64,000 bases of DNA, taken from positions 248,001 to 312,000 of the forward strand of contig NZ_JAIVLG010000001.1 in NCBI RefSeq assembly GCF_020524545.1, in the 5' to 3' direction. Below the pieces are notes generated by a model. That model had not been told where the DNA came from. It did not search any database and saw only the letters and a program-made list of their open reading frames with translations. Both the position numbers and the translations under genes were made by a program. Shown here in pieces: positions 1 to 64,000 of the stretch. Source of the stretch: Microbacterium paraoxydans. Lineage in GTDB: Bacteria > Actinomycetota > Actinomycetes > Actinomycetales > Microbacteriaceae. Within the stretch, counting starts at the first letter, position 1; each line of letters opens with the position of its first letter.

Positions 1-376
1 AGACGTGCCACAGGTTGAGCTCGTGCAGGCGCTGCCACTGTTCGGGGGGGCTCTTGGCGAAGAACGACTTCGCGGGACGGAAGTCGCCCACGTTGTTGAC
101 CAGGACGTCGGCGTGCCCGTGGTCGCGCTCGACCGACGCGGCGAGCCGGGTAACCGTCTCCTCGCGGGTGATGTCGCCCACGAGCACGGTGCAGCTTCCC
201 CCGTCTGCTTCGATGTCCGCGGCCGTGGCTGCCGCCGCATCACCGTCGATGTCGACGAGCACGACGTGAGCGCCCTCCGCTGCGAAGCGGCGGCTGACAC
301 CCCCGCCGATGCCGAGGGCTCCGCCGGTCACGACGACGGCGCGTGGGCGCTGGGGAGTGACGCCTTCGTTACTCAT
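1..376 (-). CDS. SDR family oxidoreductase (partial, cut by window edge)
   Basis: N-terminal 125 codons of a short-chain dehydrogenase; the C-terminus lies outside the window. The glycine-rich NAD(P) motif TGGALGIGGG is at residues 18-27 and the NNVG motif follows, but the catalytic YxxxK region is not in view. ATG at 376 is the only good start. It is divergent from the SDR at 450, and a KstR2-like box lies between them, which suggests a role in steroid or ring-fragment oxidation. The substrate cannot be read from the sequence. Family assignment is secure. Confidence 0.88.
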   Translation of the reverse strand, partial: MSNEGVTPQRPRAVVVTGGALGIGGGVSRRFAAEGAHVVLVDIDGDAAAATAADIEADGGSCTVLVGDITREETVTRLAASVERDHGHADVLVNNVGDFRPAKSFFAKSPPEQWQRLHELNLWHV

Positions 377-383
377 GCAACAA

Positions 384-397
384 ACCTAGCATTTGGT
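384..397. promoter_or_regulatory. KstR2-like operator, SDR/SDR divergent promoter
   Basis: ACCTAGCATTTGGT lies between divergent starts at 376 and 450. It differs from the KstR2 consensus AnCAAGnnCTTGnT at two positions, one of the weaker copies in the window. The extended context CCTAGCATTTGGTTGG is shared with the sites near 22058 and 22104. Confidence 0.6.
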
Positions 398-449
398 TGG
401 TAGCATGGACAGGCCGACGCACCGGAGCGTCGTGCAGTGAGGGGGCGGA

Positions 450-1265
450 ATGAGCCTGACGTTGGATTTCGCGGGCAAGGTGGTCGCGGTCACCGGTGGC
501 GGACGCGGCGTCGGACGCGGCGTGGTCGAGGCCTTCCTGGATGCCGGCGCCGAGGTCGAGTTCTGCGGACGCACCGAGCCGGAGAGACTGCCGGAGCGCG
601 ATGGCCGCACTGCGTCGTTCCGCGGCGTCGACGTGCGCGACGCCGCACAGAACGAGGCCTGGGTCGCGGGCATCGCCGAGCGACACGGACGCCTCGACGT
701 GCTCGTGAACAACGTCGGCGGATCCCCGTTCGGCCGCTTCGAAGCGGGTTCTCCTCGCTACTTCCAGGCGATCACCGAGATCAACTTCCTCTCCGCCGCG
801 GTCGCGACCCGCGCAGCCTTCGCGCCGCTGCGGGAAGCATCAGGCAGCGTGATCAACATCACCTCCATCAGCGCCCGTCGGCCCAGCCCCGGCACGGCCG
901 TCTACGGCGCGGCGAAGGCGGCGCTCGAGAGCCTGACCCGCAGCCTCGCGGTCGAGTGGGCCCCGCAGATCCGGGTCAATGCGGTCAGCAGCGGGCTGGT
1001 GCACACCGAGAGCGCGGTCGACCACTACGGCACCCCGGAGCAGTACGCCCAGATCGCGCGCACGGTCCCGCGCGGGCGCCTCGCCTCCCCTCGGGAACTC
1101 GGCACCGTCTGCGTCATGCTCGCCTCGCCACTCTCAGCGCATGTCACCGGTGCCGTCGTCCCCGTCGACGGTGGTGGCGAGTGGCCCGCCTTCCTCACCC
1201 ACACTCCGAACGCGGACATCGTGCAACAGGCCGACCGCGACATCACCGAAGGATCCCTCTCATGA
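450..1265 (+). CDS. SDR family oxidoreductase
   Basis: 271-residue classical short-chain dehydrogenase. The cofactor motif TGGGRGVGRG is near residues 16-25, NNVGG follows, and the active-site tetrad is seen as Ser in the INITSIS stretch and YGAAK. The start at 450 follows a G-rich ribosome site (gggggcgga). The stop overlaps the start of the thiolase at 1262 (ATGA), so the two are co-translated. In this regulon it probably oxidises a 3-hydroxyacyl-CoA before thiolysis, or a ring hydroxyl group. That role is inference from the adjacent thiolase. Confidence 0.9.
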   Translation: MSLTLDFAGKVVAVTGGGRGVGRGVVEAFLDAGAEVEFCGRTEPERLPERDGRTASFRGVDVRDAAQNEAWVAGIAERHGRLDVLVNNVGGSPFGRFEAGSPRYFQAITEINFLSAAVATRAAFAPLREASGSVINITSISARRPSPGTAVYGAAKAALESLTRSLAVEWAPQIRVNAVSSGLVHTESAVDHYGTPEQYAQIARTVPRGRLASPRELGTVCVMLASPLSAHVTGAVVPVDGGGEWPAFLTHTPNADIVQQADRDITEGSLS

Positions 1266-2482
1266 CCGAAGCCGTCATCGTCTCCGCCGTGCGCTCGCCC
1301 ATCGGCCGCGCGTTCAAGGGCAGCCTGAAGGACATGCGCGGTGACGACCTCGCCACGCAGATGGTGCGGGCGGCCGTCGATGCGGTGCCGGGGCTCGACC
1401 CGGACGAGATCGTCGACCTCATGGTGGGCTGCGCGCAGCCGGCGGGCCAGCAGGGCTACAACATCGGGCGGATGCTGGCGCTGCAGCTCGGCTGGGACAC
1501 CGTGCCCGGCACCACGGTCAACCGCTACTGCGCCTCCTCGTTGCAGACCACCCGGATGGCCTTCCACGCCATCCGAGCCGGCGAGGGCGAGGTCTTCGTA
1601 TCCGCCGGTGTCGAGGCCGTGTCGCAGTTCGGCTCCGGGAAGTCCGACGGCATGCCCGACACCAAGAACCCGCGCTGGGCCGACGCCGCGGCGCGCACGG
1701 CACGTGAGGCGCAGGACCCGGACTTCATCTGGTCGGACCCTCGGGCGCGGGGCGAGCTCGAGGACATCTACATCGCGATGGGGGAGACCGCCGAGAACGT
1801 GGCATCCTTCCGCGGAGTGTCCCGTCATGAGCAGGACGAGTGGGCGGTTCTCAGCCAGAACCGGGCCGAGGCTGCGGCCGCTCGGGGGTTCTGGGACACC
1901 GACATCACGCCGGTGCGCCTGGCCGACGGCACGCTCGTCACGGAGGACGACGGTCCCCGTGCAGGGGTCACGCTGGAGGGCATCAGCGGCATGCAGCCGG
2001 TGTTCCGTCCGCACGGCACCGTGACTGCGGCGAACTGCTGTCCGCTCAACGACGGTGCCGCCGCGCTCGTGATCATGAGCGACACCCGTGCCGCCGAGCT
2101 CGGGCTCACTCCGCTCGCGCGCATCGTGTCGACGGGGGTCTCGGCGCTGTCGGCGGAGATCATGGGCCTCGGCCCGGTGCAGGCGGTCGAGCGCGCGCTG
2201 GCGCATGCGCGCATGAGCATCGGCGACATCGACATCCTCGAGATCAACGAGGCCTTCGCGGCCCAGGTCATCCCCTCGGTCGCCGACATCGGGATCGACC
2301 CGGATCGCGTCAACGTCAACGGCGGCGCGATCGCTCTCGGTCATCCGTACGGCATGACCGGCGCACGCATCACGACCACCGCGATCAACGCCCTGCGTGA
2401 GCGCGACGAGCAGTTCGCGGTCGAGACCATGTGCACCGCCGGCGGGCAGGGCATGGCCATGGTCCTCGAGCGCCTGAGCTGA
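1262..2482 (+). CDS. thiolase family protein (acetyl-CoA acetyltransferase)
   Basis: 406-residue degradative thiolase. The acyl-accepting Cys is C90 in NRYCASS, NEAF and GGAIALGHP give the catalytic Asn and His, and the second Cys is in MCTAGGQG near the C-terminus. It should release acetyl- or propionyl-CoA from 3-ketoacyl-CoA. It overlaps the upstream SDR by four bases and ends in a large hairpin convergent with the acyl-CoA ligase. It is a second thiolase beside the FadA6-like one at 17319; which step each serves is not decidable here. Confidence 0.92.
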   Translation: MTEAVIVSAVRSPIGRAFKGSLKDMRGDDLATQMVRAAVDAVPGLDPDEIVDLMVGCAQPAGQQGYNIGRMLALQLGWDTVPGTTVNRYCASSLQTTRMAFHAIRAGEGEVFVSAGVEAVSQFGSGKSDGMPDTKNPRWADAAARTAREAQDPDFIWSDPRARGELEDIYIAMGETAENVASFRGVSRHEQDEWAVLSQNRAEAAAARGFWDTDITPVRLADGTLVTEDDGPRAGVTLEGISGMQPVFRPHGTVTAANCCPLNDGAAALVIMSDTRAAELGLTPLARIVSTGVSALSAEIMGLGPVQAVERALAHARMSIGDIDILEINEAFAAQVIPSVADIGIDPDRVNVNGGAIALGHPYGMTGARITTTAINALRERDEQFAVETMCTAGGQGMAMVLERLS

Positions 2483-2494
2483 CGCCCTCCCGCG

Positions 2495-2558
2495 GCGTTG
2501 CGGGTGCGAAAACGCGCCTCCCGGTGTCCGAGGAGGCGCGTTTCTGCGCTCGCAACGC
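2495..2558. terminator. bidirectional terminator-like palindrome
   Basis: Two 26-nt arms, starting GCGTTGCGGG and ending CTCGCAACGC, pair with four mismatches around a loop of about 12 nt. The outer core AAACGCGCCT/AGGCGCGTTT also occurs in the repeats near 25396 and 41425. It lies in the gap between convergent thiolase and ligase genes. Confidence 0.7.
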
Positions 2559-2573
2559 GGTCGTGGGCGTGGA

Positions 2574-4175
2574 TCAGGCCTGTGCGCGCAGTTCGGACTT
2601 GAGGATCTTGCCGGTGGCGTTGCGAGGGAAGTCCTCCACGAAGACGAACTCCCGCGGCACCTTGAAGTTCGCCAGGTGCGCGCGGCAGAACGCCTCGAGC
2701 TCGGCGGCGTCGGGGCGCGGATCCGCGTTGTGCAGCAGCAGGACGTAGGCGCGGCCCACCGTGCCGAGGCGGTCGTCGTCGACGCCGATCACGGCGGATT
2801 CGTTCACCGCAGGATGCTTGCGCAACGCATTCTCGACCTCGGCGGGATAGACGTTGAAGCCGCCCACGATGAACATGTCCTTCAGGCGGTCGGTGATCTT
2901 CAGGCAGCCGTGCTCGTCGAGGCGACCGACGTCTCCGGTGTGGAACCATCCGTCCGGGTCGAGCACGGCATCCGTCGCCTCCTGATCCTCGAAGTAGCCG
3001 AGCATCACGTTGGGGCCGCGGAGCAGGATCTCCCCGTCCGTGTCGATGCCGGTATCCGTGCCCTCCTCGTCCACGACGCGGATCTCGACACCCTCCACCG
3101 CGGGTCCGGTCGTCTGCGCGGTGTGTTCGAGGGATTCGCCGGGGCGGGAGAGCGTGGCCACCACGCACTCGGTGAGACCGTACGCCTGGGCGACCGTCTC
3201 GAATCCGAGGACGTTCACCATGTCGTGGAACAGCGTCGCGGGAGCCGCCGTGGCACCGGCGATCGCGAACCGCAGCGACGACAGGTCGTACTCGCCCAGC
3301 CGCGGGTGGTCGAGCAGCGACGTGAAGATGGTCGGGACGCCGGGCAGCACGCTGATGCGGGCGGACTGCACGAGTTCGAGCAGCCGGTCGGCGTCGAAGA
3401 CGGCGAGAGGATAGATCGTCGTGCCGGCCATGAGCGAGGTGATCATGCCGGCCTTGTAGCCGAACCCGTGGAAGAAGGGGTTCACGACCGCGTACCGGTC
3501 GTCGGGGGTCAGGCGCGCGCCGAGACCCCACGCACGTGCCACCGAGAGGGTCTGCCGGTGCGCGCTGAGCACGCCCTTCGGGACGCCGGTCGTGCCCGAG
3601 GTGAAGAGCACGTCCATGATGTCGTCCCCGGTCACGGCATCCGCCGCGGCGGACACGCGGTCGTCGCCGACCGTGGCACCGGCGGCGAGGAAGCCCGCCC
3701 AGGGGAGGATGTCGTCGCCGCCCGTGCCGTCGATGGCGACGACCGTGCGCAGGTGGGGGAGTCCGGGGAAGATCGGGCCGTCACCACCGCGCTCGGCCGC
3801 GGCTGCGCGCAGCATGGAACTGTACGACTTGCCGAGGAACCCGTCGGTGAGCACCAGTCCTGTGGCGCGGGAGCGGGCCAGGATCTCGGCGGCCTCATGC
3901 CCGGTGAAGCGGGTGTTGAGCGGGACGACGGCGATGCCGATCAGCTGTGCGCCCAGCATCGCGAGGATGAACTCGTGCCGGTTCGGGGCCCACAGCCCGA
4001 CGCGATCGCCCGGTTCGATGCCCTGTGCGAGGTACGCGCCGGCGACGAGGCGGACCCGATCCTGCAGTTCGGCGTAGCCGATGACCACGTCTCCGTCGAC
4101 GATGGCCGGATGCGCGCCGAGGGCAGCCATCTCGGAGAGCAGGGCGGGCACTGTCGTGGCTTTCGAGACTGTCAT
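2574..4175 (-). CDS. fadD3: acyl-CoA synthetase, FadD3-like (HIP-CoA ligase)
   Basis: 533-residue AMP-forming acyl-CoA ligase of the ANL superfamily. The P-loop FTSGTTGVPKG is near residues 190-200 and the C-terminal catalytic Lys is in NATGKILKS. FadD3 activates the propionate side chain of HIP (3aα-H-4α(3'-propanoate)-7aβ-methylhexahydro-1,5-indanedione) as the first step of C/D-ring catabolism. Assignment rests on the divergent kstR2-like repressor, the operator between them and the rest of the ipd cluster. ATG at 4175 is preceded by GGAAAGGA at good spacing, so the longer upstream reading is rejected. Other medium/long-chain ligases look similar; HIP specificity is inferred. Confidence 0.82.
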   Translation of the reverse strand: MTVSKATTVPALLSEMAALGAHPAIVDGDVVIGYAELQDRVRLVAGAYLAQGIEPGDRVGLWAPNRHEFILAMLGAQLIGIAVVPLNTRFTGHEAAEILARSRATGLVLTDGFLGKSYSSMLRAAAAERGGDGPIFPGLPHLRTVVAIDGTGGDDILPWAGFLAAGATVGDDRVSAAADAVTGDDIMDVLFTSGTTGVPKGVLSAHRQTLSVARAWGLGARLTPDDRYAVVNPFFHGFGYKAGMITSLMAGTTIYPLAVFDADRLLELVQSARISVLPGVPTIFTSLLDHPRLGEYDLSSLRFAIAGATAAPATLFHDMVNVLGFETVAQAYGLTECVVATLSRPGESLEHTAQTTGPAVEGVEIRVVDEEGTDTGIDTDGEILLRGPNVMLGYFEDQEATDAVLDPDGWFHTGDVGRLDEHGCLKITDRLKDMFIVGGFNVYPAEVENALRKHPAVNESAVIGVDDDRLGTVGRAYVLLLHNADPRPDAAELEAFCRAHLANFKVPREFVFVEDFPRNATGKILKSELRAQA

Positions 4176-4248
4176 GGACGTCCTTTCCAATATCATGCGT
4201 ACACTCCGAGTGGATGTTTCGGGAAAACGCTCACGTGCGGCACACTTG

Positions 4249-4262
4249 AACAAGCGCTTGTG
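4249..4262. promoter_or_regulatory. KstR2-like operator, fadD3/kstR2 divergent promoter
   Basis: AACAAGCGCTTGTG matches the KstR2 consensus AnCAAGnnCTTGnT at every defined position except the last. It lies 23 bases upstream of the tetR start and 73 bases upstream of fadD3, a position expected for autoregulation. It is one of the closest consensus matches in the window. Confidence 0.78.
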
Positions 4263-4285
4263 AGATTCTCTGTGAAGGAGCAGCA

Positions 4286-4897
4286 ATGGCAACGACCAAA
4301 AGCGGGGGGCGGCAGGAGCAGAGCTCCGAACGCCGCGACCAGATCATCTCGATCGCCGCGCGCCTGATCGCCAAGCGCGGATACTCCGCCACGACGGTCC
4401 GAGACATCGCCGACGAAGCGGGGATCCTGTCGGGGAGCCTGTACCACCACTTCTCTTCCAAGGAAGCGATCCTGCAGGAGATCCTCCACAGCTTCATGGC
4501 TGGCCTGCTGGGTCGCTTCGAGGAGATCGTGGCCGAGGGGGGAAGCCCCCGTGACATCCTCGACAAACTGATCGCGCACGCCTTCGCCACGATCGAGAGC
4601 CAGCCCGATGCGGTCGGTCTGTACCAGAACGAGCTGTCCTTCCTCGCCCGCCAGCCCGGTTTCGAGTTCCTCGGAGAGAACAGCGAGCGCATCGAGGCGC
4701 TCTGGTTGGCGCAGATCACCGAGGGGCAGAAGGTCGGCGTGTTCCGCGACTCGATCGATGCTCCGATCGCCTATCGCTTCATCCGTGACGCTGTCTGGTC
4801 GACCGTCGCCTGGTACCGGCCCGGCCGCGGTCACACCGCGTCGACCCTGACCGACAACTTCCTGGATCTGCTCCACAAGGGCCTCCTCGCCGACTGA
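4286..4897 (+). CDS. kstR2: TetR/AcrR regulator, KstR2-like repressor
   Basis: 203 residues, as usual for TetR proteins (mycobacterial KstR2 is about 200). The N-terminal helix-turn-helix spans roughly residues 13-63 (RDQIISIAARLI through LYHHFSSKEAIL), followed by an all-helical ligand domain. KstR2 represses HIP-catabolic genes and is released by HIP-CoA; by analogy this protein should bind the palindromes found upstream of the operons of this island, including its own. The ribosome site AAGGAG precedes ATG 4286. It converges with ipdB, 12 bases away. Identity as KstR2 is inferred from context and operator sequence. Confidence 0.82.
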   Translation: MATTKSGGRQEQSSERRDQIISIAARLIAKRGYSATTVRDIADEAGILSGSLYHHFSSKEAILQEILHSFMAGLLGRFEEIVAEGGSPRDILDKLIAHAFATIESQPDAVGLYQNELSFLARQPGFEFLGENSERIEALWLAQITEGQKVGVFRDSIDAPIAYRFIRDAVWSTVAWYRPGRGHTASTLTDNFLDLLHKGLLAD

Positions 4898-4909
4898 GCG
4901 AATGCCGCG

Positions 4910-5701
4910 TCAGTCCGCGACTTCGCGCGTGCGCATGCCGCGGGGGTCGAGGACCTCGCGGATCAGACGCAGCTCCTCGGCGTCGGGTACGCGAGTGAGC
5001 GGCGCCGACGACGCGTCGAGGGCGAACCCCGTGCTGTCCGTCACCGTCTGCGGATCGACGCCGGGGTGGACGGAGAGCACGGTCACGGCGCCCGCGTCGT
5101 CGTAGCCCAGCACGGCGAGGTTCGTCACGATCACGCCGAGGCGGTGGTGATCGAGTCCCGCCTCGCGGGCACGGTCGTTGCCGACACCCGAGACCATGTC
5201 GACGGACGGGACGAACACGCGCGGGCTGTGGCGGGCGATCCAGTAGTCCACCCTGTGGTTCGCGGTGTTGCCCGGTGCCCCGCGCACCCCGATGAGCTGA
5301 CGGGTGGGTCGTGCCCAGTCGCCGATGAGGGAGATGTTCTGGTTGCCGAAGCGGTCGATCTGGCTGGCGCCCATCATGCTCTGACGTCTCCCGGTGGCGA
5401 GGATGTCGAAGATGCGGCGGAACGGCGCCCAGCCCTCGACCGTCGGGCGCGGAGCGTCCGCGTCGCCCGGCTGCGGTGGGCCGCTCAGGAAGAAGGCCTC
5501 GCCGTCGCTGAGGACGAGGTCGGGAGCGGTCGTGAGCTTCGCGAGGCGCGCGCCGAGCGAGGGGACGATGCCCACCGCGTGCGCGAGGATCTCGCCCGAC
5601 TCGCGGTAGGTGTCGGCGCAGGCCGCGATGCAGATCTCGGCGATGGTCGCCGGCGCGGTGTCGACGCCGGTCGCGGTCACGGTGGTGGTGTCGGTGCTCA
5701 T
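4910..5701 (-). CDS. ipdB: CoA-transferase beta subunit, IpdB-like (copy 1)
   Basis: 263-residue CoA-transferase-fold protein. IpdB pairs with IpdA as a hydrolase-type CoA-transferase homologue that opens the last steroid ring (COCHEA-CoA) in mycobacteria and rhodococci. The MGASQIDRFGNQNIS and YWIARHSPRVF stretches are shared with the second copy at 19655. Relative to copy 2 it has a longer N-terminus (STDTTTVTATGVDTAP). Its ATG overlaps the ipdA stop (ATGA). A paralogous pair in the same island is unusual. Confidence 0.85.
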   Translation of the reverse strand: MSTDTTTVTATGVDTAPATIAEICIAACADTYRESGEILAHAVGIVPSLGARLAKLTTAPDLVLSDGEAFFLSGPPQPGDADAPRPTVEGWAPFRRIFDILATGRRQSMMGASQIDRFGNQNISLIGDWARPTRQLIGVRGAPGNTANHRVDYWIARHSPRVFVPSVDMVSGVGNDRAREAGLDHHRLGVIVTNLAVLGYDDAGAVTVLSVHPGVDPQTVTDSTGFALDASSAPLTRVPDAEELRLIREVLDPRGMRTREVAD

Positions 5702-6564
5702 GACGCTCCTCGGTCGGCGTGGAAGCGGGCGACGGCGGCGTGGTATCCGGCCTCGTCGGTGTGCAGGAAGGTGCGCTCGAACGCGGCCCAGGCGTCGGGA
5801 TCCTTCGCCGCCGTCGCATAGTGCTTCTGGAAGGCCTCGTCGCGCTCGTAGTCGGGAGCGCACGTGGTGAAGTGCGCGCCGCGAGGCGCCTCGACGACGG
5901 CCGAGGCGAAGATGCGGCTGAACAGCAGGGTGTGGAAGGAGCCCTCGTCGAGGAGTGCCGACGTCGGAACGACCTTCTCCGCGGAGACGATGGTGCGGCT
6001 CGCCGCCATCGCGAACAGGTCGTCGAAGTACGGGTCGGGGCCCAGGTACTGCGCGTTGCCCTGCTCGTCGGCGCGGTTCACGTGCACGAGGGCGACGTCG
6101 AGGGGCAGCGCCGGCATGGCGACGTACTCCGCGTCGGAGTAGGGGGAGCGCACGGTGCGCAGGCGCGGGTTCGCCGGGAGGACGTCCGATCCGAGTCCCG
6201 CACGGATCGGGAGGAAGTCGAGCCGTGCGCCGGCGGCGCGGAGTCCCGCGACGAACATGCCCTCGTCGTACTCCTCGATCTCCAGCTCGCCGCGCTCCCT
6301 CGCCCGGGTGAAGAGCGGGTCGAGGGGGATGCTGTCCAGTGAGACGAATCCGTACACCAGGCGGCGGATGCGGCCGGCCGCGGCGAGCAGACCGACGTCG
6401 GGGCCGCCGAACGCGACGACGGTGAGGTCGGTGATGTCCCGTCGCAGGATCTCGCGCACGAGCGCCATGGGCTTGCGCCGCGAGCCCCACCCGCCGATGC
6501 CGATCGTCATCCCGCTCTCGATGGTGGCGACCGCCTCCTCGATGCTCACCCGCTTGTCCGACAT
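5698..6564 (-). CDS. ipdA: CoA-transferase alpha subunit, IpdA-like (copy 1)
   Basis: 288 residues, close to mycobacterial IpdA. Conserved stretches include GIGGWGSRRKPMALVR (residues 22-37), GFVSLDS and EYDEGM; Glu101 of DEGM lies where the catalytic Glu of IpdA is expected. The C-terminal GAHFTTCAPDYERDE region also resembles mycobacterial IpdA, from memory more than copy 2 does. I chose ATG 6564 because AAGGAGCGGGG precedes it; two upstream ATGs (6579, 6585) lack a ribosome site. First gene of a two-gene operon behind the operator at 6590. Confidence 0.86.
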   Translation of the reverse strand: MSDKRVSIEEAVATIESGMTIGIGGWGSRRKPMALVREILRRDITDLTVVAFGGPDVGLLAAAGRIRRLVYGFVSLDSIPLDPLFTRARERGELEIEEYDEGMFVAGLRAAGARLDFLPIRAGLGSDVLPANPRLRTVRSPYSDAEYVAMPALPLDVALVHVNRADEQGNAQYLGPDPYFDDLFAMAASRTIVSAEKVVPTSALLDEGSFHTLLFSRIFASAVVEAPRGAHFTTCAPDYERDEAFQKHYATAAKDPDAWAAFERTFLHTDEAGYHAAVARFHADRGAS

Positions 6565-6589
6565 CCCCGCTCCTTTGCGCATCACGCTA

Positions 6590-6603
6590 ACCTAGCGCTT
6601 GTT
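6590..6603. promoter_or_regulatory. KstR2-like operator, ipdA1/SDR divergent promoter
   Basis: ACCTAGCGCTTGTT matches AnCAAGnnCTTGnT at all defined positions but one (T for A at position 4). It lies between the ipdA copy 1 start (6564) and the SDR start (6654). Confidence 0.75.
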
Positions 6604-6653
6604 TGGGAATCACAGTAGCATGCCCGAGAGGACGAACAGCGAGGGAGCTGCGC

Positions 6654-7376
6654 ATGGCCGGAGAGACGATGGCGGAGCACGTGGTGGTCACCGGCGGTGC
6701 CAGCGGGATCGGGGCGGCCGTGGTCGATCTGCTCCTCGGCCGTGGATGTCGAGTGACGGTCTTCGACCTCGCCCCCAGCGCCCGCTCGGACGTCGAGTCC
6801 GAGATCGTCGACCTGCGCGATGACGCCGCCGTCGAAGCCGCCATGGCCAGGACCTGGGAGCGCGGAGCAGCGGGAGGACTGGTCGCCTGCCACGGCATCC
6901 GCGGCGCCTTCGTCCCCGCTCTCGAGATCGACCTCGACCGCGTCCGCCGGCTCTACGACGTGCACGTGGTCGGCACCCTCGCGGTCTCCCGCGCGCTGGT
7001 GCGACGCCTGGAGGGGGCGCCGGCCTCGATCGTGCTGGTGTCGTCGACCACCGCGTACCGGGGCTGGGCGAACCAGGCCGACTACGGGCCCGCAAAGGCG
7101 GCGGAACGTCAGCTGATGGAGAATCTCGCCGTGGAGTGGGCTCCGCTCGGCGTGCGCGTGAATGCGGTCGCACCCGGCCACACCCTCACCCCCATGGTGC
7201 AGGACCTGGTCGACGGCGGGTACGACCTCACGGCGGTCGAGCGCCGGACGCCGCGCGGGCGCCTCGCCGACCCTGCAGAGATCGCCGCCGCGATCGTGTG
7301 GCTCCTCCGCGACGCGAGTCACGTGATCGGGCAGTGTCTTCCCGTCGACGGCGGATGGACGGTCGTGGGGCGATGA
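6654..7376 (+). CDS. SDR family oxidoreductase
   Basis: 240-residue short-chain dehydrogenase with TGGASGIG near the N-terminus and catalytic Ser/Tyr/Lys in VLVSSTTA and YGPAK. The usual NNAG motif is replaced by ACHGIRG, an uncommon variant. ATG 6654 has GGGAG six bases upstream; a second ATG at 6669 is possible. First gene of an operon with the aldo/keto reductase, overlapping it by four bases. Likely acts on a ring-fragment alcohol or ketone; the substrate is unknown. Confidence 0.88.
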   Translation: MAGETMAEHVVVTGGASGIGAAVVDLLLGRGCRVTVFDLAPSARSDVESEIVDLRDDAAVEAAMARTWERGAAGGLVACHGIRGAFVPALEIDLDRVRRLYDVHVVGTLAVSRALVRRLEGAPASIVLVSSTTAYRGWANQADYGPAKAAERQLMENLAVEWAPLGVRVNAVAPGHTLTPMVQDLVDGGYDLTAVERRTPRGRLADPAEIAAAIVWLLRDASHVIGQCLPVDGGWTVVGR

Positions 7377-8248
7377 TGCCGACGCGTGCGCTCGGCGACC
7401 TGCGGGTGTCCGCCATCGGCATGGGCGCGATGACCCTGACCCAGCTCCCGGATGCCGACGTCGAGCGCGGCGTCCGCGCTGTGCATGCCGCGGTGGATGC
7501 CGGCATCACGCTGTTCGACACCGCCGACTCCTATGGCCCCACGGCGGAGATGGGGGTGAACGAGCGGGCTCTGATCGACGCCCTGCGACGGCATCCGGAC
7601 GCTCTCGATCGTGTGGTCATCGCGACCAAGGGCGGGCACACCCGGGGGCCGGCTGCGACCTGGTGGGTCGACGGCTCGCCCGAGCACCTCGCGGTGGCGG
7701 CGAGAGCATCCGCGCACCGTCTCGGGCTCGACGCGCTTCCGCTGTACCAGCACCACCGGCCCGATGTGAGGGTCCCGTTCGAGGAATCGATGGGGGCGAT
7801 GCGCCGGCTCGTCGACGAGGGCGTCGTCGTGCGGGTCGGGGTGTCGAACGTGGATGTGGCGCAGCTGGACATCGCCCGACGCGTGCTCGGCGATGCACTC
7901 GTGAGCGTGCAGAACGAGTACTCGGTGCAGGAGAGGTCGAGCGAGCCGGTGCTGCGGCGCTGCGAGGAGCTCGGTCTCGCCTTCCTCGCCTGGGGCCCGC
8001 TGGGCGGCATGCGGGCGGCCAAGGAGCTCGGCGGCGCGGCGATCTCCGCCGGCACGGTCGCCGCGCGCCACGGGGTCAGCCCGCAGCGGGTGGCGCTGGC
8101 GTGGCTGCTGTCGCTCTCGCCCGTGCTCATCCCGATTCCCGGCGCCAGCCGGGTGGAGAGCGTGCAGGACTCGGTGGCATCCGTCGGCGTCGTCCTCGAC
8201 GAGGAGGATCTGCGCCTGCTCGACGGCCGGGCGGGGGAGGATCAGTGA
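7373..8248 (+). CDS. aldo/keto reductase
   Basis: 291-residue TIM-barrel aldo/keto reductase using NAD(P)H. The catalytic tetrad can be placed: Asp and Tyr in DTADSYG, Lys in ATKGG and His in YQHHRPD. The C-terminal IPGASRVES is the cofactor-binding loop. Two tandem ATGs (7373, 7376) overlap the SDR stop. Its 3' end overlaps the convergent VOC gene by seven bases. Such enzymes are not part of the described HIP pathway, so it may handle a keto group on an accessory substrate. Confidence 0.9.
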   Translation: MMPTRALGDLRVSAIGMGAMTLTQLPDADVERGVRAVHAAVDAGITLFDTADSYGPTAEMGVNERALIDALRRHPDALDRVVIATKGGHTRGPAATWWVDGSPEHLAVAARASAHRLGLDALPLYQHHRPDVRVPFEESMGAMRRLVDEGVVVRVGVSNVDVAQLDIARRVLGDALVSVQNEYSVQERSSEPVLRRCEELGLAFLAWGPLGGMRAAKELGGAAISAGTVAARHGVSPQRVALAWLLSLSPVLIPIPGASRVESVQDSVASVGVVLDEEDLRLLDGRAGEDQ

Positions 8249-8679
8249 GGCTCCTGCAGCAGCTCGACGCGTACGTCGTCCGGACCGAGCACGTACACGT
8301 ACCGATATCCCTCGAGGGGGCCGGCCGTCGCCGTCATGGTCGCCGACAGCGGGTGGTGGCCGAGCGATGCCAAGCGGGCGAGGCTCTCTGCGATGTCGGG
8401 CACGACGATCGCCGGGTGCGCGGCGCCGATGCGCCCGGTGTCGGGATCGATGCGCACGGTGTCGGCACCGCGATACTCCGCGAGTTCCAGGAACACGCCG
8501 TCGTCGAGCCGGATGAACGTGAGCAGGATCTCGATGCCGGGGTACCCGGTCGCGGCTTCGACCGCCGGTCCGCTCTTCGACAGCGGGCCGACGACTTCGC
8601 CTCCGGTGGCGGCGCGGTAGAACGCGGTCGCGGCATCCGTGTCGCTCACCGTGATCCCGATGTGGTGCAGCCGGGGCAT
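8242..8679 (-). CDS. VOC-family (glyoxalase/epimerase-like) protein
   Basis: 145-residue single protein with two vicinal-oxygen-chelate repeats. HHIGITVSD (residues 5-13) and a second half beginning HPAIVVPD give the metal-binding beta-strands, and VELLQ ends the fold. Length and N-terminus resemble methylmalonyl-CoA epimerase more than extradiol dioxygenases, which are about 300 residues. It is divergent from the SDR at 8736 across a KstR2-like box. Possible roles are epimerisation of a methyl-branched acyl-CoA or a glyoxalase-like step. Function not proven by sequence. Confidence 0.82.
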   Translation of the reverse strand: MPRLHHIGITVSDTDAATAFYRAATGGEVVGPLSKSGPAVEAATGYPGIEILLTFIRLDDGVFLELAEYRGADTVRIDPDTGRIGAAHPAIVVPDIAESLARLASLGHHPLSATMTATAGPLEGYRYVYVLGPDDVRVELLQEPH

Positions 8680-8697
8680 CCTGTCTCCTTTGACTCA

Positions 8698-8711
8698 ACC
8701 AAATGCTTGTT
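8698..8711. promoter_or_regulatory. KstR2-like operator, VOC/SDR divergent promoter
   Basis: ACCAAATGCTTGTT matches AnCAAGnnCTTGnT with a single mismatch (A for G at position 6). It lies between divergent starts at 8679 and 8736. Confidence 0.72.
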
Positions 8712-8735
8712 CAGCAACTATCGCGGAGGAACCCC

Positions 8736-9476
8736 ATGAACGCAACGCCCGTCATCGACCTCACCGGCCGCGTCGCCGTGATCACCGGAGCCGCCGGCGG
8801 ACAGGGGCGGTCGCACGCCGCGCTGTTCCACGAGCTCGGAGCAGACCTCGTGCTCACCGACCTCGACGGCGCGGCGGTGGCCGAGGTCGCCGCCCTCTAC
8901 GGAGACCGGGCCGTCGCGCTCGCCCACGACGTGTCATCCGCCGAAGCCTGGGCCCGGGTGGCCGCGGCCGCCGAGGAGCGGTTCGGGCGCGTCGACGTGC
9001 TCGTCAACAACGCCGGATTCTGCCCGGAGGGGCCGCTCGCCGAGACGGCGGAGCGGGTGATCCGCCTCACGCTCGACGTGAACCTGATCGGCCCGATGCT
9101 GGGCGTGCAGGCGCTGCTGCCGCTCCTGGGGGACGGAGCGTCGATCATCAACATCGCCTCGACCGCCGGGGTCGCGGGCTACGCCAACCGCGTGCCGTAC
9201 TCGGCCTCCAAGTGGGGGCTGCGCGGCGTCTCACGCGCTCTCGCCCGTGAGCTCGCCGGCAGCGGCATACGCGTGAACACCGTGTGCCCCGGGGCGGTCG
9301 ACACACCCATGATCACCGAGGACACCCGCGCCGGGGTCGGTTTCATCTCGCGCATCCCGATCCCCCGCGCGGGTCGACCGGACGAGGTCTCGAATCTCGT
9401 GGCCTTCCTCGCCAGCTCGGCGAGCAGCTACTGCACCGGCCAGGACTTCATCATCGACGGCGGCCAGGTCGCCTGA
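8736..9476 (+). CDS. SDR family oxidoreductase (3α/20β-HSD-like)
   Basis: 246-residue classical SDR. The cofactor motif TGAAGGQGRSH resembles the hydroxysteroid dehydrogenase subgroup; NNAGF, INIAST (Ser) and YSASK complete the active site. GGAGGA lies five bases before ATG 8736. The stop overlaps the start of the hexapeptide protein (ATG 9476). Probably oxidises a ring hydroxyl, which fits a steroid regulon, but the substrate is inference. Confidence 0.9.
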   Translation: MNATPVIDLTGRVAVITGAAGGQGRSHAALFHELGADLVLTDLDGAAVAEVAALYGDRAVALAHDVSSAEAWARVAAAAEERFGRVDVLVNNAGFCPEGPLAETAERVIRLTLDVNLIGPMLGVQALLPLLGDGASIINIASTAGVAGYANRVPYSASKWGLRGVSRALARELAGSGIRVNTVCPGAVDTPMITEDTRAGVGFISRIPIPRAGRPDEVSNLVAFLASSASSYCTGQDFIIDGGQVA

Positions 9477-10093
9477 TGCCCGCCTATGCCTTCGACGGGG
9501 TCGTGCCGGTCGTCGCCCCGACCGCATTCGTGCACGAGACCGCGAGCCTGATCGGCGACGTCATCATCGGTCCAGGATGCTACATCGGGCCGTTCGCGAG
9601 TCTGCGGGGCGACTTCGGGCGCATCCTCGTGGGTGAGGGGTCGAACGTGCAGGACTCGTGTGTGATCCATGCGTTCCCCGGTGCCGATGCCGTGCTGGAG
9701 CCGAACAGTCACGTCGGGCACGGGGCGATCCTGCACGGCTGCCGCATCGGGTCGTTCGCGCTGATCGGCATCGGATCGACCGTGCTCGACGGCGCCGAGA
9801 TCGGGGCGGATGCGCTGCTCGGCGCTGGCGCGGTCGTGACGGCGGGCACCGTGATCCCACCCGGGACGAAGGCGCTCGGAGCCCCGGCCAGGGTCGTCGG
9901 CCCTCTCGACGACCAGGCGATGGCCTGGAAGCGCAATGGTGTGCGGATCTACCAGGAGCTCGCACGGCGGAGCCTGGAGACGCTGCGGCCGGTCGCGCCC
10001 CTCGCCGCGGTGGAGGCCGACCGGCGCCGTACCTCCTGGCCGCACGATGCGGCGACCCCGTTGCACCGGCAGCGGGCCCAGGGGCGGCCGTGA
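9476..10093 (+). CDS. gamma-carbonic anhydrase/PaaY-like hexapeptide protein
   Basis: 205-residue left-handed beta-helix protein of the gamma-carbonic-anhydrase family (YrdA/CaiE/PaaY group). Three zinc-ligand histidines are visible: H65 (VIH), H82 (GH) and H87 (LHG). Repeats such as IGDVIIGPGCYIG form the helix, and a C-terminal helix follows. In the phenylacetate pathway PaaY is a thioesterase that rescues stalled CoA intermediates. Its place inside this CoA-ester operon suggests a similar clearing role (inference). It overlaps both neighbours. Confidence 0.88.
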   Translation: MPAYAFDGVVPVVAPTAFVHETASLIGDVIIGPGCYIGPFASLRGDFGRILVGEGSNVQDSCVIHAFPGADAVLEPNSHVGHGAILHGCRIGSFALIGIGSTVLDGAEIGADALLGAGAVVTAGTVIPPGTKALGAPARVVGPLDDQAMAWKRNGVRIYQELARRSLETLRPVAPLAAVEADRRRTSWPHDAATPLHRQRAQGRP

Positions 10094-10530
10094 GCGAGGG
10101 CTTCGACGACTGGCTCGCGATCACCCGGGCGATCGCCCGCTACGGCCGGTACGCCGACCGGCGGCGCTTCGCCGACATGGCCGATCTCTTCGCTCCCGGC
10201 GGGCGGATGCTGATGTTCCGCCCGCGCGCCGAAAAGCCGACGGATGCGCCGCAGGGGCGTGAGCAGTTGATCACCGCGTTCCGCGCGCTCGATGCCTTCG
10301 TCGCGACCAGTCACGCACTCGCACCGAGCGAGGTGGAGATCGATGGCGACACGGCGAGAGCGCGTACCGCGTGCATGTCGCATCACATCCGCGAGACGCC
10401 CGACGGCCGTATGCGCTTCACGCTTGCCGACCGCTACGACGACACGCTCATCCGTCTCGACGGACGCTGGCTCTTCCGCGAGCGGCGCAAGTACACCGAC
10501 TGGACGGAGCAGGTGGCGTTGCGGCGGTGA
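10090..10530 (+). CDS. SnoaL-like (NTF2-fold) protein
   Basis: 146 residues with a GTG start overlapping the previous stop (GTGA). The N-terminal ITRAIARYGRYADRRRFADMADLF helix pair followed by beta-strands is typical of SnoaL-like domain proteins, the fold of ketosteroid isomerase, scytalone dehydratase and the bile-acid 7α-dehydratase BaiE. A candidate catalytic His is in MSHHIRE. Last gene of the 8736-10530 operon. It could dehydrate or isomerise a hydroxylated ring intermediate; this is a structural-family inference. Confidence 0.82.
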   Translation: MSEGFDDWLAITRAIARYGRYADRRRFADMADLFAPGGRMLMFRPRAEKPTDAPQGREQLITAFRALDAFVATSHALAPSEVEIDGDTARARTACMSHHIRETPDGRMRFTLADRYDDTLIRLDGRWLFRERRKYTDWTEQVALRR

Positions 10531-10575
10531 CGTTCTTTTTCGAGCAAAATGTATGTTTCGGCGTATCATGGAGTC

Positions 10576-10839
10576 ATGAGTCAGATCGCGATCACCGACG
10601 CGCGCGGACGCCTTGCGTCCATCATCGACGAAGCGCGGAGCGAGCCCGTGTACCTCACCCGCCGCAGCTTGCCGGTCGCGGCCGTCGTCGATGCCTCGTT
10701 CCTCGAGCGTCTCCTGGAAGACGCCGAGGAGCTCGCCGACATCCGCGCCGTCGACGAGGCATGGGACGAGACGGAGCGTCTGGGTGAGACGCCGATCCCC
10801 TGGGATGAGGTCAAGCGCGACCTCGGATTGACTTCGTGA
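10576..10839 (+). CDS. Phd/YefM-type antitoxin
   Basis: 87-residue antitoxin-like protein. The N-terminus ITDARGRLASIIDEARSEPV is the Phd/YefM DNA-binding fold; the acidic C-terminus would wrap the toxin. A TATCAT -10 box ends six bases before ATG 10576, so the message may be leaderless. It overlaps the toxin start by four bases (GTGA). The pair separates two halves of the catabolic island and carries no KstR2-like box, so it is probably an unrelated insertion. Confidence 0.87.
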   Translation: MSQIAITDARGRLASIIDEARSEPVYLTRRSLPVAAVVDASFLERLLEDAEELADIRAVDEAWDETERLGETPIPWDEVKRDLGLTS

Positions 10840-11093
10840 CCTATACGGTCCAGGTCCTCCCGGTCGCTGTCCGCGCGATCCGCAAACTCCCCCCTGAGGC
10901 GAAGCGTCGTGTCGAGGCGGTGATCGAGCTCCTGGCGGAAGACCCGCGCCCGCCGGCGGCGAAGAGGCTCACGGCTCGACCCGAGTGGCGGGTGCGAAGC
11001 GGTGACTATCGCGTGTTGTACCGCATCGAGGATCGGGTGCTCACGGTCGTCGTCGTCCACGCCGGTCATCGGCGCGATATCTACAGTCGCTGA
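10836..11093 (+). CDS. RelE/ParE family toxin
   Basis: 85-residue toxin of the RelE/ParE superfamily. The pattern YTVQVLPVAVRAIRKLP, then RPPAAKRL, WRVRSGDYRVLYRI and a C-terminal HRRDIY is characteristic; RSGDYRVLY is the core signature. RelE members cleave mRNA on the ribosome and ParE members poison gyrase; sequence alone favours RelE. GTG start overlaps the antitoxin stop. Convergent with the acyl-CoA dehydrogenase ending at 11112. Confidence 0.9.
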   Translation: MTYTVQVLPVAVRAIRKLPPEAKRRVEAVIELLAEDPRPPAAKRLTARPEWRVRSGDYRVLYRIEDRVLTVVVVHAGHRRDIYSR

Positions 11094-11111
11094 CGAACAG
11101 CCGAGTCGCTC

Positions 11112-12221
11112 TCACCCGTGGGCGAGCGCCCAGATCTCGGCGCGCTCGCGCAGCTCTCGGGCCGTGCCGAACAGCTGCCCGAGCGCATGGGCGCGCTTGA
11201 AGATCAGGTGCGCGTCGTGCTCCCACGTGATCGCGATGCCGCCGTGCAGCTGGATCATCTCTGCAGCGACGTGCGCCAGAGCCTCGGAGCAGGTGGCCTT
11301 CGCGATCGCTGCGAGCTCGAAACGATCGGCCGCGCGGGAGGCGAGAGCCGCGGATGCCGCGCGCGACGCCGTGCGTGCCACCTCCACGCGCACGTGCATG
11401 TCGGCCATGCGGTGCTTGAGCGCCTGGAAGGAGCCGATCGCCCGTCCGAACTGCACGCGCTGCGTCGCATAGGCGACCGTGTCGTCGAGCGCTCTGGCCG
11501 CCGTGCCGGCCTGCACCGCGCTGACGGCGGTGAGAGCGAGCGCGCGCACGGTCTCCAGCACCTCGGCATCGGCCGCGCCGAGCGTACGTGCGGGTGTCTC
11601 GTCGAAGCGCAGAGTCACCATGCGCAGGGTCTGATCCATCGCCGGAGTCTCTTCGCGGACGACGGTGTCCGCGTCGAGCACCTCGAACAGGCGGGGACCT
11701 TCGGGCGTCCGCGCGATCACGAGCAGGACCTCGGCGGCGTCGCCGTCGAGCACGAACCCGCACGCTCCGTTCAGGGTCCAGCCGTCGCGTTCCTCGGCCT
11801 GCACGTCCACGCGGTCGGGGGCGAATCGTCCGGTCGGATCCGCCCAGGCGAGCGCCGCAGACGACGACCCCTCGGCGATGCCGGGCAGGAGCCGCGCCAC
11901 AGCATCCGCGTCTCCCGTGGCGAGGATCGCCTGCGCGGCGATCGCGACCGAGCCGAGGTAGGGGGAGGGTGCCAGCGAGTACCCGATCTCCTCGAGGACG
12001 AGCTGCGCTTCCCGCAGAGTGAAACCGGCACCGCCGAACTCCTCGGGGATCGCCATGCCCGCGATGCCGATCTCTTCGCAGAGCAGACGCCACAGGTCGA
12101 CGTCGAAGCGTTCCGCGCTCTCCATCGCGCGTCGGCTCGCCGCGCTGTCTGCACGCTGGCTCAGGATGCCGCGCACGAGTGCCACCAGCTCCTGCTGGTC
12201 CTCATCGGGTTCGAAAGACAT
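11112..12221 (-). CDS. acyl-CoA dehydrogenase, FadE33-like
   Basis: 369-residue acyl-CoA dehydrogenase. The helical N-terminal domain, beta domain and C-terminal helices (ATQRVQFGRAIGSFQALKHRMADMHV, IQLHGGIAITWEHDAHL) are all present. It follows the FadE32-like gene by one base and has GGAG before ATG 12221. In mycobacteria fadE31-fadE32-fadE33 sit in this order and form αβ heteromers that desaturate acyl-CoAs from the opened rings. It is somewhat longer than mycobacterial FadE33 (about 318), so the one-to-one match is tentative. Confidence 0.85.
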   Translation of the reverse strand: MSFEPDEDQQELVALVRGILSQRADSAASRRAMESAERFDVDLWRLLCEEIGIAGMAIPEEFGGAGFTLREAQLVLEEIGYSLAPSPYLGSVAIAAQAILATGDADAVARLLPGIAEGSSSAALAWADPTGRFAPDRVDVQAEERDGWTLNGACGFVLDGDAAEVLLVIARTPEGPRLFEVLDADTVVREETPAMDQTLRMVTLRFDETPARTLGAADAEVLETVRALALTAVSAVQAGTAARALDDTVAYATQRVQFGRAIGSFQALKHRMADMHVRVEVARTASRAASAALASRAADRFELAAIAKATCSEALAHVAAEMIQLHGGIAITWEHDAHLIFKRAHALGQLFGTARELRERAEIWALAHG

Positions 12222-13190
12222 TCACCGCTCCTTCGGGAGGATATCGCGGGCGATGCGTGCCCGGTGGAACGCGGGGGTACCCCAGACCGCGCTGAGCGCG
12301 GGAGCAAGACCGAGCCAGATGCGCAACGTGTGCTCGGCCGTGTAGCCGATCGCCCCGTGCACCTGCAACGAGACGCGTGCGGCGAGCAGGGCCGCATCCC
12401 CGGCGGCGACCTTCGCCGCGGAGATCGCTCGGTCCTCATCCGGCTCGTCGGCACGGAGCGCGGCATTCCACACCAGCGGACGCGCGAAGCTGAGCGCGAT
12501 GCGCACCTCCGCGAGCTGGTGCTTGAGCGCCTGGAACTCTCCGATCGGCCGTCCGAACTGCTCGCGTACCTTCGCGTACGACACGGCCTCCGCGAGCATC
12601 CGCTCCCCGGCGCCGACCAGGGTTGCGGCGGCGGCGAGGCTCGCCTCGTTGAGGGCTGCGTCCAGGGCGCCGGGGCCGAGCGGGACGGCGTCGCCGGTCG
12701 GGGTCAGCCGCGCGAGTCGTCGGGTCGGCGCGACGGAGGTCAGCTCGTCTGCGGCTTCGCCGTGATGCAGTGCGCCGTCGCGCACGAGATATCGGTGCGA
12801 GGCGACGGCCGCGTCGAGGGCGGCGGGAGCCGTGCCGTCGACCGCGGCGGTCGCGATGGCGCCAGCGGCGAGCTCGCCTCTGGTCTCGTCGTCCACCAGC
12901 CCGGGAAGCAGGGCGACCGTCTCGAGGTAGGGGCCGGGAATCCCGTGGTAGCCGAGGCGCTCGAACACGACCACGAGGTCGCTCAGCGTGCCGCCGAAAC
13001 CGCCCGTCTCCTCGCTCACGCGCAGACCGAGCAGACCCAGTTCGGCGAACTGGCCCCACAGCGCGAGGCCGGGCGCGGTGTCGCCGTCGGCCCAGCTGCG
13101 GGCGATGTCCGCGCCGCCCGATCCCTCGACGATCTCGTCGATCGCCTCCGCGAAGGCGAGCTGTTCTTCCGTGGGCAGGAACCGCATCAT
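12222..13190 (-). CDS. acyl-CoA dehydrogenase, FadE32-like
   Basis: 322 residues, the reduced length typical of FadE32-type partner subunits. It begins MMRFLPTEEQLAF; VREQFGRPIGEFQALKH and VQVHGAIGYT-type C-terminal segments are recognisable (VSLQVHGAIGY). The first ATG overlaps the FadE31 stop. It probably forms a heterotetramer with FadE31, one subunit supplying the catalytic base and the other completing the FAD site, as described for mycobacterial α2β2 enzymes. Subunit pairing here is inference. Confidence 0.86.
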   Translation of the reverse strand: MMRFLPTEEQLAFAEAIDEIVEGSGGADIARSWADGDTAPGLALWGQFAELGLLGLRVSEETGGFGGTLSDLVVVFERLGYHGIPGPYLETVALLPGLVDDETRGELAAGAIATAAVDGTAPAALDAAVASHRYLVRDGALHHGEAADELTSVAPTRRLARLTPTGDAVPLGPGALDAALNEASLAAAATLVGAGERMLAEAVSYAKVREQFGRPIGEFQALKHQLAEVRIALSFARPLVWNAALRADEPDEDRAISAAKVAAGDAALLAARVSLQVHGAIGYTAEHTLRIWLGLAPALSAVWGTPAFHRARIARDILPKER

Positions 13191-14356
13191 GCGCGCCTTC
13201 CGTCTCCGCCGCGGGGGAGCCCGAGGATCCGCTCCGCGATGATGTTGCGCTGGACTTCGTTGGTGCCGGCATAGATGGGCCCGGCGAGGGAGAACTGGTA
13301 GTCGTCGACCCATCGGCCGCCTTCGACCGCGGACGCCCCCCGAAACTCGCCCTCCGGGCCGAGGATGCGCAGGGCCGTCTCGTGGATGTGCACGTCGAGC
13401 TCCGACCAGAACACCTTGTTGATGCTGCCCTCCGCACCGACGGAACCGCCGTCGAGCAGGGTGCTGACGGTCTGCCAGGTGAAGAGGCGATAGGCTTCGG
13501 CGCCGATCCAGGCGTCGACCACGGCGTCGTCCTCCGAGGTCGTTCCCTGCTCGGACTGCAGTGCGATCAGCCGATCGGTCGCGGCGAGGAAGCGTCCGGG
13601 GGCGCGCAGCGAGAGTCCGCGCTCGTTGCCCGCGGTGCTCATCGCCACGCGCCAGCCGTCGCCCGGAGCCCCCAGGACGTCCGCATCGGGGACGAACACG
13701 TCATCGAAGAAGATCTCCGCGAACCCGGTGGTTCCGTCGAGCTGCGCGATCGCGCGCACGGTGATCCCATCGGCATCCATCGGGAAGAGGAAGTAGGTGA
13801 GCCCGTGATGCCGTTGCGCCTCGGGGTCGGAACGGAAGAGTCCGAAGCCGCGGTCGGCCCACACGGCGCGAGAGCTCCAGATCTTCTGGCCGTTGAGCAC
13901 CCAGCCTCCGCGGGCGTCATCGCGGCGCGCGGTGCTGCGGATGGCCGCCAGGTCGCTGCCCGCGCCCGGCTCGGACCACGCCTGCGCCCAGATCAGGGTG
14001 CCGTCGGTCATCGGTCCGAGGAAGCGTTCGTGCTGCGCGGGGGTGCCGTGCTCGAACAGGATCGGTGCGAGGAGCGAGATCCCGTTCTGCGCGACGCGGG
14101 TCGGGGCGCCCGCGCGGTAGTACTCCTCCTCGAACAGCACCCACTCGGTGATGCCTGCGTCGCGGCCGCCGTACTGCTCGGGCCACGACACCACGGACCA
14201 CCGGCCGGCGGCGAGCGTCGCCTCCCACTCGCGATGTGCGGCGAAGCCGGCCTCCGTGTCCATCGACGGCAGCGGGGTCGACGGGACGTTCTGTTCGAGC
14301 CAGGCGCGCGCCTCTGCGGCGAACGCCTGCTGGTCCGGGGTCAGGTCGAGGTTCAC
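13187..14356 (-). CDS. acyl-CoA dehydrogenase, FadE31-like
   Basis: 389-residue full-length acyl-CoA dehydrogenase. WAQAWSEPGAGSDLAAI and GWVLNGQKIWSS mark the FAD/substrate beta domain, and YAGTNEVQRNIIAERILGLP ends the C-terminal domain; Ala replaces the Glu used as base by medium-chain enzymes at that spot. A GTG start at 14356 overlaps the crotonase stop. A much longer upstream reading in this frame is open by chance and crosses other genes. Position in the fadE31-32-33 order supports the name. Confidence 0.87.
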   Translation of the reverse strand: MNLDLTPDQQAFAAEARAWLEQNVPSTPLPSMDTEAGFAAHREWEATLAAGRWSVVSWPEQYGGRDAGITEWVLFEEEYYRAGAPTRVAQNGISLLAPILFEHGTPAQHERFLGPMTDGTLIWAQAWSEPGAGSDLAAIRSTARRDDARGGWVLNGQKIWSSRAVWADRGFGLFRSDPEAQRHHGLTYFLFPMDADGITVRAIAQLDGTTGFAEIFFDDVFVPDADVLGAPGDGWRVAMSTAGNERGLSLRAPGRFLAATDRLIALQSEQGTTSEDDAVVDAWIGAEAYRLFTWQTVSTLLDGGSVGAEGSINKVFWSELDVHIHETALRILGPEGEFRGASAVEGGRWVDDYQFSLAGPIYAGTNEVQRNIIAERILGLPRGGDGRRA

Positions 14357-15216
14357 TGCGGTGCCCCCTTCGTGTCGGCCTTGATGGAGCGGACGTCGAC
14401 TCCGCCCAGCGAGTCGCCACCGACCTCCGCGTTGTGGGCATGTGCCGCGTGGTGCAGTCCGAACACCGAGTCCATGCCCGCGCGCATGCCCTGCAGGTCC
14501 TCGGCCTGGTTGACCGCCTTCTTGGTCAGGGCGAGCCCCAGCCGCGGCATGCGTGCGATGCGCGCCGCGAGCTCCAGCGTCCGCTCCTCCAGCTCGCCGA
14601 GAGGGACGACATGGTTCACCATGCCCAGCTCGTATGCGCGAGCGGCCGGCATCCGATCCCCGGTGTAGAGCATCTCCTTGGCGGCGCGGGGGTTGGTCAC
14701 CCACGGGTGCGCGAAGAACTCGACCCCGGGGATGCCCATCGACACGACCGGATCCTGGAAGAAGGCGTCGTCTGCCGCGACGATGAAGTCGCACGACCAG
14801 GCCAGCATCAGCCCGCCGGCGATGCAGGCGCCCTGCACCATCGCGATGACGGGCTTGGGGATCTCGCGCCACCGTCGGCACATGCCGAGGTACACCTCCG
14901 ACTCGCGCGCGAAGCGGGAGTCGACGCCGCTCGCGCCCACGTGGTCCCACCAGATCACGGCCCTGCGCTCGAAGCTCTGGTCGATGTCGCGCTCGGGCGT
15001 GCCGATGTCGTGGCCTGCGCAGAAGTGCTTCCCGTTGCCGCCGAGCACGATGACCTTGACGGCGTCGTCGTCGACCGCGCGCGTGAAGGCGGTATCGAGG
15101 GCGTAGGTGACGGCGGAGTTCTGGGCGTTGCGATACTGAGGGCGGTTCAATCGGATGATCGCTGTCGACCCGCGCACCTCGTAGGTGACCACGGCGTCGG
15201 CGGATTCGACGGTCAT
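14353..15216 (-). CDS. crotonase (enoyl-CoA hydratase/isomerase) family protein
   Basis: 287-residue crotonase-fold protein, first gene of the operon running down to 11112. The oxyanion-hole segments are FCAGHDIG and GACIAGGLMLAWSCD. Both canonical hydratase Glu positions are replaced: Met in AGGLMLAW and Val in FQDPVVSMG. Simple syn-hydration is therefore unlikely; isomerase, hydrolase or C-C cleavage chemistry is more plausible. Four-base overlap with the FadE31-like gene. A KstR2-like box lies 35 bases upstream of the start. Confidence 0.88.
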   Translation of the reverse strand: MTVESADAVVTYEVRGSTAIIRLNRPQYRNAQNSAVTYALDTAFTRAVDDDAVKVIVLGGNGKHFCAGHDIGTPERDIDQSFERRAVIWWDHVGASGVDSRFARESEVYLGMCRRWREIPKPVIAMVQGACIAGGLMLAWSCDFIVAADDAFFQDPVVSMGIPGVEFFAHPWVTNPRAAKEMLYTGDRMPAARAYELGMVNHVVPLGELEERTLELAARIARMPRLGLALTKKAVNQAEDLQGMRAGMDSVFGLHHAAHAHNAEVGGDSLGGVDVRSIKADTKGAPQ

Positions 15217-15250
15217 GACGGGTTCCTCTCTGAACTCCAGCAGTCAACCA

Positions 15251-15264
15251 AACAATCGCTTGGT
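15251..15264. promoter_or_regulatory. KstR2-like operator, crotonase/fadE30 divergent promoter
   Basis: AACAATCGCTTGGT differs from AnCAAGnnCTTGnT only at position 6. It is nested in a wider inverted repeat AACCAA-N8-TTGGTT (15246-15265). Starts of the divergent operons are at 15216 and 15347. The following ttattgatactatacg is A/T-rich, and TACTAT or TATACG could be the -10 box toward fadE30. Confidence 0.78.
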
Positions 15265-15346
15265 TTATTGATACTATACGTGAACGGCCCTCCGAAGACC
15301 ACGTCGAACGGCGGCGCCGGAGATGATGACTCGATGAGGAGCACAC

Positions 15347-16513
15347 ATGGATGCGACGCCGCACGATGCGGATGAGCGGTTCCGCGCCGAGATCCGCGGA
15401 TGGCTGGAGGAGAACCTCACCGGCCGCTTCGCCGAGCTGCGCGGACGCGGAGGCTCCGGCCGCGAGCACGAGGACTTCGAGGCGCGGCTGGAATGGAATC
15501 GGCACATGGCGGCCGCCGGCTGGACGTGTGTCGCCTGGCCGGTCGAACACGGCGGGCGCGGGCTCAGCATCGCGCAGCAGGTCATCTTCCACGAGGAGTA
15601 TGCGAAGGCGGATGCTCCCGCTCGAGTGAACCACCTCGGCGAAGAGCTGCTCGGACCGACCCTCATCGCTCACGGCACGGCGGAGCAGCAGGCGCGGTTC
15701 CTCCCCGGCATCGTCGCGGTCGAGGAGCTGTGGTGCCAGGGGTATTCCGAGCCCGGAGCGGGATCGGACCTCGCCGCCGTGTCGACCAAGGCGCAGCGCA
15801 TCGGGGACGAGTGGTCGATCACGGGGCAGAAGGTGTGGACCTCGCTCGCCCAGCACGCCGACTGGTGCTTCGTGATCGCGCGCACCGAACCGGGATCCGT
15901 CCGCCATCAAGGGCTGTCCTACCTTCTCGTGCCGATGGATCAGCCCGGGGTCGAGGTGCGACCCATCCTGCAGTTGACCGCGACGAGCGAGTTCAACGAG
16001 GTGTTCTTCGACGACGCCAGGACACGGTCCGACCTGGTCGTCGGCGGTGAGGGCAACGGCTTCAGGGTCGCGATGGCCACGCTCGGCTTCGAGCGGGGCG
16101 TGTCGACCCTCGCCCAGCAGATCGCGTTCCGGCGCGAGCTGGATGCGGTGATCGAGACGGCCACGCGCACCGGCGCCATCGACGACGCGGTGCTCCGCGA
16201 TCGACTGGTGCGTGCTCGCATGGACCTCGAGGTGATCCGGCAGCACGCTCTGCGCACGCTCGGCGGCGAACAGGGCGACGGAGCCTCGGTGGCCAAGCTG
16301 CTGTGGTCGAACTGGCACCGCTCCCTCGGCGAGCTCGCGATGGACGTCGCCGGCCCCGAAGCCCTCCTCGTCGGTGCCGACTATGCGCTCGACGACCTGC
16401 AGACGCTGTTCCTGTTCAGCCGCTCCGACACGATCTACGGCGGCTCGGATGAGATCCAGCGCAACGTCATCGCCGAGCGCGTGCTCGGCCTTCCCCGAGA
16501 GGCCCGCCCATGA
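15347..16513 (+). CDS. fadE30: acyl-CoA dehydrogenase, FadE30-like
   Basis: 388-residue acyl-CoA dehydrogenase (mycobacterial FadE30 is about 385). QGYSEPGAGSDLAAVST and EWSITGQKVWTSLA mark the FAD/substrate domain; TIYGGSDEIQRNVIAERVLGLPRE closes the protein. FadE30 desaturates the HIP-CoA side chain after FadD3 activation. The order fadE30-ipdF, with fadA6 close by, matches the KstR2 regulon of M. tuberculosis. The ribosome site GAGGAG precedes ATG 15347, and the stop overlaps ipdF. Confidence 0.86.
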   Translation: MDATPHDADERFRAEIRGWLEENLTGRFAELRGRGGSGREHEDFEARLEWNRHMAAAGWTCVAWPVEHGGRGLSIAQQVIFHEEYAKADAPARVNHLGEELLGPTLIAHGTAEQQARFLPGIVAVEELWCQGYSEPGAGSDLAAVSTKAQRIGDEWSITGQKVWTSLAQHADWCFVIARTEPGSVRHQGLSYLLVPMDQPGVEVRPILQLTATSEFNEVFFDDARTRSDLVVGGEGNGFRVAMATLGFERGVSTLAQQIAFRRELDAVIETATRTGAIDDAVLRDRLVRARMDLEVIRQHALRTLGGEQGDGASVAKLLWSNWHRSLGELAMDVAGPEALLVGADYALDDLQTLFLFSRSDTIYGGSDEIQRNVIAERVLGLPREARP

Positions 16514-17298
16514 GCGCCACCGCCCCCGAGTACGTCCCCGGCCACGATCTGCTGAACGGGAAGCGCGTCGTGATCACGGCCGCGGCCGGCGCCGGCATCG
16601 GGCAGGCCGCCGCGATCCGCTGCCTGGAGGAAGGCGCCGCGCTCGTCGTGCTCGGCGACACGCACGCGGGTCGACTCGCCACGACCCAGCAGGAGCTCGG
16701 CGACCGCTTCGGCGCCGACCGTGTGCGCACCGCCGTCTGCGATGTGACGGACGAGGAGCAGATCGCCGCCTTCCTCGACCTGGCCGAAGACGGCGGTCCG
16801 ATCGACGTCATGATCAACAACGCCGGACTCGGCGGATCGGTGTCGATCCTGGATATGACCGACGAGCAGTGGGGAACGGTGCTCGACGTGACCCTCACCG
16901 GCACGTTCCGCTGCATCCGCGCGGTCGGTCGGCGCATGGTGGCAGCCGGCACCGCCGGGATCATCGTGAACAACGCCTCCGTGATCGGCTGGCGCGCACA
17001 GGTCGAGCAGGCGCACTACGCCGCGGCGAAGGCCGGAGTGATGGCGCTCACCCGCAGCGCCGCGATGGATCTCGCCCCGCACGGCATCCGCGTCAACGCG
17101 GTCTCGCCGAGCCTGGCGATGCATCCGTTCCTCGAGAAGGTCACCTCGCCCGAGCTGCTCGAGCAGCTCAAGGCCCGTGAGGCGTTCGGGCGCGCGGCAG
17201 AACCCTGGGAGGTCGCCAACGTCATGGTGTTCCTCGCCAGCGCATACTCCTCCTATATGACCGGCGAGGTCGTCGCCGTCAGCAGTCAGCACGCGTGA
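16510..17298 (+). CDS. ipdF: SDR, IpdF-like 5-hydroxy-HIC-CoA dehydrogenase
   Basis: 262 residues, the same length as M. tuberculosis IpdF. It starts with GHDLLNGKRVVITAAAGAGIG and has NNAGLGG, IIVNNASVIGWRAQ, YAAAK and the C-terminal AFGRAAEPWEVA and SYMTGEVVAVSSQH, all of which I recognise from IpdF. IpdF oxidises the ring hydroxyl of 5-OH-HIC-CoA to HIEC-CoA, ahead of EchA20 ring opening. It overlaps fadE30 upstream and is followed 20 bases later by fadA6. This is one of the firmest assignments in the island. Confidence 0.9.
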   Translation: MSATAPEYVPGHDLLNGKRVVITAAAGAGIGQAAAIRCLEEGAALVVLGDTHAGRLATTQQELGDRFGADRVRTAVCDVTDEEQIAAFLDLAEDGGPIDVMINNAGLGGSVSILDMTDEQWGTVLDVTLTGTFRCIRAVGRRMVAAGTAGIIVNNASVIGWRAQVEQAHYAAAKAGVMALTRSAAMDLAPHGIRVNAVSPSLAMHPFLEKVTSPELLEQLKAREAFGRAAEPWEVANVMVFLASAYSSYMTGEVVAVSSQHA

Positions 17299-17318
17299 GT
17301 TCAGAGAGAAGGAAGAAC

Positions 17319-18470
17319 ATGGCAGAGGCATACATCGTCGATGCGGTCCGCTCGCCCGTCGGCAAGCGCGGCGGCTCGCTCTCGGGCATCCACCCGGCCG
17401 ACCTCGGTGCGCACAGTCTGAAGGCGCTGGTCGAGCGCACCGGTATCGACCCCGGCGCTCTCGACGACGTGATCATCGGCGCGACCGACACGATCGGCGG
17501 ACAGGCGGGCAACGTCGGCCGCTCAGCCGTCCTGGTGGCGGGTTTCCCCGAGCACGTGCCGGGCGTCACGATCGACCGGCAGTGCGGGTCGAGCCAGCAG
17601 GCCGTCCACTTCGCGGCGCAGGCGGTCATGAGCGGCACCAACGACCTGGTGATCGCGGGCGGATTGCAGAACATGTCGCAGCTGCCGATCTCGTCGGCCA
17701 TGGTCGCGGGGGAGGCGTACGGCTTCACGACGCCCTTCGCCGAGTCGCCCGGGTGGCAGGCCCGCTACCCCGACCAGGAGATCTCGCAGTTCGTCGGCGC
17801 GGAGATGATCGCCGAGAAGTGGGACATCACGCGCGAGGAGATGGAGCAGTTCGCGCTCGAGAGCCACCGGCGCGCGGCGTTGGCCCAGGACGAGGGGCGC
17901 TTCGCGAACGAGATCGTGCCGCTGAACGGCCTCGACCACGATGAGGGCGTGCGCCGCGACACCTCGCTGGAGCGCATGGCGGGGCTCGCGACCCTGACCC
18001 CGGGCGGGCGGCTGACCGCGGCCGTGGCCTCGCAGATCAGCGACGCCTCCAGCGCGGTGCTGGTCGCGAGCGCGCAGGCTGTGAAGGACCACGGACTCAC
18101 GCCCCGGGCCCGCATCCACCACCTGTCGGTGCGCGGGGACAGCCCGGTTTTCATGCTCACCGCCCCGATCCCCGCGACTCACTACGCCATGGAGCGTTCA
18201 GGCATGAGCCTCGACGACATCGACCTGTTCGAGGTCAACGAGGCCTTCGCCTCGGTCGTGCTCGCCTGGCTGCGGGAGACCGGGGTGCCGCGCGAGAAGC
18301 TCAACGTCAACGGCGGTGGCATCGCGCTGGGGCACCCGATCGGTGCGACCGGAACGCGGCTCATGACCACGCTGTTGAACGAGCTGGAGCGCACCGGCGG
18401 ACGCTACGGCATGCAGGTCATGTGCGAGGGCGGAGGCCTGGCGAACGCCACGATCATCGAGCGGCTCTGA
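17319..18470 (+). CDS. fadA6: thiolase, FadA6-like
   Basis: 383-residue thiolase (mycobacterial FadA6 386). C89 in RQCGSSQQA is the nucleophile; NEAFAS, GGGIALGHPIGATG and CEGGGLA supply the Asn, His and second Cys. FadA6 is the thiolase of the HIP pathway, cleaving the opened-ring keto-acyl-CoA. ATG 17319 has AGAAGGA at proper spacing; an upstream in-frame start at 17295 overlapping ipdF is less likely. The gene ends in a strong palindrome before convergent ipdC. Confidence 0.88.
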   Translation: MAEAYIVDAVRSPVGKRGGSLSGIHPADLGAHSLKALVERTGIDPGALDDVIIGATDTIGGQAGNVGRSAVLVAGFPEHVPGVTIDRQCGSSQQAVHFAAQAVMSGTNDLVIAGGLQNMSQLPISSAMVAGEAYGFTTPFAESPGWQARYPDQEISQFVGAEMIAEKWDITREEMEQFALESHRRAALAQDEGRFANEIVPLNGLDHDEGVRRDTSLERMAGLATLTPGGRLTAAVASQISDASSAVLVASAQAVKDHGLTPRARIHHLSVRGDSPVFMLTAPIPATHYAMERSGMSLDDIDLFEVNEAFASVVLAWLRETGVPREKLNVNGGGIALGHPIGATGTRLMTTLLNELERTGGRYGMQVMCEGGGLANATIIERL

Positions 18471-18477
18471 GGGCTCG

Positions 18478-18557
18478 CCGAGACCCCCGGATACCGTCGA
18501 GACCCCGCCCTGCTGACGTCAGCACGGCGGGGTCTCGACGGCAAAGGGGGGTCTCGG
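18478..18557. terminator. nested palindrome / bidirectional terminator
   Basis: The inner element 18494-18541 is a 48-bp palindrome with a single mismatched pair: perfect 16-nt arms (CCGTCGAGACCCCGCC) around the perfect 14-mer TGCTGACGTCAGCA. Outer perfect 11-nt arms CCGAGACCCCC (18478) and GGGGGTCTCGG (18547) extend it. It lies between convergent fadA6 and ipdC. Confidence 0.75.
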
Positions 18558-18584
18558 GGAGATCAGACGAGGCGAGACGGGGCG

Positions 18585-19658
18585 TCAGGGCAGGAGGCAG
18601 GAGGCGGCGGCGCGGAGGTGCTCCGCGGCATCGCGCACCACGCGATCGACGAGCTCCTCACAGCTGGGCAGGTCGTCGATCATGCCGACCACCTGGCCCG
18701 CCGCGAGCATTCCCGCCTGGGTGTCACCGTCGACGAGGCCGGCTTTCAGGAGCATCGGGGTGTTGGCGGCGAGGGTCATCTGCGTCCAGGAGCGCCCCGT
18801 CGCCTTCTTCATCGAGACGGCGTCCTTGACCAGCTGCGGCCAGCTCAGCCCGGACAGCTTCTTGAACTCGAGCGAGCGGCGCAGCGTCGGGCCGAGTCGG
18901 GAGAGCCCGCCCCTGCCCTCGAGGCCCTCGACGAACTCTGTGCGCAGCAGCCGGTGCGGCATGCCGTCGGCCTTCGTGGTCACGACCGTGCCGTCCAGTC
19001 CGAAACCGAGGTAGCGCTGCTTGATCGCCTCCGGCACGGCACTGTCGCTCGTGAGCAGGAACCGCGTTCCCATCCCGACGCCCGCGGCACCGTAGGCGAG
19101 CGCGGCGGCGAGGCCTCGGCCGTCGTGGAAACCACCGGCCGCGATGACCGGGATGTCGACTGCGGCGACGACGGAGGGCAGCAGGATCGAGGTGGGCACG
19201 GCGCCGGTGTGCCCACCGCCCTCACCGCCCTGCACCATCACTGCATCCGCGCCCCAGGCGGCGACCTTCTCGGCATGACGCACCGCACCGATCGAGGGGA
19301 TGACCACCACGTCGTTCTCCTTGAGGCGCTCGATGAGTTCGCGACGGGGAGCGAGGGCGAAGCTCGCCACCTTGACACCGTGACGGATCAGCAGCTCGAC
19401 GCGCTCGGCGGCGTCGCCCGCGTCCGCTCGCAGGTTCACCCCGAACGGGCGGTCGGTGCGCTCGGTGACCTCGACGATCTGTCGTTCGAGCTCGTCGTAC
19501 GTCATGGTCGCCGACGCCAGGATTCCGAGAGCGCCGGCCTGCGCCGTGGCGGTGACCAGACGAGCACCGGCGACCCAGCCCATGCCGGTCTGCACGATCG
19601 GATGGTCGACGCCCGTGAGTCGGGTCAGGGGTGTGGCCAGCTGCGGGGGCGTGGTCAT
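18585..19658 (-). CDS. ipdC: nitronate-monooxygenase-type flavoprotein, IpdC-like
   Basis: 357-residue FMN TIM-barrel protein of the nitronate monooxygenase/2-nitropropane dioxygenase family. VQTGMGWVAGARL starts the barrel, GGEGGGHTG binds the phosphate region, and AAGGFHDGRGLAAALAYGA is the later FMN loop. IpdC is a flavin-dependent reductase needed with IpdAB for the last ring. The gene order echA20-ipdA-ipdB-ipdC is identical to Rv3550-Rv3553, which supports this over a nitroalkane role. ATG overlaps the ipdB stop. Confidence 0.88.
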   Translation of the reverse strand: MTTPPQLATPLTRLTGVDHPIVQTGMGWVAGARLVTATAQAGALGILASATMTYDELERQIVEVTERTDRPFGVNLRADAGDAAERVELLIRHGVKVASFALAPRRELIERLKENDVVVIPSIGAVRHAEKVAAWGADAVMVQGGEGGGHTGAVPTSILLPSVVAAVDIPVIAAGGFHDGRGLAAALAYGAAGVGMGTRFLLTSDSAVPEAIKQRYLGFGLDGTVVTTKADGMPHRLLRTEFVEGLEGRGGLSRLGPTLRRSLEFKKLSGLSWPQLVKDAVSMKKATGRSWTQMTLAANTPMLLKAGLVDGDTQAGMLAAGQVVGMIDDLPSCEELVDRVVRDAAEHLRAAASCLLP

Positions 19659-20404
19659 GATGCGGTCACCTCTCGGTCGCGGAGTCCGCGCGGATCCAGA
19701 CGCTCGCGCACGAGCGTGAGCTCCTCGTCGGTGGGGAGCCGGGTCTCAGAGACCGCGGCAGGGATGTGCAGGTCGAAACCGGTGGCCGTGGTGACCTGAT
19801 CGAGCGTCACACCGGGGTGGAGGCTCACGAGTGCGAGGCTGCCGTCCGGGCCGGTGAAATCGAGCACCGCCAGGTCGGTGACGATGCGCCGAAGGTCCTG
19901 GAAGCGGTCTGCTCCGGCGGCCCGTGCCCGGGACGGGCCGACTCCCGTGACCACATCGACCCGCTCCACGAACACCCGGGGGCTGTGCCGCGCGATCCAG
20001 TAGCTGGTGGCGTGGCTGACCGTGTTCGTCGCGGCGGCGCGAGCGCCCAGCAGCTGCCGGAGGGGGCGGTCGCGCTCGCCGATCGCGGACAGGTTCTGGT
20101 CGCCATGCCGGTCGATCTGGGCTGCTCCCATGACCACGTGGCGGCGGCCTCGGGCGATCATCTCGAACAGGCGCGCATAGGGGAGGGGGGCCTCCGGCGC
20201 GTCGAACGGCTCGTCCACGGCGGGGGTGTCGGCGTACAGCGTGGCCTCGCCGTCGCTGAGCAGCAGCTCGGGGGCGTGCGTGAGTCGCGCCAGCCGGGCA
20301 CCGATCGTCGGGACAGTGCCGACGGCGCTGGCGAGGATGGTGCCGGCACCACGGAACAGATCGCTGCAGGCCGCGACGGCGACCTCGGCGCGGGTGGCGG
20401 TCAT
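19655..20404 (-). CDS. ipdB: CoA-transferase beta subunit, IpdB-like (copy 2)
   Basis: 249 residues, as for mycobacterial IpdB (250). It shares MGAAQIDRHGDQNLSAIG and SYWIARHSPRVFVERVD with copy 1 and ends RLDPRGLRDREV. It lies in the syntenic operon with ipdA, ipdC and echA20, overlapping both partners by four bases, and should form the IpdAB hetero-oligomer. Overall it has diverged visibly from copy 1; which pair cleaves COCHEA-CoA is open. Confidence 0.86.
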   Translation of the reverse strand: MTATRAEVAVAACSDLFRGAGTILASAVGTVPTIGARLARLTHAPELLLSDGEATLYADTPAVDEPFDAPEAPLPYARLFEMIARGRRHVVMGAAQIDRHGDQNLSAIGERDRPLRQLLGARAAATNTVSHATSYWIARHSPRVFVERVDVVTGVGPSRARAAGADRFQDLRRIVTDLAVLDFTGPDGSLALVSLHPGVTLDQVTTATGFDLHIPAAVSETRLPTDEELTLVRERLDPRGLRDREVTAS

Positions 20405-21267
20405 GCGATCTGCTCCGCGTGGAAGGCGGTGACGGTCGCGCGGTAGGTCTCGTCGTCGACGTCGAGGAACCGGGCACGGAACGCGGCCCAGGCGTCGGGT
20501 GACGCGGCGGCCTCGACGTACGCCCGCTGCAGCCGCTCGTCGCGGGAAGAATGCGGAGGGTGGGCCGTGAACCCGGCGCCGCCCGGCGCCACGACGATCG
20601 CGTCCGTGAGCGTGGGATCGAGGACGGACGCCGTGGGTCCGGCACCGGCGAGGAGCTCGGCCGCATCGACCAGGGCTTCCACGCTCACGACGGTGCGGGC
20701 TGCGGCGCCCGCGAACAGGTCGTCGAAGTAGAGGTCGGGGCCGAGGCAGACCGTCGTCCCCGCGGCGTCCGCGCGGTCGAGATGCAGCAGCGCGAGGTCG
20801 AGCGGCACCGCGGGCATCGCGACGAGCACCTCCGCATCGGCGTAGGGCGAGGTGATCGTGCGGACCTCCGGGTTGCGGGTCACGGCGTCGGAGCCCGCGC
20901 CGGACCGGGTGACCTCGAAGGGGAGTCTGCGCGATGCCGCACGGAGCCCGGCGATGAGCATCCCTTCGTCGTACTCGATGTTGCGCACGGCGCCCGACCG
21001 GCGCGCGGCCGCGAAGTGCGGATCGATCGCGATGCTGTCCAGCGACACGAACCCCTGAACGATCTCGGCGGCCTGTCCGGTGGCGCACAGGATGCCGACG
21101 TCGGGGCCGCCGAAGCTGACGATGCGCAGCCCGCGTGCGCCGGACCGCACGATCTGTCGTACCAGGGCCATCGGCTTGCGACGGGAGCCCCATCCGCCGA
21201 TCCCGATCGTCATGTCGTCGTGGATCAGCGATGCGACCTCCGCGGGAGAGGAGGCCACGACGCTCAT
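20401..21267 (-). CDS. ipdA: CoA-transferase alpha subunit, IpdA-like (copy 2)
   Basis: 288 residues, the same length as copy 1. It shares MTIGIGGWGSRRKPMALVR, GFVSLDS, PYFDDLF-like YFDDLF and EYDEGM with Glu101. It differs in the C-terminal half: copy 1 has GAHFTTCAPDYERDE where this copy has GAGFTAHPPHSSRDE, and the FLPIRAGLGS segment is FEVTRSGAGS here. Such changes near the expected CoA/substrate pocket suggest a different acyl chain. Start overlaps the echA20 stop. Confidence 0.86.
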   Translation of the reverse strand: MSVVASSPAEVASLIHDDMTIGIGGWGSRRKPMALVRQIVRSGARGLRIVSFGGPDVGILCATGQAAEIVQGFVSLDSIAIDPHFAAARRSGAVRNIEYDEGMLIAGLRAASRRLPFEVTRSGAGSDAVTRNPEVRTITSPYADAEVLVAMPAVPLDLALLHLDRADAAGTTVCLGPDLYFDDLFAGAAARTVVSVEALVDAAELLAGAGPTASVLDPTLTDAIVVAPGGAGFTAHPPHSSRDERLQRAYVEAAASPDAWAAFRARFLDVDDETYRATVTAFHAEQIA

Positions 21268-22022
21268 GTCGAGAGGTTCTCGCCGGTGGCGACGAAGGCG
21301 TCGCGATGCTGGTCGGCGACGCCGGCGAGGTTGAGCTCGAACGTGAAGCCCTGCTCGAACCGGTAGCTGCGGTTGACGTCGATCGGGTCGATGCCGTTCA
21401 AGGCCTCCTTGGCCGCCCGGATCACGCGCGGATCCTTGGCGGCGATCTCCTCGGCGATCGCGAGTGCGGTGGCGTCGAGCTCGGAGCGCGGGACGACCGC
21501 CGTCACCGACCCGAACTCCTCCAGTCGTCGCGCCGTGACGGTGCGACTCGTGTAGTACATCGAGCGCAGCATGTGCTGCGGAACGAGCCGCGACAGATGG
21601 GTCGCTGCGCCGAGAGCGCCACGGTCGACCTCGGGGACGCCGAAGGTCGCGTCCTCCGAGGCGACGATCACATCGCTGTTGCCGACGAGCCCGACCCCGC
21701 CGCCCAGGCAGAAGCCGTTGACCGCCGCGATCACGGGAACCGCGCACTCGTAGATCGCCTTGAAGGCCTCATAGCACCCGCGGTTCGCGCCGAGGATGCC
21801 CGAGAAGCCTTCGATGCGCTGCATCTCCTTGATGTCGACGCCCGCGTTGAAGCCTCGTCCCTCCGCGCGCAGCACCACGACGCGTGTCTCGGAATCGGTC
21901 GTGGCCTCGCGCATCGCCGCGGCGAGATCGAACCACCCGGCGACGGGCAGCGCGTTCACCGGCGGATAGTTCATCGTGACGGTGCGGACACCAGCAGGAT
22001 GCAGGGTGGAAGTGATCGTCAT
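21264..22022 (-). CDS. echA20: crotonase-family hydrolase, EchA20-like
   Basis: 252-residue crotonase-fold protein. Oxyanion loops are GRGFNAGVDIKEM and NGFCLGGGVGLVGNSD. The first hydratase Glu is Gly (GGGVGL) while the second acidic site GVPEVDRGALG is kept. EchA20 (247 residues) opens the five-membered ring of HIEC-CoA hydrolytically rather than hydrating an enoyl-CoA. It is the lead gene of the echA20-ipdA-ipdB-ipdC operon, with an SDR on the opposite strand as in M. tuberculosis (Rv3548c/Rv3549c). Confidence 0.88.
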   Translation of the reverse strand: MTITSTLHPAGVRTVTMNYPPVNALPVAGWFDLAAAMREATTDSETRVVVLRAEGRGFNAGVDIKEMQRIEGFSGILGANRGCYEAFKAIYECAVPVIAAVNGFCLGGGVGLVGNSDVIVASEDATFGVPEVDRGALGAATHLSRLVPQHMLRSMYYTSRTVTARRLEEFGSVTAVVPRSELDATALAIAEEIAAKDPRVIRAAKEALNGIDPIDVNRSYRFEQGFTFELNLAGVADQHRDAFVATGENLST

Positions 22023-22057
22023 CGGACACCTAACCTAACGTTTGCTCAAGGAACCCT

Positions 22058-22071
22058 AGCACTTGCTTGGT
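22058..22071. promoter_or_regulatory. KstR2-like operator, echA20 promoter side
   Basis: AGCACTTGCTTGGT has two mismatches to AnCAAGnnCTTGnT. It lies 36 bases upstream of echA20. An even weaker relative, AACGTTTGCTCAAG, is seen at 22037-22050. Together with the site at 22104 it makes this the only promoter region with two clear boxes. Confidence 0.62.
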
Positions 22072-22103
22072 TGACGTCGTAACCCCTTGCGGGCATTTGC
22101 CCT

Positions 22104-22117
22104 AGCAATTGCTTGGT
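22104..22117. promoter_or_regulatory. KstR2-like operator, SDR promoter side
   Basis: AGCAATTGCTTGGT has one mismatch to AnCAAGnnCTTGnT. It lies 73 bases upstream of the SDR at 22190 and shares CCTAGCA-TTGCTTGGTTG with the box at 22058, 46 bases away. Confidence 0.75.
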
Positions 22118-22189
22118 TGGTAAGATCCTCTGCATCCACCGCTCCCAGGGCGGTCCGCAACAGCCACAGTCTCAAAGGAGAGTCGACCC

Positions 22190-23092
22190 ATGGCAGGAAT
22201 CCTCGAAGGTCGCGTCGCCATCGTCACGGGGGCGGGGCGCGGTCTCGGCCGGGAGCACGCTCTCGAACTCGCTCGGCAGGGCGCTGCGGTCGTGGTCAAC
22301 GACCTCGGCACCACCCTCGACGGCGCGGGAGTCTCGGTCGGTCCTGCCCAGGAGGTCGTGGAGATCATCCGGGCGGCCGGCGGCGAGGCCGTGGCCAATG
22401 GCGCCGACATCGCCGACTTCGCACAGGCCGCCGAGCTCGTGGACCAGGCCGTCTCCGCCTTCGGCCGCCTCGACGTCCTCGTCAACAACGCCGGCTTCGT
22501 CCGTGACCGAATGCTCGTCAACGCCGGTGAGGATGAATGGGACGCCGTCATCCGCGTGCATCTGAAGGGCCACTTCGCCCCGCTTCGCCACGCGAGCGCA
22601 TACTGGCGCGCGGAGTCGAAGGCCGGGCGCCAGCCCCTCGCCCGCGTCATCAACACCTCCTCCGGAGCAGGTCTGCAGGGCAGCATCGGGCAGGCGGCGT
22701 ACTCGGCTGCCAAGGGCGGCATCGCCTCGCTCACCCTCGTCGCCGCCGCTGAACTCGGACGCTACGGTGTCGCGGTCAACGCGATCGCCCCCTCCGCGCG
22801 CACCCGCATGACCGAGGGGCCCTTCGCCGATGCGATGGCTGCGCCGGAGGGCGGCTTCGACCGGATGGACCCGGCGAACGTCTCACCGGTGGTGGCGTGG
22901 CTCGCGAGCGCCGACTGCACGATCAGCGGACGCGTGCTGGAGGTGGAAGGCGGTCGCCTCTGTCTCGAAGACGGGTGGCGGCACGGCGCGGTCCGCGAGC
23001 TCGATCGTCGCTGGTCGGCGGTCGAAGTCGGCGACGCCGTCCGCGCGCTGGTCTCCGAAGGCGACGCCCCCGAGCCGGTGTACGGCGCATGA
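22190..23092 (+). CDS. SDR family oxidoreductase (Rv3548c-like)
   Basis: 300-residue SDR with TGAGRGLGREHALELARQGA, an inserted acidic loop (NDLGTTLDGAG) typical of the MFE-2-like group, NNAGFVRDRM, and active-site NTSSGAG and YSAAK. It is longer than the other SDRs here because of a C-terminal tail. The divergent pairing with echA20 mirrors M. tuberculosis, where SDR genes Rv3548c/Rv3549c face Rv3550. Probably a 3-hydroxyacyl-CoA or ring-alcohol dehydrogenase. AAAGGAGAG precedes ATG 22190; the stop overlaps the MaoC gene. Confidence 0.88.
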   Translation: MAGILEGRVAIVTGAGRGLGREHALELARQGAAVVVNDLGTTLDGAGVSVGPAQEVVEIIRAAGGEAVANGADIADFAQAAELVDQAVSAFGRLDVLVNNAGFVRDRMLVNAGEDEWDAVIRVHLKGHFAPLRHASAYWRAESKAGRQPLARVINTSSGAGLQGSIGQAAYSAAKGGIASLTLVAAAELGRYGVAVNAIAPSARTRMTEGPFADAMAAPEGGFDRMDPANVSPVVAWLASADCTISGRVLEVEGGRLCLEDGWRHGAVRELDRRWSAVEVGDAVRALVSEGDAPEPVYGA

Positions 23093-23871
23093 GCGCGGCG
23101 GAGTGGGCGGGGCGCGACCTCGGCGAGCGGACCGTCGGCTATGACGAGAAGGACGCCATCCTCTACGCGCTCGCCGTGGGGGCAGCGGCCACCGACCTCG
23201 ATCTCGTGTTCGAGGACCGGCTGCGGGTGCTGCCGACCTTCGGCCTCACGCTCGCGCAGTGGGCCCCCGATGTGCTCGCGGCGGCCGGGGCGTTCGACGA
23301 CCGCGCCGTGCACGGCTCGCAGACGCTCGAGGTGCACCGGCCGCTGGCCCGTGCGGGTGAGCTGCGGCTCTCGGCCCATGTGGGGGAGGTGTGGGACAAG
23401 GGCTCGGCGGCGATCTTCGATGTGATCGTCGAGTGCGACGAGTTCACGGCGACCTGGTCGCTGTTCGCCCCAGGAGCCGGCGGCTTCGGCGGGGAGCGCG
23501 GACCCGCGCGACCGGTGCCCGCCGATCGGCCGGTGGGCACCCGAGCCGTCGTGCGGACCTTCCCGACACAGGCGGCTCTGTACCGCTTGACCGGAGACCG
23601 CCACCACATCCACATCGACCCGGAGGCGTCGGCCCGCATCGGGCAGCCGATCCCGATCCTGCAGGGGCTGTGCACACTCGCGGCGACCACGCTGGTGCTG
23701 GCGAAGGAGCAGGGGGCGCATCCGGCGGATCTGACCGCGCTGCAGGGTCGCTTCAGCGGACCGGTGATCCCCGGCGACGCGCTCGAGGTCGAGGCCTGGT
23801 CCGACGGCGCCTTCGAGCTGCGACACGAGGCGGCATCCGTGATCTCCGACGGTCGGGCGGTGTTCGCATGA
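23089..23871 (+). CDS. MaoC-like double-hotdog enoyl-CoA hydratase
   Basis: 260 residues, the size of two fused hotdog domains. The C-terminal domain carries the hydratase-2 motif YRLTGDRHHIHIDPEASARIG with catalytic Asp and His. The N-terminal domain (residues 15-130) is the degenerate partner. It hydrates 2-enoyl-CoA to the (3R)-hydroxyacyl-CoA, which pairs naturally with the MFE-2-type SDR just upstream. Overlaps both neighbours by four bases, so the three genes from 22190 to 24785 form one operon. Confidence 0.9.
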   Translation: MSAAEWAGRDLGERTVGYDEKDAILYALAVGAAATDLDLVFEDRLRVLPTFGLTLAQWAPDVLAAAGAFDDRAVHGSQTLEVHRPLARAGELRLSAHVGEVWDKGSAAIFDVIVECDEFTATWSLFAPGAGGFGGERGPARPVPADRPVGTRAVVRTFPTQAALYRLTGDRHHIHIDPEASARIGQPIPILQGLCTLAATTLVLAKEQGAHPADLTALQGRFSGPVIPGDALEVEAWSDGAFELRHEAASVISDGRAVFA

Positions 23872-24785
23872 GCCGGGTGCTGGTCGTCGGTGCGACCGGC
23901 ATGATCGGCAGCCATGTCGCCGCCGACCTGGCAGCCCGAGGCGATGAGGTCACCGTGATGGCGCGTCGGGAGGCTTCGGAGCGGGATCCGCGCGCAGTGC
24001 GGAGCATGCCGAGGCTGCAGGGCGACTACACCGATCCCGAGGTGTCACCCCGGGTGCTGGAGGGCTTCGACGCGATCGTCTTCGCCGCAGGCAACGACAT
24101 CCGTCACGTGCCCGCCGAGCAGGAGGACGACGCGTTCTGGGAGCGCACGCAGAGCGTCGGCGTGCCACGGTTCGCCGCCCGGGCCAAGGCCGCGGGCGTC
24201 GGGCGCTTCGTGCAGATCGGCAGCTACTACCACCAGCTGCATCCGGAGTGGGCCGAGCGCATCCCGTATGTGGCCGTGCGTCGGGACGCGGACGAGCGCA
24301 CCAGGGCACTCAGCGGTGAAGGGTTCGCGGCGATGACCCTGAACCCGCCGTCGATCGTCGGTGCGGACGAGCGCGGGGTACGGCGTTTCGCCCGCATGAT
24401 CGCGTGGACTCGCGGCGAACTCGACGAGCCCGAGCTGTTCGCCCCTCCCGGCGGCACGAACTACATGTCGGTGCGTTCGCTGTCGCAGGCGGTGCAGGGG
24501 GCGCTCGATGCCGGAGAGGCAGGTCGCGCCTATCTGGTCGGGGACCGGAACCTCACCTATCGCGAGTACTTCCAGCTGCTAGCGGACGCAGCGGGCAGCA
24601 GCAGGGTGATCGAGGAGCGCGACCAGGAGCATCCGTTCCAGCCCGACCGGTTCATCGTGCAGGGGCGCGGCGCGGTGATCGCGTACGACACCGATCGCAC
24701 GGAGACGTCACTGCTCGGCTACACCCAGGACGATGTCGCGCGGGCGCTCGCCGAGATCGTCACCGCGGCGGACGCTCTGCGCTGA
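23868..24785 (+). CDS. NAD-dependent epimerase/dehydratase family protein
   Basis: 305-residue extended-SDR protein. GATGMIGSHVA at residues 7-17 binds the nucleotide. The active-site Tyr is probably in QIGSYYHQ, but the usual YxxxK spacing is not clear, so it may be an atypical member. The C-terminal half (YLVGDRNLTYREYFQLL) suits the sugar-nucleotide-epimerase or 3β-HSD-like group. The operon places it in acyl-CoA/steroid metabolism; activity is unknown. The 3' end overlaps convergent coaE by 26 bases. Confidence 0.85.
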   Translation: MSRVLVVGATGMIGSHVAADLAARGDEVTVMARREASERDPRAVRSMPRLQGDYTDPEVSPRVLEGFDAIVFAAGNDIRHVPAEQEDDAFWERTQSVGVPRFAARAKAAGVGRFVQIGSYYHQLHPEWAERIPYVAVRRDADERTRALSGEGFAAMTLNPPSIVGADERGVRRFARMIAWTRGELDEPELFAPPGGTNYMSVRSLSQAVQGALDAGEAGRAYLVGDRNLTYREYFQLLADAAGSSRVIEERDQEHPFQPDRFIVQGRGAVIAYDTDRTETSLLGYTQDDVARALAEIVTAADALR

Positions 24786-25464
24786 GGCTCTCCCACAGCG
24801 CCGCGGTCGCATCCCGCGTCTGGTCGAGCGTGCCGTCCGTGCGCAGCACGACATCCGCGACCGCGACACGGTCGGCTTCCTCTCCCTGCGCGCGGATGCG
24901 TCGCGCGGCTTCTGCGTCGTCGTATCCGCGACCGTTGCGCAGGCGCTGCATCCGCACCTCTTCTGCGGCTTCGACCGTCACGATCAGGTCGTAGGTCCAC
25001 GGCAGCGGTGCGGTCGTGCGGCTCAGCAGCGGGATCTCGTGTACGACGACGCCGGGTACCGCCCTGGCCTCCTCGATGCGCCGCGCGACCTCGGCGAGGA
25101 TCGCGGGGCGCAGCAGCGCGTTGTACTGCGCGCGCAGTCGGTCGTCGCCGAACACCCTCGTCGCCACGACGGCCCGGTCGAGTGCGCCGTCCGCGGCGAG
25201 CACATCGTCCCCGAGCAGTGCGGTGATCCGGCGCACGAGCACCGGCCCGCCGGGGGTCCGGGGATCGACGACGTCACGCGCTGCCGCGTCGCCGTCGACG
25301 ATGCGCGCCCCGAGAGCCGCGAGTGCGCGCGCGACCGTGCTCTTGCCCGCGGCGATCCCGCCGGTGAGCCCGACGAGGACCGTGCTCCCGGTGCCGTCGG
25401 GATCAGAAACGCGCCTGAATGGGGCGCGCGAGGCGCGAAATCCATCCCGCGCGCGAGCGGTCAC
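24760..25464 (-). CDS. coaE: dephospho-CoA kinase
   Basis: CoaE phosphorylates dephospho-CoA, the last step of CoA synthesis. The P-loop GLTGGIAAGKST, the DADxxARD-like motif DGDAAARDVV and RxxxR-type C-terminal residues (MQRLRNGR) are present. The first canonical start is GTG at 25464, giving 234 residues with a 28-residue leader that reads through a dispersed palindrome (25396-25451) and has no clear ribosome site. The expected family start is codon 25378-25380, which is GTC preceded by GGGAG; that version would be 206 residues, exactly the usual CoaE length. Start is uncertain. Confidence 0.88.
   Translation of the reverse strand: MTARARDGFRASRAPFRRVSDPDGTGSTVLVGLTGGIAAGKSTVARALAALGARIVDGDAAARDVVDPRTPGGPVLVRRITALLGDDVLAADGALDRAVVATRVFGDDRLRAQYNALLRPAILAEVARRIEEARAVPGVVVHEIPLLSRTTAPLPWTYDLIVTVEAAEEVRMQRLRNGRGYDDAEAARRIRAQGEEADRVAVADVVLRTDGTLDQTRDATAALWESLSAERPPR
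25396..25451. repeat. dispersed palindromic repeat, family B copy 1
   Basis: Left segment GTCGGGATCAGAAACGCGCCT and right segment AGGCGCGAAATCCATCCCGC form an imperfect palindrome (the left segment is shown here from 25396). A near copy lies at 41425-41482. The core is shared with the terminator palindrome at 2495. It falls inside the nominal 5' end of coaE. Confidence 0.7.
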
Positions 25465-25468
25465 GAGG

Positions 25469-25978
25469 TCAGGGACGGACGAAGCGAACTTCGGTCAGCG
25501 TCTCGCCGAGGAACGGCTCGGTGTGCGCCGCCCCGTCGAGGTGGAAGCCGTTGCGGGTGTAGAAGCGGTGCGCACGGGGGTTGTCCTCCGCGACCCACAG
25601 GTACAGCGGTTCGTCCTTCTCGACGGCAGCGTCGAAGAGCTTCTGGCCGATGCCGGTCGAGTGCCACGCGTCGAGCAGGTAGATGAAGTAGAGCTCGCGG
25701 AACGCGGGGGCATCCTTGTCGCGGGCGGGTCCCGAACCGACGAAGCCGACGATCTCGCCGTCGACGAGCGCGGCGTTCATCTTGAAGTCGGGGCCCTGCG
25801 ATGCCCAGTGCGTCCAGAGCTCGGCCATGCGCCGCGGGGAGACCTTCTCGAGCGCTGCCTTGCTGATCAGGTGGTCGTAGGTCTCGTGCCAGCACTGGGC
25901 GTGCACGCGACCGAGGGCTTCCGCATCCACATCACGGACCGGACGGACGATGACTTCAGGCTGGGCTTCGGCGCTCAT
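25469..25978 (-). CDS. GNAT family N-acetyltransferase
   Basis: 169-residue GNAT protein. RPVRDVDAEALGRVHAQCWHETY begins the fold, FIYLLDAWHSTGIGQKLFDAA is the acetyl-CoA-binding motif A (Q/RxxGxG/A), and NPRAHRFYTRNGFHLDG is motif B. Start ATG 25978 follows from the family N-terminus; an upstream in-frame extension lacks family character. It ends four bases before the nominal coaE start, so the two may be co-transcribed. The acceptor substrate is unknown. Confidence 0.88.
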   Translation of the reverse strand: MSAEAQPEVIVRPVRDVDAEALGRVHAQCWHETYDHLISKAALEKVSPRRMAELWTHWASQGPDFKMNAALVDGEIVGFVGSGPARDKDAPAFRELYFIYLLDAWHSTGIGQKLFDAAVEKDEPLYLWVAEDNPRAHRFYTRNGFHLDGAAHTEPFLGETLTEVRFVRP

Positions 25979-26109
25979 GTTCGTGACTCTACGCGCGGCG
26001 TCCGCGAACCGGAAATCGAGTGGATGCCCGATGACGTCCGGTGTGAGGGTGTGGAGGGTTCGTACAACGATGTTCGCGGATCGTGTACTCCTGGCTACGA
26101 TCAATCCTC

Positions 26110-26670
26110 GTGAATGTGATCTGGCGCACCCTCCTGGTGATCCTCGGCGCCCGCCGCCGCGTTCGGCGGGGGAAGACTCTCGACCCGACCTCGGTCGGCA
26201 GCATCACTCTCACCACGTTGCCGACCGACATCGACATCCTGCGCCACATGAACAACGGTCGCTACCTGTCGCTGTTCGACCTCGGGCGCTGGGACCAGCT
26301 CATCCGCACCGGGCTGTTCGACGCGATGAAGGACCGCGGCTGGTACGCGGTCGTCTCGAGCGAGACGGTCACCTTCCGCAAATCCCTGCAGCTGTGGCAG
26401 CGGTTCGAGGTACAGTCGCGTTTCATCGGACATGACGACAAGGCGCTCTTCATGGAGCACCGCGCGGTCGTCGACGGCGAGGTCTATGCGCGAGCGATCG
26501 TGCGGGCCCGCATGCTGCGACGCACCGGCGGCACCGTCAGCAACGAAGAGCTGTTCGCGGCGGTCGGCAAGCCCGAAGGCGTTCCGGAGATCGACGCCTG
26601 GGTGCACGACTGGGCCGCGGCCTCCGCCCTCCCCCCGGTGCGCGGGAAGGCCCCGAGCGTCTGGGGCTGA
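26110..26670 (+). CDS. hotdog-fold thioesterase family protein
   Basis: 186-residue single hotdog protein related to 4-hydroxybenzoyl-CoA thioesterases (DUF4442/4HBT_2-like). DIDILRHMNNGRYLSLFDLGRWD is the signature helix with the conserved Asn/Asp region, after a short hydrophobic N-terminus (VNVIWRTLLVILGA). It probably hydrolyses acyl-CoA or acyl-ACP thioesters. GTG 26110 is favoured because TACGAT ends ten bases upstream, suggesting a leaderless message; GTG 26083 is the alternative. Confidence 0.8.
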   Translation: MNVIWRTLLVILGARRRVRRGKTLDPTSVGSITLTTLPTDIDILRHMNNGRYLSLFDLGRWDQLIRTGLFDAMKDRGWYAVVSSETVTFRKSLQLWQRFEVQSRFIGHDDKALFMEHRAVVDGEVYARAIVRARMLRRTGGTVSNEELFAAVGKPEGVPEIDAWVHDWAAASALPPVRGKAPSVWG

Positions 26671-26764
26671 GCGTCCCTCGCCGCGGTCTCCTCCTCTGCT
26701 TTCCGTAAGAACCTCGCTTCTTTCCCCGTCACAGAGCCGAAAGAGGACTGTTTCAGACGGGCCC

Positions 26765-26804
26765 CTCAGTACTCTGAGCGGGAAGTCAGGGGCGCGGACG
26801 CCCC
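26765..26804 (+). promoter_or_regulatory. inverted repeat and hairpin in the pntA leader
   Basis: CTCAG-TACT-CTGAG (26765-26778) contains a possible -10 box TACTCT. It is followed by the stable stem GGGGCG-CGGA-CGCCCC (26789-26804) about 40 bases before pntA. A regulatory role is possible but not supported beyond the symmetry. Confidence 0.35.
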
Positions 26805-26842
26805 GGTGATCCCGTCGACGCAGACGGGTGGAGGAGGAAGCA

Positions 26843-28396
26843 GTGGCAGTCATCGGCATCGTGCGGGAGCCTGCGGGCGAAGCGCGGGTCTCGGCCACCC
26901 CGGCGACCATCGCGTCGCTGGGCAGGCTGGGACACACGGTCAGGGTCGAACGAGGAGCAGGAGCGGCGGCGTCGTTCCCCGATGCGGACTACGAAGCGGC
27001 CGGTGCCGTGCTCGTGGACAGGGCGCAGGCGTGGGAGAGCGAGATCGTGCTCGCGATCACGGCGCCCGGACCCGAGGAGATCGCGCTGCTCAGCGACGGG
27101 GCGACGCTCATCGCGCTGCTGTCGCCGGCCCTGCGTCCCGATCTCGTCGAGGCGCTCGCGCAGCGCAGGATCACCGCGGTCGCGCTCGATGCGGTCCCCC
27201 GCATCTCGCGGGCGCAGTCCATGGACGTGCTCAGTTCGATGGCGAACATCGCCGGCTACCGGGCGGTCGTCGAAGCCGCCCATGAGTTCGGTCGCTTCTT
27301 CACGGGTCAGGTGACGGCCGCGGGCAAGGTGCCACCGGCGAAGGTGCTCGTCGCAGGAGCCGGCGTCGCGGGACTCGCGGCGATCGGTGCGGCATCGAGC
27401 CTCGGAGCCATCGTCCGCGCCACCGATCCGCGCCCCGAGGTGGCCGACCAGGTCACCTCGATCGGCGGGACCTATCTCCCGGTCGACGTCGAGGTCGCCG
27501 CGTCCACCGACGGCTATGCGAAGGCCACGAGTGCGGACTACGACCGACGGGCCGCCGAGATCTACACCGAGCAAGCCGCCGACGTCGACATCATCATCAC
27601 CACCGCCCTCATCCCCGGACGTGCGGCACCACGCCTGATCACGGCGTCCGATGTCGCGCGGATGAAGCCCGGCAGCGTGATCGTCGACATGGCCGCAGGG
27701 CAGGGCGGCAACGTCGAAGGCTCCGTCGCGGGAGAGCGCGTCGTCACCGACAACGGCGTGGTGATCCTGGGGTACACCGACCTGGCGTCGCGCCTGGCGG
27801 CCCAGGCATCCCAGCTCTACGGCACGAACCTGGCGAACCTGGTCGCCCTGCTGACACCCGCGAAGGACGGACGGCTGGTCATCGACTTCGACGACGTGGT
27901 GCAGCGCTCGGTCACCGTCGTCCGGGACGGGGAGGTCACCTGGCCTCCGCCCGCTGTGCAGGTCGCCGCCGCACCCGCAGCGAAAGCCGCTGCGGACCCC
28001 GTCGAGGTCGCACCGCCGACGAAGATGTCCACCGCGCGTCGGGTGACCCTGATCGTGCTGGGCATCGCCGCGCTGTTCGCCGTGAACGCGTTCGCACCCG
28101 CTCCGCTGCCGCAGCACTTCACCGTGCTCGTGCTCTCGGTCGTGATCGGCTTCTACGTGATCGGGAAAGTGCACCACGCGCTGCACACCCCGCTCATGTC
28201 GGTGACGAACGCGATCTCCGGCGTGATCGTCGTCGGCGCGATGCTGCAGGTCACCTCCCCGATCCCGGTCGTGCAGGTGCTCGCGGCCATCGCTGTGCTG
28301 CTCGCATCCATCAACATCTTCGGAGGGTTCGCGGTCACCCGCCGGATGCTCGCGATGTTCACCCTCGGGAACTCGGCGAAGGGGGGTCGGAAGTGA
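26843..28396 (+). CDS. pntA: NAD(P)+ transhydrogenase subunit alpha
   Basis: 517 residues, matching full-length PntA (about 510). It has the N-terminal NAD-binding domain I ([39 protein letters not shown]), a linker rich in Ala/Pro and Lys, and about four membrane helices near the C-terminus. With PntB it couples proton entry to NADPH formation, supplying reductant for the NADPH-linked oxidoreductases. GTG 26843 follows GGAGGAGGAAG. Overlaps pntB by four bases (GTGA). Confidence 0.93.
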
Positions 28397-29790
28397 CCAT
28401 CGACGCGTTCGTCGGGGCCGCGTACATCGTCGCCGCCCTGCTGTTCATCCTGAGCCTCGCCGGCCTCAGTCGCCACGAGTCGGCGCGCGCAGGGGTGGTG
28501 TACGGCATCGCCGGCATGACCATCGCGCTCGTCGCGACCGTCGCTCTCACCGTCGCCGACGCCTGGGGCACCGGTGCCTTCCTCGGCCTCGGTCTGCTCG
28601 TCGCCGCCGTGCTGGTCGGCGCGGCGATCGGGCTCTGGCGGGCCAGGGTCGTCGAGATGACCGGGATGCCCGAGCTCATCGCGCTCCTGCACAGCTTCGT
28701 CGGGTTGGCCGCCGTGCTCGTCGGCTGGAACGGCTATCTCTCACACCCGGACCTCGCCCCCGAGCTCGTCGGCATCCACAATGCCGAGGTCTTCATCGGC
28801 ATCTTCATCGGCGGTGTCACGTTCACCGGCTCGATCGTCGCCTACCTCAAGCTGTCGGCCAGGATGTCGTCCGCACCGCTGATGCTTCCGGGGAAGAACG
28901 GCCTGAACGTGGGGGCGCTCGTCGCCTTCGTCGCCCTCACCGTGTGGTTCGTGAACGATCAGCAGCTCTGGCTCCTGATCGCGGTCACCGTGCTCGCTTT
29001 CGCCCTCGGCTGGCACCTGGTGGCCTCGATCGGCGGCGGTGACATGCCGGTCGTGGTCTCGATGCTCAACAGCTATTCGGGCTGGGCGGCCGCTGCGGCG
29101 GGTTTCCTCCTGAACAACGACCTGCTGATCGTCACGGGTGCGCTGGTCGGCTCCTCGGGTGCGTATCTCTCCTACGTGATGTGCAAGGCCATGAACCGGT
29201 CGTTCCTCTCGGTCATCGCGGGCGGCTTCGGTATCGCGGCACCGTCCGCCGCCGACGCCGAGTACGGAGAACACCGCGAGATCACGGCCGAGGGTGCGGC
29301 CGAGATGCTCGTCGCCGCGGGCAGCGTCGTGATCACGCCCGGGTACGGCATGGCAGTCGCGCAGGCGCAGTACCCGGTGGCCGACCTGGTGCACCGGCTC
29401 CGCGAGCGCGGGGTGGACGTGCGGTTCGGCATCCATCCGGTGGCCGGGCGCCTTCCCGGTCACATGAACGTGCTGCTGGCCGAGGCCAAGGTCCCGTACG
29501 ACATCGTCCTCAGCATGGACGAGATCAACGACGACCTCGCGTCGACGTCGGTCGTACTGGTGATCGGGGCCAACGACACCGTGAACCCGGCCGCGGCGGA
29601 GGATCCGGGCAGCCCGATCGCCGGGATGCCGGTGCTCAAGGTGTGGGAGGCCGAGAACGTCATCGTGTTCAAGCGCTCGATGGCCGCAGGCTACGCCGGG
29701 GTGCAGAATCCGCTGTTCTTCCGCGACAACGCCCAGATGCTGTTCGGCGACGCCAAGCAGCGCGTGGAGGACATCATCGCGGCGCTCTGA
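28393..29790 (+). CDS. pntB: NAD(P)+ transhydrogenase subunit beta
   Basis: 465 residues, as in E. coli PntB. The N-terminal half is a bundle of about nine membrane helices ([17 protein letters not shown] onward) forming the proton channel. The C-terminal soluble domain III binds NADP(H), with [33 protein letters not shown] and the [12 protein letters not shown] segment. Integral inner-membrane complex with PntA. Followed by a long palindrome before putA. Confidence 0.94.
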
Positions 29791-29791
29791 C

Positions 29792-29866
29792 CTCCGGCTT
29801 CGAATCGCGCAACTGGCGGCATCCGGAGGGGAAAAGCGGCCATTTGCGCGATTCGAACGGCCGGAG
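29792..29866. repeat. dispersed palindromic repeat, family A copy 1 (terminator-like)
   Basis: Arms TTCGAATCGCGCAACTGGC (29799-29817) and GCCATTTGCGCGATTCGAA (29839-29857) pair with one mismatch, with outer CTCCGG/CCGGAG. The loop holds GGAGGGGAAAAG. The same element, inverted, is at 45103-45161. Confidence 0.72.
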
Positions 29867-29895
29867 GATCCGGCTCCCGACCTAGGCTGAAATCC

Positions 29896-32800
29896 ATGGC
29901 CGACACCCCGCCGGATGCCGTGGCATCCGCACCCCTCGCAGACCGCGCCGTCGAGCTCGCTCGGCGGTGGGCTATCGAGGCTGCGGCCGTCGAACCCGAC
30001 CCCGCCGCCGCACGGCTCGCGGGTGTCCTGCAGGACGCGAACGGGCTTCCGTTCACGCTCGGCTTCGTCGACGGCGTCATGCGCCCGGAGAGCCTGACCG
30101 CTGCCGCGTCGCAGCTGCGCCGGATCGCTCCGATCGTGCCGGAGTTCCTGCCCTGGTACCTGCGTTCCGTGGTGCGCCTGGGCGGGGGAGTCGCCCCCAT
30201 CCTCCCCGCCCCGGTGGTGCCGATCGCCCGACGGGTGCTGCGCGACATGGTCGGACACCTCGTCGTCGACGCGCGCCCCGCGAAACTCGGCGCCGCCATC
30301 GAGCGGATCGCGGCGGACGGTTCGCGGCTCAACCTCAACCTGCTCGGCGAAGCGGTTCTGGGCGAGGCGGAGGCACGGCGTCGCCTCGACGGCATCCACG
30401 CGCTCATCACGCGGCCGGATGTCGACTACGTCTCGGTCAAGGTGTCCGCCATCGTCAGTCATCTGTCGATGTGGGCCTTCGACGAGGTCGTGGACGAGGT
30501 CGTCGAACGCCTTCTGCCGCTGTACCTCACGGCGGCGGCCGACGGCACGTTCATCAACCTCGACATGGAGGAGTACCGCGACCTCGACCTCACGATCGCC
30601 GTGTTCACGCGCCTGCTGGAAGACGCGCGTCTGGCCGGGCTCGAGGCCGGGATCGTGCTCCAGGCCTACCTCCCCGACGCCCTGCCCGCACTGCAGGAGC
30701 TCACCGCCTGGGCGCAGGATCGTGTCGCGCACGGCGGGGCCCGTATCAAGGTGCGGCTCGTCAAGGGTGCGAACCTCGCGATGGAGCAGGTCGAGGCGCG
30801 GTTGCACGGGTGGGAACCCGCGACCTATGACACGAAGCTCGACACCGATGCGAACCACGTGCGCTGCCTGGACTGGGCACTGCGACCTGAGCACACCGCG
30901 GCGGTGAAGATCGGCGTCGCCGGGCACAACCTCTTCGGCATCGCCTACGCCTGGCTCCTCGCGGGTGAGCGCGGTGTCCGGGATGCGGTCGAGTTCGAGA
31001 TGCTCCTCGGGATGGCGCAGGGGCAGGTGCAGGCCGTCTCCCGCGAGGTCGGTCCGGTGCTGCTCTACGTGCCCGTGGTGGAGCCCGCCGAGTTCGATGT
31101 GGCCATCAGCTACCTGGTGCGGAGGCTGGAGGAGAACGCCTCTCCGGAGAACTTCCTCTCCGCAGCGCTCCGGCTCGGCGCGGACGAGTCCCTGTTCGTG
31201 CGCGAGCAGGACCGATTCCTCGATGCGCTCGATCGCGCCGCCGACCCGACTCTCCGCACCGGACCGCGCCGTACCCAGGACCGGCGCGCTCCCGTGCACG
31301 AGTCCGTGCGGCCCGTGCCGTCCGCTCCCGTCCCGGAGACCGACCTCACCAAGGCGGTGCTCGGTATCTCCCGCGGATCCGAGGAGGGCGGGCGGGAGGC
31401 CTTCCTCGAGACGGCCGTCTACTCCGCCCGGGAACTGGAGCACGATGCGGGAGGCGCCCCGGGGTTCGCCAACACGGCCGACACCGACCCCGCCCTCCCC
31501 GTGAACCGCGACTGGGCGCGCGAAGTGCGCGGGCGCATCCCCGAGTCCGATCTGGGCGCAGCGACCGTCGCGGACGGGCGGGTCGACGATGCGGCGGAGC
31601 TGGATCGGATCGTGCAGGGCGTCCGCCGCGCCGCTCCCGCGTGGGGCGGACGGCCCGCTGCCGAGCGTGCCGAGGTGCTGCTCCGTGCGGCCGCAGCGCT
31701 CGAAGGGAGACGGGCGGATCTCATCGAGGTCGCCGCCTCGGAGACCGGAAAGGTCTTCGCGGAGGCCGACGTGGAAGTGAGCGAGGCCGTCGACTTCGCC
31801 CGGTACTACGCCGCGAAGGCGCGCGAACTCGATGCCATCCCCGGCGCCGTCTTCGTGCCCGCATCCGTGACCGTGGTCGCCCCTCCGTGGAACTTCCCCC
31901 TCGCGATCCCGGCGGGCGGAGTCCTCGCCGCGCTCGCCGCCGGTTCCGGTGTGGTCTTCAAGCCCGCCCCGCAGGCCCGGCGTTGCGCCGCCGTCATCGC
32001 GGAGACGCTGTGGCAGGCCGGCATCCCCCGGGATCTCCTCGCGCTGGTCGACATCGAGGAAGGCGATCTGGGGCGAGACCTCATCACGCACGAGGCGGTC
32101 GACCGCGTGATCCTCACGGGTGCGTGGGACACGGCCGCGCTGTTCCGCTCCTGGCGTCCGGACCTCCCGCTGCTCGCGGAGACCAGTGGCAAGAACGCGA
32201 TGATCATCACCCCGTCCGCCGACCTCGATCTCGCGGTCGCCGACCTGGTCAAGAGCGCCTTCGGCCACGCCGGCCAGAAGTGCTCCGCCGCCTCGCTCGC
32301 GATCCTGGTGGGCCCGGTCGGCAGGTCCCCGCGGTTCGCGCGCCAGCTCGCGGATGCCGTGCGCTCGCTGCACCTCGGACCGCCCACGGACCCGCTCGCC
32401 GAGGTGGGGCCGGTGATCGAGCGACCTCAGGGCAAGCTCGCCTGGGCGCTGAGCGAGCTCGAGGGGGAGGAGCAGTGGCTGATCGAGCCTGCGCTCGCCG
32501 AGGGCGACGACGGCAGCGGGCGGCTGTGGCGGCCCGGTATCCGCGTCGGAGTGCAGCCGGGATCCCGCTTCCACACGGAGGAGTTCTTCGGCCCGGTGCT
32601 GGGGGTCATGCACGCGCCCACTCTCGCGAAGGCCATCGAGCTGCAGAACGCGGTCGCCTACGGTCTCACCGCCGGACTGTACACGCAGGATCCGGACGAT
32701 CTCGCCCTGTGGCTCGAGCACGTCGAAGCGGGGAACCTGTACGTGAACCGCGGCATCACGGGTGCCATCGTGCAGCGGCAGCCGTTCGGCGGGTGGAAAC

Positions 32801-33546
32801 GGTCTTCGGTCGGTCCCGGTGCGAAAGCGGGCGGGCCGAACTATCTGATCGGCCTGGGGTCGTGGCGCTCGCAGCCGGGCGGTCCGGCGTCCAGCACGCT
32901 GCACCTGCGCGGACTCGACTCCCGCATCACGGCGCTGATCGAGTCCGCACAGTCGTCGCTCGCCTACGAGTCGTTCGAGTGGTTGCGTCGTTCCGCGCTG
33001 TCCGATGCGCTGGCCTGGGATCGCGAGTTCGGGCAGGTGCGCGACGTGTCGCACCTCGAGGTCGAGCGGAACCTGTTCCGCTACCGTCCGGTGCCCGTCG
33101 AGATCCGCGCGACGGGGGGTGCGGGGCTGCAGGAGCTGCTGCGCGTCGTGATCGCGGGTGTGCGCGCCGGAGCACCGTTCATCCTCTCGACTCCCGTCGG
33201 GCTCCCCGCTGCGGTGCGTCGCGCCCTCGGCGATCTCGACGCTCCGGTGTTCCTGGAGAGCGACGACGAGTGGCTGCAGCGCCTCCAGCGACAGGACGAT
33301 GCGCCCGAGGTCGTCCCCCTCCCCGTGGCTGACCGGGTGCGGCTGGTCGGCGGTCGCGAGGGCGTGGCCGCGCTGCGGACGAAGCTCACCACCGCCTCCG
33401 CCGGCGATCCCGACCTGGCGGTGTACGACGGCGAGGTGACCGGCGCGGCCCGCATCGAGCTGCTGCCGTTCGTGCACGAGCAGTCGATCTCGATCACGGC
33501 GCACCGCTTCGGCAACCCGGACCCCTGGAGCAGCGCCGTGATCTGA
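29896..33546 (+). CDS. putA: bifunctional proline dehydrogenase / glutamate-semialdehyde dehydrogenase
   Basis: 1216 residues; PutA without an N-terminal ribbon-helix-helix DNA-binding domain. The FAD proline dehydrogenase barrel covers about residues 30-440 (NLNLLGEAVLGEAEA, VRLVKGANLAMEQVEA). The aldehyde dehydrogenase spans about 480-1010, with WNFPLAIPAGG, catalytic Glu762 (LLAETSGKN) and Cys796 (GQKCSAA), and a C-terminal ALDH-like extra domain follows. It converts proline to P5C/GSA and on to glutamate, also taking GSA made by RocD. TAGGCT ends seven bases before ATG 29896, so it is probably leaderless. Confidence 0.93.
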   Translation: MADTPPDAVASAPLADRAVELARRWAIEAAAVEPDPAAARLAGVLQDANGLPFTLGFVDGVMRPESLTAAASQLRRIAPIVPEFLPWYLRSVVRLGGGVAPILPAPVVPIARRVLRDMVGHLVVDARPAKLGAAIERIAADGSRLNLNLLGEAVLGEAEARRRLDGIHALITRPDVDYVSVKVSAIVSHLSMWAFDEVVDEVVERLLPLYLTAAADGTFINLDMEEYRDLDLTIAVFTRLLEDARLAGLEAGIVLQAYLPDALPALQELTAWAQDRVAHGGARIKVRLVKGANLAMEQVEARLHGWEPATYDTKLDTDANHVRCLDWALRPEHTAAVKIGVAGHNLFGIAYAWLLAGERGVRDAVEFEMLLGMAQGQVQAVSREVGPVLLYVPVVEPAEFDVAISYLVRRLEENASPENFLSAALRLGADESLFVREQDRFLDALDRAADPTLRTGPRRTQDRRAPVHESVRPVPSAPVPETDLTKAVLGISRGSEEGGREAFLETAVYSARELEHDAGGAPGFANTADTDPALPVNRDWAREVRGRIPESDLGAATVADGRVDDAAELDRIVQGVRRAAPAWGGRPAAERAEVLLRAAAALEGRRADLIEVAASETGKVFAEADVEVSEAVDFARYYAAKARELDAIPGAVFVPASVTVVAPPWNFPLAIPAGGVLAALAAGSGVVFKPAPQARRCAAVIAETLWQAGIPRDLLALVDIEEGDLGRDLITHEAVDRVILTGAWDTAALFRSWRPDLPLLAETSGKNAMIITPSADLDLAVADLVKSAFGHAGQKCSAASLAILVGPVGRSPRFARQLADAVRSLHLGPPTDPLAEVGPVIERPQGKLAWALSELEGEEQWLIEPALAEGDDGSGRLWRPGIRVGVQPGSRFHTEEFFGPVLGVMHAPTLAKAIELQNAVAYGLTAGLYTQDPDDLALWLEHVEAGNLYVNRGITGAIVQRQPFGGWKRSSVGPGAKAGGPNYLIGLGSWRSQPGGPASSTLHLRGLDSRITALIESAQSSLAYESFEWLRRSALSDALAWDREFGQVRDVSHLEVERNLFRYRPVPVEIRATGGAGLQELLRVVIAGVRAGAPFILSTPVGLPAAVRRALGDLDAPVFLESDDEWLQRLQRQDDAPEVVPLPVADRVRLVGGREGVAALRTKLTTASAGDPDLAVYDGEVTGAARIELLPFVHEQSISITAHRFGNPDPWSSAVI

Positions 33547-33595
33547 GGCCCGTCCCGACGTGCTTCCTGGCCGGAAGGACGCGGATCACGTCGGG

Positions 33596-33659
33596 TGTAA
33601 AGAATTCTTGACATCGGCTTGTGGCGGACGTACGCTGATGGTGTCAAGAATCTTTTACA
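33596..33659. promoter_or_regulatory. inverted-repeat operator around a strong promoter
   Basis: TGTAAAGAATTCTTGACA (33596-33613) and TGTCAAGAATCTTTTACA (33642-33659) are 18-nt inverted repeats matching at 16 positions. They bracket a near-consensus sigma70-type promoter: TTGACA at 33608-33613, 17-bp spacer, TACGCT at 33631-33636. The -35 box overlaps the left arm and the right arm lies just past the transcription start. Likely target of the Xre protein encoded at 34105. Confidence 0.75.
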
Positions 33660-33670
33660 TCGGAGGCGTC

Positions 33671-34105
33671 ATGGTCTACGAAGAACGCAATGCCTGGTCG
33701 GGGCTCATCGTCAGCCCGATCGTGATGGTCGTGTACGTCGTGCTGGTGCTCCAGCAGGCCGGGGGAGGACCGCTCACCGACGTCGACTGGTTCCCGCTCA
33801 TGCTGTGGGTGATCGGCGGGGGCATCGTCGCGACCATCGTCCTCAGCGCGCTCTGGGGGATCATCGCCGGGATCACGGATCCTGACGGGGTGGGTCGCTC
33901 GGACATCCGCGACCGCGACATCAGCCGTATGGGTGGACGTGTCGAGCAGGCCTTCATCGTGATCGCGGGACTCGGCGTCATCGCGCTGTGCGCCGTCGGG
34001 GCCGACGTCTTCTGGATCGCGAACACGATGTTCGCGGGCTTCGCGGTGTCGGCGCTCGTCGGCGGCATCGCGCGAGTGGTCGCCTACCGACGCGGACTCG
34101 TCTGA
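33671..34105 (+). CDS. small integral membrane protein
   Basis: 144 residues with about four hydrophobic helices (residues ~10-28, 43-65, 94-113 and 117-135) and a charged loop DGVGRSDIRDRDISRM between helices 2 and 3. I do not recognise a named family. GGAGG precedes ATG 33671. It overlaps an Xre-type regulator by one base, a pairing seen often in Gram-positive bacteria where the regulator controls the membrane protein's own operon. Function unknown. Confidence 0.82.
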   Translation: MVYEERNAWSGLIVSPIVMVVYVVLVLQQAGGGPLTDVDWFPLMLWVIGGGIVATIVLSALWGIIAGITDPDGVGRSDIRDRDISRMGGRVEQAFIVIAGLGVIALCAVGADVFWIANTMFAGFAVSALVGGIARVVAYRRGLV

Positions 34106-34335
34106 TGGTCAAGCCCACTCGTGTGTCGAACACCATCCGCGTGCACCGCGAACAGGCGGGGCTCACCCAGGCCGAACTCGCGCGGACCGTCGGTGTGACC
34201 CGCCAGACGCTCATCGCGATCGAGCAGCAGAAGTACTCGCCCACGCTCGAGCTCGCGTTCCAGATCGCCCGCGCGTTCGGCGTCGGCCTCGACGACATCT
34301 TCGAGTACCCGGACACGTCAGGAGCATCCTCATGA
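34105..34335 (+). CDS. Xre/Cro-CI family transcriptional regulator
   Basis: 76-residue protein that is almost only a helix-turn-helix: NTIRVHREQAGLTQAELARTVGVTRQTLIAIEQQKYSPTLELAFQIA, as in the YgzD/YozG-type small regulators. Acidic C-terminus. Coded between a membrane protein and a quinone-oxidoreductase-like gene with overlaps on both sides. Expected to bind the inverted repeat at 33596-33659 and autoregulate the operon (inference). Confidence 0.9.
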   Translation: MVKPTRVSNTIRVHREQAGLTQAELARTVGVTRQTLIAIEQQKYSPTLELAFQIARAFGVGLDDIFEYPDTSGASS

Positions 34336-35327
34336 GCCGGTCGATGAAGGCGTGGTCTCGGGGGACGTACGGCCCGGCCGAGGGCGTGACGCTGCAGAGC
34401 GTCCCCGTCCCGACGCCCGGCCGCGGGGAGGTGCTGCTGCGGGTGCGGGCCACAGCCCTGAATGCGGCCGATGTGCGTCTCCTCCTCGGTGATCCGCTGC
34501 TCGTGCGCCCGGTGTTCGGTCTGACGCGTCCGAAGCATCCGGTGCGCGGGATGGAGGTCGCCGGCACCGTGGTCGCACTCGGGCCCGATGTCGTGGGCGC
34601 AGAGCTGGGGGAGGACGTCGTCGGAGAGCTCGTCGGAGGCGGGGGCCTCGGCGAGTACGTGAGCGTCCCGGCCTCACGGCTCGTGCCGGTCCCACCCGAC
34701 ATCGCCCCCGAGGCCGCGGCGTGCCTTCCCGTCGCCGGGGGGACCGCGTGGCAGGCCCTCGACCTCGCCGGGGTGGGCCTTGCGCACGCCGCGACGCCTC
34801 GCGTCCTCATCATCGGCGCCTCGGGCGGTGTCGGCACCTTCGCCGTTCAGCTCGCGGCGCTCCGCGGGGCCGAGGTCTGGGCGACCTGCGGCACCCGCAA
34901 CGCACCGCTGGTCGAGCGGTTGGGCGCCGTCCGCACGTTCGATCACCGGGAGTCTCCGCTGGGCGACCTCCCCGCAGGGCGGTTCGACGCGATCGTCGAC
35001 ATCGCCGGGGGGATGCCGCTGCGGGAGCTGAAGCGACTCGTCGTTCCCGGCGGCACCGTGGTGCTGGTCGCGGGGGACGGTGGACACGTGCTCGGACCGA
35101 TCCCCCGGATGCTGCGCGCGGTGTTCCTGTCGATCGGCTCGCGGAGCATCCGTCCCCTCGCCGCGACGGCGCGTCCGGAAGTGCTCGCGAAGATGCTCGA
35201 ACTCGTGGCCGACGGGCGTGTGGTGCCCGTGGTCGAGCGCGAGTACCCCTTCTCGGAGGCCTCCGCCGCCCTGTCCCGCATCGAGGCAGGTCACACGGTC
35301 GGCAAGGTGGTCGTCACCGGCTCCTGA
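34332..35327 (+). CDS. MDR-family NADPH:quinone-type oxidoreductase
   Basis: 331-residue medium-chain dehydrogenase of the zinc-free quinone-reductase group. It has the GroES-like N-terminal domain (residues 1-130, with GMEVAGTVVALG) and a Rossmann domain with IIGASGGVGTFAVQLA. Structural-zinc cysteines are absent. The C-terminal YPFSEASAALSRIEAGHTVGKVVV is typical. It probably reduces quinones or enones with NADPH. Four-base overlap with the Xre gene implies co-regulation with the membrane protein. Confidence 0.9.
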   Translation: MSRSMKAWSRGTYGPAEGVTLQSVPVPTPGRGEVLLRVRATALNAADVRLLLGDPLLVRPVFGLTRPKHPVRGMEVAGTVVALGPDVVGAELGEDVVGELVGGGGLGEYVSVPASRLVPVPPDIAPEAAACLPVAGGTAWQALDLAGVGLAHAATPRVLIIGASGGVGTFAVQLAALRGAEVWATCGTRNAPLVERLGAVRTFDHRESPLGDLPAGRFDAIVDIAGGMPLRELKRLVVPGGTVVLVAGDGGHVLGPIPRMLRAVFLSIGSRSIRPLAATARPEVLAKMLELVADGRVVPVVEREYPFSEASAALSRIEAGHTVGKVVVTGS

Positions 35328-35495
35328 TCCGACCCGCGCGGTGCTCTGGCGGCATACAGGCGGCGGGTGACACAATGGAGCCCGGCGTGCCCGAGTCGCA
35401 TCTTCCCCGACGCCCGCTCTGAACGAGCGAAGGGTCGAAGGACCGCCGGGCCCCTGGACAGCGTCCGCCGCGCCCGTCCTCCGAGGAGAGCACCC

Positions 35496-36374
35496 ATGTC
35501 GACGCCGGAAGCCGCCGTCTCCCCCGCCCCCGCCCGCACCGCGCACCACCGCCGCTACCTGATGTGCAAGCCGGAGCACTTCACGGTCAACTACTCGATC
35601 AACCCCTGGATGGAACCGACCAGGCCCACCGACACCGCCAAGGCGGTCGCGCAGTGGCAGAAGCTCCACGACCTGTACCTCGAGCTGGGCCACGAGGTCG
35701 AGCTCATCGACCCGCTCCCCGGCTACCCCGACATGGTCTACACGGCCAACGGCGGGTTCCTCATCGACGGTCGGGCCTACGTTCCCGAGTTCCGCTTCGT
35801 CGAGCGTCAGGGCGAGTCCCCGGCCTTCGCCGACTGGTTCCGCGCCGCGGGCTTCGACACCGTGATGCCGAAGGAGGTCAACGAGGGCGAGGGCGACTTC
35901 CTCCTCGTCGGCGACGTGATCCTGGCAGGCACCGGCTTCCGCTCCACGGGAGACAGCCACCGCGAGGTGGGCGAGGTCTTCGGTCGCGAGGTCGTCTCGC
36001 TCACCCTGGTCGACCCGCGCTTCTACCACCTCGACACCGCGATCGCCGTGCTCGATCCGGTCCAGGGCACAGAGAGCGGCGGCCCCGAGCGCGCGAACAT
36101 CGCCTATCTCCCCGGTGCCTTCGACGACGCCAGCCGTGCGATCCTCGAAGAACGCTTCCCCGACGCGATCCTGGTCTCGGACGAGGACGGTTCGGTGTTC
36201 GGCCTGAACTCGGCGAGCGACGGCTACAACGTGATCATCTCGCCGCGGGCGAAGGGCTTCGAGAAGCAGCTCCGCGATCGCGGGTACAACCCGATCCTGA
36301 TCGACCTCTCCGAGCTGCTGCTCGGCGGCGGCGGGATCAAGTGCTGCACGCTCGAGCTGCGGGGTGCGAAGTGA
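35496..36374 (+). CDS. ddaH: dimethylargininase (DDAH)
   Basis: 292-residue guanidino-modifying enzyme. LMCKPEHFTVNYSINPWM starts the fold, the catalytic His is in YHLDTAIAVL, and the nucleophile is C283 in GGGGIKCCTLEL (C284 is adjacent). It hydrolyses NG,NG-dimethylarginine to citrulline and dimethylamine. GAGGAGAG precedes ATG 35496, and a 115-base leader follows a CACAAT sequence at 35371. It overlaps rocD (GTGA), forming an arginine/ornithine catabolic operon. An arginine-deiminase-like activity cannot be excluded. Confidence 0.87.
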   Translation: MSTPEAAVSPAPARTAHHRRYLMCKPEHFTVNYSINPWMEPTRPTDTAKAVAQWQKLHDLYLELGHEVELIDPLPGYPDMVYTANGGFLIDGRAYVPEFRFVERQGESPAFADWFRAAGFDTVMPKEVNEGEGDFLLVGDVILAGTGFRSTGDSHREVGEVFGREVVSLTLVDPRFYHLDTAIAVLDPVQGTESGGPERANIAYLPGAFDDASRAILEERFPDAILVSDEDGSVFGLNSASDGYNVIISPRAKGFEKQLRDRGYNPILIDLSELLLGGGGIKCCTLELRGAK

Positions 36375-37573
36375 CCGCCGTCGACGAGACCACCGCTGCG
36401 GACACCGAGCCGCACGTCGCGCACAACTACCACCCGCTGCCGGTGAACATCGCCCGCGCGGAGGGGGCGTGGGTGACCGACGTCGAGGGCAGGCGCTACC
36501 TCGACCTGCTCGCCGCGTACTCCGCCGTGAACTTCGGCCACCGCCACCCCGCCCTCGTGGCCGCGCTCACCGAGCAGCTGGGACGGGTCACGCTCGTCAG
36601 CCGCGCGTTCCAGAGCGACCGGCTCGAGCCGTTCGCCGCGGCGCTGGCCGAACTCTCGGGCAAAGACCTCGTGCTGCCGATGAACACCGGAGCCGAGGCC
36701 GTGGAGACCGGCATCAAGGTCGCCCGCGCGTGGGGCTATCGCGTCAAGGGCATCGCCGAGGGCAAGGCGCGCATCATCGTCGCGGCCGGGAACTTCCACG
36801 GTCGCACGACCACCATCGTCAGCTTCAGCGACGACGAGAGCGCCCGCGACGACTTCGGCCCGTACACGCCCGGTTTCGACGTCGTGCCCTACGGGGACGC
36901 GGACGCGATCGCCGCGGCCATCACCGATGACACGGCTGCGGTGCTGGTGGAGCCGATCCAGGGTGAGGCGGGGGTCGTGATCCCGCCCGAAGGCTACCTG
37001 CGCCGCATCCGGGAGATCTGCGACGAGAAGAACGTCCTGTTCATCGCCGACGAGATCCAGGCGGGCCTGGGGCGCGTGGGGGAGACCTTCGCGTGCGACC
37101 GTGAAGGCGTCGTCCCCGACCTGTACCTGCTCGGCAAGGCGCTGGGCGGCGGCCTCCTCCCGGTATCGGCCGTGGTGGGGAACCGTGACGTGCTGGGCGT
37201 CATCCGTCCCGGAGAGCACGGCTCGACCTTCGGCGGCAATCCGCTCGCGGCTGCCGTCGGGCTGCGCGTGGTCGAGATGCTGCAGACCGGCGAGTTCCAG
37301 GAGCGGGCGCGCGCTCTCGGCGCTCACCTCGAGCAGGCGCTTCAGCCGCTGATCGGCCACGGCGTGACGGCCGTGCGCCTCGCCGGTCTCTGGGCTGGCG
37401 TCGACATCGATCCGGCGAAGGGCTCGGGCCGGGAGATCGCCGAGAAGATGCTCGAGCGCGGCGTGCTCGTGAAGGACACGCACGGGCAGACCATCCGCAT
37501 CGCTCCGCCGCTCGTGATCCGTGCGACAGAACTCGACTGGGCGGTGAACCAGCTGGAGCTCGTGCTGGCCTGA
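36371..37573 (+). CDS. rocD: ornithine--oxo-acid aminotransferase
   Basis: 400-residue class III PLP aminotransferase. It has the GAEAVETGIKVARAWGY and GNFHGRTTTIVSFS motifs, DEIQAGLGRVG (PLP Asp) and the Schiff-base Lys in LLGKALGGG. It moves the delta-amino group of ornithine to 2-oxoglutarate, giving glutamate semialdehyde for PutA. GTG 36371 overlaps ddaH. The stop lies in a short inverted repeat. Confidence 0.92.
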   Translation: MTAVDETTAADTEPHVAHNYHPLPVNIARAEGAWVTDVEGRRYLDLLAAYSAVNFGHRHPALVAALTEQLGRVTLVSRAFQSDRLEPFAAALAELSGKDLVLPMNTGAEAVETGIKVARAWGYRVKGIAEGKARIIVAAGNFHGRTTTIVSFSDDESARDDFGPYTPGFDVVPYGDADAIAAAITDDTAAVLVEPIQGEAGVVIPPEGYLRRIREICDEKNVLFIADEIQAGLGRVGETFACDREGVVPDLYLLGKALGGGLLPVSAVVGNRDVLGVIRPGEHGSTFGGNPLAAAVGLRVVEMLQTGEFQERARALGAHLEQALQPLIGHGVTAVRLAGLWAGVDIDPAKGSGREIAEKMLERGVLVKDTHGQTIRIAPPLVIRATELDWAVNQLELVLA

Positions 37574-37592
37574 GCCCTGCCCCGCGCTCAGG
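37569..37592. terminator. short hairpin at rocD/hypothetical convergence
   Basis: CCTGAGC (37569-37575) and GCTCAGG (37586-37592) pair around a 10-base loop. The left arm contains the rocD stop codon and the right arm overlaps the end of the convergent small gene. Confidence 0.45.
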
Positions 37593-37875
37593 CGGGCGGG
37601 GAGTCCGGGTCCATCGTCTTCAGCGAGTCCGCCTCGGCCTCGTTGTCCGCGTCCAGCTGCTCTTCGGTGCCCTCGTCACCGCCGAGTGCTGAGCGGTGGC
37701 CCTGACCCGCGTCGCCTTGAATGGCGCCTCCGGTCGACTCGCCCCGTGAGCTGTCGCCCTGGATCGCGCCGCCGGTGCCGTCGCCCTGGCCCGAGTTCTC
37801 GTCCGGGACGGCGGTTTCCGGCGCGCCCTCTGCAGGGTCCTGCGAGTGGGGGGTGCGTTCCGTGTTCTCATCCAT
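37588..37875 (-). CDS. acidic low-complexity hypothetical protein
   Basis: 95 residues rich in Asp, Glu, Gly, Ser and Gln, with no hydrophobic segment and a duplicated TGGAIQGD motif. It looks intrinsically disordered and soluble. ATG 37875 is the natural start, but no strong ribosome site is evident. It lies convergent to rocD and 63 bases upstream, in reading direction, of unrelated sequence. I do not recognise the family; a stress- or osmolyte-related role is only a guess. It could be a small actinobacterial conserved protein. Confidence 0.6.
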   Translation of the reverse strand: MDENTERTPHSQDPAEGAPETAVPDENSGQGDGTGGAIQGDSSRGESTGGAIQGDAGQGHRSALGGDEGTEEQLDADNEAEADSLKTMDPDSPPA

Positions 37876-37937
37876 GCGTCGACGATACGTACGGCCCGGT
37901 CGGCCGTGGAGGGCGTTGACAAACCCGGCGCGGAGGG

Positions 37938-39281
37938 TCAGAGATCGTCGCCGCGGTTCTTCGCGGTGCGGATCGGCGTGGTCACGGCTGCTTCATCGCT
38001 GAACTCGATCGGGTCGACCTGGACGACGCGCAGCGGTCGGGTCTCGTCGAGGGTGAGCAGGAAGCGGCGGTCCTCGGCGCGGCGGAGGCGCCCCGACGTC
38101 GCGACCCAGATCACCCCGATCGCACACGCGACGAATCCGGCTGTGCCGCCGAGCATGATGGCTGCGCGCGGTCCGAAGACGTCGGCGACCCACCCGGCGA
38201 TCGGTGCGCCCACGGGGGTCGAGCCCATGATCACCGCCATGTAGAGGGCGAGCACGCGTCCGCGCAGGGTCGGCTCGGTCGTGATCTGCACGTAGCCGTT
38301 CGCGGTCGTCAGCAGGGTCACGATCATGAACCCGGTGAAGGTCAAGGTCACGGCATAGGACGCGTAGGTCGGCATCGCGGAGGAGGCGAACGCGGCGATG
38401 CCGAACCCTCCGGCAGCCAGGATGACGACCCGCACCCTGGCTCTGTCGCGGCGTGCCGCCAGCAGGGCGCCGATGAGGGAGCCGATCGCGAGCACCGAGC
38501 TGAGGACTCCGTAGCCGTCTGCCCCTGCGTCGAACTCGAGCGCCATGGTCGACGCGAAGATCGGGAAGTTCATACCGAACGCGCCGATCAGGAAGACCGT
38601 GACGAACACCACGCGCAGGTCGCTGCGGCCCCAGACGTAGCGGAATCCATCGGCGAGGCCGCCGCGACGACTGCTCTTCGGGCGGGGTGCGAGGAGGCCG
38701 GTGCGCATCAGCGACAGCGCGAGGATCATCGCCAGGAAGGTCGCGGCGTTCACGATGAAGACCCAGCCGGAGCCGATCGCGACGATCAGCAGCCCGCCGA
38801 CGGCCGGGCCGATCATGCGCGCCAGGTTGAACGACGCCGAGTTCAGGGCGACCGCATTCGAGGTGTCGCCCGTCGAGACCATGTCGGAGACGAAGGCCTG
38901 GCGGGCGGGGGCGTCGAAGGCGTTGACGATGCCGAAGCCGAGGGCGAAGCCGAGCATCATCGGCAGCGTCATCACTCCGCTCAGCAGCAGCGTGCCCACC
39001 GCGACGGCCAGGGCGAGCAGCGCCGACTGCGTGGCGAACAGGATGTGCCGGCGGTCGAAGCGGTCGGCCACCCAGCCGGTGAGGCTCACCAGCACGAGCG
39101 GCGGCCCGAATTGCAGCGCCATCGTGACACCCATCGCCGTGGCGTCGTTGTCGGTCAGTTCGGTCAGGACGACCCAGTCCTGGGCCGTGGCCTGCATCCA
39201 GCCGCCGACGTTGGAGACCAGGGCTCCCGCGAACCAGATCCGGTAGTTGATGTTCGCGAAGGAACGGAACATCGCGCTCAT
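37938..39281 (-). CDS. MFS transporter (EntS-like exporter)
   Basis: 447-residue major-facilitator protein with about twelve membrane helices in two halves. It carries the DRFDRRHIL loop-2/3 motif, and NAFDAPARQAFVSDMV is typical of the enterobactin-exporter-like MFS_3 family. A charged C-terminal tail follows helix 12. It overlaps the upstream marR gene by four bases, so expression is under that regulator. Probably an efflux pump; substrate unknown. Confidence 0.9.
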   Translation of the reverse strand: MSAMFRSFANINYRIWFAGALVSNVGGWMQATAQDWVVLTELTDNDATAMGVTMALQFGPPLVLVSLTGWVADRFDRRHILFATQSALLALAVAVGTLLLSGVMTLPMMLGFALGFGIVNAFDAPARQAFVSDMVSTGDTSNAVALNSASFNLARMIGPAVGGLLIVAIGSGWVFIVNAATFLAMILALSLMRTGLLAPRPKSSRRGGLADGFRYVWGRSDLRVVFVTVFLIGAFGMNFPIFASTMALEFDAGADGYGVLSSVLAIGSLIGALLAARRDRARVRVVILAAGGFGIAAFASSAMPTYASYAVTLTFTGFMIVTLLTTANGYVQITTEPTLRGRVLALYMAVIMGSTPVGAPIAGWVADVFGPRAAIMLGGTAGFVACAIGVIWVATSGRLRRAEDRRFLLTLDETRPLRVVQVDPIEFSDEAAVTTPIRTAKNRGDDL

Positions 39282-39718
39282 CGCTCCACCGCCCGTCGCA
39301 TCAGCGCGCTCGCTTCGCGCAGCGTGGTGAGTTCGGCCTCGGTGTACTCCACCTCGCGCAGCATGTCGGCGAGCAGCTCGTCGCGACGCCGGATCGTCTC
39401 GGCGACGATCTCGATGCCCGCGTCGGTGATGTCCACCTGCACGCGTCGACGGTCGTCTTCGTCGGGGGTGCGCACGACGAACCCCTGTTCCTCGAGACCG
39501 TTGATCGTGCTGGTCATCGAGGGCGCCGTCACCCGTTCGCGTTCGGCGAGGGTCGAGATCGTGCGGCGGCCGTTCATGCGCAGGTCGGCGAGCACCGCGA
39601 GCTGCGCGTCGCTCATCGAGTCGGCGGCCCGTGCACACCGGAGGCGGCGTGCGAGCCGGAAGGTGGCCATGCGCAGGTCTGTGGCGGTGAGGTGGAGGGA
39701 TTCATCGGACGCAGACAT
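39278..39718 (-). CDS. MarR family transcriptional regulator
   Basis: 146-residue winged-helix protein. RTISTLAERERVTAPSMTSTINGLEEQGFVVR is the recognition region and DEDDRRRVQVDITDAG the wing. It controls the MFS gene it overlaps and, through the perfect palindrome just upstream of its own start, itself. An inducer would be a drug or metabolite exported by the pump (inference). Confidence 0.92.
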   Translation of the reverse strand: MSASDESLHLTATDLRMATFRLARRLRCARAADSMSDAQLAVLADLRMNGRRTISTLAERERVTAPSMTSTINGLEEQGFVVRTPDEDDRRRVQVDITDAGIEIVAETIRRRDELLADMLREVEYTEAELTTLREASALMRRAVER

Positions 39719-39721
39719 TAC

Positions 39722-39738
39722 TTAGATAGCCTATCTAA
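39722..39738. promoter_or_regulatory. MarR operator (perfect inverted repeat)
   Basis: TTAGATAG-C-CTATCTAA is a perfect 8-bp inverted repeat with a one-base spacer, beginning four bases from the marR start codon. Size and A/T content suit a MarR dimer. TATCTA within the minus-strand copy could also be the -10 box, so binding would block initiation directly. Confidence 0.8.
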
Positions 39739-39782
39739 TTTTCTGGCCTTCGGGGGCGACCGATGCCGGGCACAATGGAGGT

Positions 39783-40520
39783 GTGACCCGAAAGATCGCT
39801 CTCGAAATCGCCGTGCAGGACCCCGCAGGAGTGCGCATCGCCGCAGAAGTCGGCGCCGACCGCGTCGAACTCGCGACGGCCCTCGCGCTCGGTGGGCTGA
39901 CCCCGTCGCCCGCGACCGTCGAGCTGTCGGTCGAGGCGGCCGGACAGACCGGCCCCGAGGTGCACGTGCTGATCCGGCCGCGTGCCGGAGGCTTCCACTA
40001 CTCCGAGGATGAGCTCGCCGTCTCCGAGCGCGACGTCCGCCACGCGATCCGCGCGGGTGCCAGCGGGGTGGTCATCGGCGCGCTCGACGCGAAGGGGCGC
40101 CTCGACCTCTCCGCCATGGCCCGCCTCCGGGACGCTGCCGGGGGAGCCCCGGTCACGCTGCACCGTGCCATCGACATGACCGCCGATCCCGTCGCCACGT
40201 TGCGCACCGCCTGCGAGCTCGGTCTGGGCCGCGTGCTCACCTCGGGCGGTGCCTCGGCCGCGATCGACGGCATCGACACCCTGCGCGCTCTCGTCGCGGC
40301 GGCCGAGGGCGAGATCGAGGTCATGGCGGGCAGCGGGGTCGACGTCGACAGTGCCCCCGTGCTCGCGGCCACCGGCGTCGATGCGCTGCACTTCTCGGCC
40401 AAGCGGGCCGTGCTCGAAGACGGCGGCGTGCGGATGGGGTCGGCCTCCGACGGGGTCGGCGGCTACGAGGTGACAGACCGCGACACCGCGTTCGCGATCC
40501 GGGATGCGCTCGCGCGGTAG
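39783..40520 (+). CDS. cutC: CutC family protein
   Basis: 245-residue TIM-barrel protein of the CutC family (PF03932). EIAVQDPAGVRIAAEVGADRVEL, VHVLIRPRAGGFHYS and VTLHRAIDM are diagnostic. The family was named for copper homeostasis in E. coli, but the biochemical role remains uncertain. GTG 39783 lies six bases after CACAAT, which suggests a leaderless transcript. Its promoter region is shared with marR on the other strand. Confidence 0.9.
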   Translation: MTRKIALEIAVQDPAGVRIAAEVGADRVELATALALGGLTPSPATVELSVEAAGQTGPEVHVLIRPRAGGFHYSEDELAVSERDVRHAIRAGASGVVIGALDAKGRLDLSAMARLRDAAGGAPVTLHRAIDMTADPVATLRTACELGLGRVLTSGGASAAIDGIDTLRALVAAAEGEIEVMAGSGVDVDSAPVLAATGVDALHFSAKRAVLEDGGVRMGSASDGVGGYEVTDRDTAFAIRDALAR

Positions 40521-40552
40521 CCGCTCCCTCGTGCGCTCGGTAGGCTCGCACC

Positions 40553-41407
40553 GTGACGGATACCCGCGAGTTCACCGATGCCTATGGCGTCGACATCGTC
40601 TATGACGTCCATCCTGCCGAGGGGAAACCCCGAGGAGTCGTGCAGCTTCTGCACGGGGTCGGGGAGCATGCCGGGAGATACGGCGCCCTGATCGGGGCGC
40701 TCACCGCTGCAGGCTTCCACGTGTACGCCGACGACCATCGTGGTCATGGCCGCACCGGCATCCGCCAGCACGGCGGACCCGAGAAGCTCGGACGCCTGGG
40801 CAAGGGCGGGTTGCGCGCGGCCGAGGAGGCCGTCTGGCAGTTGACAGGCATCATCCGCGAGGAGAACCCCGACCTGCCGCTCGTGCTGCTCGGTCACTCG
40901 TGGGGCTCGTTCCTGGCGCAGATGCTCGTGAACGACCACCCGGAGGCCTGGGATGCGGTCATCCTCTCCGGGTCCGCGTTGCGGATGCCGGGGTCGCTCA
41001 ACGCCGCACCCCTCAACGCGCGCTGGGACGGCGAGGGCGCTACCGGCCTGGAATGGCTCAGTCGAGACCCGGCCGTATGGACCGCGTTCGATGAGGATCC
41101 GCTGACCACCGACGTGCCGCTCCTGAAGCTCTTCGGTCCGATCGAGGCGGCGAAGCTCTTCGGGCGCCCGGCCAAGAACCTGGGACATGACATCCCGATG
41201 CTGCTGCTCGTGGGGCGTGACGATCCGGTGGGCGGACCGCGCAGCGTGCACAAGCTCGCCGACGAGTACCGCAGCCGCTCCGGACTCACCGACGTCACAA
41301 CGCTGGTCTACCCGGATGCGCGCCACGAGATCTTCGCGGAGCTGCAGCAGGGCGAGGTGCGTGCCGACGTGCTCTCCTGGCTCGACACGCACATCCCCGC
41401 GCGCTGA
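40553..41407 (+). CDS. alpha/beta hydrolase (monoacylglycerol-lipase-like)
   Basis: 284-residue hydrolase 4-family protein. Nucleophile S116 sits in GHSWGS, the acid is probably the Asp in LVGRDDPVGG, and the His is in YPDARHEIF. LLHGVGEHAGRY holds the oxyanion hole. Such enzymes cleave monoacylglycerols or lysophospholipids. GTG 40553 lies six bases after TAGGCT (40541-40546), a leaderless arrangement. Followed by a dispersed palindrome. Confidence 0.9.
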   Translation: MTDTREFTDAYGVDIVYDVHPAEGKPRGVVQLLHGVGEHAGRYGALIGALTAAGFHVYADDHRGHGRTGIRQHGGPEKLGRLGKGGLRAAEEAVWQLTGIIREENPDLPLVLLGHSWGSFLAQMLVNDHPEAWDAVILSGSALRMPGSLNAAPLNARWDGEGATGLEWLSRDPAVWTAFDEDPLTTDVPLLKLFGPIEAAKLFGRPAKNLGHDIPMLLLVGRDDPVGGPRSVHKLADEYRSRSGLTDVTTLVYPDARHEIFAELQQGEVRADVLSWLDTHIPAR

Positions 41408-41424
41408 CAGCTTCTTTCCCTGCG

Positions 41425-41482
41425 GTGCGGGATCGAAAACGTGCCTGCGGGGACGACGCGAGGCGCGAAATCCATCCCGCAC
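41425..41482. repeat. dispersed palindromic repeat, family B copy 2
   Basis: GTGCGGGAT (41425) pairs with ATCCCGCAC (41474-41482); the inner CGAAAACGTGCCT pairs imperfectly with AGGCGCGAAATCC. The sequence closely matches the copy at 25396. Here it is intergenic, after a hydrolase stop and before the lipoate ligase gene. Confidence 0.7.
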
Positions 41483-41520
41483 GGGCTCGCACGCGGAGTT
41501 CCGCGCCATAAGCTGGAGCC

Positions 41521-42570
41521 GTGCACGGTGAATACAAGGTTCCAGGCGGAAAGCTCGTCGTCGTCGACCTCGAGGTCGAGGACGACCGGATCAGCCGCTT
41601 CCACCTCGCCGGCGACTTCTTCCTCGAGCCGGACTCGGCGCTGGACGACATCGACGCCGCCGTCAACGGCATGCCCGCCGAGTCGGACGCCTCGGCCATC
41701 GCGGCCGCCGTCCGCGGTGCCCTGCCCGACGGCGCGCAGCTGCTCGGCTTCACGCCCGAGGCTGTCGGCACCGCGGTCCGCCGCGCACTCGTGACCGCTC
41801 CGGGGTGGCGCGACTTCGACTGGGAGATCGTGCACGACGCGGCCGTGTCTCCGCGGATGAACCTGGCCCTCGACGAGGTGCTCACCTCACGCGTCGGCGA
41901 GGGGCGACGGCGTCCCACCCTGCGCATCTGGGAGTGGGACGAGTCGGCCGTCGTGATCGGGTCGTTCCAGTCGTACCGCAACGAGGTCGATCCTGACGGG
42001 GCCGCGAAGCACGGGTTCGACGTCGTCCGCCGCATCTCCGGTGGTGGGGCGATGCTGATGGCCGCAGGGCAGATCATCACCTACTCGCTGTATGTGCCGG
42101 CGTCCCTCGTCGCGGGCATGACGTTCGCCGACTCCTACGCGTTCCTCGACGACTGGGTGCTGCAGGCGCTGCGGTCGCTGGGCATCGACGCGGTCTACCA
42201 GCCGCTCAACGACATCGCGAGCCCGACCGGCAAGATCGGAGGGGCCGCGCAGAAGCGTCTGGCGAACGGGGGAGTGCTGCACCACGCGACCCTCTCGTAC
42301 GACATCGACGGTCAGATGATGACCGAGGTCCTGCGGATCGGGCGCGAGAAGCTCAGCGACAAGGGCACCACCTCGGCGGCCAAACGGGTCGATCCGCTGC
42401 GCACGCAGACCGGACTCGAGCGCGCGGAGATCATCGAGCGCTTCAAGGACACCTTCCGCTCGCTGACCGATGCGGAGACCGGGTCTGTGACAGCGGACGA
42501 GTACGCCGACGCCGAGGCACTCGTCGCGTCGAAGTTCGCGACCGAGGCATGGCTGCATCGGGTGCCGTGA
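41521..42570 (+). CDS. lipoate--protein ligase family protein
   Basis: 349 residues. The first ~90 residues form the small domain usually found at the C-terminus of LplA (HGEYKVPGGKLVVVDLEVEDDRI). The catalytic BPL/LplA domain follows, with RRISGGGAMLMAAGQIITYS, NDIASPTGKIGGAAQKR and catalytic Lys in GKIGG. The swapped order is found in several actinobacterial and archaeal-type ligases. It attaches lipoate to E2/GcvH lysines. GTG 41521 lies six bases after TAAGCT, so it is likely leaderless. Confidence 0.88.
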   Translation: MHGEYKVPGGKLVVVDLEVEDDRISRFHLAGDFFLEPDSALDDIDAAVNGMPAESDASAIAAAVRGALPDGAQLLGFTPEAVGTAVRRALVTAPGWRDFDWEIVHDAAVSPRMNLALDEVLTSRVGEGRRRPTLRIWEWDESAVVIGSFQSYRNEVDPDGAAKHGFDVVRRISGGGAMLMAAGQIITYSLYVPASLVAGMTFADSYAFLDDWVLQALRSLGIDAVYQPLNDIASPTGKIGGAAQKRLANGGVLHHATLSYDIDGQMMTEVLRIGREKLSDKGTTSAAKRVDPLRTQTGLERAEIIERFKDTFRSLTDAETGSVTADEYADAEALVASKFATEAWLHRVP

Positions 42571-43559
42571 CGGCGCCGGAGCCCGACCTCCCGACCCCCG
42601 TCGCCGGAGCGGTCACGATCATCGAGGGCGACAACCTCGTGGTCGCGGCGACTCTGCCGTCGGCGTCGTTCACGCTCGTGTACCTCGACCCGCCGTTCAA
42701 CACCGGCCGCACGCAGGAGCGCCAGGTCGTGACCGCGCGGCGCTCGTTCACAACTCCGCAAGAATTCGCAGCGGTCACGGGGCCCGGCGCGGAATCAGGC
42801 GGAGCGGACGCGGTGAGCGGGGCAGAACTGAGGAGTCATGAACCGGGGCCCGCCGCGCCCGAGGCCGAGGTGCGGCACGGATTCCACGGCCACGCCTACG
42901 AGCGGGTGCGGGGGATCCTCCGTGCCTACGACGACCGCTTCGACGACTACGGCGCCTTCCTGATGCCCCGGCTCGAGGAGGCCTGGCGCCTGCTCGCCGA
43001 CGACGGCACCCTCTACCTGCACCTCGACTACCGGGAGGCGCACTACGCGAAGGTGATGCTCGACGCGGTGTTCGGGCGCGACTGCTTCCTGAACGAGCTG
43101 ATCTGGGCGTACGACTACGGTGCGAAGTCCCGCAGCCGCTGGCCGACCAAGCACGACACGATCCTCGTCTACGTCAAGAACCCCCGGGCGTACGTGTTCA
43201 ACTCCGACGAGGTCGACCGCGAGCCGTACATGGCCCCAGGGCTCGTGACTCCCGAGAAGGCGGCCCGCGGCAAGCTCCCCACCGACGTGTGGTGGCACAC
43301 GATCGTGCCGACGACCGGGCGCGAGAAGACCGGGTATCCGACGCAGAAGCCCGAAGGCATCCTCCGTCGGATCGTGACCGCCTCCAGCCGTCCGGGGGAT
43401 CGTGTGCTCGACCTGTTCGCGGGCAGCGGGACCACCGGCGCGGTCGCGTCGGCGCTCGGTCGCGATGCCGTACTCGTCGACGACAACCCCGAGGCGATCG
43501 GGATCATGAGGACGCGGATGCCGCACGCCGAGGTGACGCCCCTGGACAGAGTGCGCTGA
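42567..43559 (+). CDS. site-specific DNA methyltransferase (beta class, orphan)
   Basis: 330 residues from GTG 42567 (GTGA overlap with the ligase; ATG 42549 is an alternative). Catalytic motif IV is YLDPPFNTG (DPPF at 41-44) and the SAM motif DLFAGSGTTG comes near the C-terminus: beta-class order of N4-cytosine/N6-adenine methyltransferases. A disordered acidic insert (about residues 60-100) separates motif IV from the helical part. No restriction enzyme or specificity subunit is nearby, so it looks like a solitary epigenetic methylase. Target sequence unknown. Confidence 0.9.
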   Translation: MTAPEPDLPTPVAGAVTIIEGDNLVVAATLPSASFTLVYLDPPFNTGRTQERQVVTARRSFTTPQEFAAVTGPGAESGGADAVSGAELRSHEPGPAAPEAEVRHGFHGHAYERVRGILRAYDDRFDDYGAFLMPRLEEAWRLLADDGTLYLHLDYREAHYAKVMLDAVFGRDCFLNELIWAYDYGAKSRSRWPTKHDTILVYVKNPRAYVFNSDEVDREPYMAPGLVTPEKAARGKLPTDVWWHTIVPTTGREKTGYPTQKPEGILRRIVTASSRPGDRVLDLFAGSGTTGAVASALGRDAVLVDDNPEAIGIMRTRMPHAEVTPLDRVR

Positions 43560-43588
43560 GGGCCGGGAACGACCGGGAGAATGCTGTG

Positions 43589-45091
43589 ATGACCGATACC
43601 GAGTTGGAAGCAGCGCCCGACTTCGTCGAGGTGACCACCGCCGCAGGACGAGTACGCGGGCGCTGGCGCCCGACCACCGGAGGCCGGGGCTACCCGCGGA
43701 CGGCGGCGTTCCTCGGCATTCCGTTCGCGGAGGCGCCGGTCGGCCCGCTGCGCTTCCAGGCTCCTGTGCCGAAGGCGCCGTGGGACGGTGTTCGCGACAC
43801 GCTCGAGTTCGCCGCCACGGCGCAGCGCGGTGACCCGGGAGTGACGCTGATCCCCGAGCCGAGCATCGAGGGCGACTCCACGCTCAACGTGAACGTCTTC
43901 ACCCCGACGCCGACCACCGCGGAGCAGGGGGCCGGTCTCCCGGTGCTCGTCTGGATCCACGGCGGCGGATACTTCGCGGGGTCCCCGGCGAGCACCTGGT
44001 ACGACGGTCGCAACTTCAACCGCGACGGCGTGGTGACCGTGTCGCTCTCGTATCGTCTGGGATTCGACGGTTTCGGGTGGATCGAGGATGCGCCGTCGAA
44101 CCGTGGCGTGCGCGACTGGTTGCTCGCCCTCGAGTGGGTGCAGCAGAACATCGCCCGGTTCGGCGGGGATCCGTCGCGGGTCACGATCGCCGGGCAGTCC
44201 GCGGGCGGCGGAGCCGTGCTGACGCTGCTGGGCATGGAGAAGGCGCAGCATCTGTTCCACGGTGTCTATGCGATCTCCGGAGCCCTCGCCGATGTGGCTC
44301 CGGCGCGCGCGGAGGAGTTCGGTCGGGGACTCGCGGGGTCCGCGGGGGTGGAGCCGACCGTGGCCGGGTTCTCCTCGCTCCCCGAAGGCCGCATCCTCGA
44401 ACTGCAGAAGAAGGCGACCGAGATCGGACCGGATGCCCTCGGCAGCGTGATGGAGGACGGCCTCCCGCTCGGCCCTGCTGTCGACGGGGACCTGCTCGCG
44501 CGGCCCACGCGGGAGTCGCTCGCCGCAGGCGTCGGCGCGGACAAGCCTCTCGTGCTCGGCACGACCGATGACGAGTTCACCATGGTGTTCGCCGGGGCCG
44601 AGAAGAAGCTGCGCTGGGTTCCGCGGTCGCTTCTGCTGAACCGACTCGGGCTGCCCAGGAGCAGGCGGCGCGAGTATCTCGCCGCCAATGCCGACATCAC
44701 CGGACTCGGCAACGCGCGGGTGGGCGGTCGGCTGCTCACGGATCGCATGTTCCGGTCCGTCGTGCTCGAGGTCGTCGCCGACCGTGGAGACGCACCGACC
44801 TGGCTGTACCGGTTCTCCTGGCCGTCCGGGCGCTTCGGCTTCGCCGAGCACTGCCTCGATGTGCCGTTCTTCTTCGACTGCCTCGACGGTCCGGCCATGG
44901 AGGCGCTCGCCGGCCCGAATCCTCCGCAGGAGCTGGCCGATGAGGTGCATGGGGCCGCCGTCGCCTTCGTCACCACCGGTGATCCGGGGTGGCAGCGCCA
45001 CGAGGGCGTGAACGGCATCGCCCGGGTCTACGACGCTCCGACGCGGGACGTCGCCGATGCCTATGCGTCCGTGCGACCGCTCCTCCGCTGA
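43589..45091 (+). CDS. type-B carboxylesterase
   Basis: 500-residue carboxylesterase. The oxyanion HGGGYFAGS, the nucleophile Ser in GQSAGGG (about residue 203) and the C-terminal His in FAEHCLDVPFFFD can be placed. YPRTAAFLGIPFAEAPVGPLRF is the family N-terminus. Cytoplasmic, with no signal peptide. ATG 43589 follows GGGAGA; GTG 43586 is adjacent. It hydrolyses esters of unknown nature. Ends at a terminator-like repeat. Confidence 0.91.
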   Translation: MTDTELEAAPDFVEVTTAAGRVRGRWRPTTGGRGYPRTAAFLGIPFAEAPVGPLRFQAPVPKAPWDGVRDTLEFAATAQRGDPGVTLIPEPSIEGDSTLNVNVFTPTPTTAEQGAGLPVLVWIHGGGYFAGSPASTWYDGRNFNRDGVVTVSLSYRLGFDGFGWIEDAPSNRGVRDWLLALEWVQQNIARFGGDPSRVTIAGQSAGGGAVLTLLGMEKAQHLFHGVYAISGALADVAPARAEEFGRGLAGSAGVEPTVAGFSSLPEGRILELQKKATEIGPDALGSVMEDGLPLGPAVDGDLLARPTRESLAAGVGADKPLVLGTTDDEFTMVFAGAEKKLRWVPRSLLLNRLGLPRSRRREYLAANADITGLGNARVGGRLLTDRMFRSVVLEVVADRGDAPTWLYRFSWPSGRFGFAEHCLDVPFFFDCLDGPAMEALAGPNPPQELADEVHGAAVAFVTTGDPGWQRHEGVNGIARVYDAPTRDVADAYASVRPLLR

Positions 45092-45102
45092 CATCCCCGC
45101 CC

Positions 45103-45161
45103 TTCGAATCGCGCAAATGGTCCCATTTCCTCCGAGGACGGGGCCATTCGCGCGATTCGAA
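45103..45161. repeat. dispersed palindromic repeat, family A copy 2 (terminator-like)
   Basis: TTCGAATCGCGCAAATGG (45103-45120) pairs with CCATTCGCGCGATTCGAA (45144-45161), one mismatch. It matches the element at 29792 in reverse orientation, including the loop when read on the other strand. It lies between convergent carboxylesterase and cupin genes. Confidence 0.72.
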
Positions 45162-45173
45162 CGGGGTCTGGGG

Positions 45174-45521
45174 TCAGGTCACGTAGACCTTGCGCAGCGT
45201 CTCGGTGACCGTCCAGGTGGTGCGCATGCCCTCGGCAAGGCGGACGACCGAGCCGGGGCCGACCTCGAGATCAGGCAGCCCGGACGAGGCGAACGCGATC
45301 GTGGCGCGACCCGACAGCACGACGAAGACCTCGTCGGACTCGGTGTCCGTGGCGGTGCCCGGCGTCATCTCCCAGACGCCCACCTCGACTCCGCCGACGG
45401 TCGTGAGCTCGTGCACGGCGGTGGTCGGTGCGCCGGCAAGGACCTCTTCCGCGGGGAGGGGCGCGTGCGTGAGCTCCAGGGTGCTGGCATCCACTCCGCC
45501 GCCCGCAGCGAGGCCGCTCAC
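45174..45521 (-). CDS. cupin domain protein
   Basis: 115-residue single cupin (DUF861-like). GVWEMTPGTATDTESDEVFVVLSGRATIAF contains the first cupin motif, but the usual histidines are largely replaced (SDEVF), so metal binding may be weak. GTG 45521 overlaps the oxidoreductase stop (GTGA), making it the distal gene of the amine-oxidase operon. Similar cupins accompany PuuB-like oxidases; the role is not established. Confidence 0.85.
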   Translation of the reverse strand: MSGLAAGGGVDASTLELTHAPLPAEEVLAGAPTTAVHELTTVGGVEVGVWEMTPGTATDTESDEVFVVLSGRATIAFASSGLPDLEVGPGSVVRLAEGMRTTWTVTETLRKVYVT

Positions 45522-46921
45522 GAGTCGAAGCCCATGCCGAGAGCATCCAGCGTCTTGAGGAAGAGATTGCGCTTGCCCTCGTTGTGATCGGCGCGATCCA
45601 TCGCCGCGCGCACCAGATTGACGCCGATCGAGGCAGCGGGTTCGGGCGGGAACGGGATCGGCTTCTCACGCACCATCCGCAGCGCGGTGCGCTCGGTCTC
45701 CTCACCCGCGAGCTTGTCGAGCATCACGTCGGCGGCGAAGCGTGCCGCGCCGACGCCGAGTCCGGTGAAGCCGGTCGCGTAGGCCACGCGTCCCTTGCGC
45801 GCGGTGCCGAAGAACGCGCAGAACCGACTGGACGAGTCGATCGCGCCCGCCCACCGGTGCGTGAAGCGGAGGCCCGCGAGCTGCGGGAAGGTCGTGAAGA
45901 AGTGCGAGGCGAGCCGGCGGTGGCTCTCGAAGCGGTCCTCGTACTCCGCGCGCACCTTGCCGCCGAAGTGGTAGATCGCGTCGTAGCCGCCGAACAGGAT
46001 GCGGTTGTCGGCGGTGAGGCGGTAGTAGTGGAACTGGTTCGCGCTGTCGGCGAGGCCCTGCCGGTTCGACCAGCCGATCGAGGCGAGCTGTTCGGCGGAC
46101 AGCGGCTCGGTCATCAGCACGTAGTCGTACACCGGCACCGTCATCAGACGGTTGCGCTTGAGAAGGGACGGGAAGACGTTCGTCCCGAGGGCGACCGCAT
46201 CGGCCACCACCCGGCCGTTCGGGGTGACCAGGGCGATCGGTCCCGACCCGTCGCCCTCGATCGCACGCACCAGGCTGTGCTCGTAGATCTCGACGCCGAG
46301 GTCGGCCGCCACACGGGCCAGCTCGACCCCGAGCTTCGCAGGGTGCACCATCGCACACCCGTCGCGGTCCCAGTCGCCCGCGAGGAACGTCTCCGAGTGC
46401 ACTTCGGCCTGCACGGCCTCGCGGTCGAGGAAACCGGGTTCGTCGCGGAACCACTCGACCTGGTGCGGCTCGACGGCGACGGCGAGTTGTCCCGTGCGTT
46501 CGAACTCGGCGTCCATGCCGTAGCGCGCGATCGTCTCTTCGATGCCGTCGAGGTTGGCGTGCCCCAGCTCTTCGAGGCGATCGATCTCCTCCGGCCAGCG
46601 GTTGACGCCGTTCTCGTGGCCGTGCGTCAGGCTGGACTCGCAGAAACCGCCGTTGCGGCCGGAGGCGGCCCAGGCGATCCGCGAAGCCTCCAGCAGGACG
46701 ACGCGTCGCCCGGGGTCGCGCTCCTTGGCGCGCACGGCGGTCCACAGCCCGGCATACCCGCCGCCGACGATCGCGAGATCCGCGCGGACCGTGCCGTTCA
46801 CGGACGGGTGCGTCGGACGATCGACGTCGTCGAGCCAGAACACGCGGAGGGCCGTCCCGCGCAGGGAGTCGTCGACGACTCCCTGCGGCGGCAGTCGGCG
46901 TTCGAAGACGGTGGTGCCCAT
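45518..46921 (-). CDS. FAD-dependent amine oxidase/oxidoreductase (PuuB-like)
   Basis: 467-residue DAO-fold flavoprotein. The Rossmann motif DLAIVGGGYAGLWTAV is at about residues 47-62, RNGGFCESSLTHG follows, and the C-terminal GFTGLGVGAARFAADVMLDKL closes the FAD site. It is close to gamma-glutamylputrescine oxidase and related amine oxidases. A divergent gamma-aminobutyraldehyde-type dehydrogenase and an Lrp regulator next door suggest polyamine or amino-acid catabolism. GGAG precedes ATG 46921. Confidence 0.88.
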   Translation of the reverse strand: MGTTVFERRLPPQGVVDDSLRGTALRVFWLDDVDRPTHPSVNGTVRADLAIVGGGYAGLWTAVRAKERDPGRRVVLLEASRIAWAASGRNGGFCESSLTHGHENGVNRWPEEIDRLEELGHANLDGIEETIARYGMDAEFERTGQLAVAVEPHQVEWFRDEPGFLDREAVQAEVHSETFLAGDWDRDGCAMVHPAKLGVELARVAADLGVEIYEHSLVRAIEGDGSGPIALVTPNGRVVADAVALGTNVFPSLLKRNRLMTVPVYDYVLMTEPLSAEQLASIGWSNRQGLADSANQFHYYRLTADNRILFGGYDAIYHFGGKVRAEYEDRFESHRRLASHFFTTFPQLAGLRFTHRWAGAIDSSSRFCAFFGTARKGRVAYATGFTGLGVGAARFAADVMLDKLAGEETERTALRMVREKPIPFPPEPAASIGVNLVRAAMDRADHNEGKRNLFLKTLDALGMGFDS

Positions 46922-46950
46922 GTTCACTCCGATGTGAGAAGGGGTGCGCC

Positions 46951-47418
46951 TCAGCGCGTCCCCCAGTTGTAGAGGTCCTTGTAGAGCCCGGCGTAGAGCA
47001 GGCTCTCGGTGTGCGCGATACCGGGGATGGTGCGGATGCGGGTCGCGATGAGGTCGATCAGGTGCTCGTCGTCTTCGCACACGGCTTCGACGAGGATGTC
47101 GAAGGTACCCAGTGTCACCACGACATAGGCCAGTTCCGGGATCGCGGTGAGCTCTTCGGCGATCGTGCGAGGGTCTCCCGACACGCGGATGCCGATCATC
47201 GACATGCGTCGGAAGCCGAGCTGCATCGGATCGGTGACCGCGACGATCTGGATGACGCCCGCCTCGGTCATCCGCTGCACCCGCTGTCGTGCGGCGGCCT
47301 CGCTCAGGCCGACCTCGCGTGCGATCTCAGCGTAGGGACGGCGTCCGTCCTCCTGCAGGAGTTCGACGATGCGCTTGGAGATGTCATCCAGCGCGGGCTG
47401 GGCAGTCTTCGTGCTCAT
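46951..47418 (-). CDS. Lrp/AsnC family transcriptional regulator
   Basis: 155 residues: N-terminal helix-turn-helix (DISKRIVELLQEDGRRPYAEIAREVGLSEAAARQRVQRM) and C-terminal RAM effector domain (VVVTLGTFDILVEAVCEDDEHL). It sits between the oxidase operon and the divergent ALDH gene, so it probably controls both in response to an amine or amino acid. The 99-base gap to the ALDH gene holds an inverted repeat. Confidence 0.92.
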   Translation of the reverse strand: MSTKTAQPALDDISKRIVELLQEDGRRPYAEIAREVGLSEAAARQRVQRMTEAGVIQIVAVTDPMQLGFRRMSMIGIRVSGDPRTIAEELTAIPELAYVVVTLGTFDILVEAVCEDDEHLIDLIATRIRTIPGIAHTESLLYAGLYKDLYNWGTR

Positions 47419-47442
47419 GTGTCGATATTGTCAGTCAAAGAA

Positions 47443-47461
47443 TGAATCTGCAACCGATTCA
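47443..47461. promoter_or_regulatory. candidate Lrp operator
   Basis: TGAATC-N7-GATTCA is a perfect 6-bp inverted repeat in an A/T-rich stretch between divergent lrp (47418) and ALDH (47518) starts. Spacing and composition suit Lrp/AsnC proteins. A second imperfect symmetry (GATCTGATCTTCAGATTC) follows at about 47475-47492. Confidence 0.55.
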
Positions 47462-47517
47462 GTTGTCTTGCCTGATCTGATCTTCAGATTCCGCACTCGA
47501 GGCGCTAGCATGACGCC

Positions 47518-48969
47518 ATGGCCAGCACTCTTCTGAAGACCTCCGCGCCGTTGCAGAACTTCATCGGCGGACGCTTCGTGCCCGCGAACGGCGCGGGACG
47601 GATGCCTCTCCTCGATCCTGCCACCGGAGAGACCTACGGGGAGTCGCCCGTCTCGGGCGCCGCCGACGTCGACGCCGCCTATGCGGCGGCATCCGCGGCC
47701 TTCCCGCTCTGGCGCGAGACGACGCCCGCCGATCGACAGCTCGCGCTGTTCCGCATCGCCGACGAGATGGAGGCTCGTGCGGAGGAGTTCGCCGACCTCG
47801 AATCGCAGGACACCGGCAAGCCGCGGGCGAGCCTCGTAGCCGACGAGATCCTGCAGTCGGTCGATCAGCTGCGCTTCTTCGCAGGGGCCGCGCGGAGTCT
47901 CGAAGGTCGTGCTGCGGGGGAGTACCTCGCTGGCCACACGTCGTTCGTGCGCCGCGAGCCGGTCGGCGTGATCGGACAGGTGACGCCCTGGAACTACCCG
48001 CTGAACATGGCCGTGTGGAAGATCGCTCCGGCGCTCGCGGCCGGCAACACGGTGGTGCTGAAGCCCGCCGAGTCCACTCCGCTGACGACGTTGCTGCTGG
48101 CCGAGATCGTCGCCCGGCACACCCCGACCGGCACGTTCAACGTCGTACTGGGTGACCGCGACACGGGTGTTGCGCTGGTGGAGCACCCGACCCCGCAGAT
48201 GGTCGCGATCACCGGTTCGGTGCGCGCGGGGATGGCGGTGGCGCGTTCGGCGGCGAACGATGTCAAGCGCGTGCATCTCGAACTCGGCGGGAAGGCGCCG
48301 GCGATCGTGTTCGCGGATGCGTCCCTCGAGAAGGCCGTGGAGGGCATCATCACCGGCGCCTTCTTCAACGCCGGACAGGACTGCACGGCCGCGACCCGGG
48401 TACTGGTGCATGAGTCACGACACGACGAGTTCGTGGACGCGCTCGTCGCCCGGGCACGCAGCCACGCGCGCACGGGCGGACCGCGGGAGGAGGGTGTCCT
48501 CTACGGCCCGCTGAGCAGCGCCGCACAGCTCGCGCAGGTGCAGGGCTTCATCGACCGCCTCCCTGCGCACGCGAAGATCGAGACCGGTGGTCGCCGTCAG
48601 GGGGAGCAGGGATACTTCTGGGAGGCCACGATCGTGTCCGGCGTGCGGCAGGACGATGAGGTGGTGCAGGGCGAGATCTTCGGACCGGTCCTCACGGTGC
48701 AGTCGTTCACGGAGGAGGATGAGGCGCTGGAGATGGCGAACGATGTGCCCTACGCGCTCGCGTCATCGGTGTGGACGACGGATCATGCCCGTGCGATGCG
48801 CTTCTCGCGCGACCTCGACTTCGGCTGCGTGTGGATCAATACCCACATCCCGTTCGTGTCGGACATGCCGCATGGAGGGTTCAAGCACTCGGGGTACGGC
48901 AAGGACCTCTCCCAGTACGGCTTCGACGACTACACCCGCATCAAGCACGTGATGAGCGCCCTCGACTGA
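47518..48969 (+). CDS. aldehyde dehydrogenase (gamma-aminobutyraldehyde/PuuC-like)
   Basis: 483-residue NAD(P)-dependent aldehyde dehydrogenase. It has VTPWNYPLNMAVWKIAPALAAGN, the ITGSVRAG cofactor loop, catalytic Glu in LELGGKAP and Cys in GQDCTAATR, and the terminal GGFKHSGYGKDLS. The Asp-Cys sequence at the nucleophile (QDC) is typical of aminobutyraldehyde and betaine-type ALDHs. Likely oxidises the aldehyde made by the divergent FAD oxidase, giving GABA or its gamma-glutamyl form. Confidence 0.9.
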   Translation: MASTLLKTSAPLQNFIGGRFVPANGAGRMPLLDPATGETYGESPVSGAADVDAAYAAASAAFPLWRETTPADRQLALFRIADEMEARAEEFADLESQDTGKPRASLVADEILQSVDQLRFFAGAARSLEGRAAGEYLAGHTSFVRREPVGVIGQVTPWNYPLNMAVWKIAPALAAGNTVVLKPAESTPLTTLLLAEIVARHTPTGTFNVVLGDRDTGVALVEHPTPQMVAITGSVRAGMAVARSAANDVKRVHLELGGKAPAIVFADASLEKAVEGIITGAFFNAGQDCTAATRVLVHESRHDEFVDALVARARSHARTGGPREEGVLYGPLSSAAQLAQVQGFIDRLPAHAKIETGGRRQGEQGYFWEATIVSGVRQDDEVVQGEIFGPVLTVQSFTEEDEALEMANDVPYALASSVWTTDHARAMRFSRDLDFGCVWINTHIPFVSDMPHGGFKHSGYGKDLSQYGFDDYTRIKHVMSALD

Positions 48970-49026
48970 AGGCGCGTGGGCCTCGGTGTCCGTGGAGAGG
49001 GTGCCCGCCCTGGAGACTGGGCCGGG

Positions 49027-49857
49027 TCAGCTCACGTTCTGCTTGAGCCACGGCATCGGATCCACCGCGACCGTGTTGATGTGGACCTCGAAGTGCAGGC
49101 AGGAGCCGAACACGTACCCGGTCGAGCCGACGTCGCCGATGTACTGCCCGGCCTCGACGCAGTCCCCGACCTCGACCGCGCGGGTGCCGTAGTTCAGGTG
49201 CGAGTAGACGGTGCTCACCGCCTGCCCGTCGACGATGCTCTCGATCTGGATCGTCACTCCGTAGCCCTGGTAGCTCTCGGTCGAGCGGGAGACGCAGCCC
49301 TTCATGGCGGCGTTGATCGGAGTGCCCACGCCCGCGGCGAAGTCCTGGCCGAGGTGCGACCGGCCGGGCCGGGAGGCGCCGAAGCCGTCGGTGAACGTGT
49401 AGGTTCCGTCGGCCATCGGCATGACGATGCGGTCGGCGACGGGGATCTCCATCGCGCTTCCGAGCGGCATGCCGGCGGCGATGGCGGCCGCGACGGCGCG
49501 TGAGCGCGTCTCCTTGACTTCTTCCGGCGTCGTCGCGGCGAAGTTCCCTCGAGGCGCGATCTCGGCGCGGATCTCGTCCGTCGAGGTGTACGACTGCGCG
49601 AAGTCCTCGGCGGTGGCCGAGATGTCGGCGGAGGCGGCGGCGACCGACGCGACCTCCGGGTTGAATGCGGGCAGTGCTGCTCCGGTGATCATCGCGCCCA
49701 CCGCGAGCGTGGCTCCCAGCGCCTTGGCCTTCGCCCACGGCCGCGTCACTCGGCGGGGGTGGACGCGCTGGCTCGACGCTTTCCGTCGGCGGGTACGCGT
49801 CGCGGTGCTCGGTGCCGGTGCCGGTGTCGGTTTCGGTGTCGCGGACGGCGCCGGCAT
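49027..49857 (-). CDS. M23 family metallopeptidase
   Basis: 276 residues from ATG 49857, with a basic N-terminus, one hydrophobic segment (KALGATLAVGAMITGAALPAF; signal or anchor) and a C-terminal M23 domain. Zinc ligands are HxxxD in SHLGQDF and HxH in HFEVH. It should cleave peptidoglycan cross-links outside the membrane. The frame stays open with coding-like, Pro/Ser/Arg-rich sequence well upstream of this ATG. The likely natural start is codon 50083-50085 (352 residues), but it reads GTC, preceded by GGAAGGA. True N-terminus is uncertain. Confidence 0.88.
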   Translation of the reverse strand: MPAPSATPKPTPAPAPSTATRTRRRKASSQRVHPRRVTRPWAKAKALGATLAVGAMITGAALPAFNPEVASVAAASADISATAEDFAQSYTSTDEIRAEIAPRGNFAATTPEEVKETRSRAVAAAIAAGMPLGSAMEIPVADRIVMPMADGTYTFTDGFGASRPGRSHLGQDFAAGVGTPINAAMKGCVSRSTESYQGYGVTIQIESIVDGQAVSTVYSHLNYGTRAVEVGDCVEAGQYIGDVGSTGYVFGSCLHFEVHINTVAVDPMPWLKQNVS

Positions 49858-50290
49858 CGGGGGCTCCTGGCGGGAGGTCCGCGGGCGGGACTCGGGCGAC
49901 GGCGACGGCGACGGGCGAGGGGCGTCCGCGTCCGTCGTGTTCGCGCTACGGGTGGGGTGCTGCTGCTGCTCGGCGTTCGCGGAACGGCGCAGGTCGCGCC
50001 GCAGAAGCGGTCGAGGCGTGCTGGAGGTGTCTGTGGGGGCTTCCGAGGCGTCGGGAGTGCTCTCGGGCGGCAGGGAGTTCGTGACGGGATCCTTCCGGAG
50101 GGGAGGTGTGCGTGGCGGGCGATCCCCCCGGATGCCGCCGTTACCGATCTGTAATCTAAGCCGCTGCCCCCGGGAAGGTCAAATCGAGACCGGAGGGGAA
50201 TGGTGACCTGTCGACGAGTGCGACACGATGTGGCATGCTGGCGGACACCGCGTCGGGGGCGCACGAGATGAGAGGGAGACGCCGGAACGC

Positions 50291-51439
50291 ATGTCCAGAC
50301 CACTCGCGGGACCGCAAAGCCTGCTCCGCACGCTCAACGGCCGCGCGATCCTGGAGGCACTGGCCCGCAGCGGCCCGCAGACCCGCGCGCAGCTGATGTC
50401 GACGACCGGCCTCTCCCGCACCGCCGTCACGCAGGTGCTGCGGATGCTCGAAGGGTCAGGCGCCGTCGCAGCGGCCGGCGTCGACCGTGAGACTCGCGGG
50501 CCGGCGGCGGGACGCGTCGCCCTGCATCCGCGACTCGGGTTCGCCGCAGCCGTGCACATCGACCACCAGGCAGCTCATGTCGTCCTCGTGGATGCGAGCG
50601 GGACCGTGCGCGCCGAGCAGCACGCCGCGCTCGCGCCCACCCAAGACCGTGTCGAGCGCATCGTCGAGCTCGTCGACCGCTGCCGTCGTGCGGTCGAGGC
50701 GGCGAAGGACGCCGTCCAGCTCGCCGTCGTCGGCGTTCCGGGCATCGTGACCCCCGATGGCGGCATCAGGGACGACCTCGGACCCGATGGCGGCGCCTTC
50801 CGCGCGGCGCTGGCCGCGGCCCTCGACTGCCCGGTCCGCGTGGAGAACGACGTCAATCTCGCCGCCCTCGCCGAACTCACCGCAGGTGCGGGTGGTGACC
50901 TCGCCAGCTTCGCGCTGCTCCTGCTGGACGACGGACTGGGGGCCGGGATCGTGGTCGACGGGGCGTTGCACCGCGGGTTCTCCGGTGTGGCGGGTGAGGT
51001 CATGTACCTGCCGCAGCCCCCGCTCCCGATCGGGGCACCGGTCGTGAGCGATGCCGTGGTCCGCGATCTCGCCCTCAACGAGGGATGCGATCCCGACGTC
51101 CCGCTGGCAGGGCACCTCGAAGCCGCGGCGCGAGGGGACTCGGCGTCGAGCCGGGTCGTGGACGAGATCGGACGACGTATCGTTCTCGTCGCCGGCAGCG
51201 TCGGCCTGGTGCTCGACCCCGAAGCCTTCATCCTCAGCGGCCGGGCGGCTCACCCTGCGCTCGTCGCCGTGATCGAGCGGATTGCCGAGGAATACGCGGC
51301 GCAGCTCCCGCTGCGGTTCCTCGTGTCCTCGTTCGGTCCTGAGGCACCGCTCGTGGGCGCCGTCGGCGAGGCGGCCGCCGCCCTCCGAGGCACCCTGTTC
51401 ACCCGTATCCTCACTCCGGCCGCGAGGGCCGGACGCTGA
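50291..51439 (+). CDS. ROK family transcriptional regulator
   Basis: 382 residues: N-terminal winged helix (GRAILEALARSGPQTRAQLMSTTGLSRTAVTQVLRML) and a ROK sugar-binding domain. The kinase ATP motif (DxGGT) and the CxCGxxGC zinc cluster are not present, so it is a regulator, not a kinase. It stands just upstream of the ChbG-like deacetylase and the sugar transporter and probably senses their substrate. An upstream leader of about 200 bases faces the M23 gene. Confidence 0.88.
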   Translation: MSRPLAGPQSLLRTLNGRAILEALARSGPQTRAQLMSTTGLSRTAVTQVLRMLEGSGAVAAAGVDRETRGPAAGRVALHPRLGFAAAVHIDHQAAHVVLVDASGTVRAEQHAALAPTQDRVERIVELVDRCRRAVEAAKDAVQLAVVGVPGIVTPDGGIRDDLGPDGGAFRAALAAALDCPVRVENDVNLAALAELTAGAGGDLASFALLLLDDGLGAGIVVDGALHRGFSGVAGEVMYLPQPPLPIGAPVVSDAVVRDLALNEGCDPDVPLAGHLEAAARGDSASSRVVDEIGRRIVLVAGSVGLVLDPEAFILSGRAAHPALVAVIERIAEEYAAQLPLRFLVSSFGPEAPLVGAVGEAAAALRGTLFTRILTPAARAGR

Positions 51440-51483
51440 GGACAGCCCGCACCACCCCACCCTCCCTTCCGACAGGATCACCG

Positions 51484-52413
51484 ATGACCGCTCCCTCCGA
51501 CCTCGCCGACCGTCTCGGCCTCGCCCCCGGCGCACGGGCGATCATCATCAATGCGGATGACTTCGGCATGTGCCATGCGGCGAACCTCGCCATCACCGAC
51601 CTCCTCGACGCCGGACGGATCGACTCCGCGACCGTGATGGTGCCGTGCTCGTGGTCGCCGGAGGCACTTGCCTTCGCCGCGTCCCGCACCGATCTCGACA
51701 TCGGCGTGCATCTCGTGCTCACCAGCGAGTGGTCTCGTTACCGGTGGCGGCCGCTCACCGGCACGGCCACGAGCCTGGTCGACGCGGCGGGCTTCTTCCC
51801 CGTGGACGTCGCGACCGTCGAGCAGACCGCGTCGGACGAGGACGTCGCCGCCGAACTCGCCGCCCAGCTGCAGACAGCGCTCGACGCCGGCGTCGATGTG
51901 ACGCACCTCGACAACCACATGGGGTCCGTGTACGGACTCATGACCGGCCGCGACTTCCTTCGTCCGGTGTTCGAGCTCGCTGCGCGACACGGTCTCCCGT
52001 TCCGCTTGCCGCGCAGCATGGACGGGGTGGGCGAGGACGCGGCCCTTCAGGCGACGCTCGACGCCGCGGCCGCCGCCGCCGACGCGTCCGGAGTCGTGAT
52101 CATCGACCGGTTGTGGTCGCATCCGTTCCCGCTCCTCGGCGAGGGCACGGCGCAGGAGGAGACCTACGAGCAGGTGCGCGACGGGTTCATCGCCCTGCTG
52201 CGCGCCGTCCCCGCCGGTGTGACCGAGATCTACCTGCATCCGATGGTCGACGACGAGGAGCTGCGGTCGGCGGTCGACTTCGGCGCCGTGAAGCGCGGCT
52301 ATGAGCTGCGGCTGCTCCGTGACCCTGCGGTGCTGCAGGCGATCGAGGATGAGGCGCTCGTGCGCGTCGGCTGGCGCGCCCTGCGCGACCTGCAGCGGGC
52401 AGGCGTCCGATGA
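51484..52413 (+). CDS. ChbG/YdjC family carbohydrate deacetylase
   Basis: 309-residue polysaccharide-deacetylase-like protein. The metal motif is IINADDFGMC (residues 21-30), HLDNH carries further ligands, and EIYLHPMVDD the C-terminal His. Family members remove an acetyl group from chitobiose or related diacetylated sugars. It overlaps the MFS transporter (ATGA) and follows the ROK regulator, indicating an import-and-deacetylate unit for an N-acetylated oligosaccharide. Confidence 0.9.
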   Translation: MTAPSDLADRLGLAPGARAIIINADDFGMCHAANLAITDLLDAGRIDSATVMVPCSWSPEALAFAASRTDLDIGVHLVLTSEWSRYRWRPLTGTATSLVDAAGFFPVDVATVEQTASDEDVAAELAAQLQTALDAGVDVTHLDNHMGSVYGLMTGRDFLRPVFELAARHGLPFRLPRSMDGVGEDAALQATLDAAAAAADASGVVIIDRLWSHPFPLLGEGTAQEETYEQVRDGFIALLRAVPAGVTEIYLHPMVDDEELRSAVDFGAVKRGYELRLLRDPAVLQAIEDEALVRVGWRALRDLQRAGVR

Positions 52414-53735
52414 CCTCGGCGGGCGAGCGTCTGCGCGATCGTCGTCTCGACGCAGCTCCCAGCCGGAGGCAGGCGATCGCGTTCGGGGCCTCCGGGTTCC
52501 CCACGCAGCTCATGGCGCAGACCTTCTCGGCCTTCGTCGTCTACTTCTACGTCTCGCATCTCGCGGTGCCGGCCGGGTGGGTCGCTGTGGCGATGATCGC
52601 CCACGGCATTCTGAACGCGGTGCTGAACCCCGTCGTCGGGGCGATCTCCGACCGGCTGCGGACTCCCTGGGGACGTCGCATCCCCTGGATCGGCCTGGGG
52701 ATCGTGCCGCTCGTCGTCGCGTTCACGCTGGTGTGGATGCCGCCCGAGCTCCCGGTCGCCGGTCTCATCGTCTGGTTCCTCGTCGTCGTGGCCGTGTACG
52801 ACATCGCCTTCGTCGTCGTGGTGCTGAACATCTCGGCGCTGTTCCCCGAGATCTTCCGCACCACGGAGGAACGTGCGCGCGGCAACGTCCCCCGGCAGAT
52901 CTTCGCGATCCTCGGCATGGTCCTCGGCACGGCCGGTGCCCCCGCCCTGTACGGCGCTCTCGGATGGCCGGGCATGGCGCTCGTGCTCGGCGCGGTGTGC
53001 CTGGTGCTGCTCGCCTGGTCGTTCTTCGGCGGCATGATCGAGCGTCGCGTCCCCGAGACGGCGTCGGAGGCCATGCGGTGGAAGGACCAGCTGACCTACA
53101 CCTTCCGCAACCGGGCCTTCGTCCCCTATGTGCTGGGCTCGCTGTTCGTGCAGACCTCGATCGCCGTGATCCTGGCTGCGGTCCCCTTCTACGTGCGGTA
53201 CTCGCTGCAGGCCGCGGAAGGGGAGGGGAGCCTGCTCCTCGGGGCGATCTTCGTCACGGCCATCCCCTCGATCGTGCTGTGGAGCGCTGTCGTGCGGCGC
53301 ACGTCGCCGCGCACCGCCGTGCTGTGGAGCGTCGCGGTGTTCGGCGTCGCCGTGCTCGGCTACCTCGTCCCGTCGACCGTGCTCGGGGCGTCGCTGGTCG
53401 GCATCGCGGTGGGGGTCGGCGTCGGCGGACTCCTGCAGCTGCTCGAGGTGATGCTCGCGCAGATCATCGACGACGATGCCGTGCGCACCGGTCACCGCCG
53501 GGAGGGGGCCTATTTCGGAGTGAACGGCTTCGTGGTGCGGGGTTCGGTCGTGCTGCAGGCGATCGTCGCCGCGGTGGTGCTGACGGCAACGGGGTTCGAC
53601 GCCACGCTCGGCGATGCGCAACCGGAGAGCGTCGACGGGGGCATCCGCCTGATGCTCGCGGTGATCCCGCTCGGGTTCACGGCCCTCGCGTGGTTCTGCT
53701 TCTGGCTCTATCCGATCCGCACCCGAGACGTCTGA
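52410..53735 (+). CDS. MFS/GPH-type sugar transporter
   Basis: 441 residues with about twelve membrane helices of the glycoside-pentoside-hexuronide:cation symporter type. GAISDRLRTPWGRRIPWIGLG is the characteristic loop after helix 2. ATG 52410 overlaps the deacetylase stop, so it likely imports the deacetylase substrate. Ends three bases before convergent galE with no obvious terminator. Confidence 0.88.
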   Translation: MTSAGERLRDRRLDAAPSRRQAIAFGASGFPTQLMAQTFSAFVVYFYVSHLAVPAGWVAVAMIAHGILNAVLNPVVGAISDRLRTPWGRRIPWIGLGIVPLVVAFTLVWMPPELPVAGLIVWFLVVVAVYDIAFVVVVLNISALFPEIFRTTEERARGNVPRQIFAILGMVLGTAGAPALYGALGWPGMALVLGAVCLVLLAWSFFGGMIERRVPETASEAMRWKDQLTYTFRNRAFVPYVLGSLFVQTSIAVILAAVPFYVRYSLQAAEGEGSLLLGAIFVTAIPSIVLWSAVVRRTSPRTAVLWSVAVFGVAVLGYLVPSTVLGASLVGIAVGVGVGGLLQLLEVMLAQIIDDDAVRTGHRREGAYFGVNGFVVRGSVVLQAIVAAVVLTATGFDATLGDAQPESVDGGIRLMLAVIPLGFTALAWFCFWLYPIRTRDV

Positions 53736-53738
53736 CCG

Positions 53739-54719
53739 CTAGAGGGACGCCGCCTTCCGTGCCTCCCAGCCCGTGCGCACCATCTCGTCGACGGTGTACC
53801 GCATCGTCCAGTCGAGGTCGCGCGCGGCGAGCTCCCCGGTGGCCACGATGCGGTCGGGGTCGCCAGGACGCCGGGGCCCGATCTCGGGGGTGAAGTCGAT
53901 GCCGGTGACGCGGGCGACGGCATCCATGATCTGCATGACGCTGAGTCCGTCGCCGGATCCGAGGTTGTACGCGGTCTCGATCGGCCGGCCGTCGGCGAGG
54001 CGCTGGGCTGCGGCCACGTGTGCCGCCGCGATGTCGCCAACGTGCACGTAGTCGCGCACGTTGGTGCCGTCCTCGGTGGCGTAGTCGTCGCCGAAGATCT
54101 TCGGCGTCCTGCCCTCGAGCAGCGCCTCGAACACGATCGGGAAGAGGTTGTGCGGGCTCACGTCGTACACCGTCGGGTCAGCCGACCCCACGACGTTGAA
54201 GTATCGCAGCGAGGTGTGACGCAGCGGGCGTGCGGACTCGGCCGTCGCGATCGCCTGGTCGCGCAGCAGCCATTCCCCGATGAGCTTCGACTCCCCGTAC
54301 GGACTGGCCGGCTTCTTCGCGGTGTCCTCGACGACCAGCGCGACCTCGGGGGTGCCGAACACGGCGGCCGAGGAGGAGAACACGATGTTCGAGACCCCAG
54401 CGGCCTCCATGGCCTCGAGGATGATCCGGGTGCCCTCGACGTTCTGGGCGTAGGTGTGCAGGGGGCGCTGCACCGAGACACCTGCGTACTTGTACCCGGC
54501 GACGTGGATCACGCCTTCCGCGTCGTGGTCGCGCAGCGTCTTCTCGACGAGCGCGCGGTCGAGGATGCTCCCCCGCACGAACGGCACGCCCTCGGGCACG
54601 AACCGTGCGATTCCGCTCGACAGGTCGTCGAGGACGACGGGGGTGAGTCCGGCAGCAGCGAGGGCGCGGACGACGTGGGCTCCGATGTAGCCGGCGCCGC
54701 CGGTGACGATCCAGGACAT
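53739..54719 (-). CDS. galE: UDP-glucose 4-epimerase
   Basis: 326-residue extended SDR. It has the NAD motif TGGAGYIGAHVV, FSSSAAVFG (Ser), Tyr/Lys in PYGESK, and the family signature RYFNVVGSA. Interconverts UDP-galactose and UDP-glucose, completing the Leloir pathway with galT and galK directly upstream. ATG 54719 is 54 bases after galK. The stop is TAG, unlike the TGA stops common here. Confidence 0.93.
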   Translation of the reverse strand: MSWIVTGGAGYIGAHVVRALAAAGLTPVVLDDLSSGIARFVPEGVPFVRGSILDRALVEKTLRDHDAEGVIHVAGYKYAGVSVQRPLHTYAQNVEGTRIILEAMEAAGVSNIVFSSSAAVFGTPEVALVVEDTAKKPASPYGESKLIGEWLLRDQAIATAESARPLRHTSLRYFNVVGSADPTVYDVSPHNLFPIVFEALLEGRTPKIFGDDYATEDGTNVRDYVHVGDIAAAHVAAAQRLADGRPIETAYNLGSGDGLSVMQIMDAVARVTGIDFTPEIGPRRPGDPDRIVATGELAARDLDWTMRYTVDEMVRTGWEARKAASL

Positions 54720-54772
54720 GTGCTTCTCTCTCCCCGCCGCGCACCCCCGGCGCGGCCCCACGGAACATTCTG

Positions 54773-55956
<1,184 letters not shown>

Positions 55957-55960
<4 letters not shown>

Positions 55961-57159
55961 GCGGAAGCTCCTTCTGCGGTGGTGGTCGGCGACGCGCGCT
56001 CGATGGCCTCGCGGAGACGAGCAGCCCCCGTCTCCGGGGGTACTTCGGCCGCCCAGGCCCACATCGCGGCCTCGGAGCCGGCGAGGTACTTCAGCTTGTC
56101 GGCGGCGCGGCGCGGACTCGTCAGCTGCAGGTGCAGGCGCACGGTGTCGCGGCCGACGTGCACCGGTGCCTGATGCCAGGCGGCGATGTACGGGGTGGGG
56201 GAGTCGTAGAGGGCGTCGACGCCCCGAAGAAGACGCAGGTAGAGCGGGGCGAGCTCGTCGCGCTCGGCCGAACTCGTCTCGGCGAGGTCGGGGACATGGC
56301 GGTGCGGCATCAGGTGCACTTCGAGCGGCCAGCGGGCGGCGAACGGCACGAAGGCGGTCCAGTGCTCGCCGCGGAGGACCACGCGATCCGACGCCTGCTC
56401 GGACTCGAGGATGCGCTGGAACAGGTCGGGCGCCGTCCGGTCGATCGACTCCAGCACGCGAGCGGTGCGCGGGGTCACATACGGGTAGGCGTAGATCTGA
56501 CCGTGTGGATGCGGCAGGGTGACGCCGATCGCCTCACCGCGGTTCTCGAAGGGGAACACCTGCTCGATACCGGGCAGTGTCGACAGCGCGGCGGTGCGAT
56601 CGGCCCAGGCCTCGATCACGGTGCGCGCGCGGGTCTCGGACTGCGTGCCGAACGAGCCGGAGTGCTCCGGGCTGAAGCAGACGACCTCGCAACGTCCGAC
56701 GGCGGCGCGGGTGCGGCCGAGACCCAGGGCGGCGAGGTCGTCGAGCCCGCGCGGTGCCTGGGACGCCCGGGGCGCGCCGCCCACGGCTTCGGTGAGCGCG
56801 GGGCCGAATGCGGGGGAGCGGTTCTCGAACACCGCGACGTCGTATCGCGATGGGACCTCGGACGGATTGCCGGGGGTCTGCGGTGCCAGCGGGTCGGCAT
56901 CCGCCCCCGGCATCATCACGCGGTTCTGCCGATTCGCCGCGACCGTGATCCAGTCGCCGGTGAGCACGTCCAAGCGCATGGTCGCGGTGTCGGGGCGCGG
57001 GTCGAGGGTGCGCGAGTCGACCGACCGCTCAGCGCCGAGGGTCGTGCCGGGTTCGTCGTAGTAGAAGAGATCGCGACCGTCGGCGAGGGTGGTGCTGCGT
57101 TTGACGACGCCGGCGCCGAGGGACTCTGTGCGCAACTCAGGAAAATCGTGCGTGTTCAC
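55957..57159 (-). CDS. galT: galactose-1-phosphate uridylyltransferase
   Basis: 400-residue HIT-superfamily transferase. The catalytic histidine triad is TLPHPHGQIYAYPY, and VHLMPHRHVPDL with HQAPVH complete the metal/substrate sites. GTG 57159 is chosen: TACCAT (57166-57171) and TTGACG (57190-57195) form a promoter with an 18-bp spacer whose start point falls at the GTG, so the transcript is probably leaderless. Upstream in-frame extension would cross the promoter. First gene of galTKE. Confidence 0.9.
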
Positions 57160-57166
57160 GTAAACA
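57153..57166. promoter_or_regulatory. gal operator overlapping the galT start
   Basis: TGTTCACGTAAACA is palindromic apart from one pair and covers the GTG start, directly downstream of the -10 box TACCAT. The divergent LacI-family gene at 57233 is the likely ligand-responsive repressor. Confidence 0.6.
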
Positions 57167-57232
57167 TGGTACGCACAGCGCCGTGGTAACGTCAACATTG
57201 CGGAGTTGTAAACCGGAGGACGGAGGGCCAGG

Positions 57233-58258
57233 GTGAGCGAGCGCGGCCAGGTCGAGGGCCTCGGGTCCGATCGGCGACGCCCGGCGACGGGTCGTGTGTC
57301 GATGGCCATGGTCGCCGCCCGCGCAGGTGTCTCGGGGCAGACCGTCTCGCGCGTCGTCAACGACAGTCCGCGGGTCGATCCCGCCACCCGTGCTCGGGTC
57401 GAGCGTGCGATGGCGGAGCTGGGCTACCGTCCGCACCGCGTCGCTCGGGCACTGCGCACCGGTCGCTCGCAGACCATCGGACTCGTCGTCACCACTCTCG
57501 CCACGGTCGGCAACTCGCGGATGCTGCAGGCCACGGCGGAGGCTGCAGCTGAACGCGGCTACGCCCTCACGCTGGTGACCGCAGCCGCCGGTGTGGCCGA
57601 GGCGTTCGATCGGCTCTCCGAGCAGGAGGTGGACGGCGCGATCGTGCTGAACGAGGCGTCCGCGCTCGTGCCCCAGGTGCGGCCGCCCGAGGGATTGCGC
57701 CTGGTCGTGGTGGATGCTCCGATCGAAGCCGGCTTCGCGTCGGTGCACAGCGATCATGCCGGTGGCGCCGCCGCGGCCACGGCTCGACTCCTCGCTCTCG
57801 GCCACGACACGGTGCACCATCTCGCGGGCCCCGTCGACTCCTTCGCCGCGATCGAGCGGGAGCGTGGGTGGCGCGAGACCCTCGTGGCCGCCGGCGTTCG
57901 TCCGCCCGAGATCGTCCGCGGAGACTGGAGTGCGGACTCGGGGTATGCGGCGGGTGGGGAGCTGCGCGCGGCCTCCGCCGTGTTCTGCGCCAACGACCAG
58001 ATGGCGCTCGGCCTGCTGAGGGCGCTTGCCGAGTCGGGACGACGTGTGCCGGAGGACATCGGCGTGATCGGGTTCGACGATGTGCCGGAGGCGGCGAACT
58101 ACCGTCCTCCGCTGACCACGATCCATCAGGACTTCGCGGCTCTCGCGCATCGCGCCGTGTCGTCGCTCGTGGCCGCGATCGAGGGTGCTGCCGCAGAGGC
58201 GGTGTCCGTCATCGTCCCGACCGCGCTGATCGAGCGCTCCAGTACCGCCCCGCGCTGA
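57233..58258 (+). CDS. LacI family regulator of the gal operon
   Basis: 341 residues. The N-terminal LacI helix-turn-helix MAMVAARAGVSGQTVSRVVNDSPRVDPATRARVERAM is followed by the hinge helix HRVARALRTGRS and a periplasmic-binding-protein-like sensor domain. Divergent from galTKE, so galactose-responsive control is inferred. GGAGG lies before GTG 57233. The stop codon is embedded in the first unit of a tandem repeat. Confidence 0.9.
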   Translation: MSERGQVEGLGSDRRRPATGRVSMAMVAARAGVSGQTVSRVVNDSPRVDPATRARVERAMAELGYRPHRVARALRTGRSQTIGLVVTTLATVGNSRMLQATAEAAAERGYALTLVTAAAGVAEAFDRLSEQEVDGAIVLNEASALVPQVRPPEGLRLVVVDAPIEAGFASVHSDHAGGAAAATARLLALGHDTVHHLAGPVDSFAAIERERGWRETLVAAGVRPPEIVRGDWSADSGYAAGGELRAASAVFCANDQMALGLLRALAESGRRVPEDIGVIGFDDVPEAANYRPPLTTIHQDFAALAHRAVSSLVAAIEGAAAEAVSVIVPTALIERSSTAPR

Positions 58259-58347
58259 CGCCGCGCCCCCTCCTGACGCCGCGCCCCCTCCTGACGCCGA
58301 CGCCCCCTCCTGCCGCCGACGCCCCCTCCTGTCGCCGACGCCCCCGC
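58255..58347. repeat. GC-rich tandem repeat, five units
   Basis: Five head-to-tail units of 18-19 bases (CTGACGCCGCGCCCCCTC and variants with CTGCCGCCGAC or CTGTCGCCGAC) start at 58255, 58273, 58291, 58310 and 58329. The lacI stop TGA is inside unit 1. A sixth truncated unit runs into an inverted version (GAGAGGGGGTCTCGGCG, from 58362), which can fold as a terminator. Confidence 0.75.
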
Positions 58348-58472
58348 CTGTCGCCGCGCGGGAGAGGGGGTCTCGGCGCTGGCGGGGGGCCTCAGCGGAC
58401 CCGGTGATCGTGCACTGCCCCGTCCGGGCCGCGTTGCGTGGTTGCGATCGGAGGCATCTCGTGACAGGATCA

Positions 58473-58488
58473 CGGAAAGCGCTTTCCG
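58473..58488. promoter_or_regulatory. LacI-type operator (perfect palindrome)
   Basis: CGGAAAGCGCTTTCCG is a perfect 16-bp palindrome with the central CG typical of LacI-family sites, about 50 bases upstream of the Gfo/Idh gene. The LacI protein encoded at 61819 is the obvious candidate repressor. Confidence 0.8.
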
Positions 58489-58538
58489 GTTGATGGATCG
58501 GAAGCACGAGCAGCCTCCCGACACAGAAACGGAACACC

Positions 58539-59702
58539 ATGGCACAGGCGAACACCCGCGAGATCGGGATCATCATGAACGGCGTCTCCGGGCGCATGGG
58601 ATACCGGCAGCACCTCGTGCGCTCGATTCTCGCGATCCGCGACGACGGCGGCATCGAGCTCCCCGACGGATCCCGTCTCACGGTGAAGCCGATCCTCGTG
58701 GGGCGCAGTGAGGCCAAGCTCGCAGAACTCGCGGCGAAGCACGACATCGCCGACTGGACCACCGACCTCGACGCGGCGCTCGCGGATCCGCAGTGGGAGA
58801 TCTACGCCGACTTCCTGGTGACGAAGGCGCGTGCCGCTGCGCTTCGCAAGGCCATCGCCGCTGGCAAGGCGATCTACACGGAGAAGCCCACCGCCGAGTC
58901 GCTGGAGGAGGCCGTCGAGCTCGCCCGTCTGGCGCAGCGCGCCGGGGTCAAGACCGGCGTCGTGCACGACAAGCTCTATCTTCCGGGGCTGCAGAAGCTC
59001 AAGCGGTTGATCGACTCCGGCTTCTTCGGTCGCATCCTGTCCGTGCGCGGCGAGTTCGGCTACTGGGTCTTCGAGGGCGACTGGCAGCCCGCGCAGCGGC
59101 CGAGCTGGAACTACCGCACCGAAGACGGGGGCGGCATCATCACCGACATGTTCCCGCACTGGAACTACGTGCTCGAGAATCTCTTCGGCGGGGTCAAGAG
59201 CGTCTACGCGCAGGCGGCCGTGCACATCCCGGACCGCTGGGACGAGAAGGGCGAGCACTACGCCGCGACGGCCGAGGACGCCGCCTACGGGATCTTCGAG
59301 CTGGACGGCGGCGTGATCGCCGAGATCAACTCCTCGTGGACCGTGCGCGTGAACCGCGACGAGCTGGTCGAGTTCCAGGTCGACGGAACGCACGGCTCCG
59401 CCGTGGTCGGCCTGTTCGGCGCGAAGATCCAGCCGCGCAACGCCACCCCCAAGCCCGTGTGGAACCCGGATCTGGAGGACACCCGCGACTATGACGCCGA
59501 CTGGCAGAAGGTGCCGACCAACGACATCTTCCTCAATGGCTTCCGTCAGCAGTGGGAGGAGTACCTGGTCTCCTATGCGGAGGGCACCGACTATCCGTTC
59601 GATCTGCTCGCGGGCGCCCGTGGTGTGCAGTTCGCGGAGGCCGGTCTGCGATCGAGCGCTGAGGGACGCAAGATCGCCCTCGAGTCGTTGACGCTGGACT
59701 GA
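58539..59702 (+). CDS. Gfo/Idh/MocA family oxidoreductase
   Basis: 387-residue NAD(P)-dependent sugar dehydrogenase-like protein. The N-terminal Rossmann domain is somewhat unusual (IGIIMNGVSGRMGYRQHLVRS). EKPTAESLEEAVEL is the conserved EKP motif, and GGGIITDMFPHWNYVLE holds the catalytic Asp/His region. It likely oxidises a sugar or sugar acid to a keto form. First gene behind the 16-bp operator; the next gene follows after 14 bases. Confidence 0.89.
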   Translation: MAQANTREIGIIMNGVSGRMGYRQHLVRSILAIRDDGGIELPDGSRLTVKPILVGRSEAKLAELAAKHDIADWTTDLDAALADPQWEIYADFLVTKARAAALRKAIAAGKAIYTEKPTAESLEEAVELARLAQRAGVKTGVVHDKLYLPGLQKLKRLIDSGFFGRILSVRGEFGYWVFEGDWQPAQRPSWNYRTEDGGGIITDMFPHWNYVLENLFGGVKSVYAQAAVHIPDRWDEKGEHYAATAEDAAYGIFELDGGVIAEINSSWTVRVNRDELVEFQVDGTHGSAVVGLFGAKIQPRNATPKPVWNPDLEDTRDYDADWQKVPTNDIFLNGFRQQWEEYLVSYAEGTDYPFDLLAGARGVQFAEAGLRSSAEGRKIALESLTLD

Positions 59703-59716
59703 GCCGGAGGCCCCGC

Positions 59717-60883
59717 ATGAGCACGCTCCGCCTCCTCCGCGCGACCGGCGCCGTCGACGAGGTCGGCCTCGTCGACGCGGCCCCCTACACGCGGCCTTCC
59801 GCCCCGCTCCAGAGCAGGGTCGCGTATGCCGCCGCCCACGTCGTGCCGAAGGTGCACGCCGACAACACTCCGGGGCAGCCGGCCGACATCGATTGGGATG
59901 CGACGCTGGCGTTCCGTCGTCACGTGTATTCGTGGGGCCTGGGCGTCGCGGATGCGATGGACACCGCGCAGCGGAACATGGGGCTGGACCCCGCGGCCAC
60001 GCGCGAGCTGATCACCCGCAGCGCCGAGGTCGCCCGCGAGGAAGGCGGCTCCGTCGTGGTGGGGGTCAACACCGACCACATCGCCGAGTCGCAGATCTCG
60101 CTGGATCGGGTGATCGCGGCGTATCTCGAACAGCTGGAGTTCGCCGAGGAGCAGGGCGCCGGGCCCGTGCTCATGGCCTCGCGCCACCTCGCCCGCGCCG
60201 CGGAGGATGCCGCCGACTACCGCCGCGTCTATCGCGAGGTCCTCTCTCGTGCCACGACGCCCGTGGTGCTGCACTGGCTGGGCACGGCCTTCGACCCGGA
60301 ACTCGCCGGATACTTCGGCGCGGAGGACTGGCGCTCCGCATCCGAGGTGCTCCTGCAGATCATCGCCGAGAGCGAGGGCAAGGTCGCGGGCGTCAAGATG
60401 AGTCTGCTGAACGCCGAGTCCGAGATCTCGGTGCGTGAGCGCCTCCCCGAGGGGGTGCGCATGTTCACCGGCGACGACTTCAACTACGTCGGTCTGATCG
60501 GGGGTGCCGCCGATGCGCAGACGCACTCCGATGCCCTGCTCGGCGCTTTCGCCGCGATCACTCCGGTCGCCTCTGCCGCGATCCAGGCGCTCGACGCGGG
60601 GGATCCCGCGTGCTATGCCGAGATCCTCGGCCCGACCGAATGCCTCAGCCGGCAGGTGTTCGCCGCACCCACTTTCTACTACAAGACCGGTGTCGCCTTT
60701 CTCGCCTGGCTCAACGGACACCAGCCCGCGTTCCAGATGGTCGGCGGGCTGCATTCGGCGCGGAGCCTCCCCCACCTCAGCCGCATCGTCGAGCTGGCAA
60801 ACTCGTCGCACGCACTGGAGCTCCCCGAGCTCGCCCGAGAGCGCTGGCACGGCCTGCTCCGGCTGAACGGGGTGGACGCATGA
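59717..60883 (+). CDS. DUF993 (dihydrodipicolinate-synthase-like) family protein
   Basis: 388 residues, a predicted TIM barrel distantly related to DHDPS/NAL aldolases. Lys227 in VAGVKMSLLNAE aligns with the Schiff-base Lys, but the DHDPS catalytic Tyr stretch is VLHWLGTAFDP here, so the mechanism may differ. It would cleave or condense a keto-sugar acid. Tightly placed between an oxidoreductase and a sugar isomerase with overlap to the latter. The physiological reaction is unknown. Confidence 0.87.
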   Translation: MSTLRLLRATGAVDEVGLVDAAPYTRPSAPLQSRVAYAAAHVVPKVHADNTPGQPADIDWDATLAFRRHVYSWGLGVADAMDTAQRNMGLDPAATRELITRSAEVAREEGGSVVVGVNTDHIAESQISLDRVIAAYLEQLEFAEEQGAGPVLMASRHLARAAEDAADYRRVYREVLSRATTPVVLHWLGTAFDPELAGYFGAEDWRSASEVLLQIIAESEGKVAGVKMSLLNAESEISVRERLPEGVRMFTGDDFNYVGLIGGAADAQTHSDALLGAFAAITPVASAAIQALDAGDPACYAEILGPTECLSRQVFAAPTFYYKTGVAFLAWLNGHQPAFQMVGGLHSARSLPHLSRIVELANSSHALELPELARERWHGLLRLNGVDA

Positions 60884-61758
60884 GTGTTCCCGTGCAGAGC
60901 CCGGATCCACGCCTGTCGATCAACCAGGCGACCATCAAGCACGCCGACCTCGCCACGGCTCTGCGGGTCACGGCCGCCGCGGGGGTGAGCGCGATCGGTC
61001 TCTGGCGTGAACCTGTGAACGAGGTCGGGCTGGAGGAGGCGGCGCGGATGCTCCAGGATTCGGGGCTGCGCTTCTCGACGCACTGCCGGGGCGGCTTCTT
61101 CACGCTGCCCGACGGCCTCGAGCGGGATGCGGCCCTGGACGACAACCGTCGTGCCATCGAGGAGACCGCCACGCTGGCCGCCGCCGGGGCCGAGGGCTCG
61201 ACCGCTGTGCTCGTCCTCGTCGCAGGAGGCCTGCCCGAGGGTTCGCGCGATCTGGTCGGTGCGCGCGAGCGGGTGCGCGATGCCATCGGGACGCTGGTCC
61301 CCGAGGCGAAGGCGGCCGGGGTGACGCTCGCGATCGAGCCGCTGCATCCGATGTATGCGTCGGACCGCGCGGTCGTGTCCACGCTCGGCCAGGCACTGGA
61401 CATCGCCGCCGACTTCGATGCCGAGACCGTGGGCGCCGCCGTCGACACGTTCCACATCTGGTGGGACCCGCAGGTGCTCGAGCAGATCGCGCGTGCGGGG
61501 AGGGAGGGCCGGATCGCGACCTATCAGGTGTGCGACTGGAAAACCCCGCTCCCCTCCGACGTGCTGCTCTCCCGGCACTACACGGGCGACGGGGTGATCG
61601 ACTTCGGCCCGCTCACGCGTGCCGTCGTCGCGACCGGGTACGACCGTGACATCGAGGTCGAGATCTTCAACGCGGACATCTGGGCCGATGCTCCGGAGAA
61701 CGTGGTGCGTCGTACCGCTCAGACCTTCGCCGCGGCCGTCTCCCCGCACCTCGCGTGA
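60880..61758 (+). CDS. sugar phosphate isomerase/epimerase (AP-endonuclease-2 fold)
   Basis: 292-residue TIM-barrel protein of the xylose-isomerase-like family. Metal-site residues can be seen as Glu in LAIEPLHPMY, Asp/His in VDTFHIWWDP, His in SRHYTGDGVIDF and the late Glu in DIEVEIFN. ATG 60880 overlaps the DUF993 stop. Probably isomerises the keto-sugar produced by the Gfo/Idh enzyme. Substrate unknown. Confidence 0.89.
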   Translation: MSVPVQSPDPRLSINQATIKHADLATALRVTAAAGVSAIGLWREPVNEVGLEEAARMLQDSGLRFSTHCRGGFFTLPDGLERDAALDDNRRAIEETATLAAAGAEGSTAVLVLVAGGLPEGSRDLVGARERVRDAIGTLVPEAKAAGVTLAIEPLHPMYASDRAVVSTLGQALDIAADFDAETVGAAVDTFHIWWDPQVLEQIARAGREGRIATYQVCDWKTPLPSDVLLSRHYTGDGVIDFGPLTRAVVATGYDRDIEVEIFNADIWADAPENVVRRTAQTFAAAVSPHLA

Positions 61759-61818
61759 TGCCGTGCTCCCGTCGGGCGGACAGAGCGGGACGCGATCCGG
61801 AGAAGTAGGCTCTGGGTC

Positions 61819-62886
61819 ATGACGAAGCCCGCATCGCCTTCGGAGCGGTCGACCTCCCGCGCCCCGCGCCCTGCGCGCGGACCAGCCCCCACGTTGCATG
61901 ACGTCGCCCGGGAGGCGGGCGTCTCCCTGGCCACCGCCTCGCGCGTGCTCAACGGCTCGGAGCGCAAGGTCGCGGAGCAGTTCCGCGAGCGCGTGCAGGC
62001 GGCAGCCGATCAGCTCGGGTACACCGCGAACGTCTCCGCGCAGGCCACCGCGCGTGGCACATCGCCGGTCATCGCCCTGCTGGTCGCGGACATCGCCGAC
62101 CCGTACTTCGGCCTGATCGCCTCGGGAGTGGCCCGCGGAGCGGACGAGCACGGGCTCGTCGTCACGATCTCCATCACCGAACGCGACCAGGCTCGCGAGG
62201 CGCGGATCGTCCGTGCGCTGCGAGGGCAGCGACCGCGGGGGCTGATCCTCGCCGCGTCCCGCACACAGGAGCCCACCGAGGTCGACACCGCGCATGAGCT
62301 GGGAGAGTTCGCTCGTCTGGGCGGCAGGGTGGTCGCCTTCGGTCCGGACGGAGGCGGCGATCGCCACATCGAGATCGACAACCGTGCGGGTGCGGAGGCC
62401 CTGGGTCGGCGGATGGCCGGACTCGGCTACCGGTCGGCGATCGCCCTCGGAGCGGCAGAGGGAGTGCGCACCTCGGACGATCGCCTCGCGGGTTTCCGCG
62501 CCGGCTTCGAGGGCGCCGGAGGTGCGGTCGAGAGCGTGCGCAGAGGGGGCTTCCGCCGCGAGTCCGGTGCGGCCGAGATGGCGGCGGTGCTCGCCGACGG
62601 TGTCGCCCCCGGGACACTCGTGTTCGGGATCAGCGACGTGGTGGCGCTCGGGGCGATGTCGGCGATCCGCGATGCGGGTCGCGAGGTCGGCGTCGACATC
62701 GCGGTCTGCGGCTTCGATGACGTGCCGGTGAGCGGCGACGTGACTCCCGCCCTCACGACCGTGCGGGTGCCGCTGAGCGAGGTCGGATATCAGGCGTTCC
62801 GCGCCACGGTCGACGCCGATTGGGAGCAGGCGCCCTTGCCGCTCGAAGTCGTCGTCCGGGACAGCACACCGGGAGTGGCATCGTGA
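61819..62886 (+). CDS. LacI family transcriptional regulator
   Basis: 355 residues: a basic N-terminal tail, LacI helix-turn-helix TLHDVAREAGVSLATASRVLNGSERKV, hinge (ANVSAQATARGTS) and sensor domain (IALLVADIADPYFG). TAGGCT (61806-61811) ends seven bases before ATG 61819, suggesting a separate leaderless transcript. Expected to bind the palindrome at 58473 and control the sugar operon. Overlaps the glycerate kinase gene (GTGA). Confidence 0.9.
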   Translation: MTKPASPSERSTSRAPRPARGPAPTLHDVAREAGVSLATASRVLNGSERKVAEQFRERVQAAADQLGYTANVSAQATARGTSPVIALLVADIADPYFGLIASGVARGADEHGLVVTISITERDQAREARIVRALRGQRPRGLILAASRTQEPTEVDTAHELGEFARLGGRVVAFGPDGGGDRHIEIDNRAGAEALGRRMAGLGYRSAIALGAAEGVRTSDDRLAGFRAGFEGAGGAVESVRRGGFRRESGAAEMAAVLADGVAPGTLVFGISDVVALGAMSAIRDAGREVGVDIAVCGFDDVPVSGDVTPALTTVRVPLSEVGYQAFRATVDADWEQAPLPLEVVVRDSTPGVAS

Positions 62887-63992
62887 CGAGGGTCGTCCTG
62901 GCACCGGACAGCTTCAAGGGCACGATCACCGCAGCCGATGCCGCGGCGGCGCTCGCCGAGGGATGGGCAAGCGTCGACCCCACGGCCGCGTTCGTGCACC
63001 GCCCCATGGCGGACGGGGGAGAGGGGACCGTGGCGGCGTTCGAGGCCGCGGTTCCGGGGGCCGTGCGGATGCCGGTCTCGGTCGACGGACCGGCCGGGCA
63101 CCGGATCGACACCTTCTGGCTGCTGCTTCCCCCGACTAAGGATGCTCCCGCGGGAACGGCCGTCGTCGACCTCGGCTCGACGTCGGGTATCGAGCTGCTG
63201 GAGCAGCTACGGCCCTGGGACGCAGACACTGCGGGGCTCGGGCAGGCCATGGCGGCCGCACTCGATCACGGGGTCTCGCGCCTCGTCGTCGGCATCGGAT
63301 CGAGCGCCTCGACCGACGGCGGCACCGGCATGCTGACGGCGTTGGGGGCGCGGTTCCTCGATGCTGCGGGCGACCCTGTTGCTCCGGGCGCCCGGGGCCT
63401 CGGGGACATCTCCTCGGTCGACCTCTCCGGACTCCGCCCCGCACCGGAGGTGCGCGTGCTCACCGACGTGACCAATCCGCTCGTCGGTCCGCGCGGGGCC
63501 GCCGCGGTGTTCGGCCCGCAGAAGGGGCTGCGCGCACCGGACGACATCGCGCTCGTGGACGACGGGCTGCGCCGCCTCGCCGCCCTGCTGGGCATCGATC
63601 CGGCGGGGGCGGGGAACGGCGCGGCCGGAGGAACCGGCGCGGCCCTGGTGGTGTGGGGTGGGGTGCTCGCCCCCGGCGCGTCCGAGGTCGCGGACCTCAT
63701 CGGGCTAGCCGAGGCGATCGCCGACGCGGATGTGGTCATCACAGGCGAGGGGTCCTATGACGGGCAGTCCGGCGACGGCAAGGTGCCTTCGTTCCTCGCG
63801 GGTCTGGCCGCGGACGCCCGCACGCGCGCGATGGTTGCGGCGGGGCGCATCACCGAGGACGCCGACACCACGCTCTTCGCGGCGTCCGCTTCACTCACCG
63901 AGCTGGCCGGCTCGTCTGAGGCGGCGCTCGCCGAGCCTGCGCGATGGCTGCGCGAGGCGGGCATCGCTCTGGCCCGTTCCGCCGCGGGCTGA
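62883..63992 (+). CDS. glycerate kinase
   Basis: 369-residue class II glycerate kinase (GlxK/GarK type). VLAPDSFKGTITAADAA starts the protein, PMADGGEGT is the substrate loop, GIGSSASTDGGTGML the central motif, and VITGEGSYDGQS the C-terminal signature. It makes 2-phosphoglycerate from glycerate, a plausible end product of the upstream DUF993 pathway after aldol cleavage. GTG 62883 overlaps the regulator stop. Ends 20 bases before the window edge. Confidence 0.92.
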   Translation: MTRVVLAPDSFKGTITAADAAAALAEGWASVDPTAAFVHRPMADGGEGTVAAFEAAVPGAVRMPVSVDGPAGHRIDTFWLLLPPTKDAPAGTAVVDLGSTSGIELLEQLRPWDADTAGLGQAMAAALDHGVSRLVVGIGSSASTDGGTGMLTALGARFLDAAGDPVAPGARGLGDISSVDLSGLRPAPEVRVLTDVTNPLVGPRGAAAVFGPQKGLRAPDDIALVDDGLRRLAALLGIDPAGAGNGAAGGTGAALVVWGGVLAPGASEVADLIGLAEAIADADVVITGEGSYDGQSGDGKVPSFLAGLAADARTRAMVAAGRITEDADTTLFAASASLTELAGSSEAALAEPARWLREAGIALARSAAG

Positions 63993-64000
63993 GACGAAGC

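Follow-up and report, generated by a model that had tools for sequence, protein, structure and literature searches.

A predicted KstR2 regulon for steroid rings C and D in Microbacterium paraoxydans

The window analyzed here, a stretch of 64,000 nucleotides from Microbacterium paraoxydans (positions 248,001-312,000 in contig coordinates, C1), belongs with the DNA just upstream of it to a predicted KstR2 regulon of 12 boxes, 10 promoter regions, and ~40 clustered genes, which is larger than first claimed. KstR2-site matches at the promoters of so many clustered genes make it likely that one regulator is in control. Since the core genes for the last two steroid rings stand behind boxes, profile searches of the genome turned up no KshA, Mce, or HsaC, and a transporter appears to belong to the set, the cluster is very probably a self-contained, KstR2-controlled ring-C/D module with its own predicted uptake, uncoupled from canonical ring-A/B degradation. 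A KstR2-type TetR protein would repress the ~40 genes from the 10 promoter regions by binding twelve predicted copies of the known 22-24 bp operator, and HIP-CoA, the expected product of the regulon's own FadD3-like ligase, is predicted to release KstR2 from DNA as it builds up. HIP-CoA is given as the KstR2 effector in the published passages (PMC5380842; PMC6678751).

The KstR2 repressor and its operator boxes

The boxes are listed below by their 24-mer coordinates, with the start and mismatches of the 14-mer on which the earlier note on this DNA was based, and with the matrix score.

379..402, predicted KstR2 operator between the SDR gene C1:247543-248376 (-) and the SDR-thiolase operon (+); 14-mer at 384, two mismatches; score 26.1
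4244..4267, predicted KstR2 operator, fadD3/kstR2, predicted autoregulation, core CAAGCGCTTG; 14-mer at 4249, one mismatch; score 18.6
6585..6608, predicted KstR2 operator, ipdA1/SDR; 14-mer at 6590, one mismatch; score 18.7
8693..8716, predicted KstR2 operator, VOC gene/SDR; 14-mer at 8698, one mismatch; score 19.3
15246..15269, predicted KstR2 operator, ECH/fadE30; 14-mer at 15251, one mismatch; score 31.3
22053..22076, predicted KstR2 operator 1, echA20/SDR; 14-mer at 22058, two mismatches; score 17.6
22099..22122, predicted KstR2 operator 2, echA20/SDR; 14-mer at 22104, one mismatch; score 30.9
C1:230961, 234805, 237481, 241579, and 241629, upstream boxes (published matrix); scores 17.9-21.7

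On its sequence, the TetR gene at 4286..4897 is a KstR2 ortholog and the only KstR2-type gene in the genome, the second-best gene being 28% identical. Its best structural match is PDB 2ibd, whose record is titled 'Possible transcriptional regulator' and which we take to be R. jostii KstR2. The recognition-helix block ATTVRD...AGILSGSLYHHF.SKE is invariant in 11 of 11 aligned KstR2-type proteins and is shared with two solved KstR2-type proteins, and the KstR2-5 motif YRFIRDTxW is present as YRFIRDAVW, one residue off the motif. R162 and W166 of KstR2, which presumably have a role in ligand binding, correspond to R167 and W171 here and are invariant in the 11-protein alignment; their numbering follows from the YRFIRDTTW motif at 158-166 as printed (PMC13176608). 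The KstR2-3 signature [ED][DE][RM]N[RK][QE]QRK is replaced by the aligned stretch GENSERIEA; in the published passages this signature is reported from Mycobacteriaceae only (PMC13176608), and it is therefore a marker of that family and not of KstR2 function.

The seven 14-mer boxes lie where the earlier note had placed them and all are flanked by divergent genes; each operon of window 1-24785 (operons delimited by strand and spacing) begins beside a box, the toxin-antitoxin pair excepted, and the box at 4249 does stand in front of the TetR gene, 19 bp upstream. The 14-mer by itself is weakly specific, with 24 matches in the window at up to two mismatches versus 5.6 expected, and 56 forward placements genome-wide at up to one mismatch, with 144 for the reversed control; specificity comes from the flanks. 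Such regulons are best searched for with the KstR2 matrix at its full length of 22-24 bp instead of with the 14-bp core. A 24-mer matrix of mycobacterial and rhodococcal KstR2 sites only (7 distinct of the 9 printed in Table 3, PMC3068626) gave the scores listed above, with the window boxes in the register of the earlier note, and added five boxes in the ~17 kb that precede the window, two of which (C1:230961 and 237481) are not between divergent starts. In total, 12 sites scoring at least 17.6 were found in 104 kb, clustered within 40 kb, and the ~460 kb scanned outside the cluster held no site as good as these. Many equal matches at unrelated promoters, which the earlier note had named as evidence against its proposal, were not what this matrix returned, and the outcome favors a regulon: the highest background score was 9.2 for 400 kb of sampled genome sequence, 7.5 for window 26001-64000, and 4.0 for C1:208001-230900.

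Consensus searches of the genome converged on the same region. At up to two mismatches, ACCWAGCNNTTGNTTGGT, built from the window's own sites, could be placed 11 times, on 9 sites that all fall in C1:230962-270117 and of which 4 are outside the window. At the same tolerance, the published-type consensus ACCNANCAANNNCTTGNTNGGT could be placed 5 times, on 4 sites within those 40 kb; at 3 mismatches, both also matched elsewhere in the genome. Several boxes have modest internal symmetry (3 of 7 core pairs at C1:241579 and 270053).

Genes of the predicted regulon

The earlier estimate of about 25 genes agrees with a count of 25 in the window, to which a partial SDR gene at 1-376 is to be added. Several of these genes are absent from the mycobacterial regulon as published.

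450..1265, +, SDR oxidoreductase (NF005893, 309 bits, cut-off 255)
1265..2482, +, acetyl-CoA acyltransferase (thiolase; NF005890, 701 bits, cut-off 580)
2574..4199, -, FadD3-like acyl-CoA ligase, predicted HIP-CoA synthetase, start approximate (ORF 2574-4292; NF005801 'FadD3 family', 625 bits, below cut-off 657)
4286..4897, +, KstR2-type TetR repressor (PDB 2ibd, 172 bits; KstR2 4w97/4w1u, 156 bits; next best 76)
4910..5701, -, IpdB1, beta subunit, predicted ring hydrolase (PDB 6co6_B, 248 bits)
5698..6585, -, IpdA1, alpha subunit, predicted ring hydrolase (PDB 6co6_A, 337 bits)
6603..7376, +, SDR oxidoreductase, real start probably downstream of the box (SDR models)
7376..8248, +, aldo/keto reductase (ORF 7136-8248; PF00248, 186 bits)
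8242..8679, -, VOC/glyoxalase-fold protein (PF13669, 37 bits)
8703..9476, +, SDR oxidoreductase, real start probably downstream of the box (SDR models)
9476..10093, +, PaaY/gamma-carbonic-anhydrase-like hexapeptide protein (TIGR02287, 243 bits, below cut-off 319.6)
11112..12221, -, IpdE2-like acyl-CoA dehydrogenase (NF050027, 251 bits, below cut-off 450)
12222..13313, -, acyl-CoA dehydrogenase, start probably ~13190 (NF050027, 121 bits, below cut-off)
13187..14350, -, acyl-CoA dehydrogenase (Pfam acyl-CoA dehydrogenase domains)
14353..15216, -, enoyl-CoA hydratase (PF00378, 135 bits)
15347..16513, +, FadE30-like acyl-CoA dehydrogenase (TIGR03204, 250 bits, below cut-off)
16510..17298, +, IpdF-like SDR (NF005880, 416 bits, cut-off 336)
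17295..18470, +, FadA6-like thiolase (NF005865, 672 bits, cut-off 591)
18585..19658, -, IpdC-like FabK/nitronate monooxygenase-fold reductase (TIGR03151, 227 bits, below cut-off)
19655..20446, -, IpdB2, second copy (ORF 19655-21193; CoA_trans PF01144, 24 bits, cut-off 23; synteny)
20401..21258, -, IpdA2, second copy (PDB 6co6_A, 245 bits)
21264..22022, -, EchA20-like hydratase (NF005925, 428 bits, cut-off 260)
22190..23092, +, SDR, probably Rv3548c-like from its 61% identity to the Gordonia/Dietzia genes and their position (PF00106, 142 bits)
23137..23871, +, MaoC/MFE-2 hydratase (ORF 22897-23871; PF01575, PF22622)
23868..24785, +, NAD-dependent epimerase/dehydratase-fold protein (PF01370)
C1:237553-239151, BVMO, steroid-monooxygenase-like, inside the cluster but with no KstR2 box (591 bits to 4aos)
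C1:240156, PadR gene, likewise with no KstR2 box
C1:241688-246394, LIV-type ABC transporter, two boxes in front
C1:247543-248376, -, SDR gene, divergent from SDR 450 across the 379..402 box

The core HIP (ring C/D) set is all present in the predicted regulon, namely fadD3, fadE30, ipdF, fadA6, ipdC, ipdAB, and echA20. Matches to the FadD3, IpdE2, FadE30, and IpdC models fall below the curated cut-offs, and these assignments are supported by synteny and identity; for example, the FadE30-like protein is 62-63% identical to Gordonia and Dietzia counterparts, which themselves have boxes in front, and the IpdC-like reductase is 59-64% identical to the copies in these genera. Extra genes of the predicted regulon encode SDR, OYE, and SnoaL-fold proteins, with MFS and MBL operons upstream. 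The LIV-type ABC transporter is predicted to import HIP or a related hydrindane acid, and the box at its promoter is kept in two Microbacterium genomes (L098 and L100) and in Streptomyces antnestii (L025). The literature passages on KstR2 and HIP that were consulted name no gene for HIP import, for which a candidate is now named. An operon of the BVMO gene and an adjoining alpha/beta hydrolase gene lies inside the cluster without a KstR2 box and hints at earlier steroid steps.

Conservation, specificity, and the source of HIP

In the 87 related loci compared, some of which overlap or share a genome, the footprint of boxes is not uniform. Boxes are frequent upstream of the operon-first genes SDR 450 (31/33), fadE30 (35/40), echA20 (19/26), SDR 6603 (9/9), SDR C1:247543 (7/8), kstR2 (27/41), fadD3 (25/36), ECH 14353 (22/34), and SBP (3/3), and most internal genes are without one (ipdB1, 0/47; ipdE2-like, 0/31; the next two acyl-CoA dehydrogenases, 1/24 and 1/34; ipdF, 1/35; thiolase 1265, 1/19). 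Fewer boxes precede other operon-first genes of the window (ipdA1, 15/47; SDR 22190, 3/29; VOC, 5/10; SDR 8703, 6/11) and of the upstream part (u2, 1/5; MFS, 1/2; MBL, 1/6; SDR C1:236724, 3/6; SDR C1:240769, 4/7). A box occurs in 12 of 42 loci at fadA6, which is internal here, and in 12 of 46 at ipdA2, at least partly via matches to ipdA1-type copies. The promoter orthologous to that of the 379..402 box is boxed in four other Microbacterium loci examined there (L012, L013, L014, and L015), and many of the same promoters are boxed in other genera.

That the boxes match by chance or through base composition is extremely unlikely; the 14-mer alone is common across the genome, but the background scans and the footprint oppose this reading. 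The earlier note had also proposed an operator specificity shifted relative to mycobacteria, which is highly improbable and does not stand: published operators already have CCTAGCA...TTGGT-type flanks, as in TACCTAGCAAGTGCTTGGTAGGTT of R. jostii (PMC3068626), all 12 sites were recovered by the published matrix, and no residue of the recognition helix varies among the aligned proteins. Compared with the published consensus TACCAACCAAGCGCTTGCTTGGTt, the local one from all 12 sites, AACCAAGCAAgCGCTTGGTTGGca, departs only at its ends and at positions 7 and 18, both variable; position 11 is weak. What speaks for a shift is that one or both inner G/C positions are absent in 10 of 12 local sites versus 1 of 7 published ones, so that both are retained in 2/12 and 6/7, respectively; among distinct sites from Microbacteriaceae, 15 of 37 retain both, as do 10 of 13 sites from Mycobacteriales. 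The inner half-site is thus relaxed, in a gradient rather than a switch, and the full CAAGCGCTTG core is present at the kstR2 gene's own site; full cores also occur at these promoters in some Microbacteriaceae and Arthrobacter. It is also quite unlikely that only the core ring-C/D promoters of the window are KstR2 targets, with the upstream boxes (transporter, MFS, MBL, and SnoaL operons) decayed, unused, or under another regulator such as the PadR protein. The upstream sites do score lower than the best window sites, their genes have homologs of at least 45% in at most 8 of the 87 loci (though most loci may stop short of that region), and predicted sites without induction have a precedent in N. 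simplex (PMC7807495). However, the 400-kb background never approached their scores, and upstream boxes recur at the corresponding promoters in Microbacterium sufflavum (L100; four promoters, one scoring 13.8) and strain Se63.02b (L098; three), with the SBP-promoter box also in S. antnestii.

A further question is whether HIP is made internally. The KshA_C profile (PF19298) had no match in the genome, with positive controls of at least 272 bits in 22 of 34 KstR2-bearing genomes; the HsaC profile (TIGR03213) matched one gene at E <= 0.001, an HpaD of 65 bits (best controls in three Mycobacteriales genomes 312-326 bits, all below the model cut-off of 366); and a profile search of the genome for Mce/MlaD gave no match. 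Neither KshA nor HsaC, which normally open rings A and B and are two marks of a complete 9,10-seco steroid degrader, was thus found. Two more KstR2-bearing Microbacteriaceae have a Rieske gene distantly of the KshA type (99-103 bits), which in one of them is ~13 kb from kstR2. A complete degrader with non-canonical ring A/B opening (e.g., the estrogen 4,5-seco route or progesterone entry via the BVMO), making HIP internally and using the transporter for whole steroids, is rather unlikely. It would accord with the steroid monooxygenase relative and its neighboring hydrolase, with the additional SDR, OYE, and SnoaL-fold genes, and with the transformation of 17beta-estradiol reported in a review for Microbacterium strains (PMC12507874), but the KshA_C and extradiol dioxygenase results stand against it, and KstR2 boxes are missing from the BVMO, hydrolase, and PadR genes both here and in the related loci (0/4, 0/4, and 0/3). 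Under the preferred reading of a stand-alone ring-C/D module, HIP possibly comes from other degraders. As a tentative extension, to which we give somewhat less than even weight, the KstR2 regulon of Microbacteriaceae would be a free-standing module for steroid scraps, which, without ring-A/B opening, takes up such HIP through the KstR2-controlled transporter and finishes rings C/D with a doubled IpdAB, making these bacteria dedicated second-stage partners in steroid mineralization. If ring-A/B opening is truly absent, HIP cross-feeding between steroid degraders becomes a testable genetic prediction.

Comparison with known KstR2 regulons

The present analysis extends to Microbacteriaceae a regulon known mainly from mycobacteria and rhodococci and brings its predicted size to nearly three times the former one. 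The mycobacterial regulon is described with 3 promoter regions and 15 genes (Kendall 2010, PMC3068626), whereas here 12 boxes and ~40 predicted genes were found. Shared with the Mycobacterium/Rhodococcus regulon, as far as described there, are the recognition helix, the 22-24 bp operator, a box before the regulator's own gene, boxes between divergent genes, and the fadD3-, fadE30-, ipdF-, fadA6-, ipdC-, ipdAB-, and echA20-like genes with more acyl-CoA dehydrogenases. In contrast to that regulon, ipdAB is duplicated here, genes for an ABC importer, MFS, OYE, AKR, MaoC, SnoaL, and extra SDR proteins are included, and KshA and HsaC were not found by profile searches of the genome. In Nocardioides simplex, predicted KstR2 sites likewise occur at many operons (29, of which 10 were induced by phytosterol; PMC7807495), but that species has the upper sterol pathway as well, whereas the boxes here form one contiguous 40-kb cluster. 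Similarly, Rhodococcus equi has a second ipdAB/fadA6 copy (PMC5380842) and thus shares a duplicate IpdAB within the ring-C/D gene set; here, unlike in R. equi, both IpdAB copies lie in one cluster of a Microbacteriaceae genome, in operons starting at KstR2 boxes.

Operator sites and their sequence

A 14-bp core motif searched across the window recovered the seven palindromes (boxes) of the earlier note, at 384, 4249, 6590, 8698, 15251, 22058, and 22104, each with the one or two mismatches described there. This 14-mer has 24 matches in the window at up to two mismatches against 5.6 expected, and it was dropped as a genome-wide test because 56 sites at up to one mismatch make it too common; alone, the core is evidence of little force. 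In the accessible text of Kendall (2010; PMC3068626), nine 24-bp operators are given for M. smegmatis, M. tuberculosis, and R. jostii. Seven of them are distinct, and a symmetric matrix was built from these seven with no input from this genome. Scanned over C1:208001-312000 (C1, contig NZ_JAIVLG010000001.1), it found twelve separate sites scoring 17.6 to 31.3, seven of them the boxes already described, all in the same register, and five upstream of the window (C1:230961, 234805, 237481, 241579, and 241629). The matrix maximum elsewhere in that region was 7.5, setting aside echoes of the twelve sites shifted by 4 bp, and the highest score in a 400-kb sample of the genome (twenty stretches of 20 kb, about 11% of its length) was 9.2. 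Equally good matches at unrelated promoters, which the earlier note had named as counting against a single regulon, were not found in that 400-kb sample.

Two IUPAC patterns searched genome-wide at up to two mismatches fell entirely within C1:230962-270121, namely ACCWAGCNNTTGNTTGGT, derived from the window's own sites (11 placements at 9 sites), and ACCNANCAANNNCTTGNTNGGT, derived from the published sites (5 placements at 4 sites); at three mismatches each also matches elsewhere in the genome. A placement of the boxes 4 bp off their true dyad, suggested by ACCAAGCAATTGCTTGGT being itself an 18-bp palindrome, was dropped, as the published matrix scores best in the original register for all seven. 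The secondary matrix matches shifted by 4 bp are put down to a CCAA/GCAA repeat inside the half-site. Scanning window 1-16000 for sigma-70 promoters turned up 2 matches against a mean of 0.5 in shuffles, one of which (minus strand, 4292-4265) touches the box preceding kstR2.

The operator specificity proposed earlier to be shifted relative to mycobacteria did not hold up, since the local flanks agree with the published operator of about 22 bp, ACCnAnCAAGnnCTTGnTnGGT. The local sites are degenerate chiefly at the inner G and C, both of which are kept in 2/12. Both are kept in 6/7 published sites and, across 48 loci in all, in 10/13 from Mycobacteriales, 15/37 from Microbacteriaceae, 7/13 from Arthrobacter, 10/19 from Nocardioides, and 18/33 from the remaining loci, the relatives' sites being biased towards the published matrix because they were selected by it at a score of at least 15.

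The KstR2-like regulator and its distribution

The TetR protein encoded at 4286-4897 has as its nearest solved relatives 2ibd (172 bits) and the M. tuberculosis KstR2 structures (156 bits), with the next at 76 bits. Across an alignment of 11 proteins its recognition-helix block is unchanged, and it is 44% identical to the R. jostii segment and 41% to the M. tuberculosis segment. Its nearest named relatives are Microbacterium proteins (96% and 94%), and no other gene of the genome (99.99% complete) comes close to KstR2, the next match being 28% identical. Residues R162 and W166 of KstR2 are taken here to contact the ligand. Both are conserved in this protein, with KstR2 numbering transferred through the YRFIRDTTW motif (PMC13176608, accessible text); a KstR2 signature that the same portion of that source confines to Mycobacteriaceae is absent from it.

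The KstR2 locus is rare in Microbacteriaceae, being found in 3/299 sampled genomes, this one included (E ≤1e-50, ten best candidates scored per genome), and in 0/5 of the other same-genus genomes listed. Microbacterium sp. Se63.02b carries a second KstR2-like regulator with boxes nearby (68% to the query; locus L039, NZ_CP050453.1:3533602-3554129), ~32 kb from its first KstR2-like gene, and the box pattern of a metagenome-assembled locus (L021, 64%) resembles that of L039.

Conservation of the boxes across genomes

Box positions were compared across 87 related loci, some of them overlapping or of one genome, counting homologs of at least 45% identity and boxes scoring at least 15 within about 300 bp upstream.

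Table. Homologs with a box upstream, as a fraction of those counted (bare numbers are window coordinates)
Operon-first genes
SDR 450: 31/33
fadE30: 35/40
echA20: 19/26
SDR 6603: 9/9
SDR C1:247543: 7/8
kstR2: 27/41
fadD3: 25/36
ECH 14353: 22/34
SBP (transporter binding protein): 3/3
SDR C1:240769: 4/7
SDR C1:236724: 3/6
SDR 8703: 6/11
VOC: 5/10
ipdA1: 15/47
SDR 22190: 3/29
MFS: 1/2
MBL: 1/6
u2 (C1:230975): 1/5
Operon-internal genes
ipdB1: 0/47
ipdB2: 0/47
ipdE2-like: 0/31
AKR: 0/6
ipdC: 3/31
Next acyl-CoA dehydrogenases: 1/24 and 1/34
ipdF: 1/35
thiolase 1265: 1/19
Operon-internal exceptions
fadA6: 12/42
ipdA2: 12/46 (includes loci whose match is the ipdA1 copy)
4HBT gene: 7/8

Most genes, though not every one, follow a clear contrast between operon-first and internal positions, and the fadA6 and 4HBT boxes likely reflect another operon order in other genera. 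The three loci with a conserved transporter box come from two Microbacterium genomes and Streptomyces antnestii (49% identity). In Se63.02b (L012/L099), the fadD3, thiolase, and ipdE2-like orthologs match partially or distantly with synteny otherwise retained, possibly through frameshifts or assembly errors.

Predicted regulon content, suggested substrate, and probable control

As the earlier note had it, the operons of window 1-24785 other than the toxin-antitoxin pair, twelve as inferred here, begin at a box. Including the upstream boxes brings the totals to 12 boxes, 10 promoter regions, of which 8 are divergent, and about 40 predicted genes, a count that leaves out the stretch at about 10093-10549 between a hexapeptide protein and the toxin-antitoxin pair. 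Open reading frames 1025-2344, 2341-3531, 4910-6490, and 7319-8698 were rejected as wrong-frame or over-extended, without family match. The Phd/YefM-ParE pair (10549-11093) lies within the catabolic island downstream of the 8693 box on the same strand, and has a counterpart in Se63.02b locus L012 and none in M. sufflavum locus L014. Two systems lie upstream of the 248,001 start:

C1:241688-246394, LIV-type ABC transporter (binding protein, LivH, fused LivM-LivG, LivF)
C1:237553-240728 (L010:9553-12728), steroid-monooxygenase-like BVMO, alpha/beta hydrolase, and PadR regulator, inside the cluster

A single open reading frame (C1:243178-245682; L010:15178-17682) joins the LivM-type permease to the LivG-type ATPase, and most of it is matched in Streptomyces antnestii L025 (63%). 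The BVMO operon has no KstR2 box and is outside the regulon count; it is possibly a progesterone side-chain entry under its own control.

A profile search found no KshA (PF19298) in this genome. Among 34 KstR2-bearing genomes (two of which, G281 and G309, are probably one), KshA gives a strong match (at least 272 bits) in 22, a weak one (99-103 bits) in 2, and no match in 10; all the Microbacteriaceae among them (Microbacterium, Agromyces, Microcella, and, by kinship, G000, G102, and G281) show a weak match or none, and the metagenome-assembled genome of L021 and Arthrobacter gandavensis (L022) likewise show none. In the 299 sampled Microbacteriaceae, KshA exceeds 30 bits in G102 only (99 bits). 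That match is a distant KshA-type Rieske oxygenase (G102:C1:1357149-1357775, L102) about 13 kb from the KstR2 gene, and M. resistens (G305) has one of like kind (103 bits). The extradiol dioxygenase (HsaC) model TIGR03213 scores 65 bits here, on a gene that is HpaD (431 bits), and 64-67 in three other Microbacteriaceae. Even in Tsukamurella, Gordonia, and Dietzia, whose best matches reach 312-326, no score passes its cut-off. Mce/MlaD gave no match in this genome, in 7 further Microbacteriaceae, or in 2 Arthrobacter; the other 5 genomes covered all have it.

The LIV-type transporter, together with the missing KshA, HsaC, and Mce, suggests that what the cell takes up is HIP or a related hydrindane acid. 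The accessible part of a review terms HIP an extracellular metabolite (PMC12507874), which makes cross-feeding plausible. Against this reading, a non-canonical upper pathway is allowed by the steroid-monooxygenase-like BVMO inside the cluster and by reports, in the same part of that review, of Microbacterium transforming estradiol (PMC12507874). In the accessible text of the open-licence papers searched, neither a KstR2 regulon nor a HIP-only module was found described for Microbacteriaceae, and the accessible part of one survey lists 16 actinobacterial genera of steroid degraders, Microbacteriaceae absent (PMC4810484).

KstR2 would repress its target operons and HIP-CoA, its effector in the accessible text of earlier work (PMC5380842, PMC6678751), would release it. 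To the core genes, this genome adds a second IpdAB pair, a thiolase, an aldo/keto reductase, a MaoC hydratase, VOC, and PaaY-like proteins in the window, and upstream an OYE-type FMN oxidoreductase, an MFS transporter, an MBL-fold hydrolase, a thioesterase, SnoaL-fold genes, and the LIV-type ABC transporter. The core itself is as in the mycobacterial regulon (fadD3-, fadE30-, ipdF-, fadA6-, ipdC-, ipdAB-, and echA20-like genes and several acyl-CoA dehydrogenases), and the mechanism is most likely the known KstR2/HIP-CoA control, exerted over a much larger gene set.
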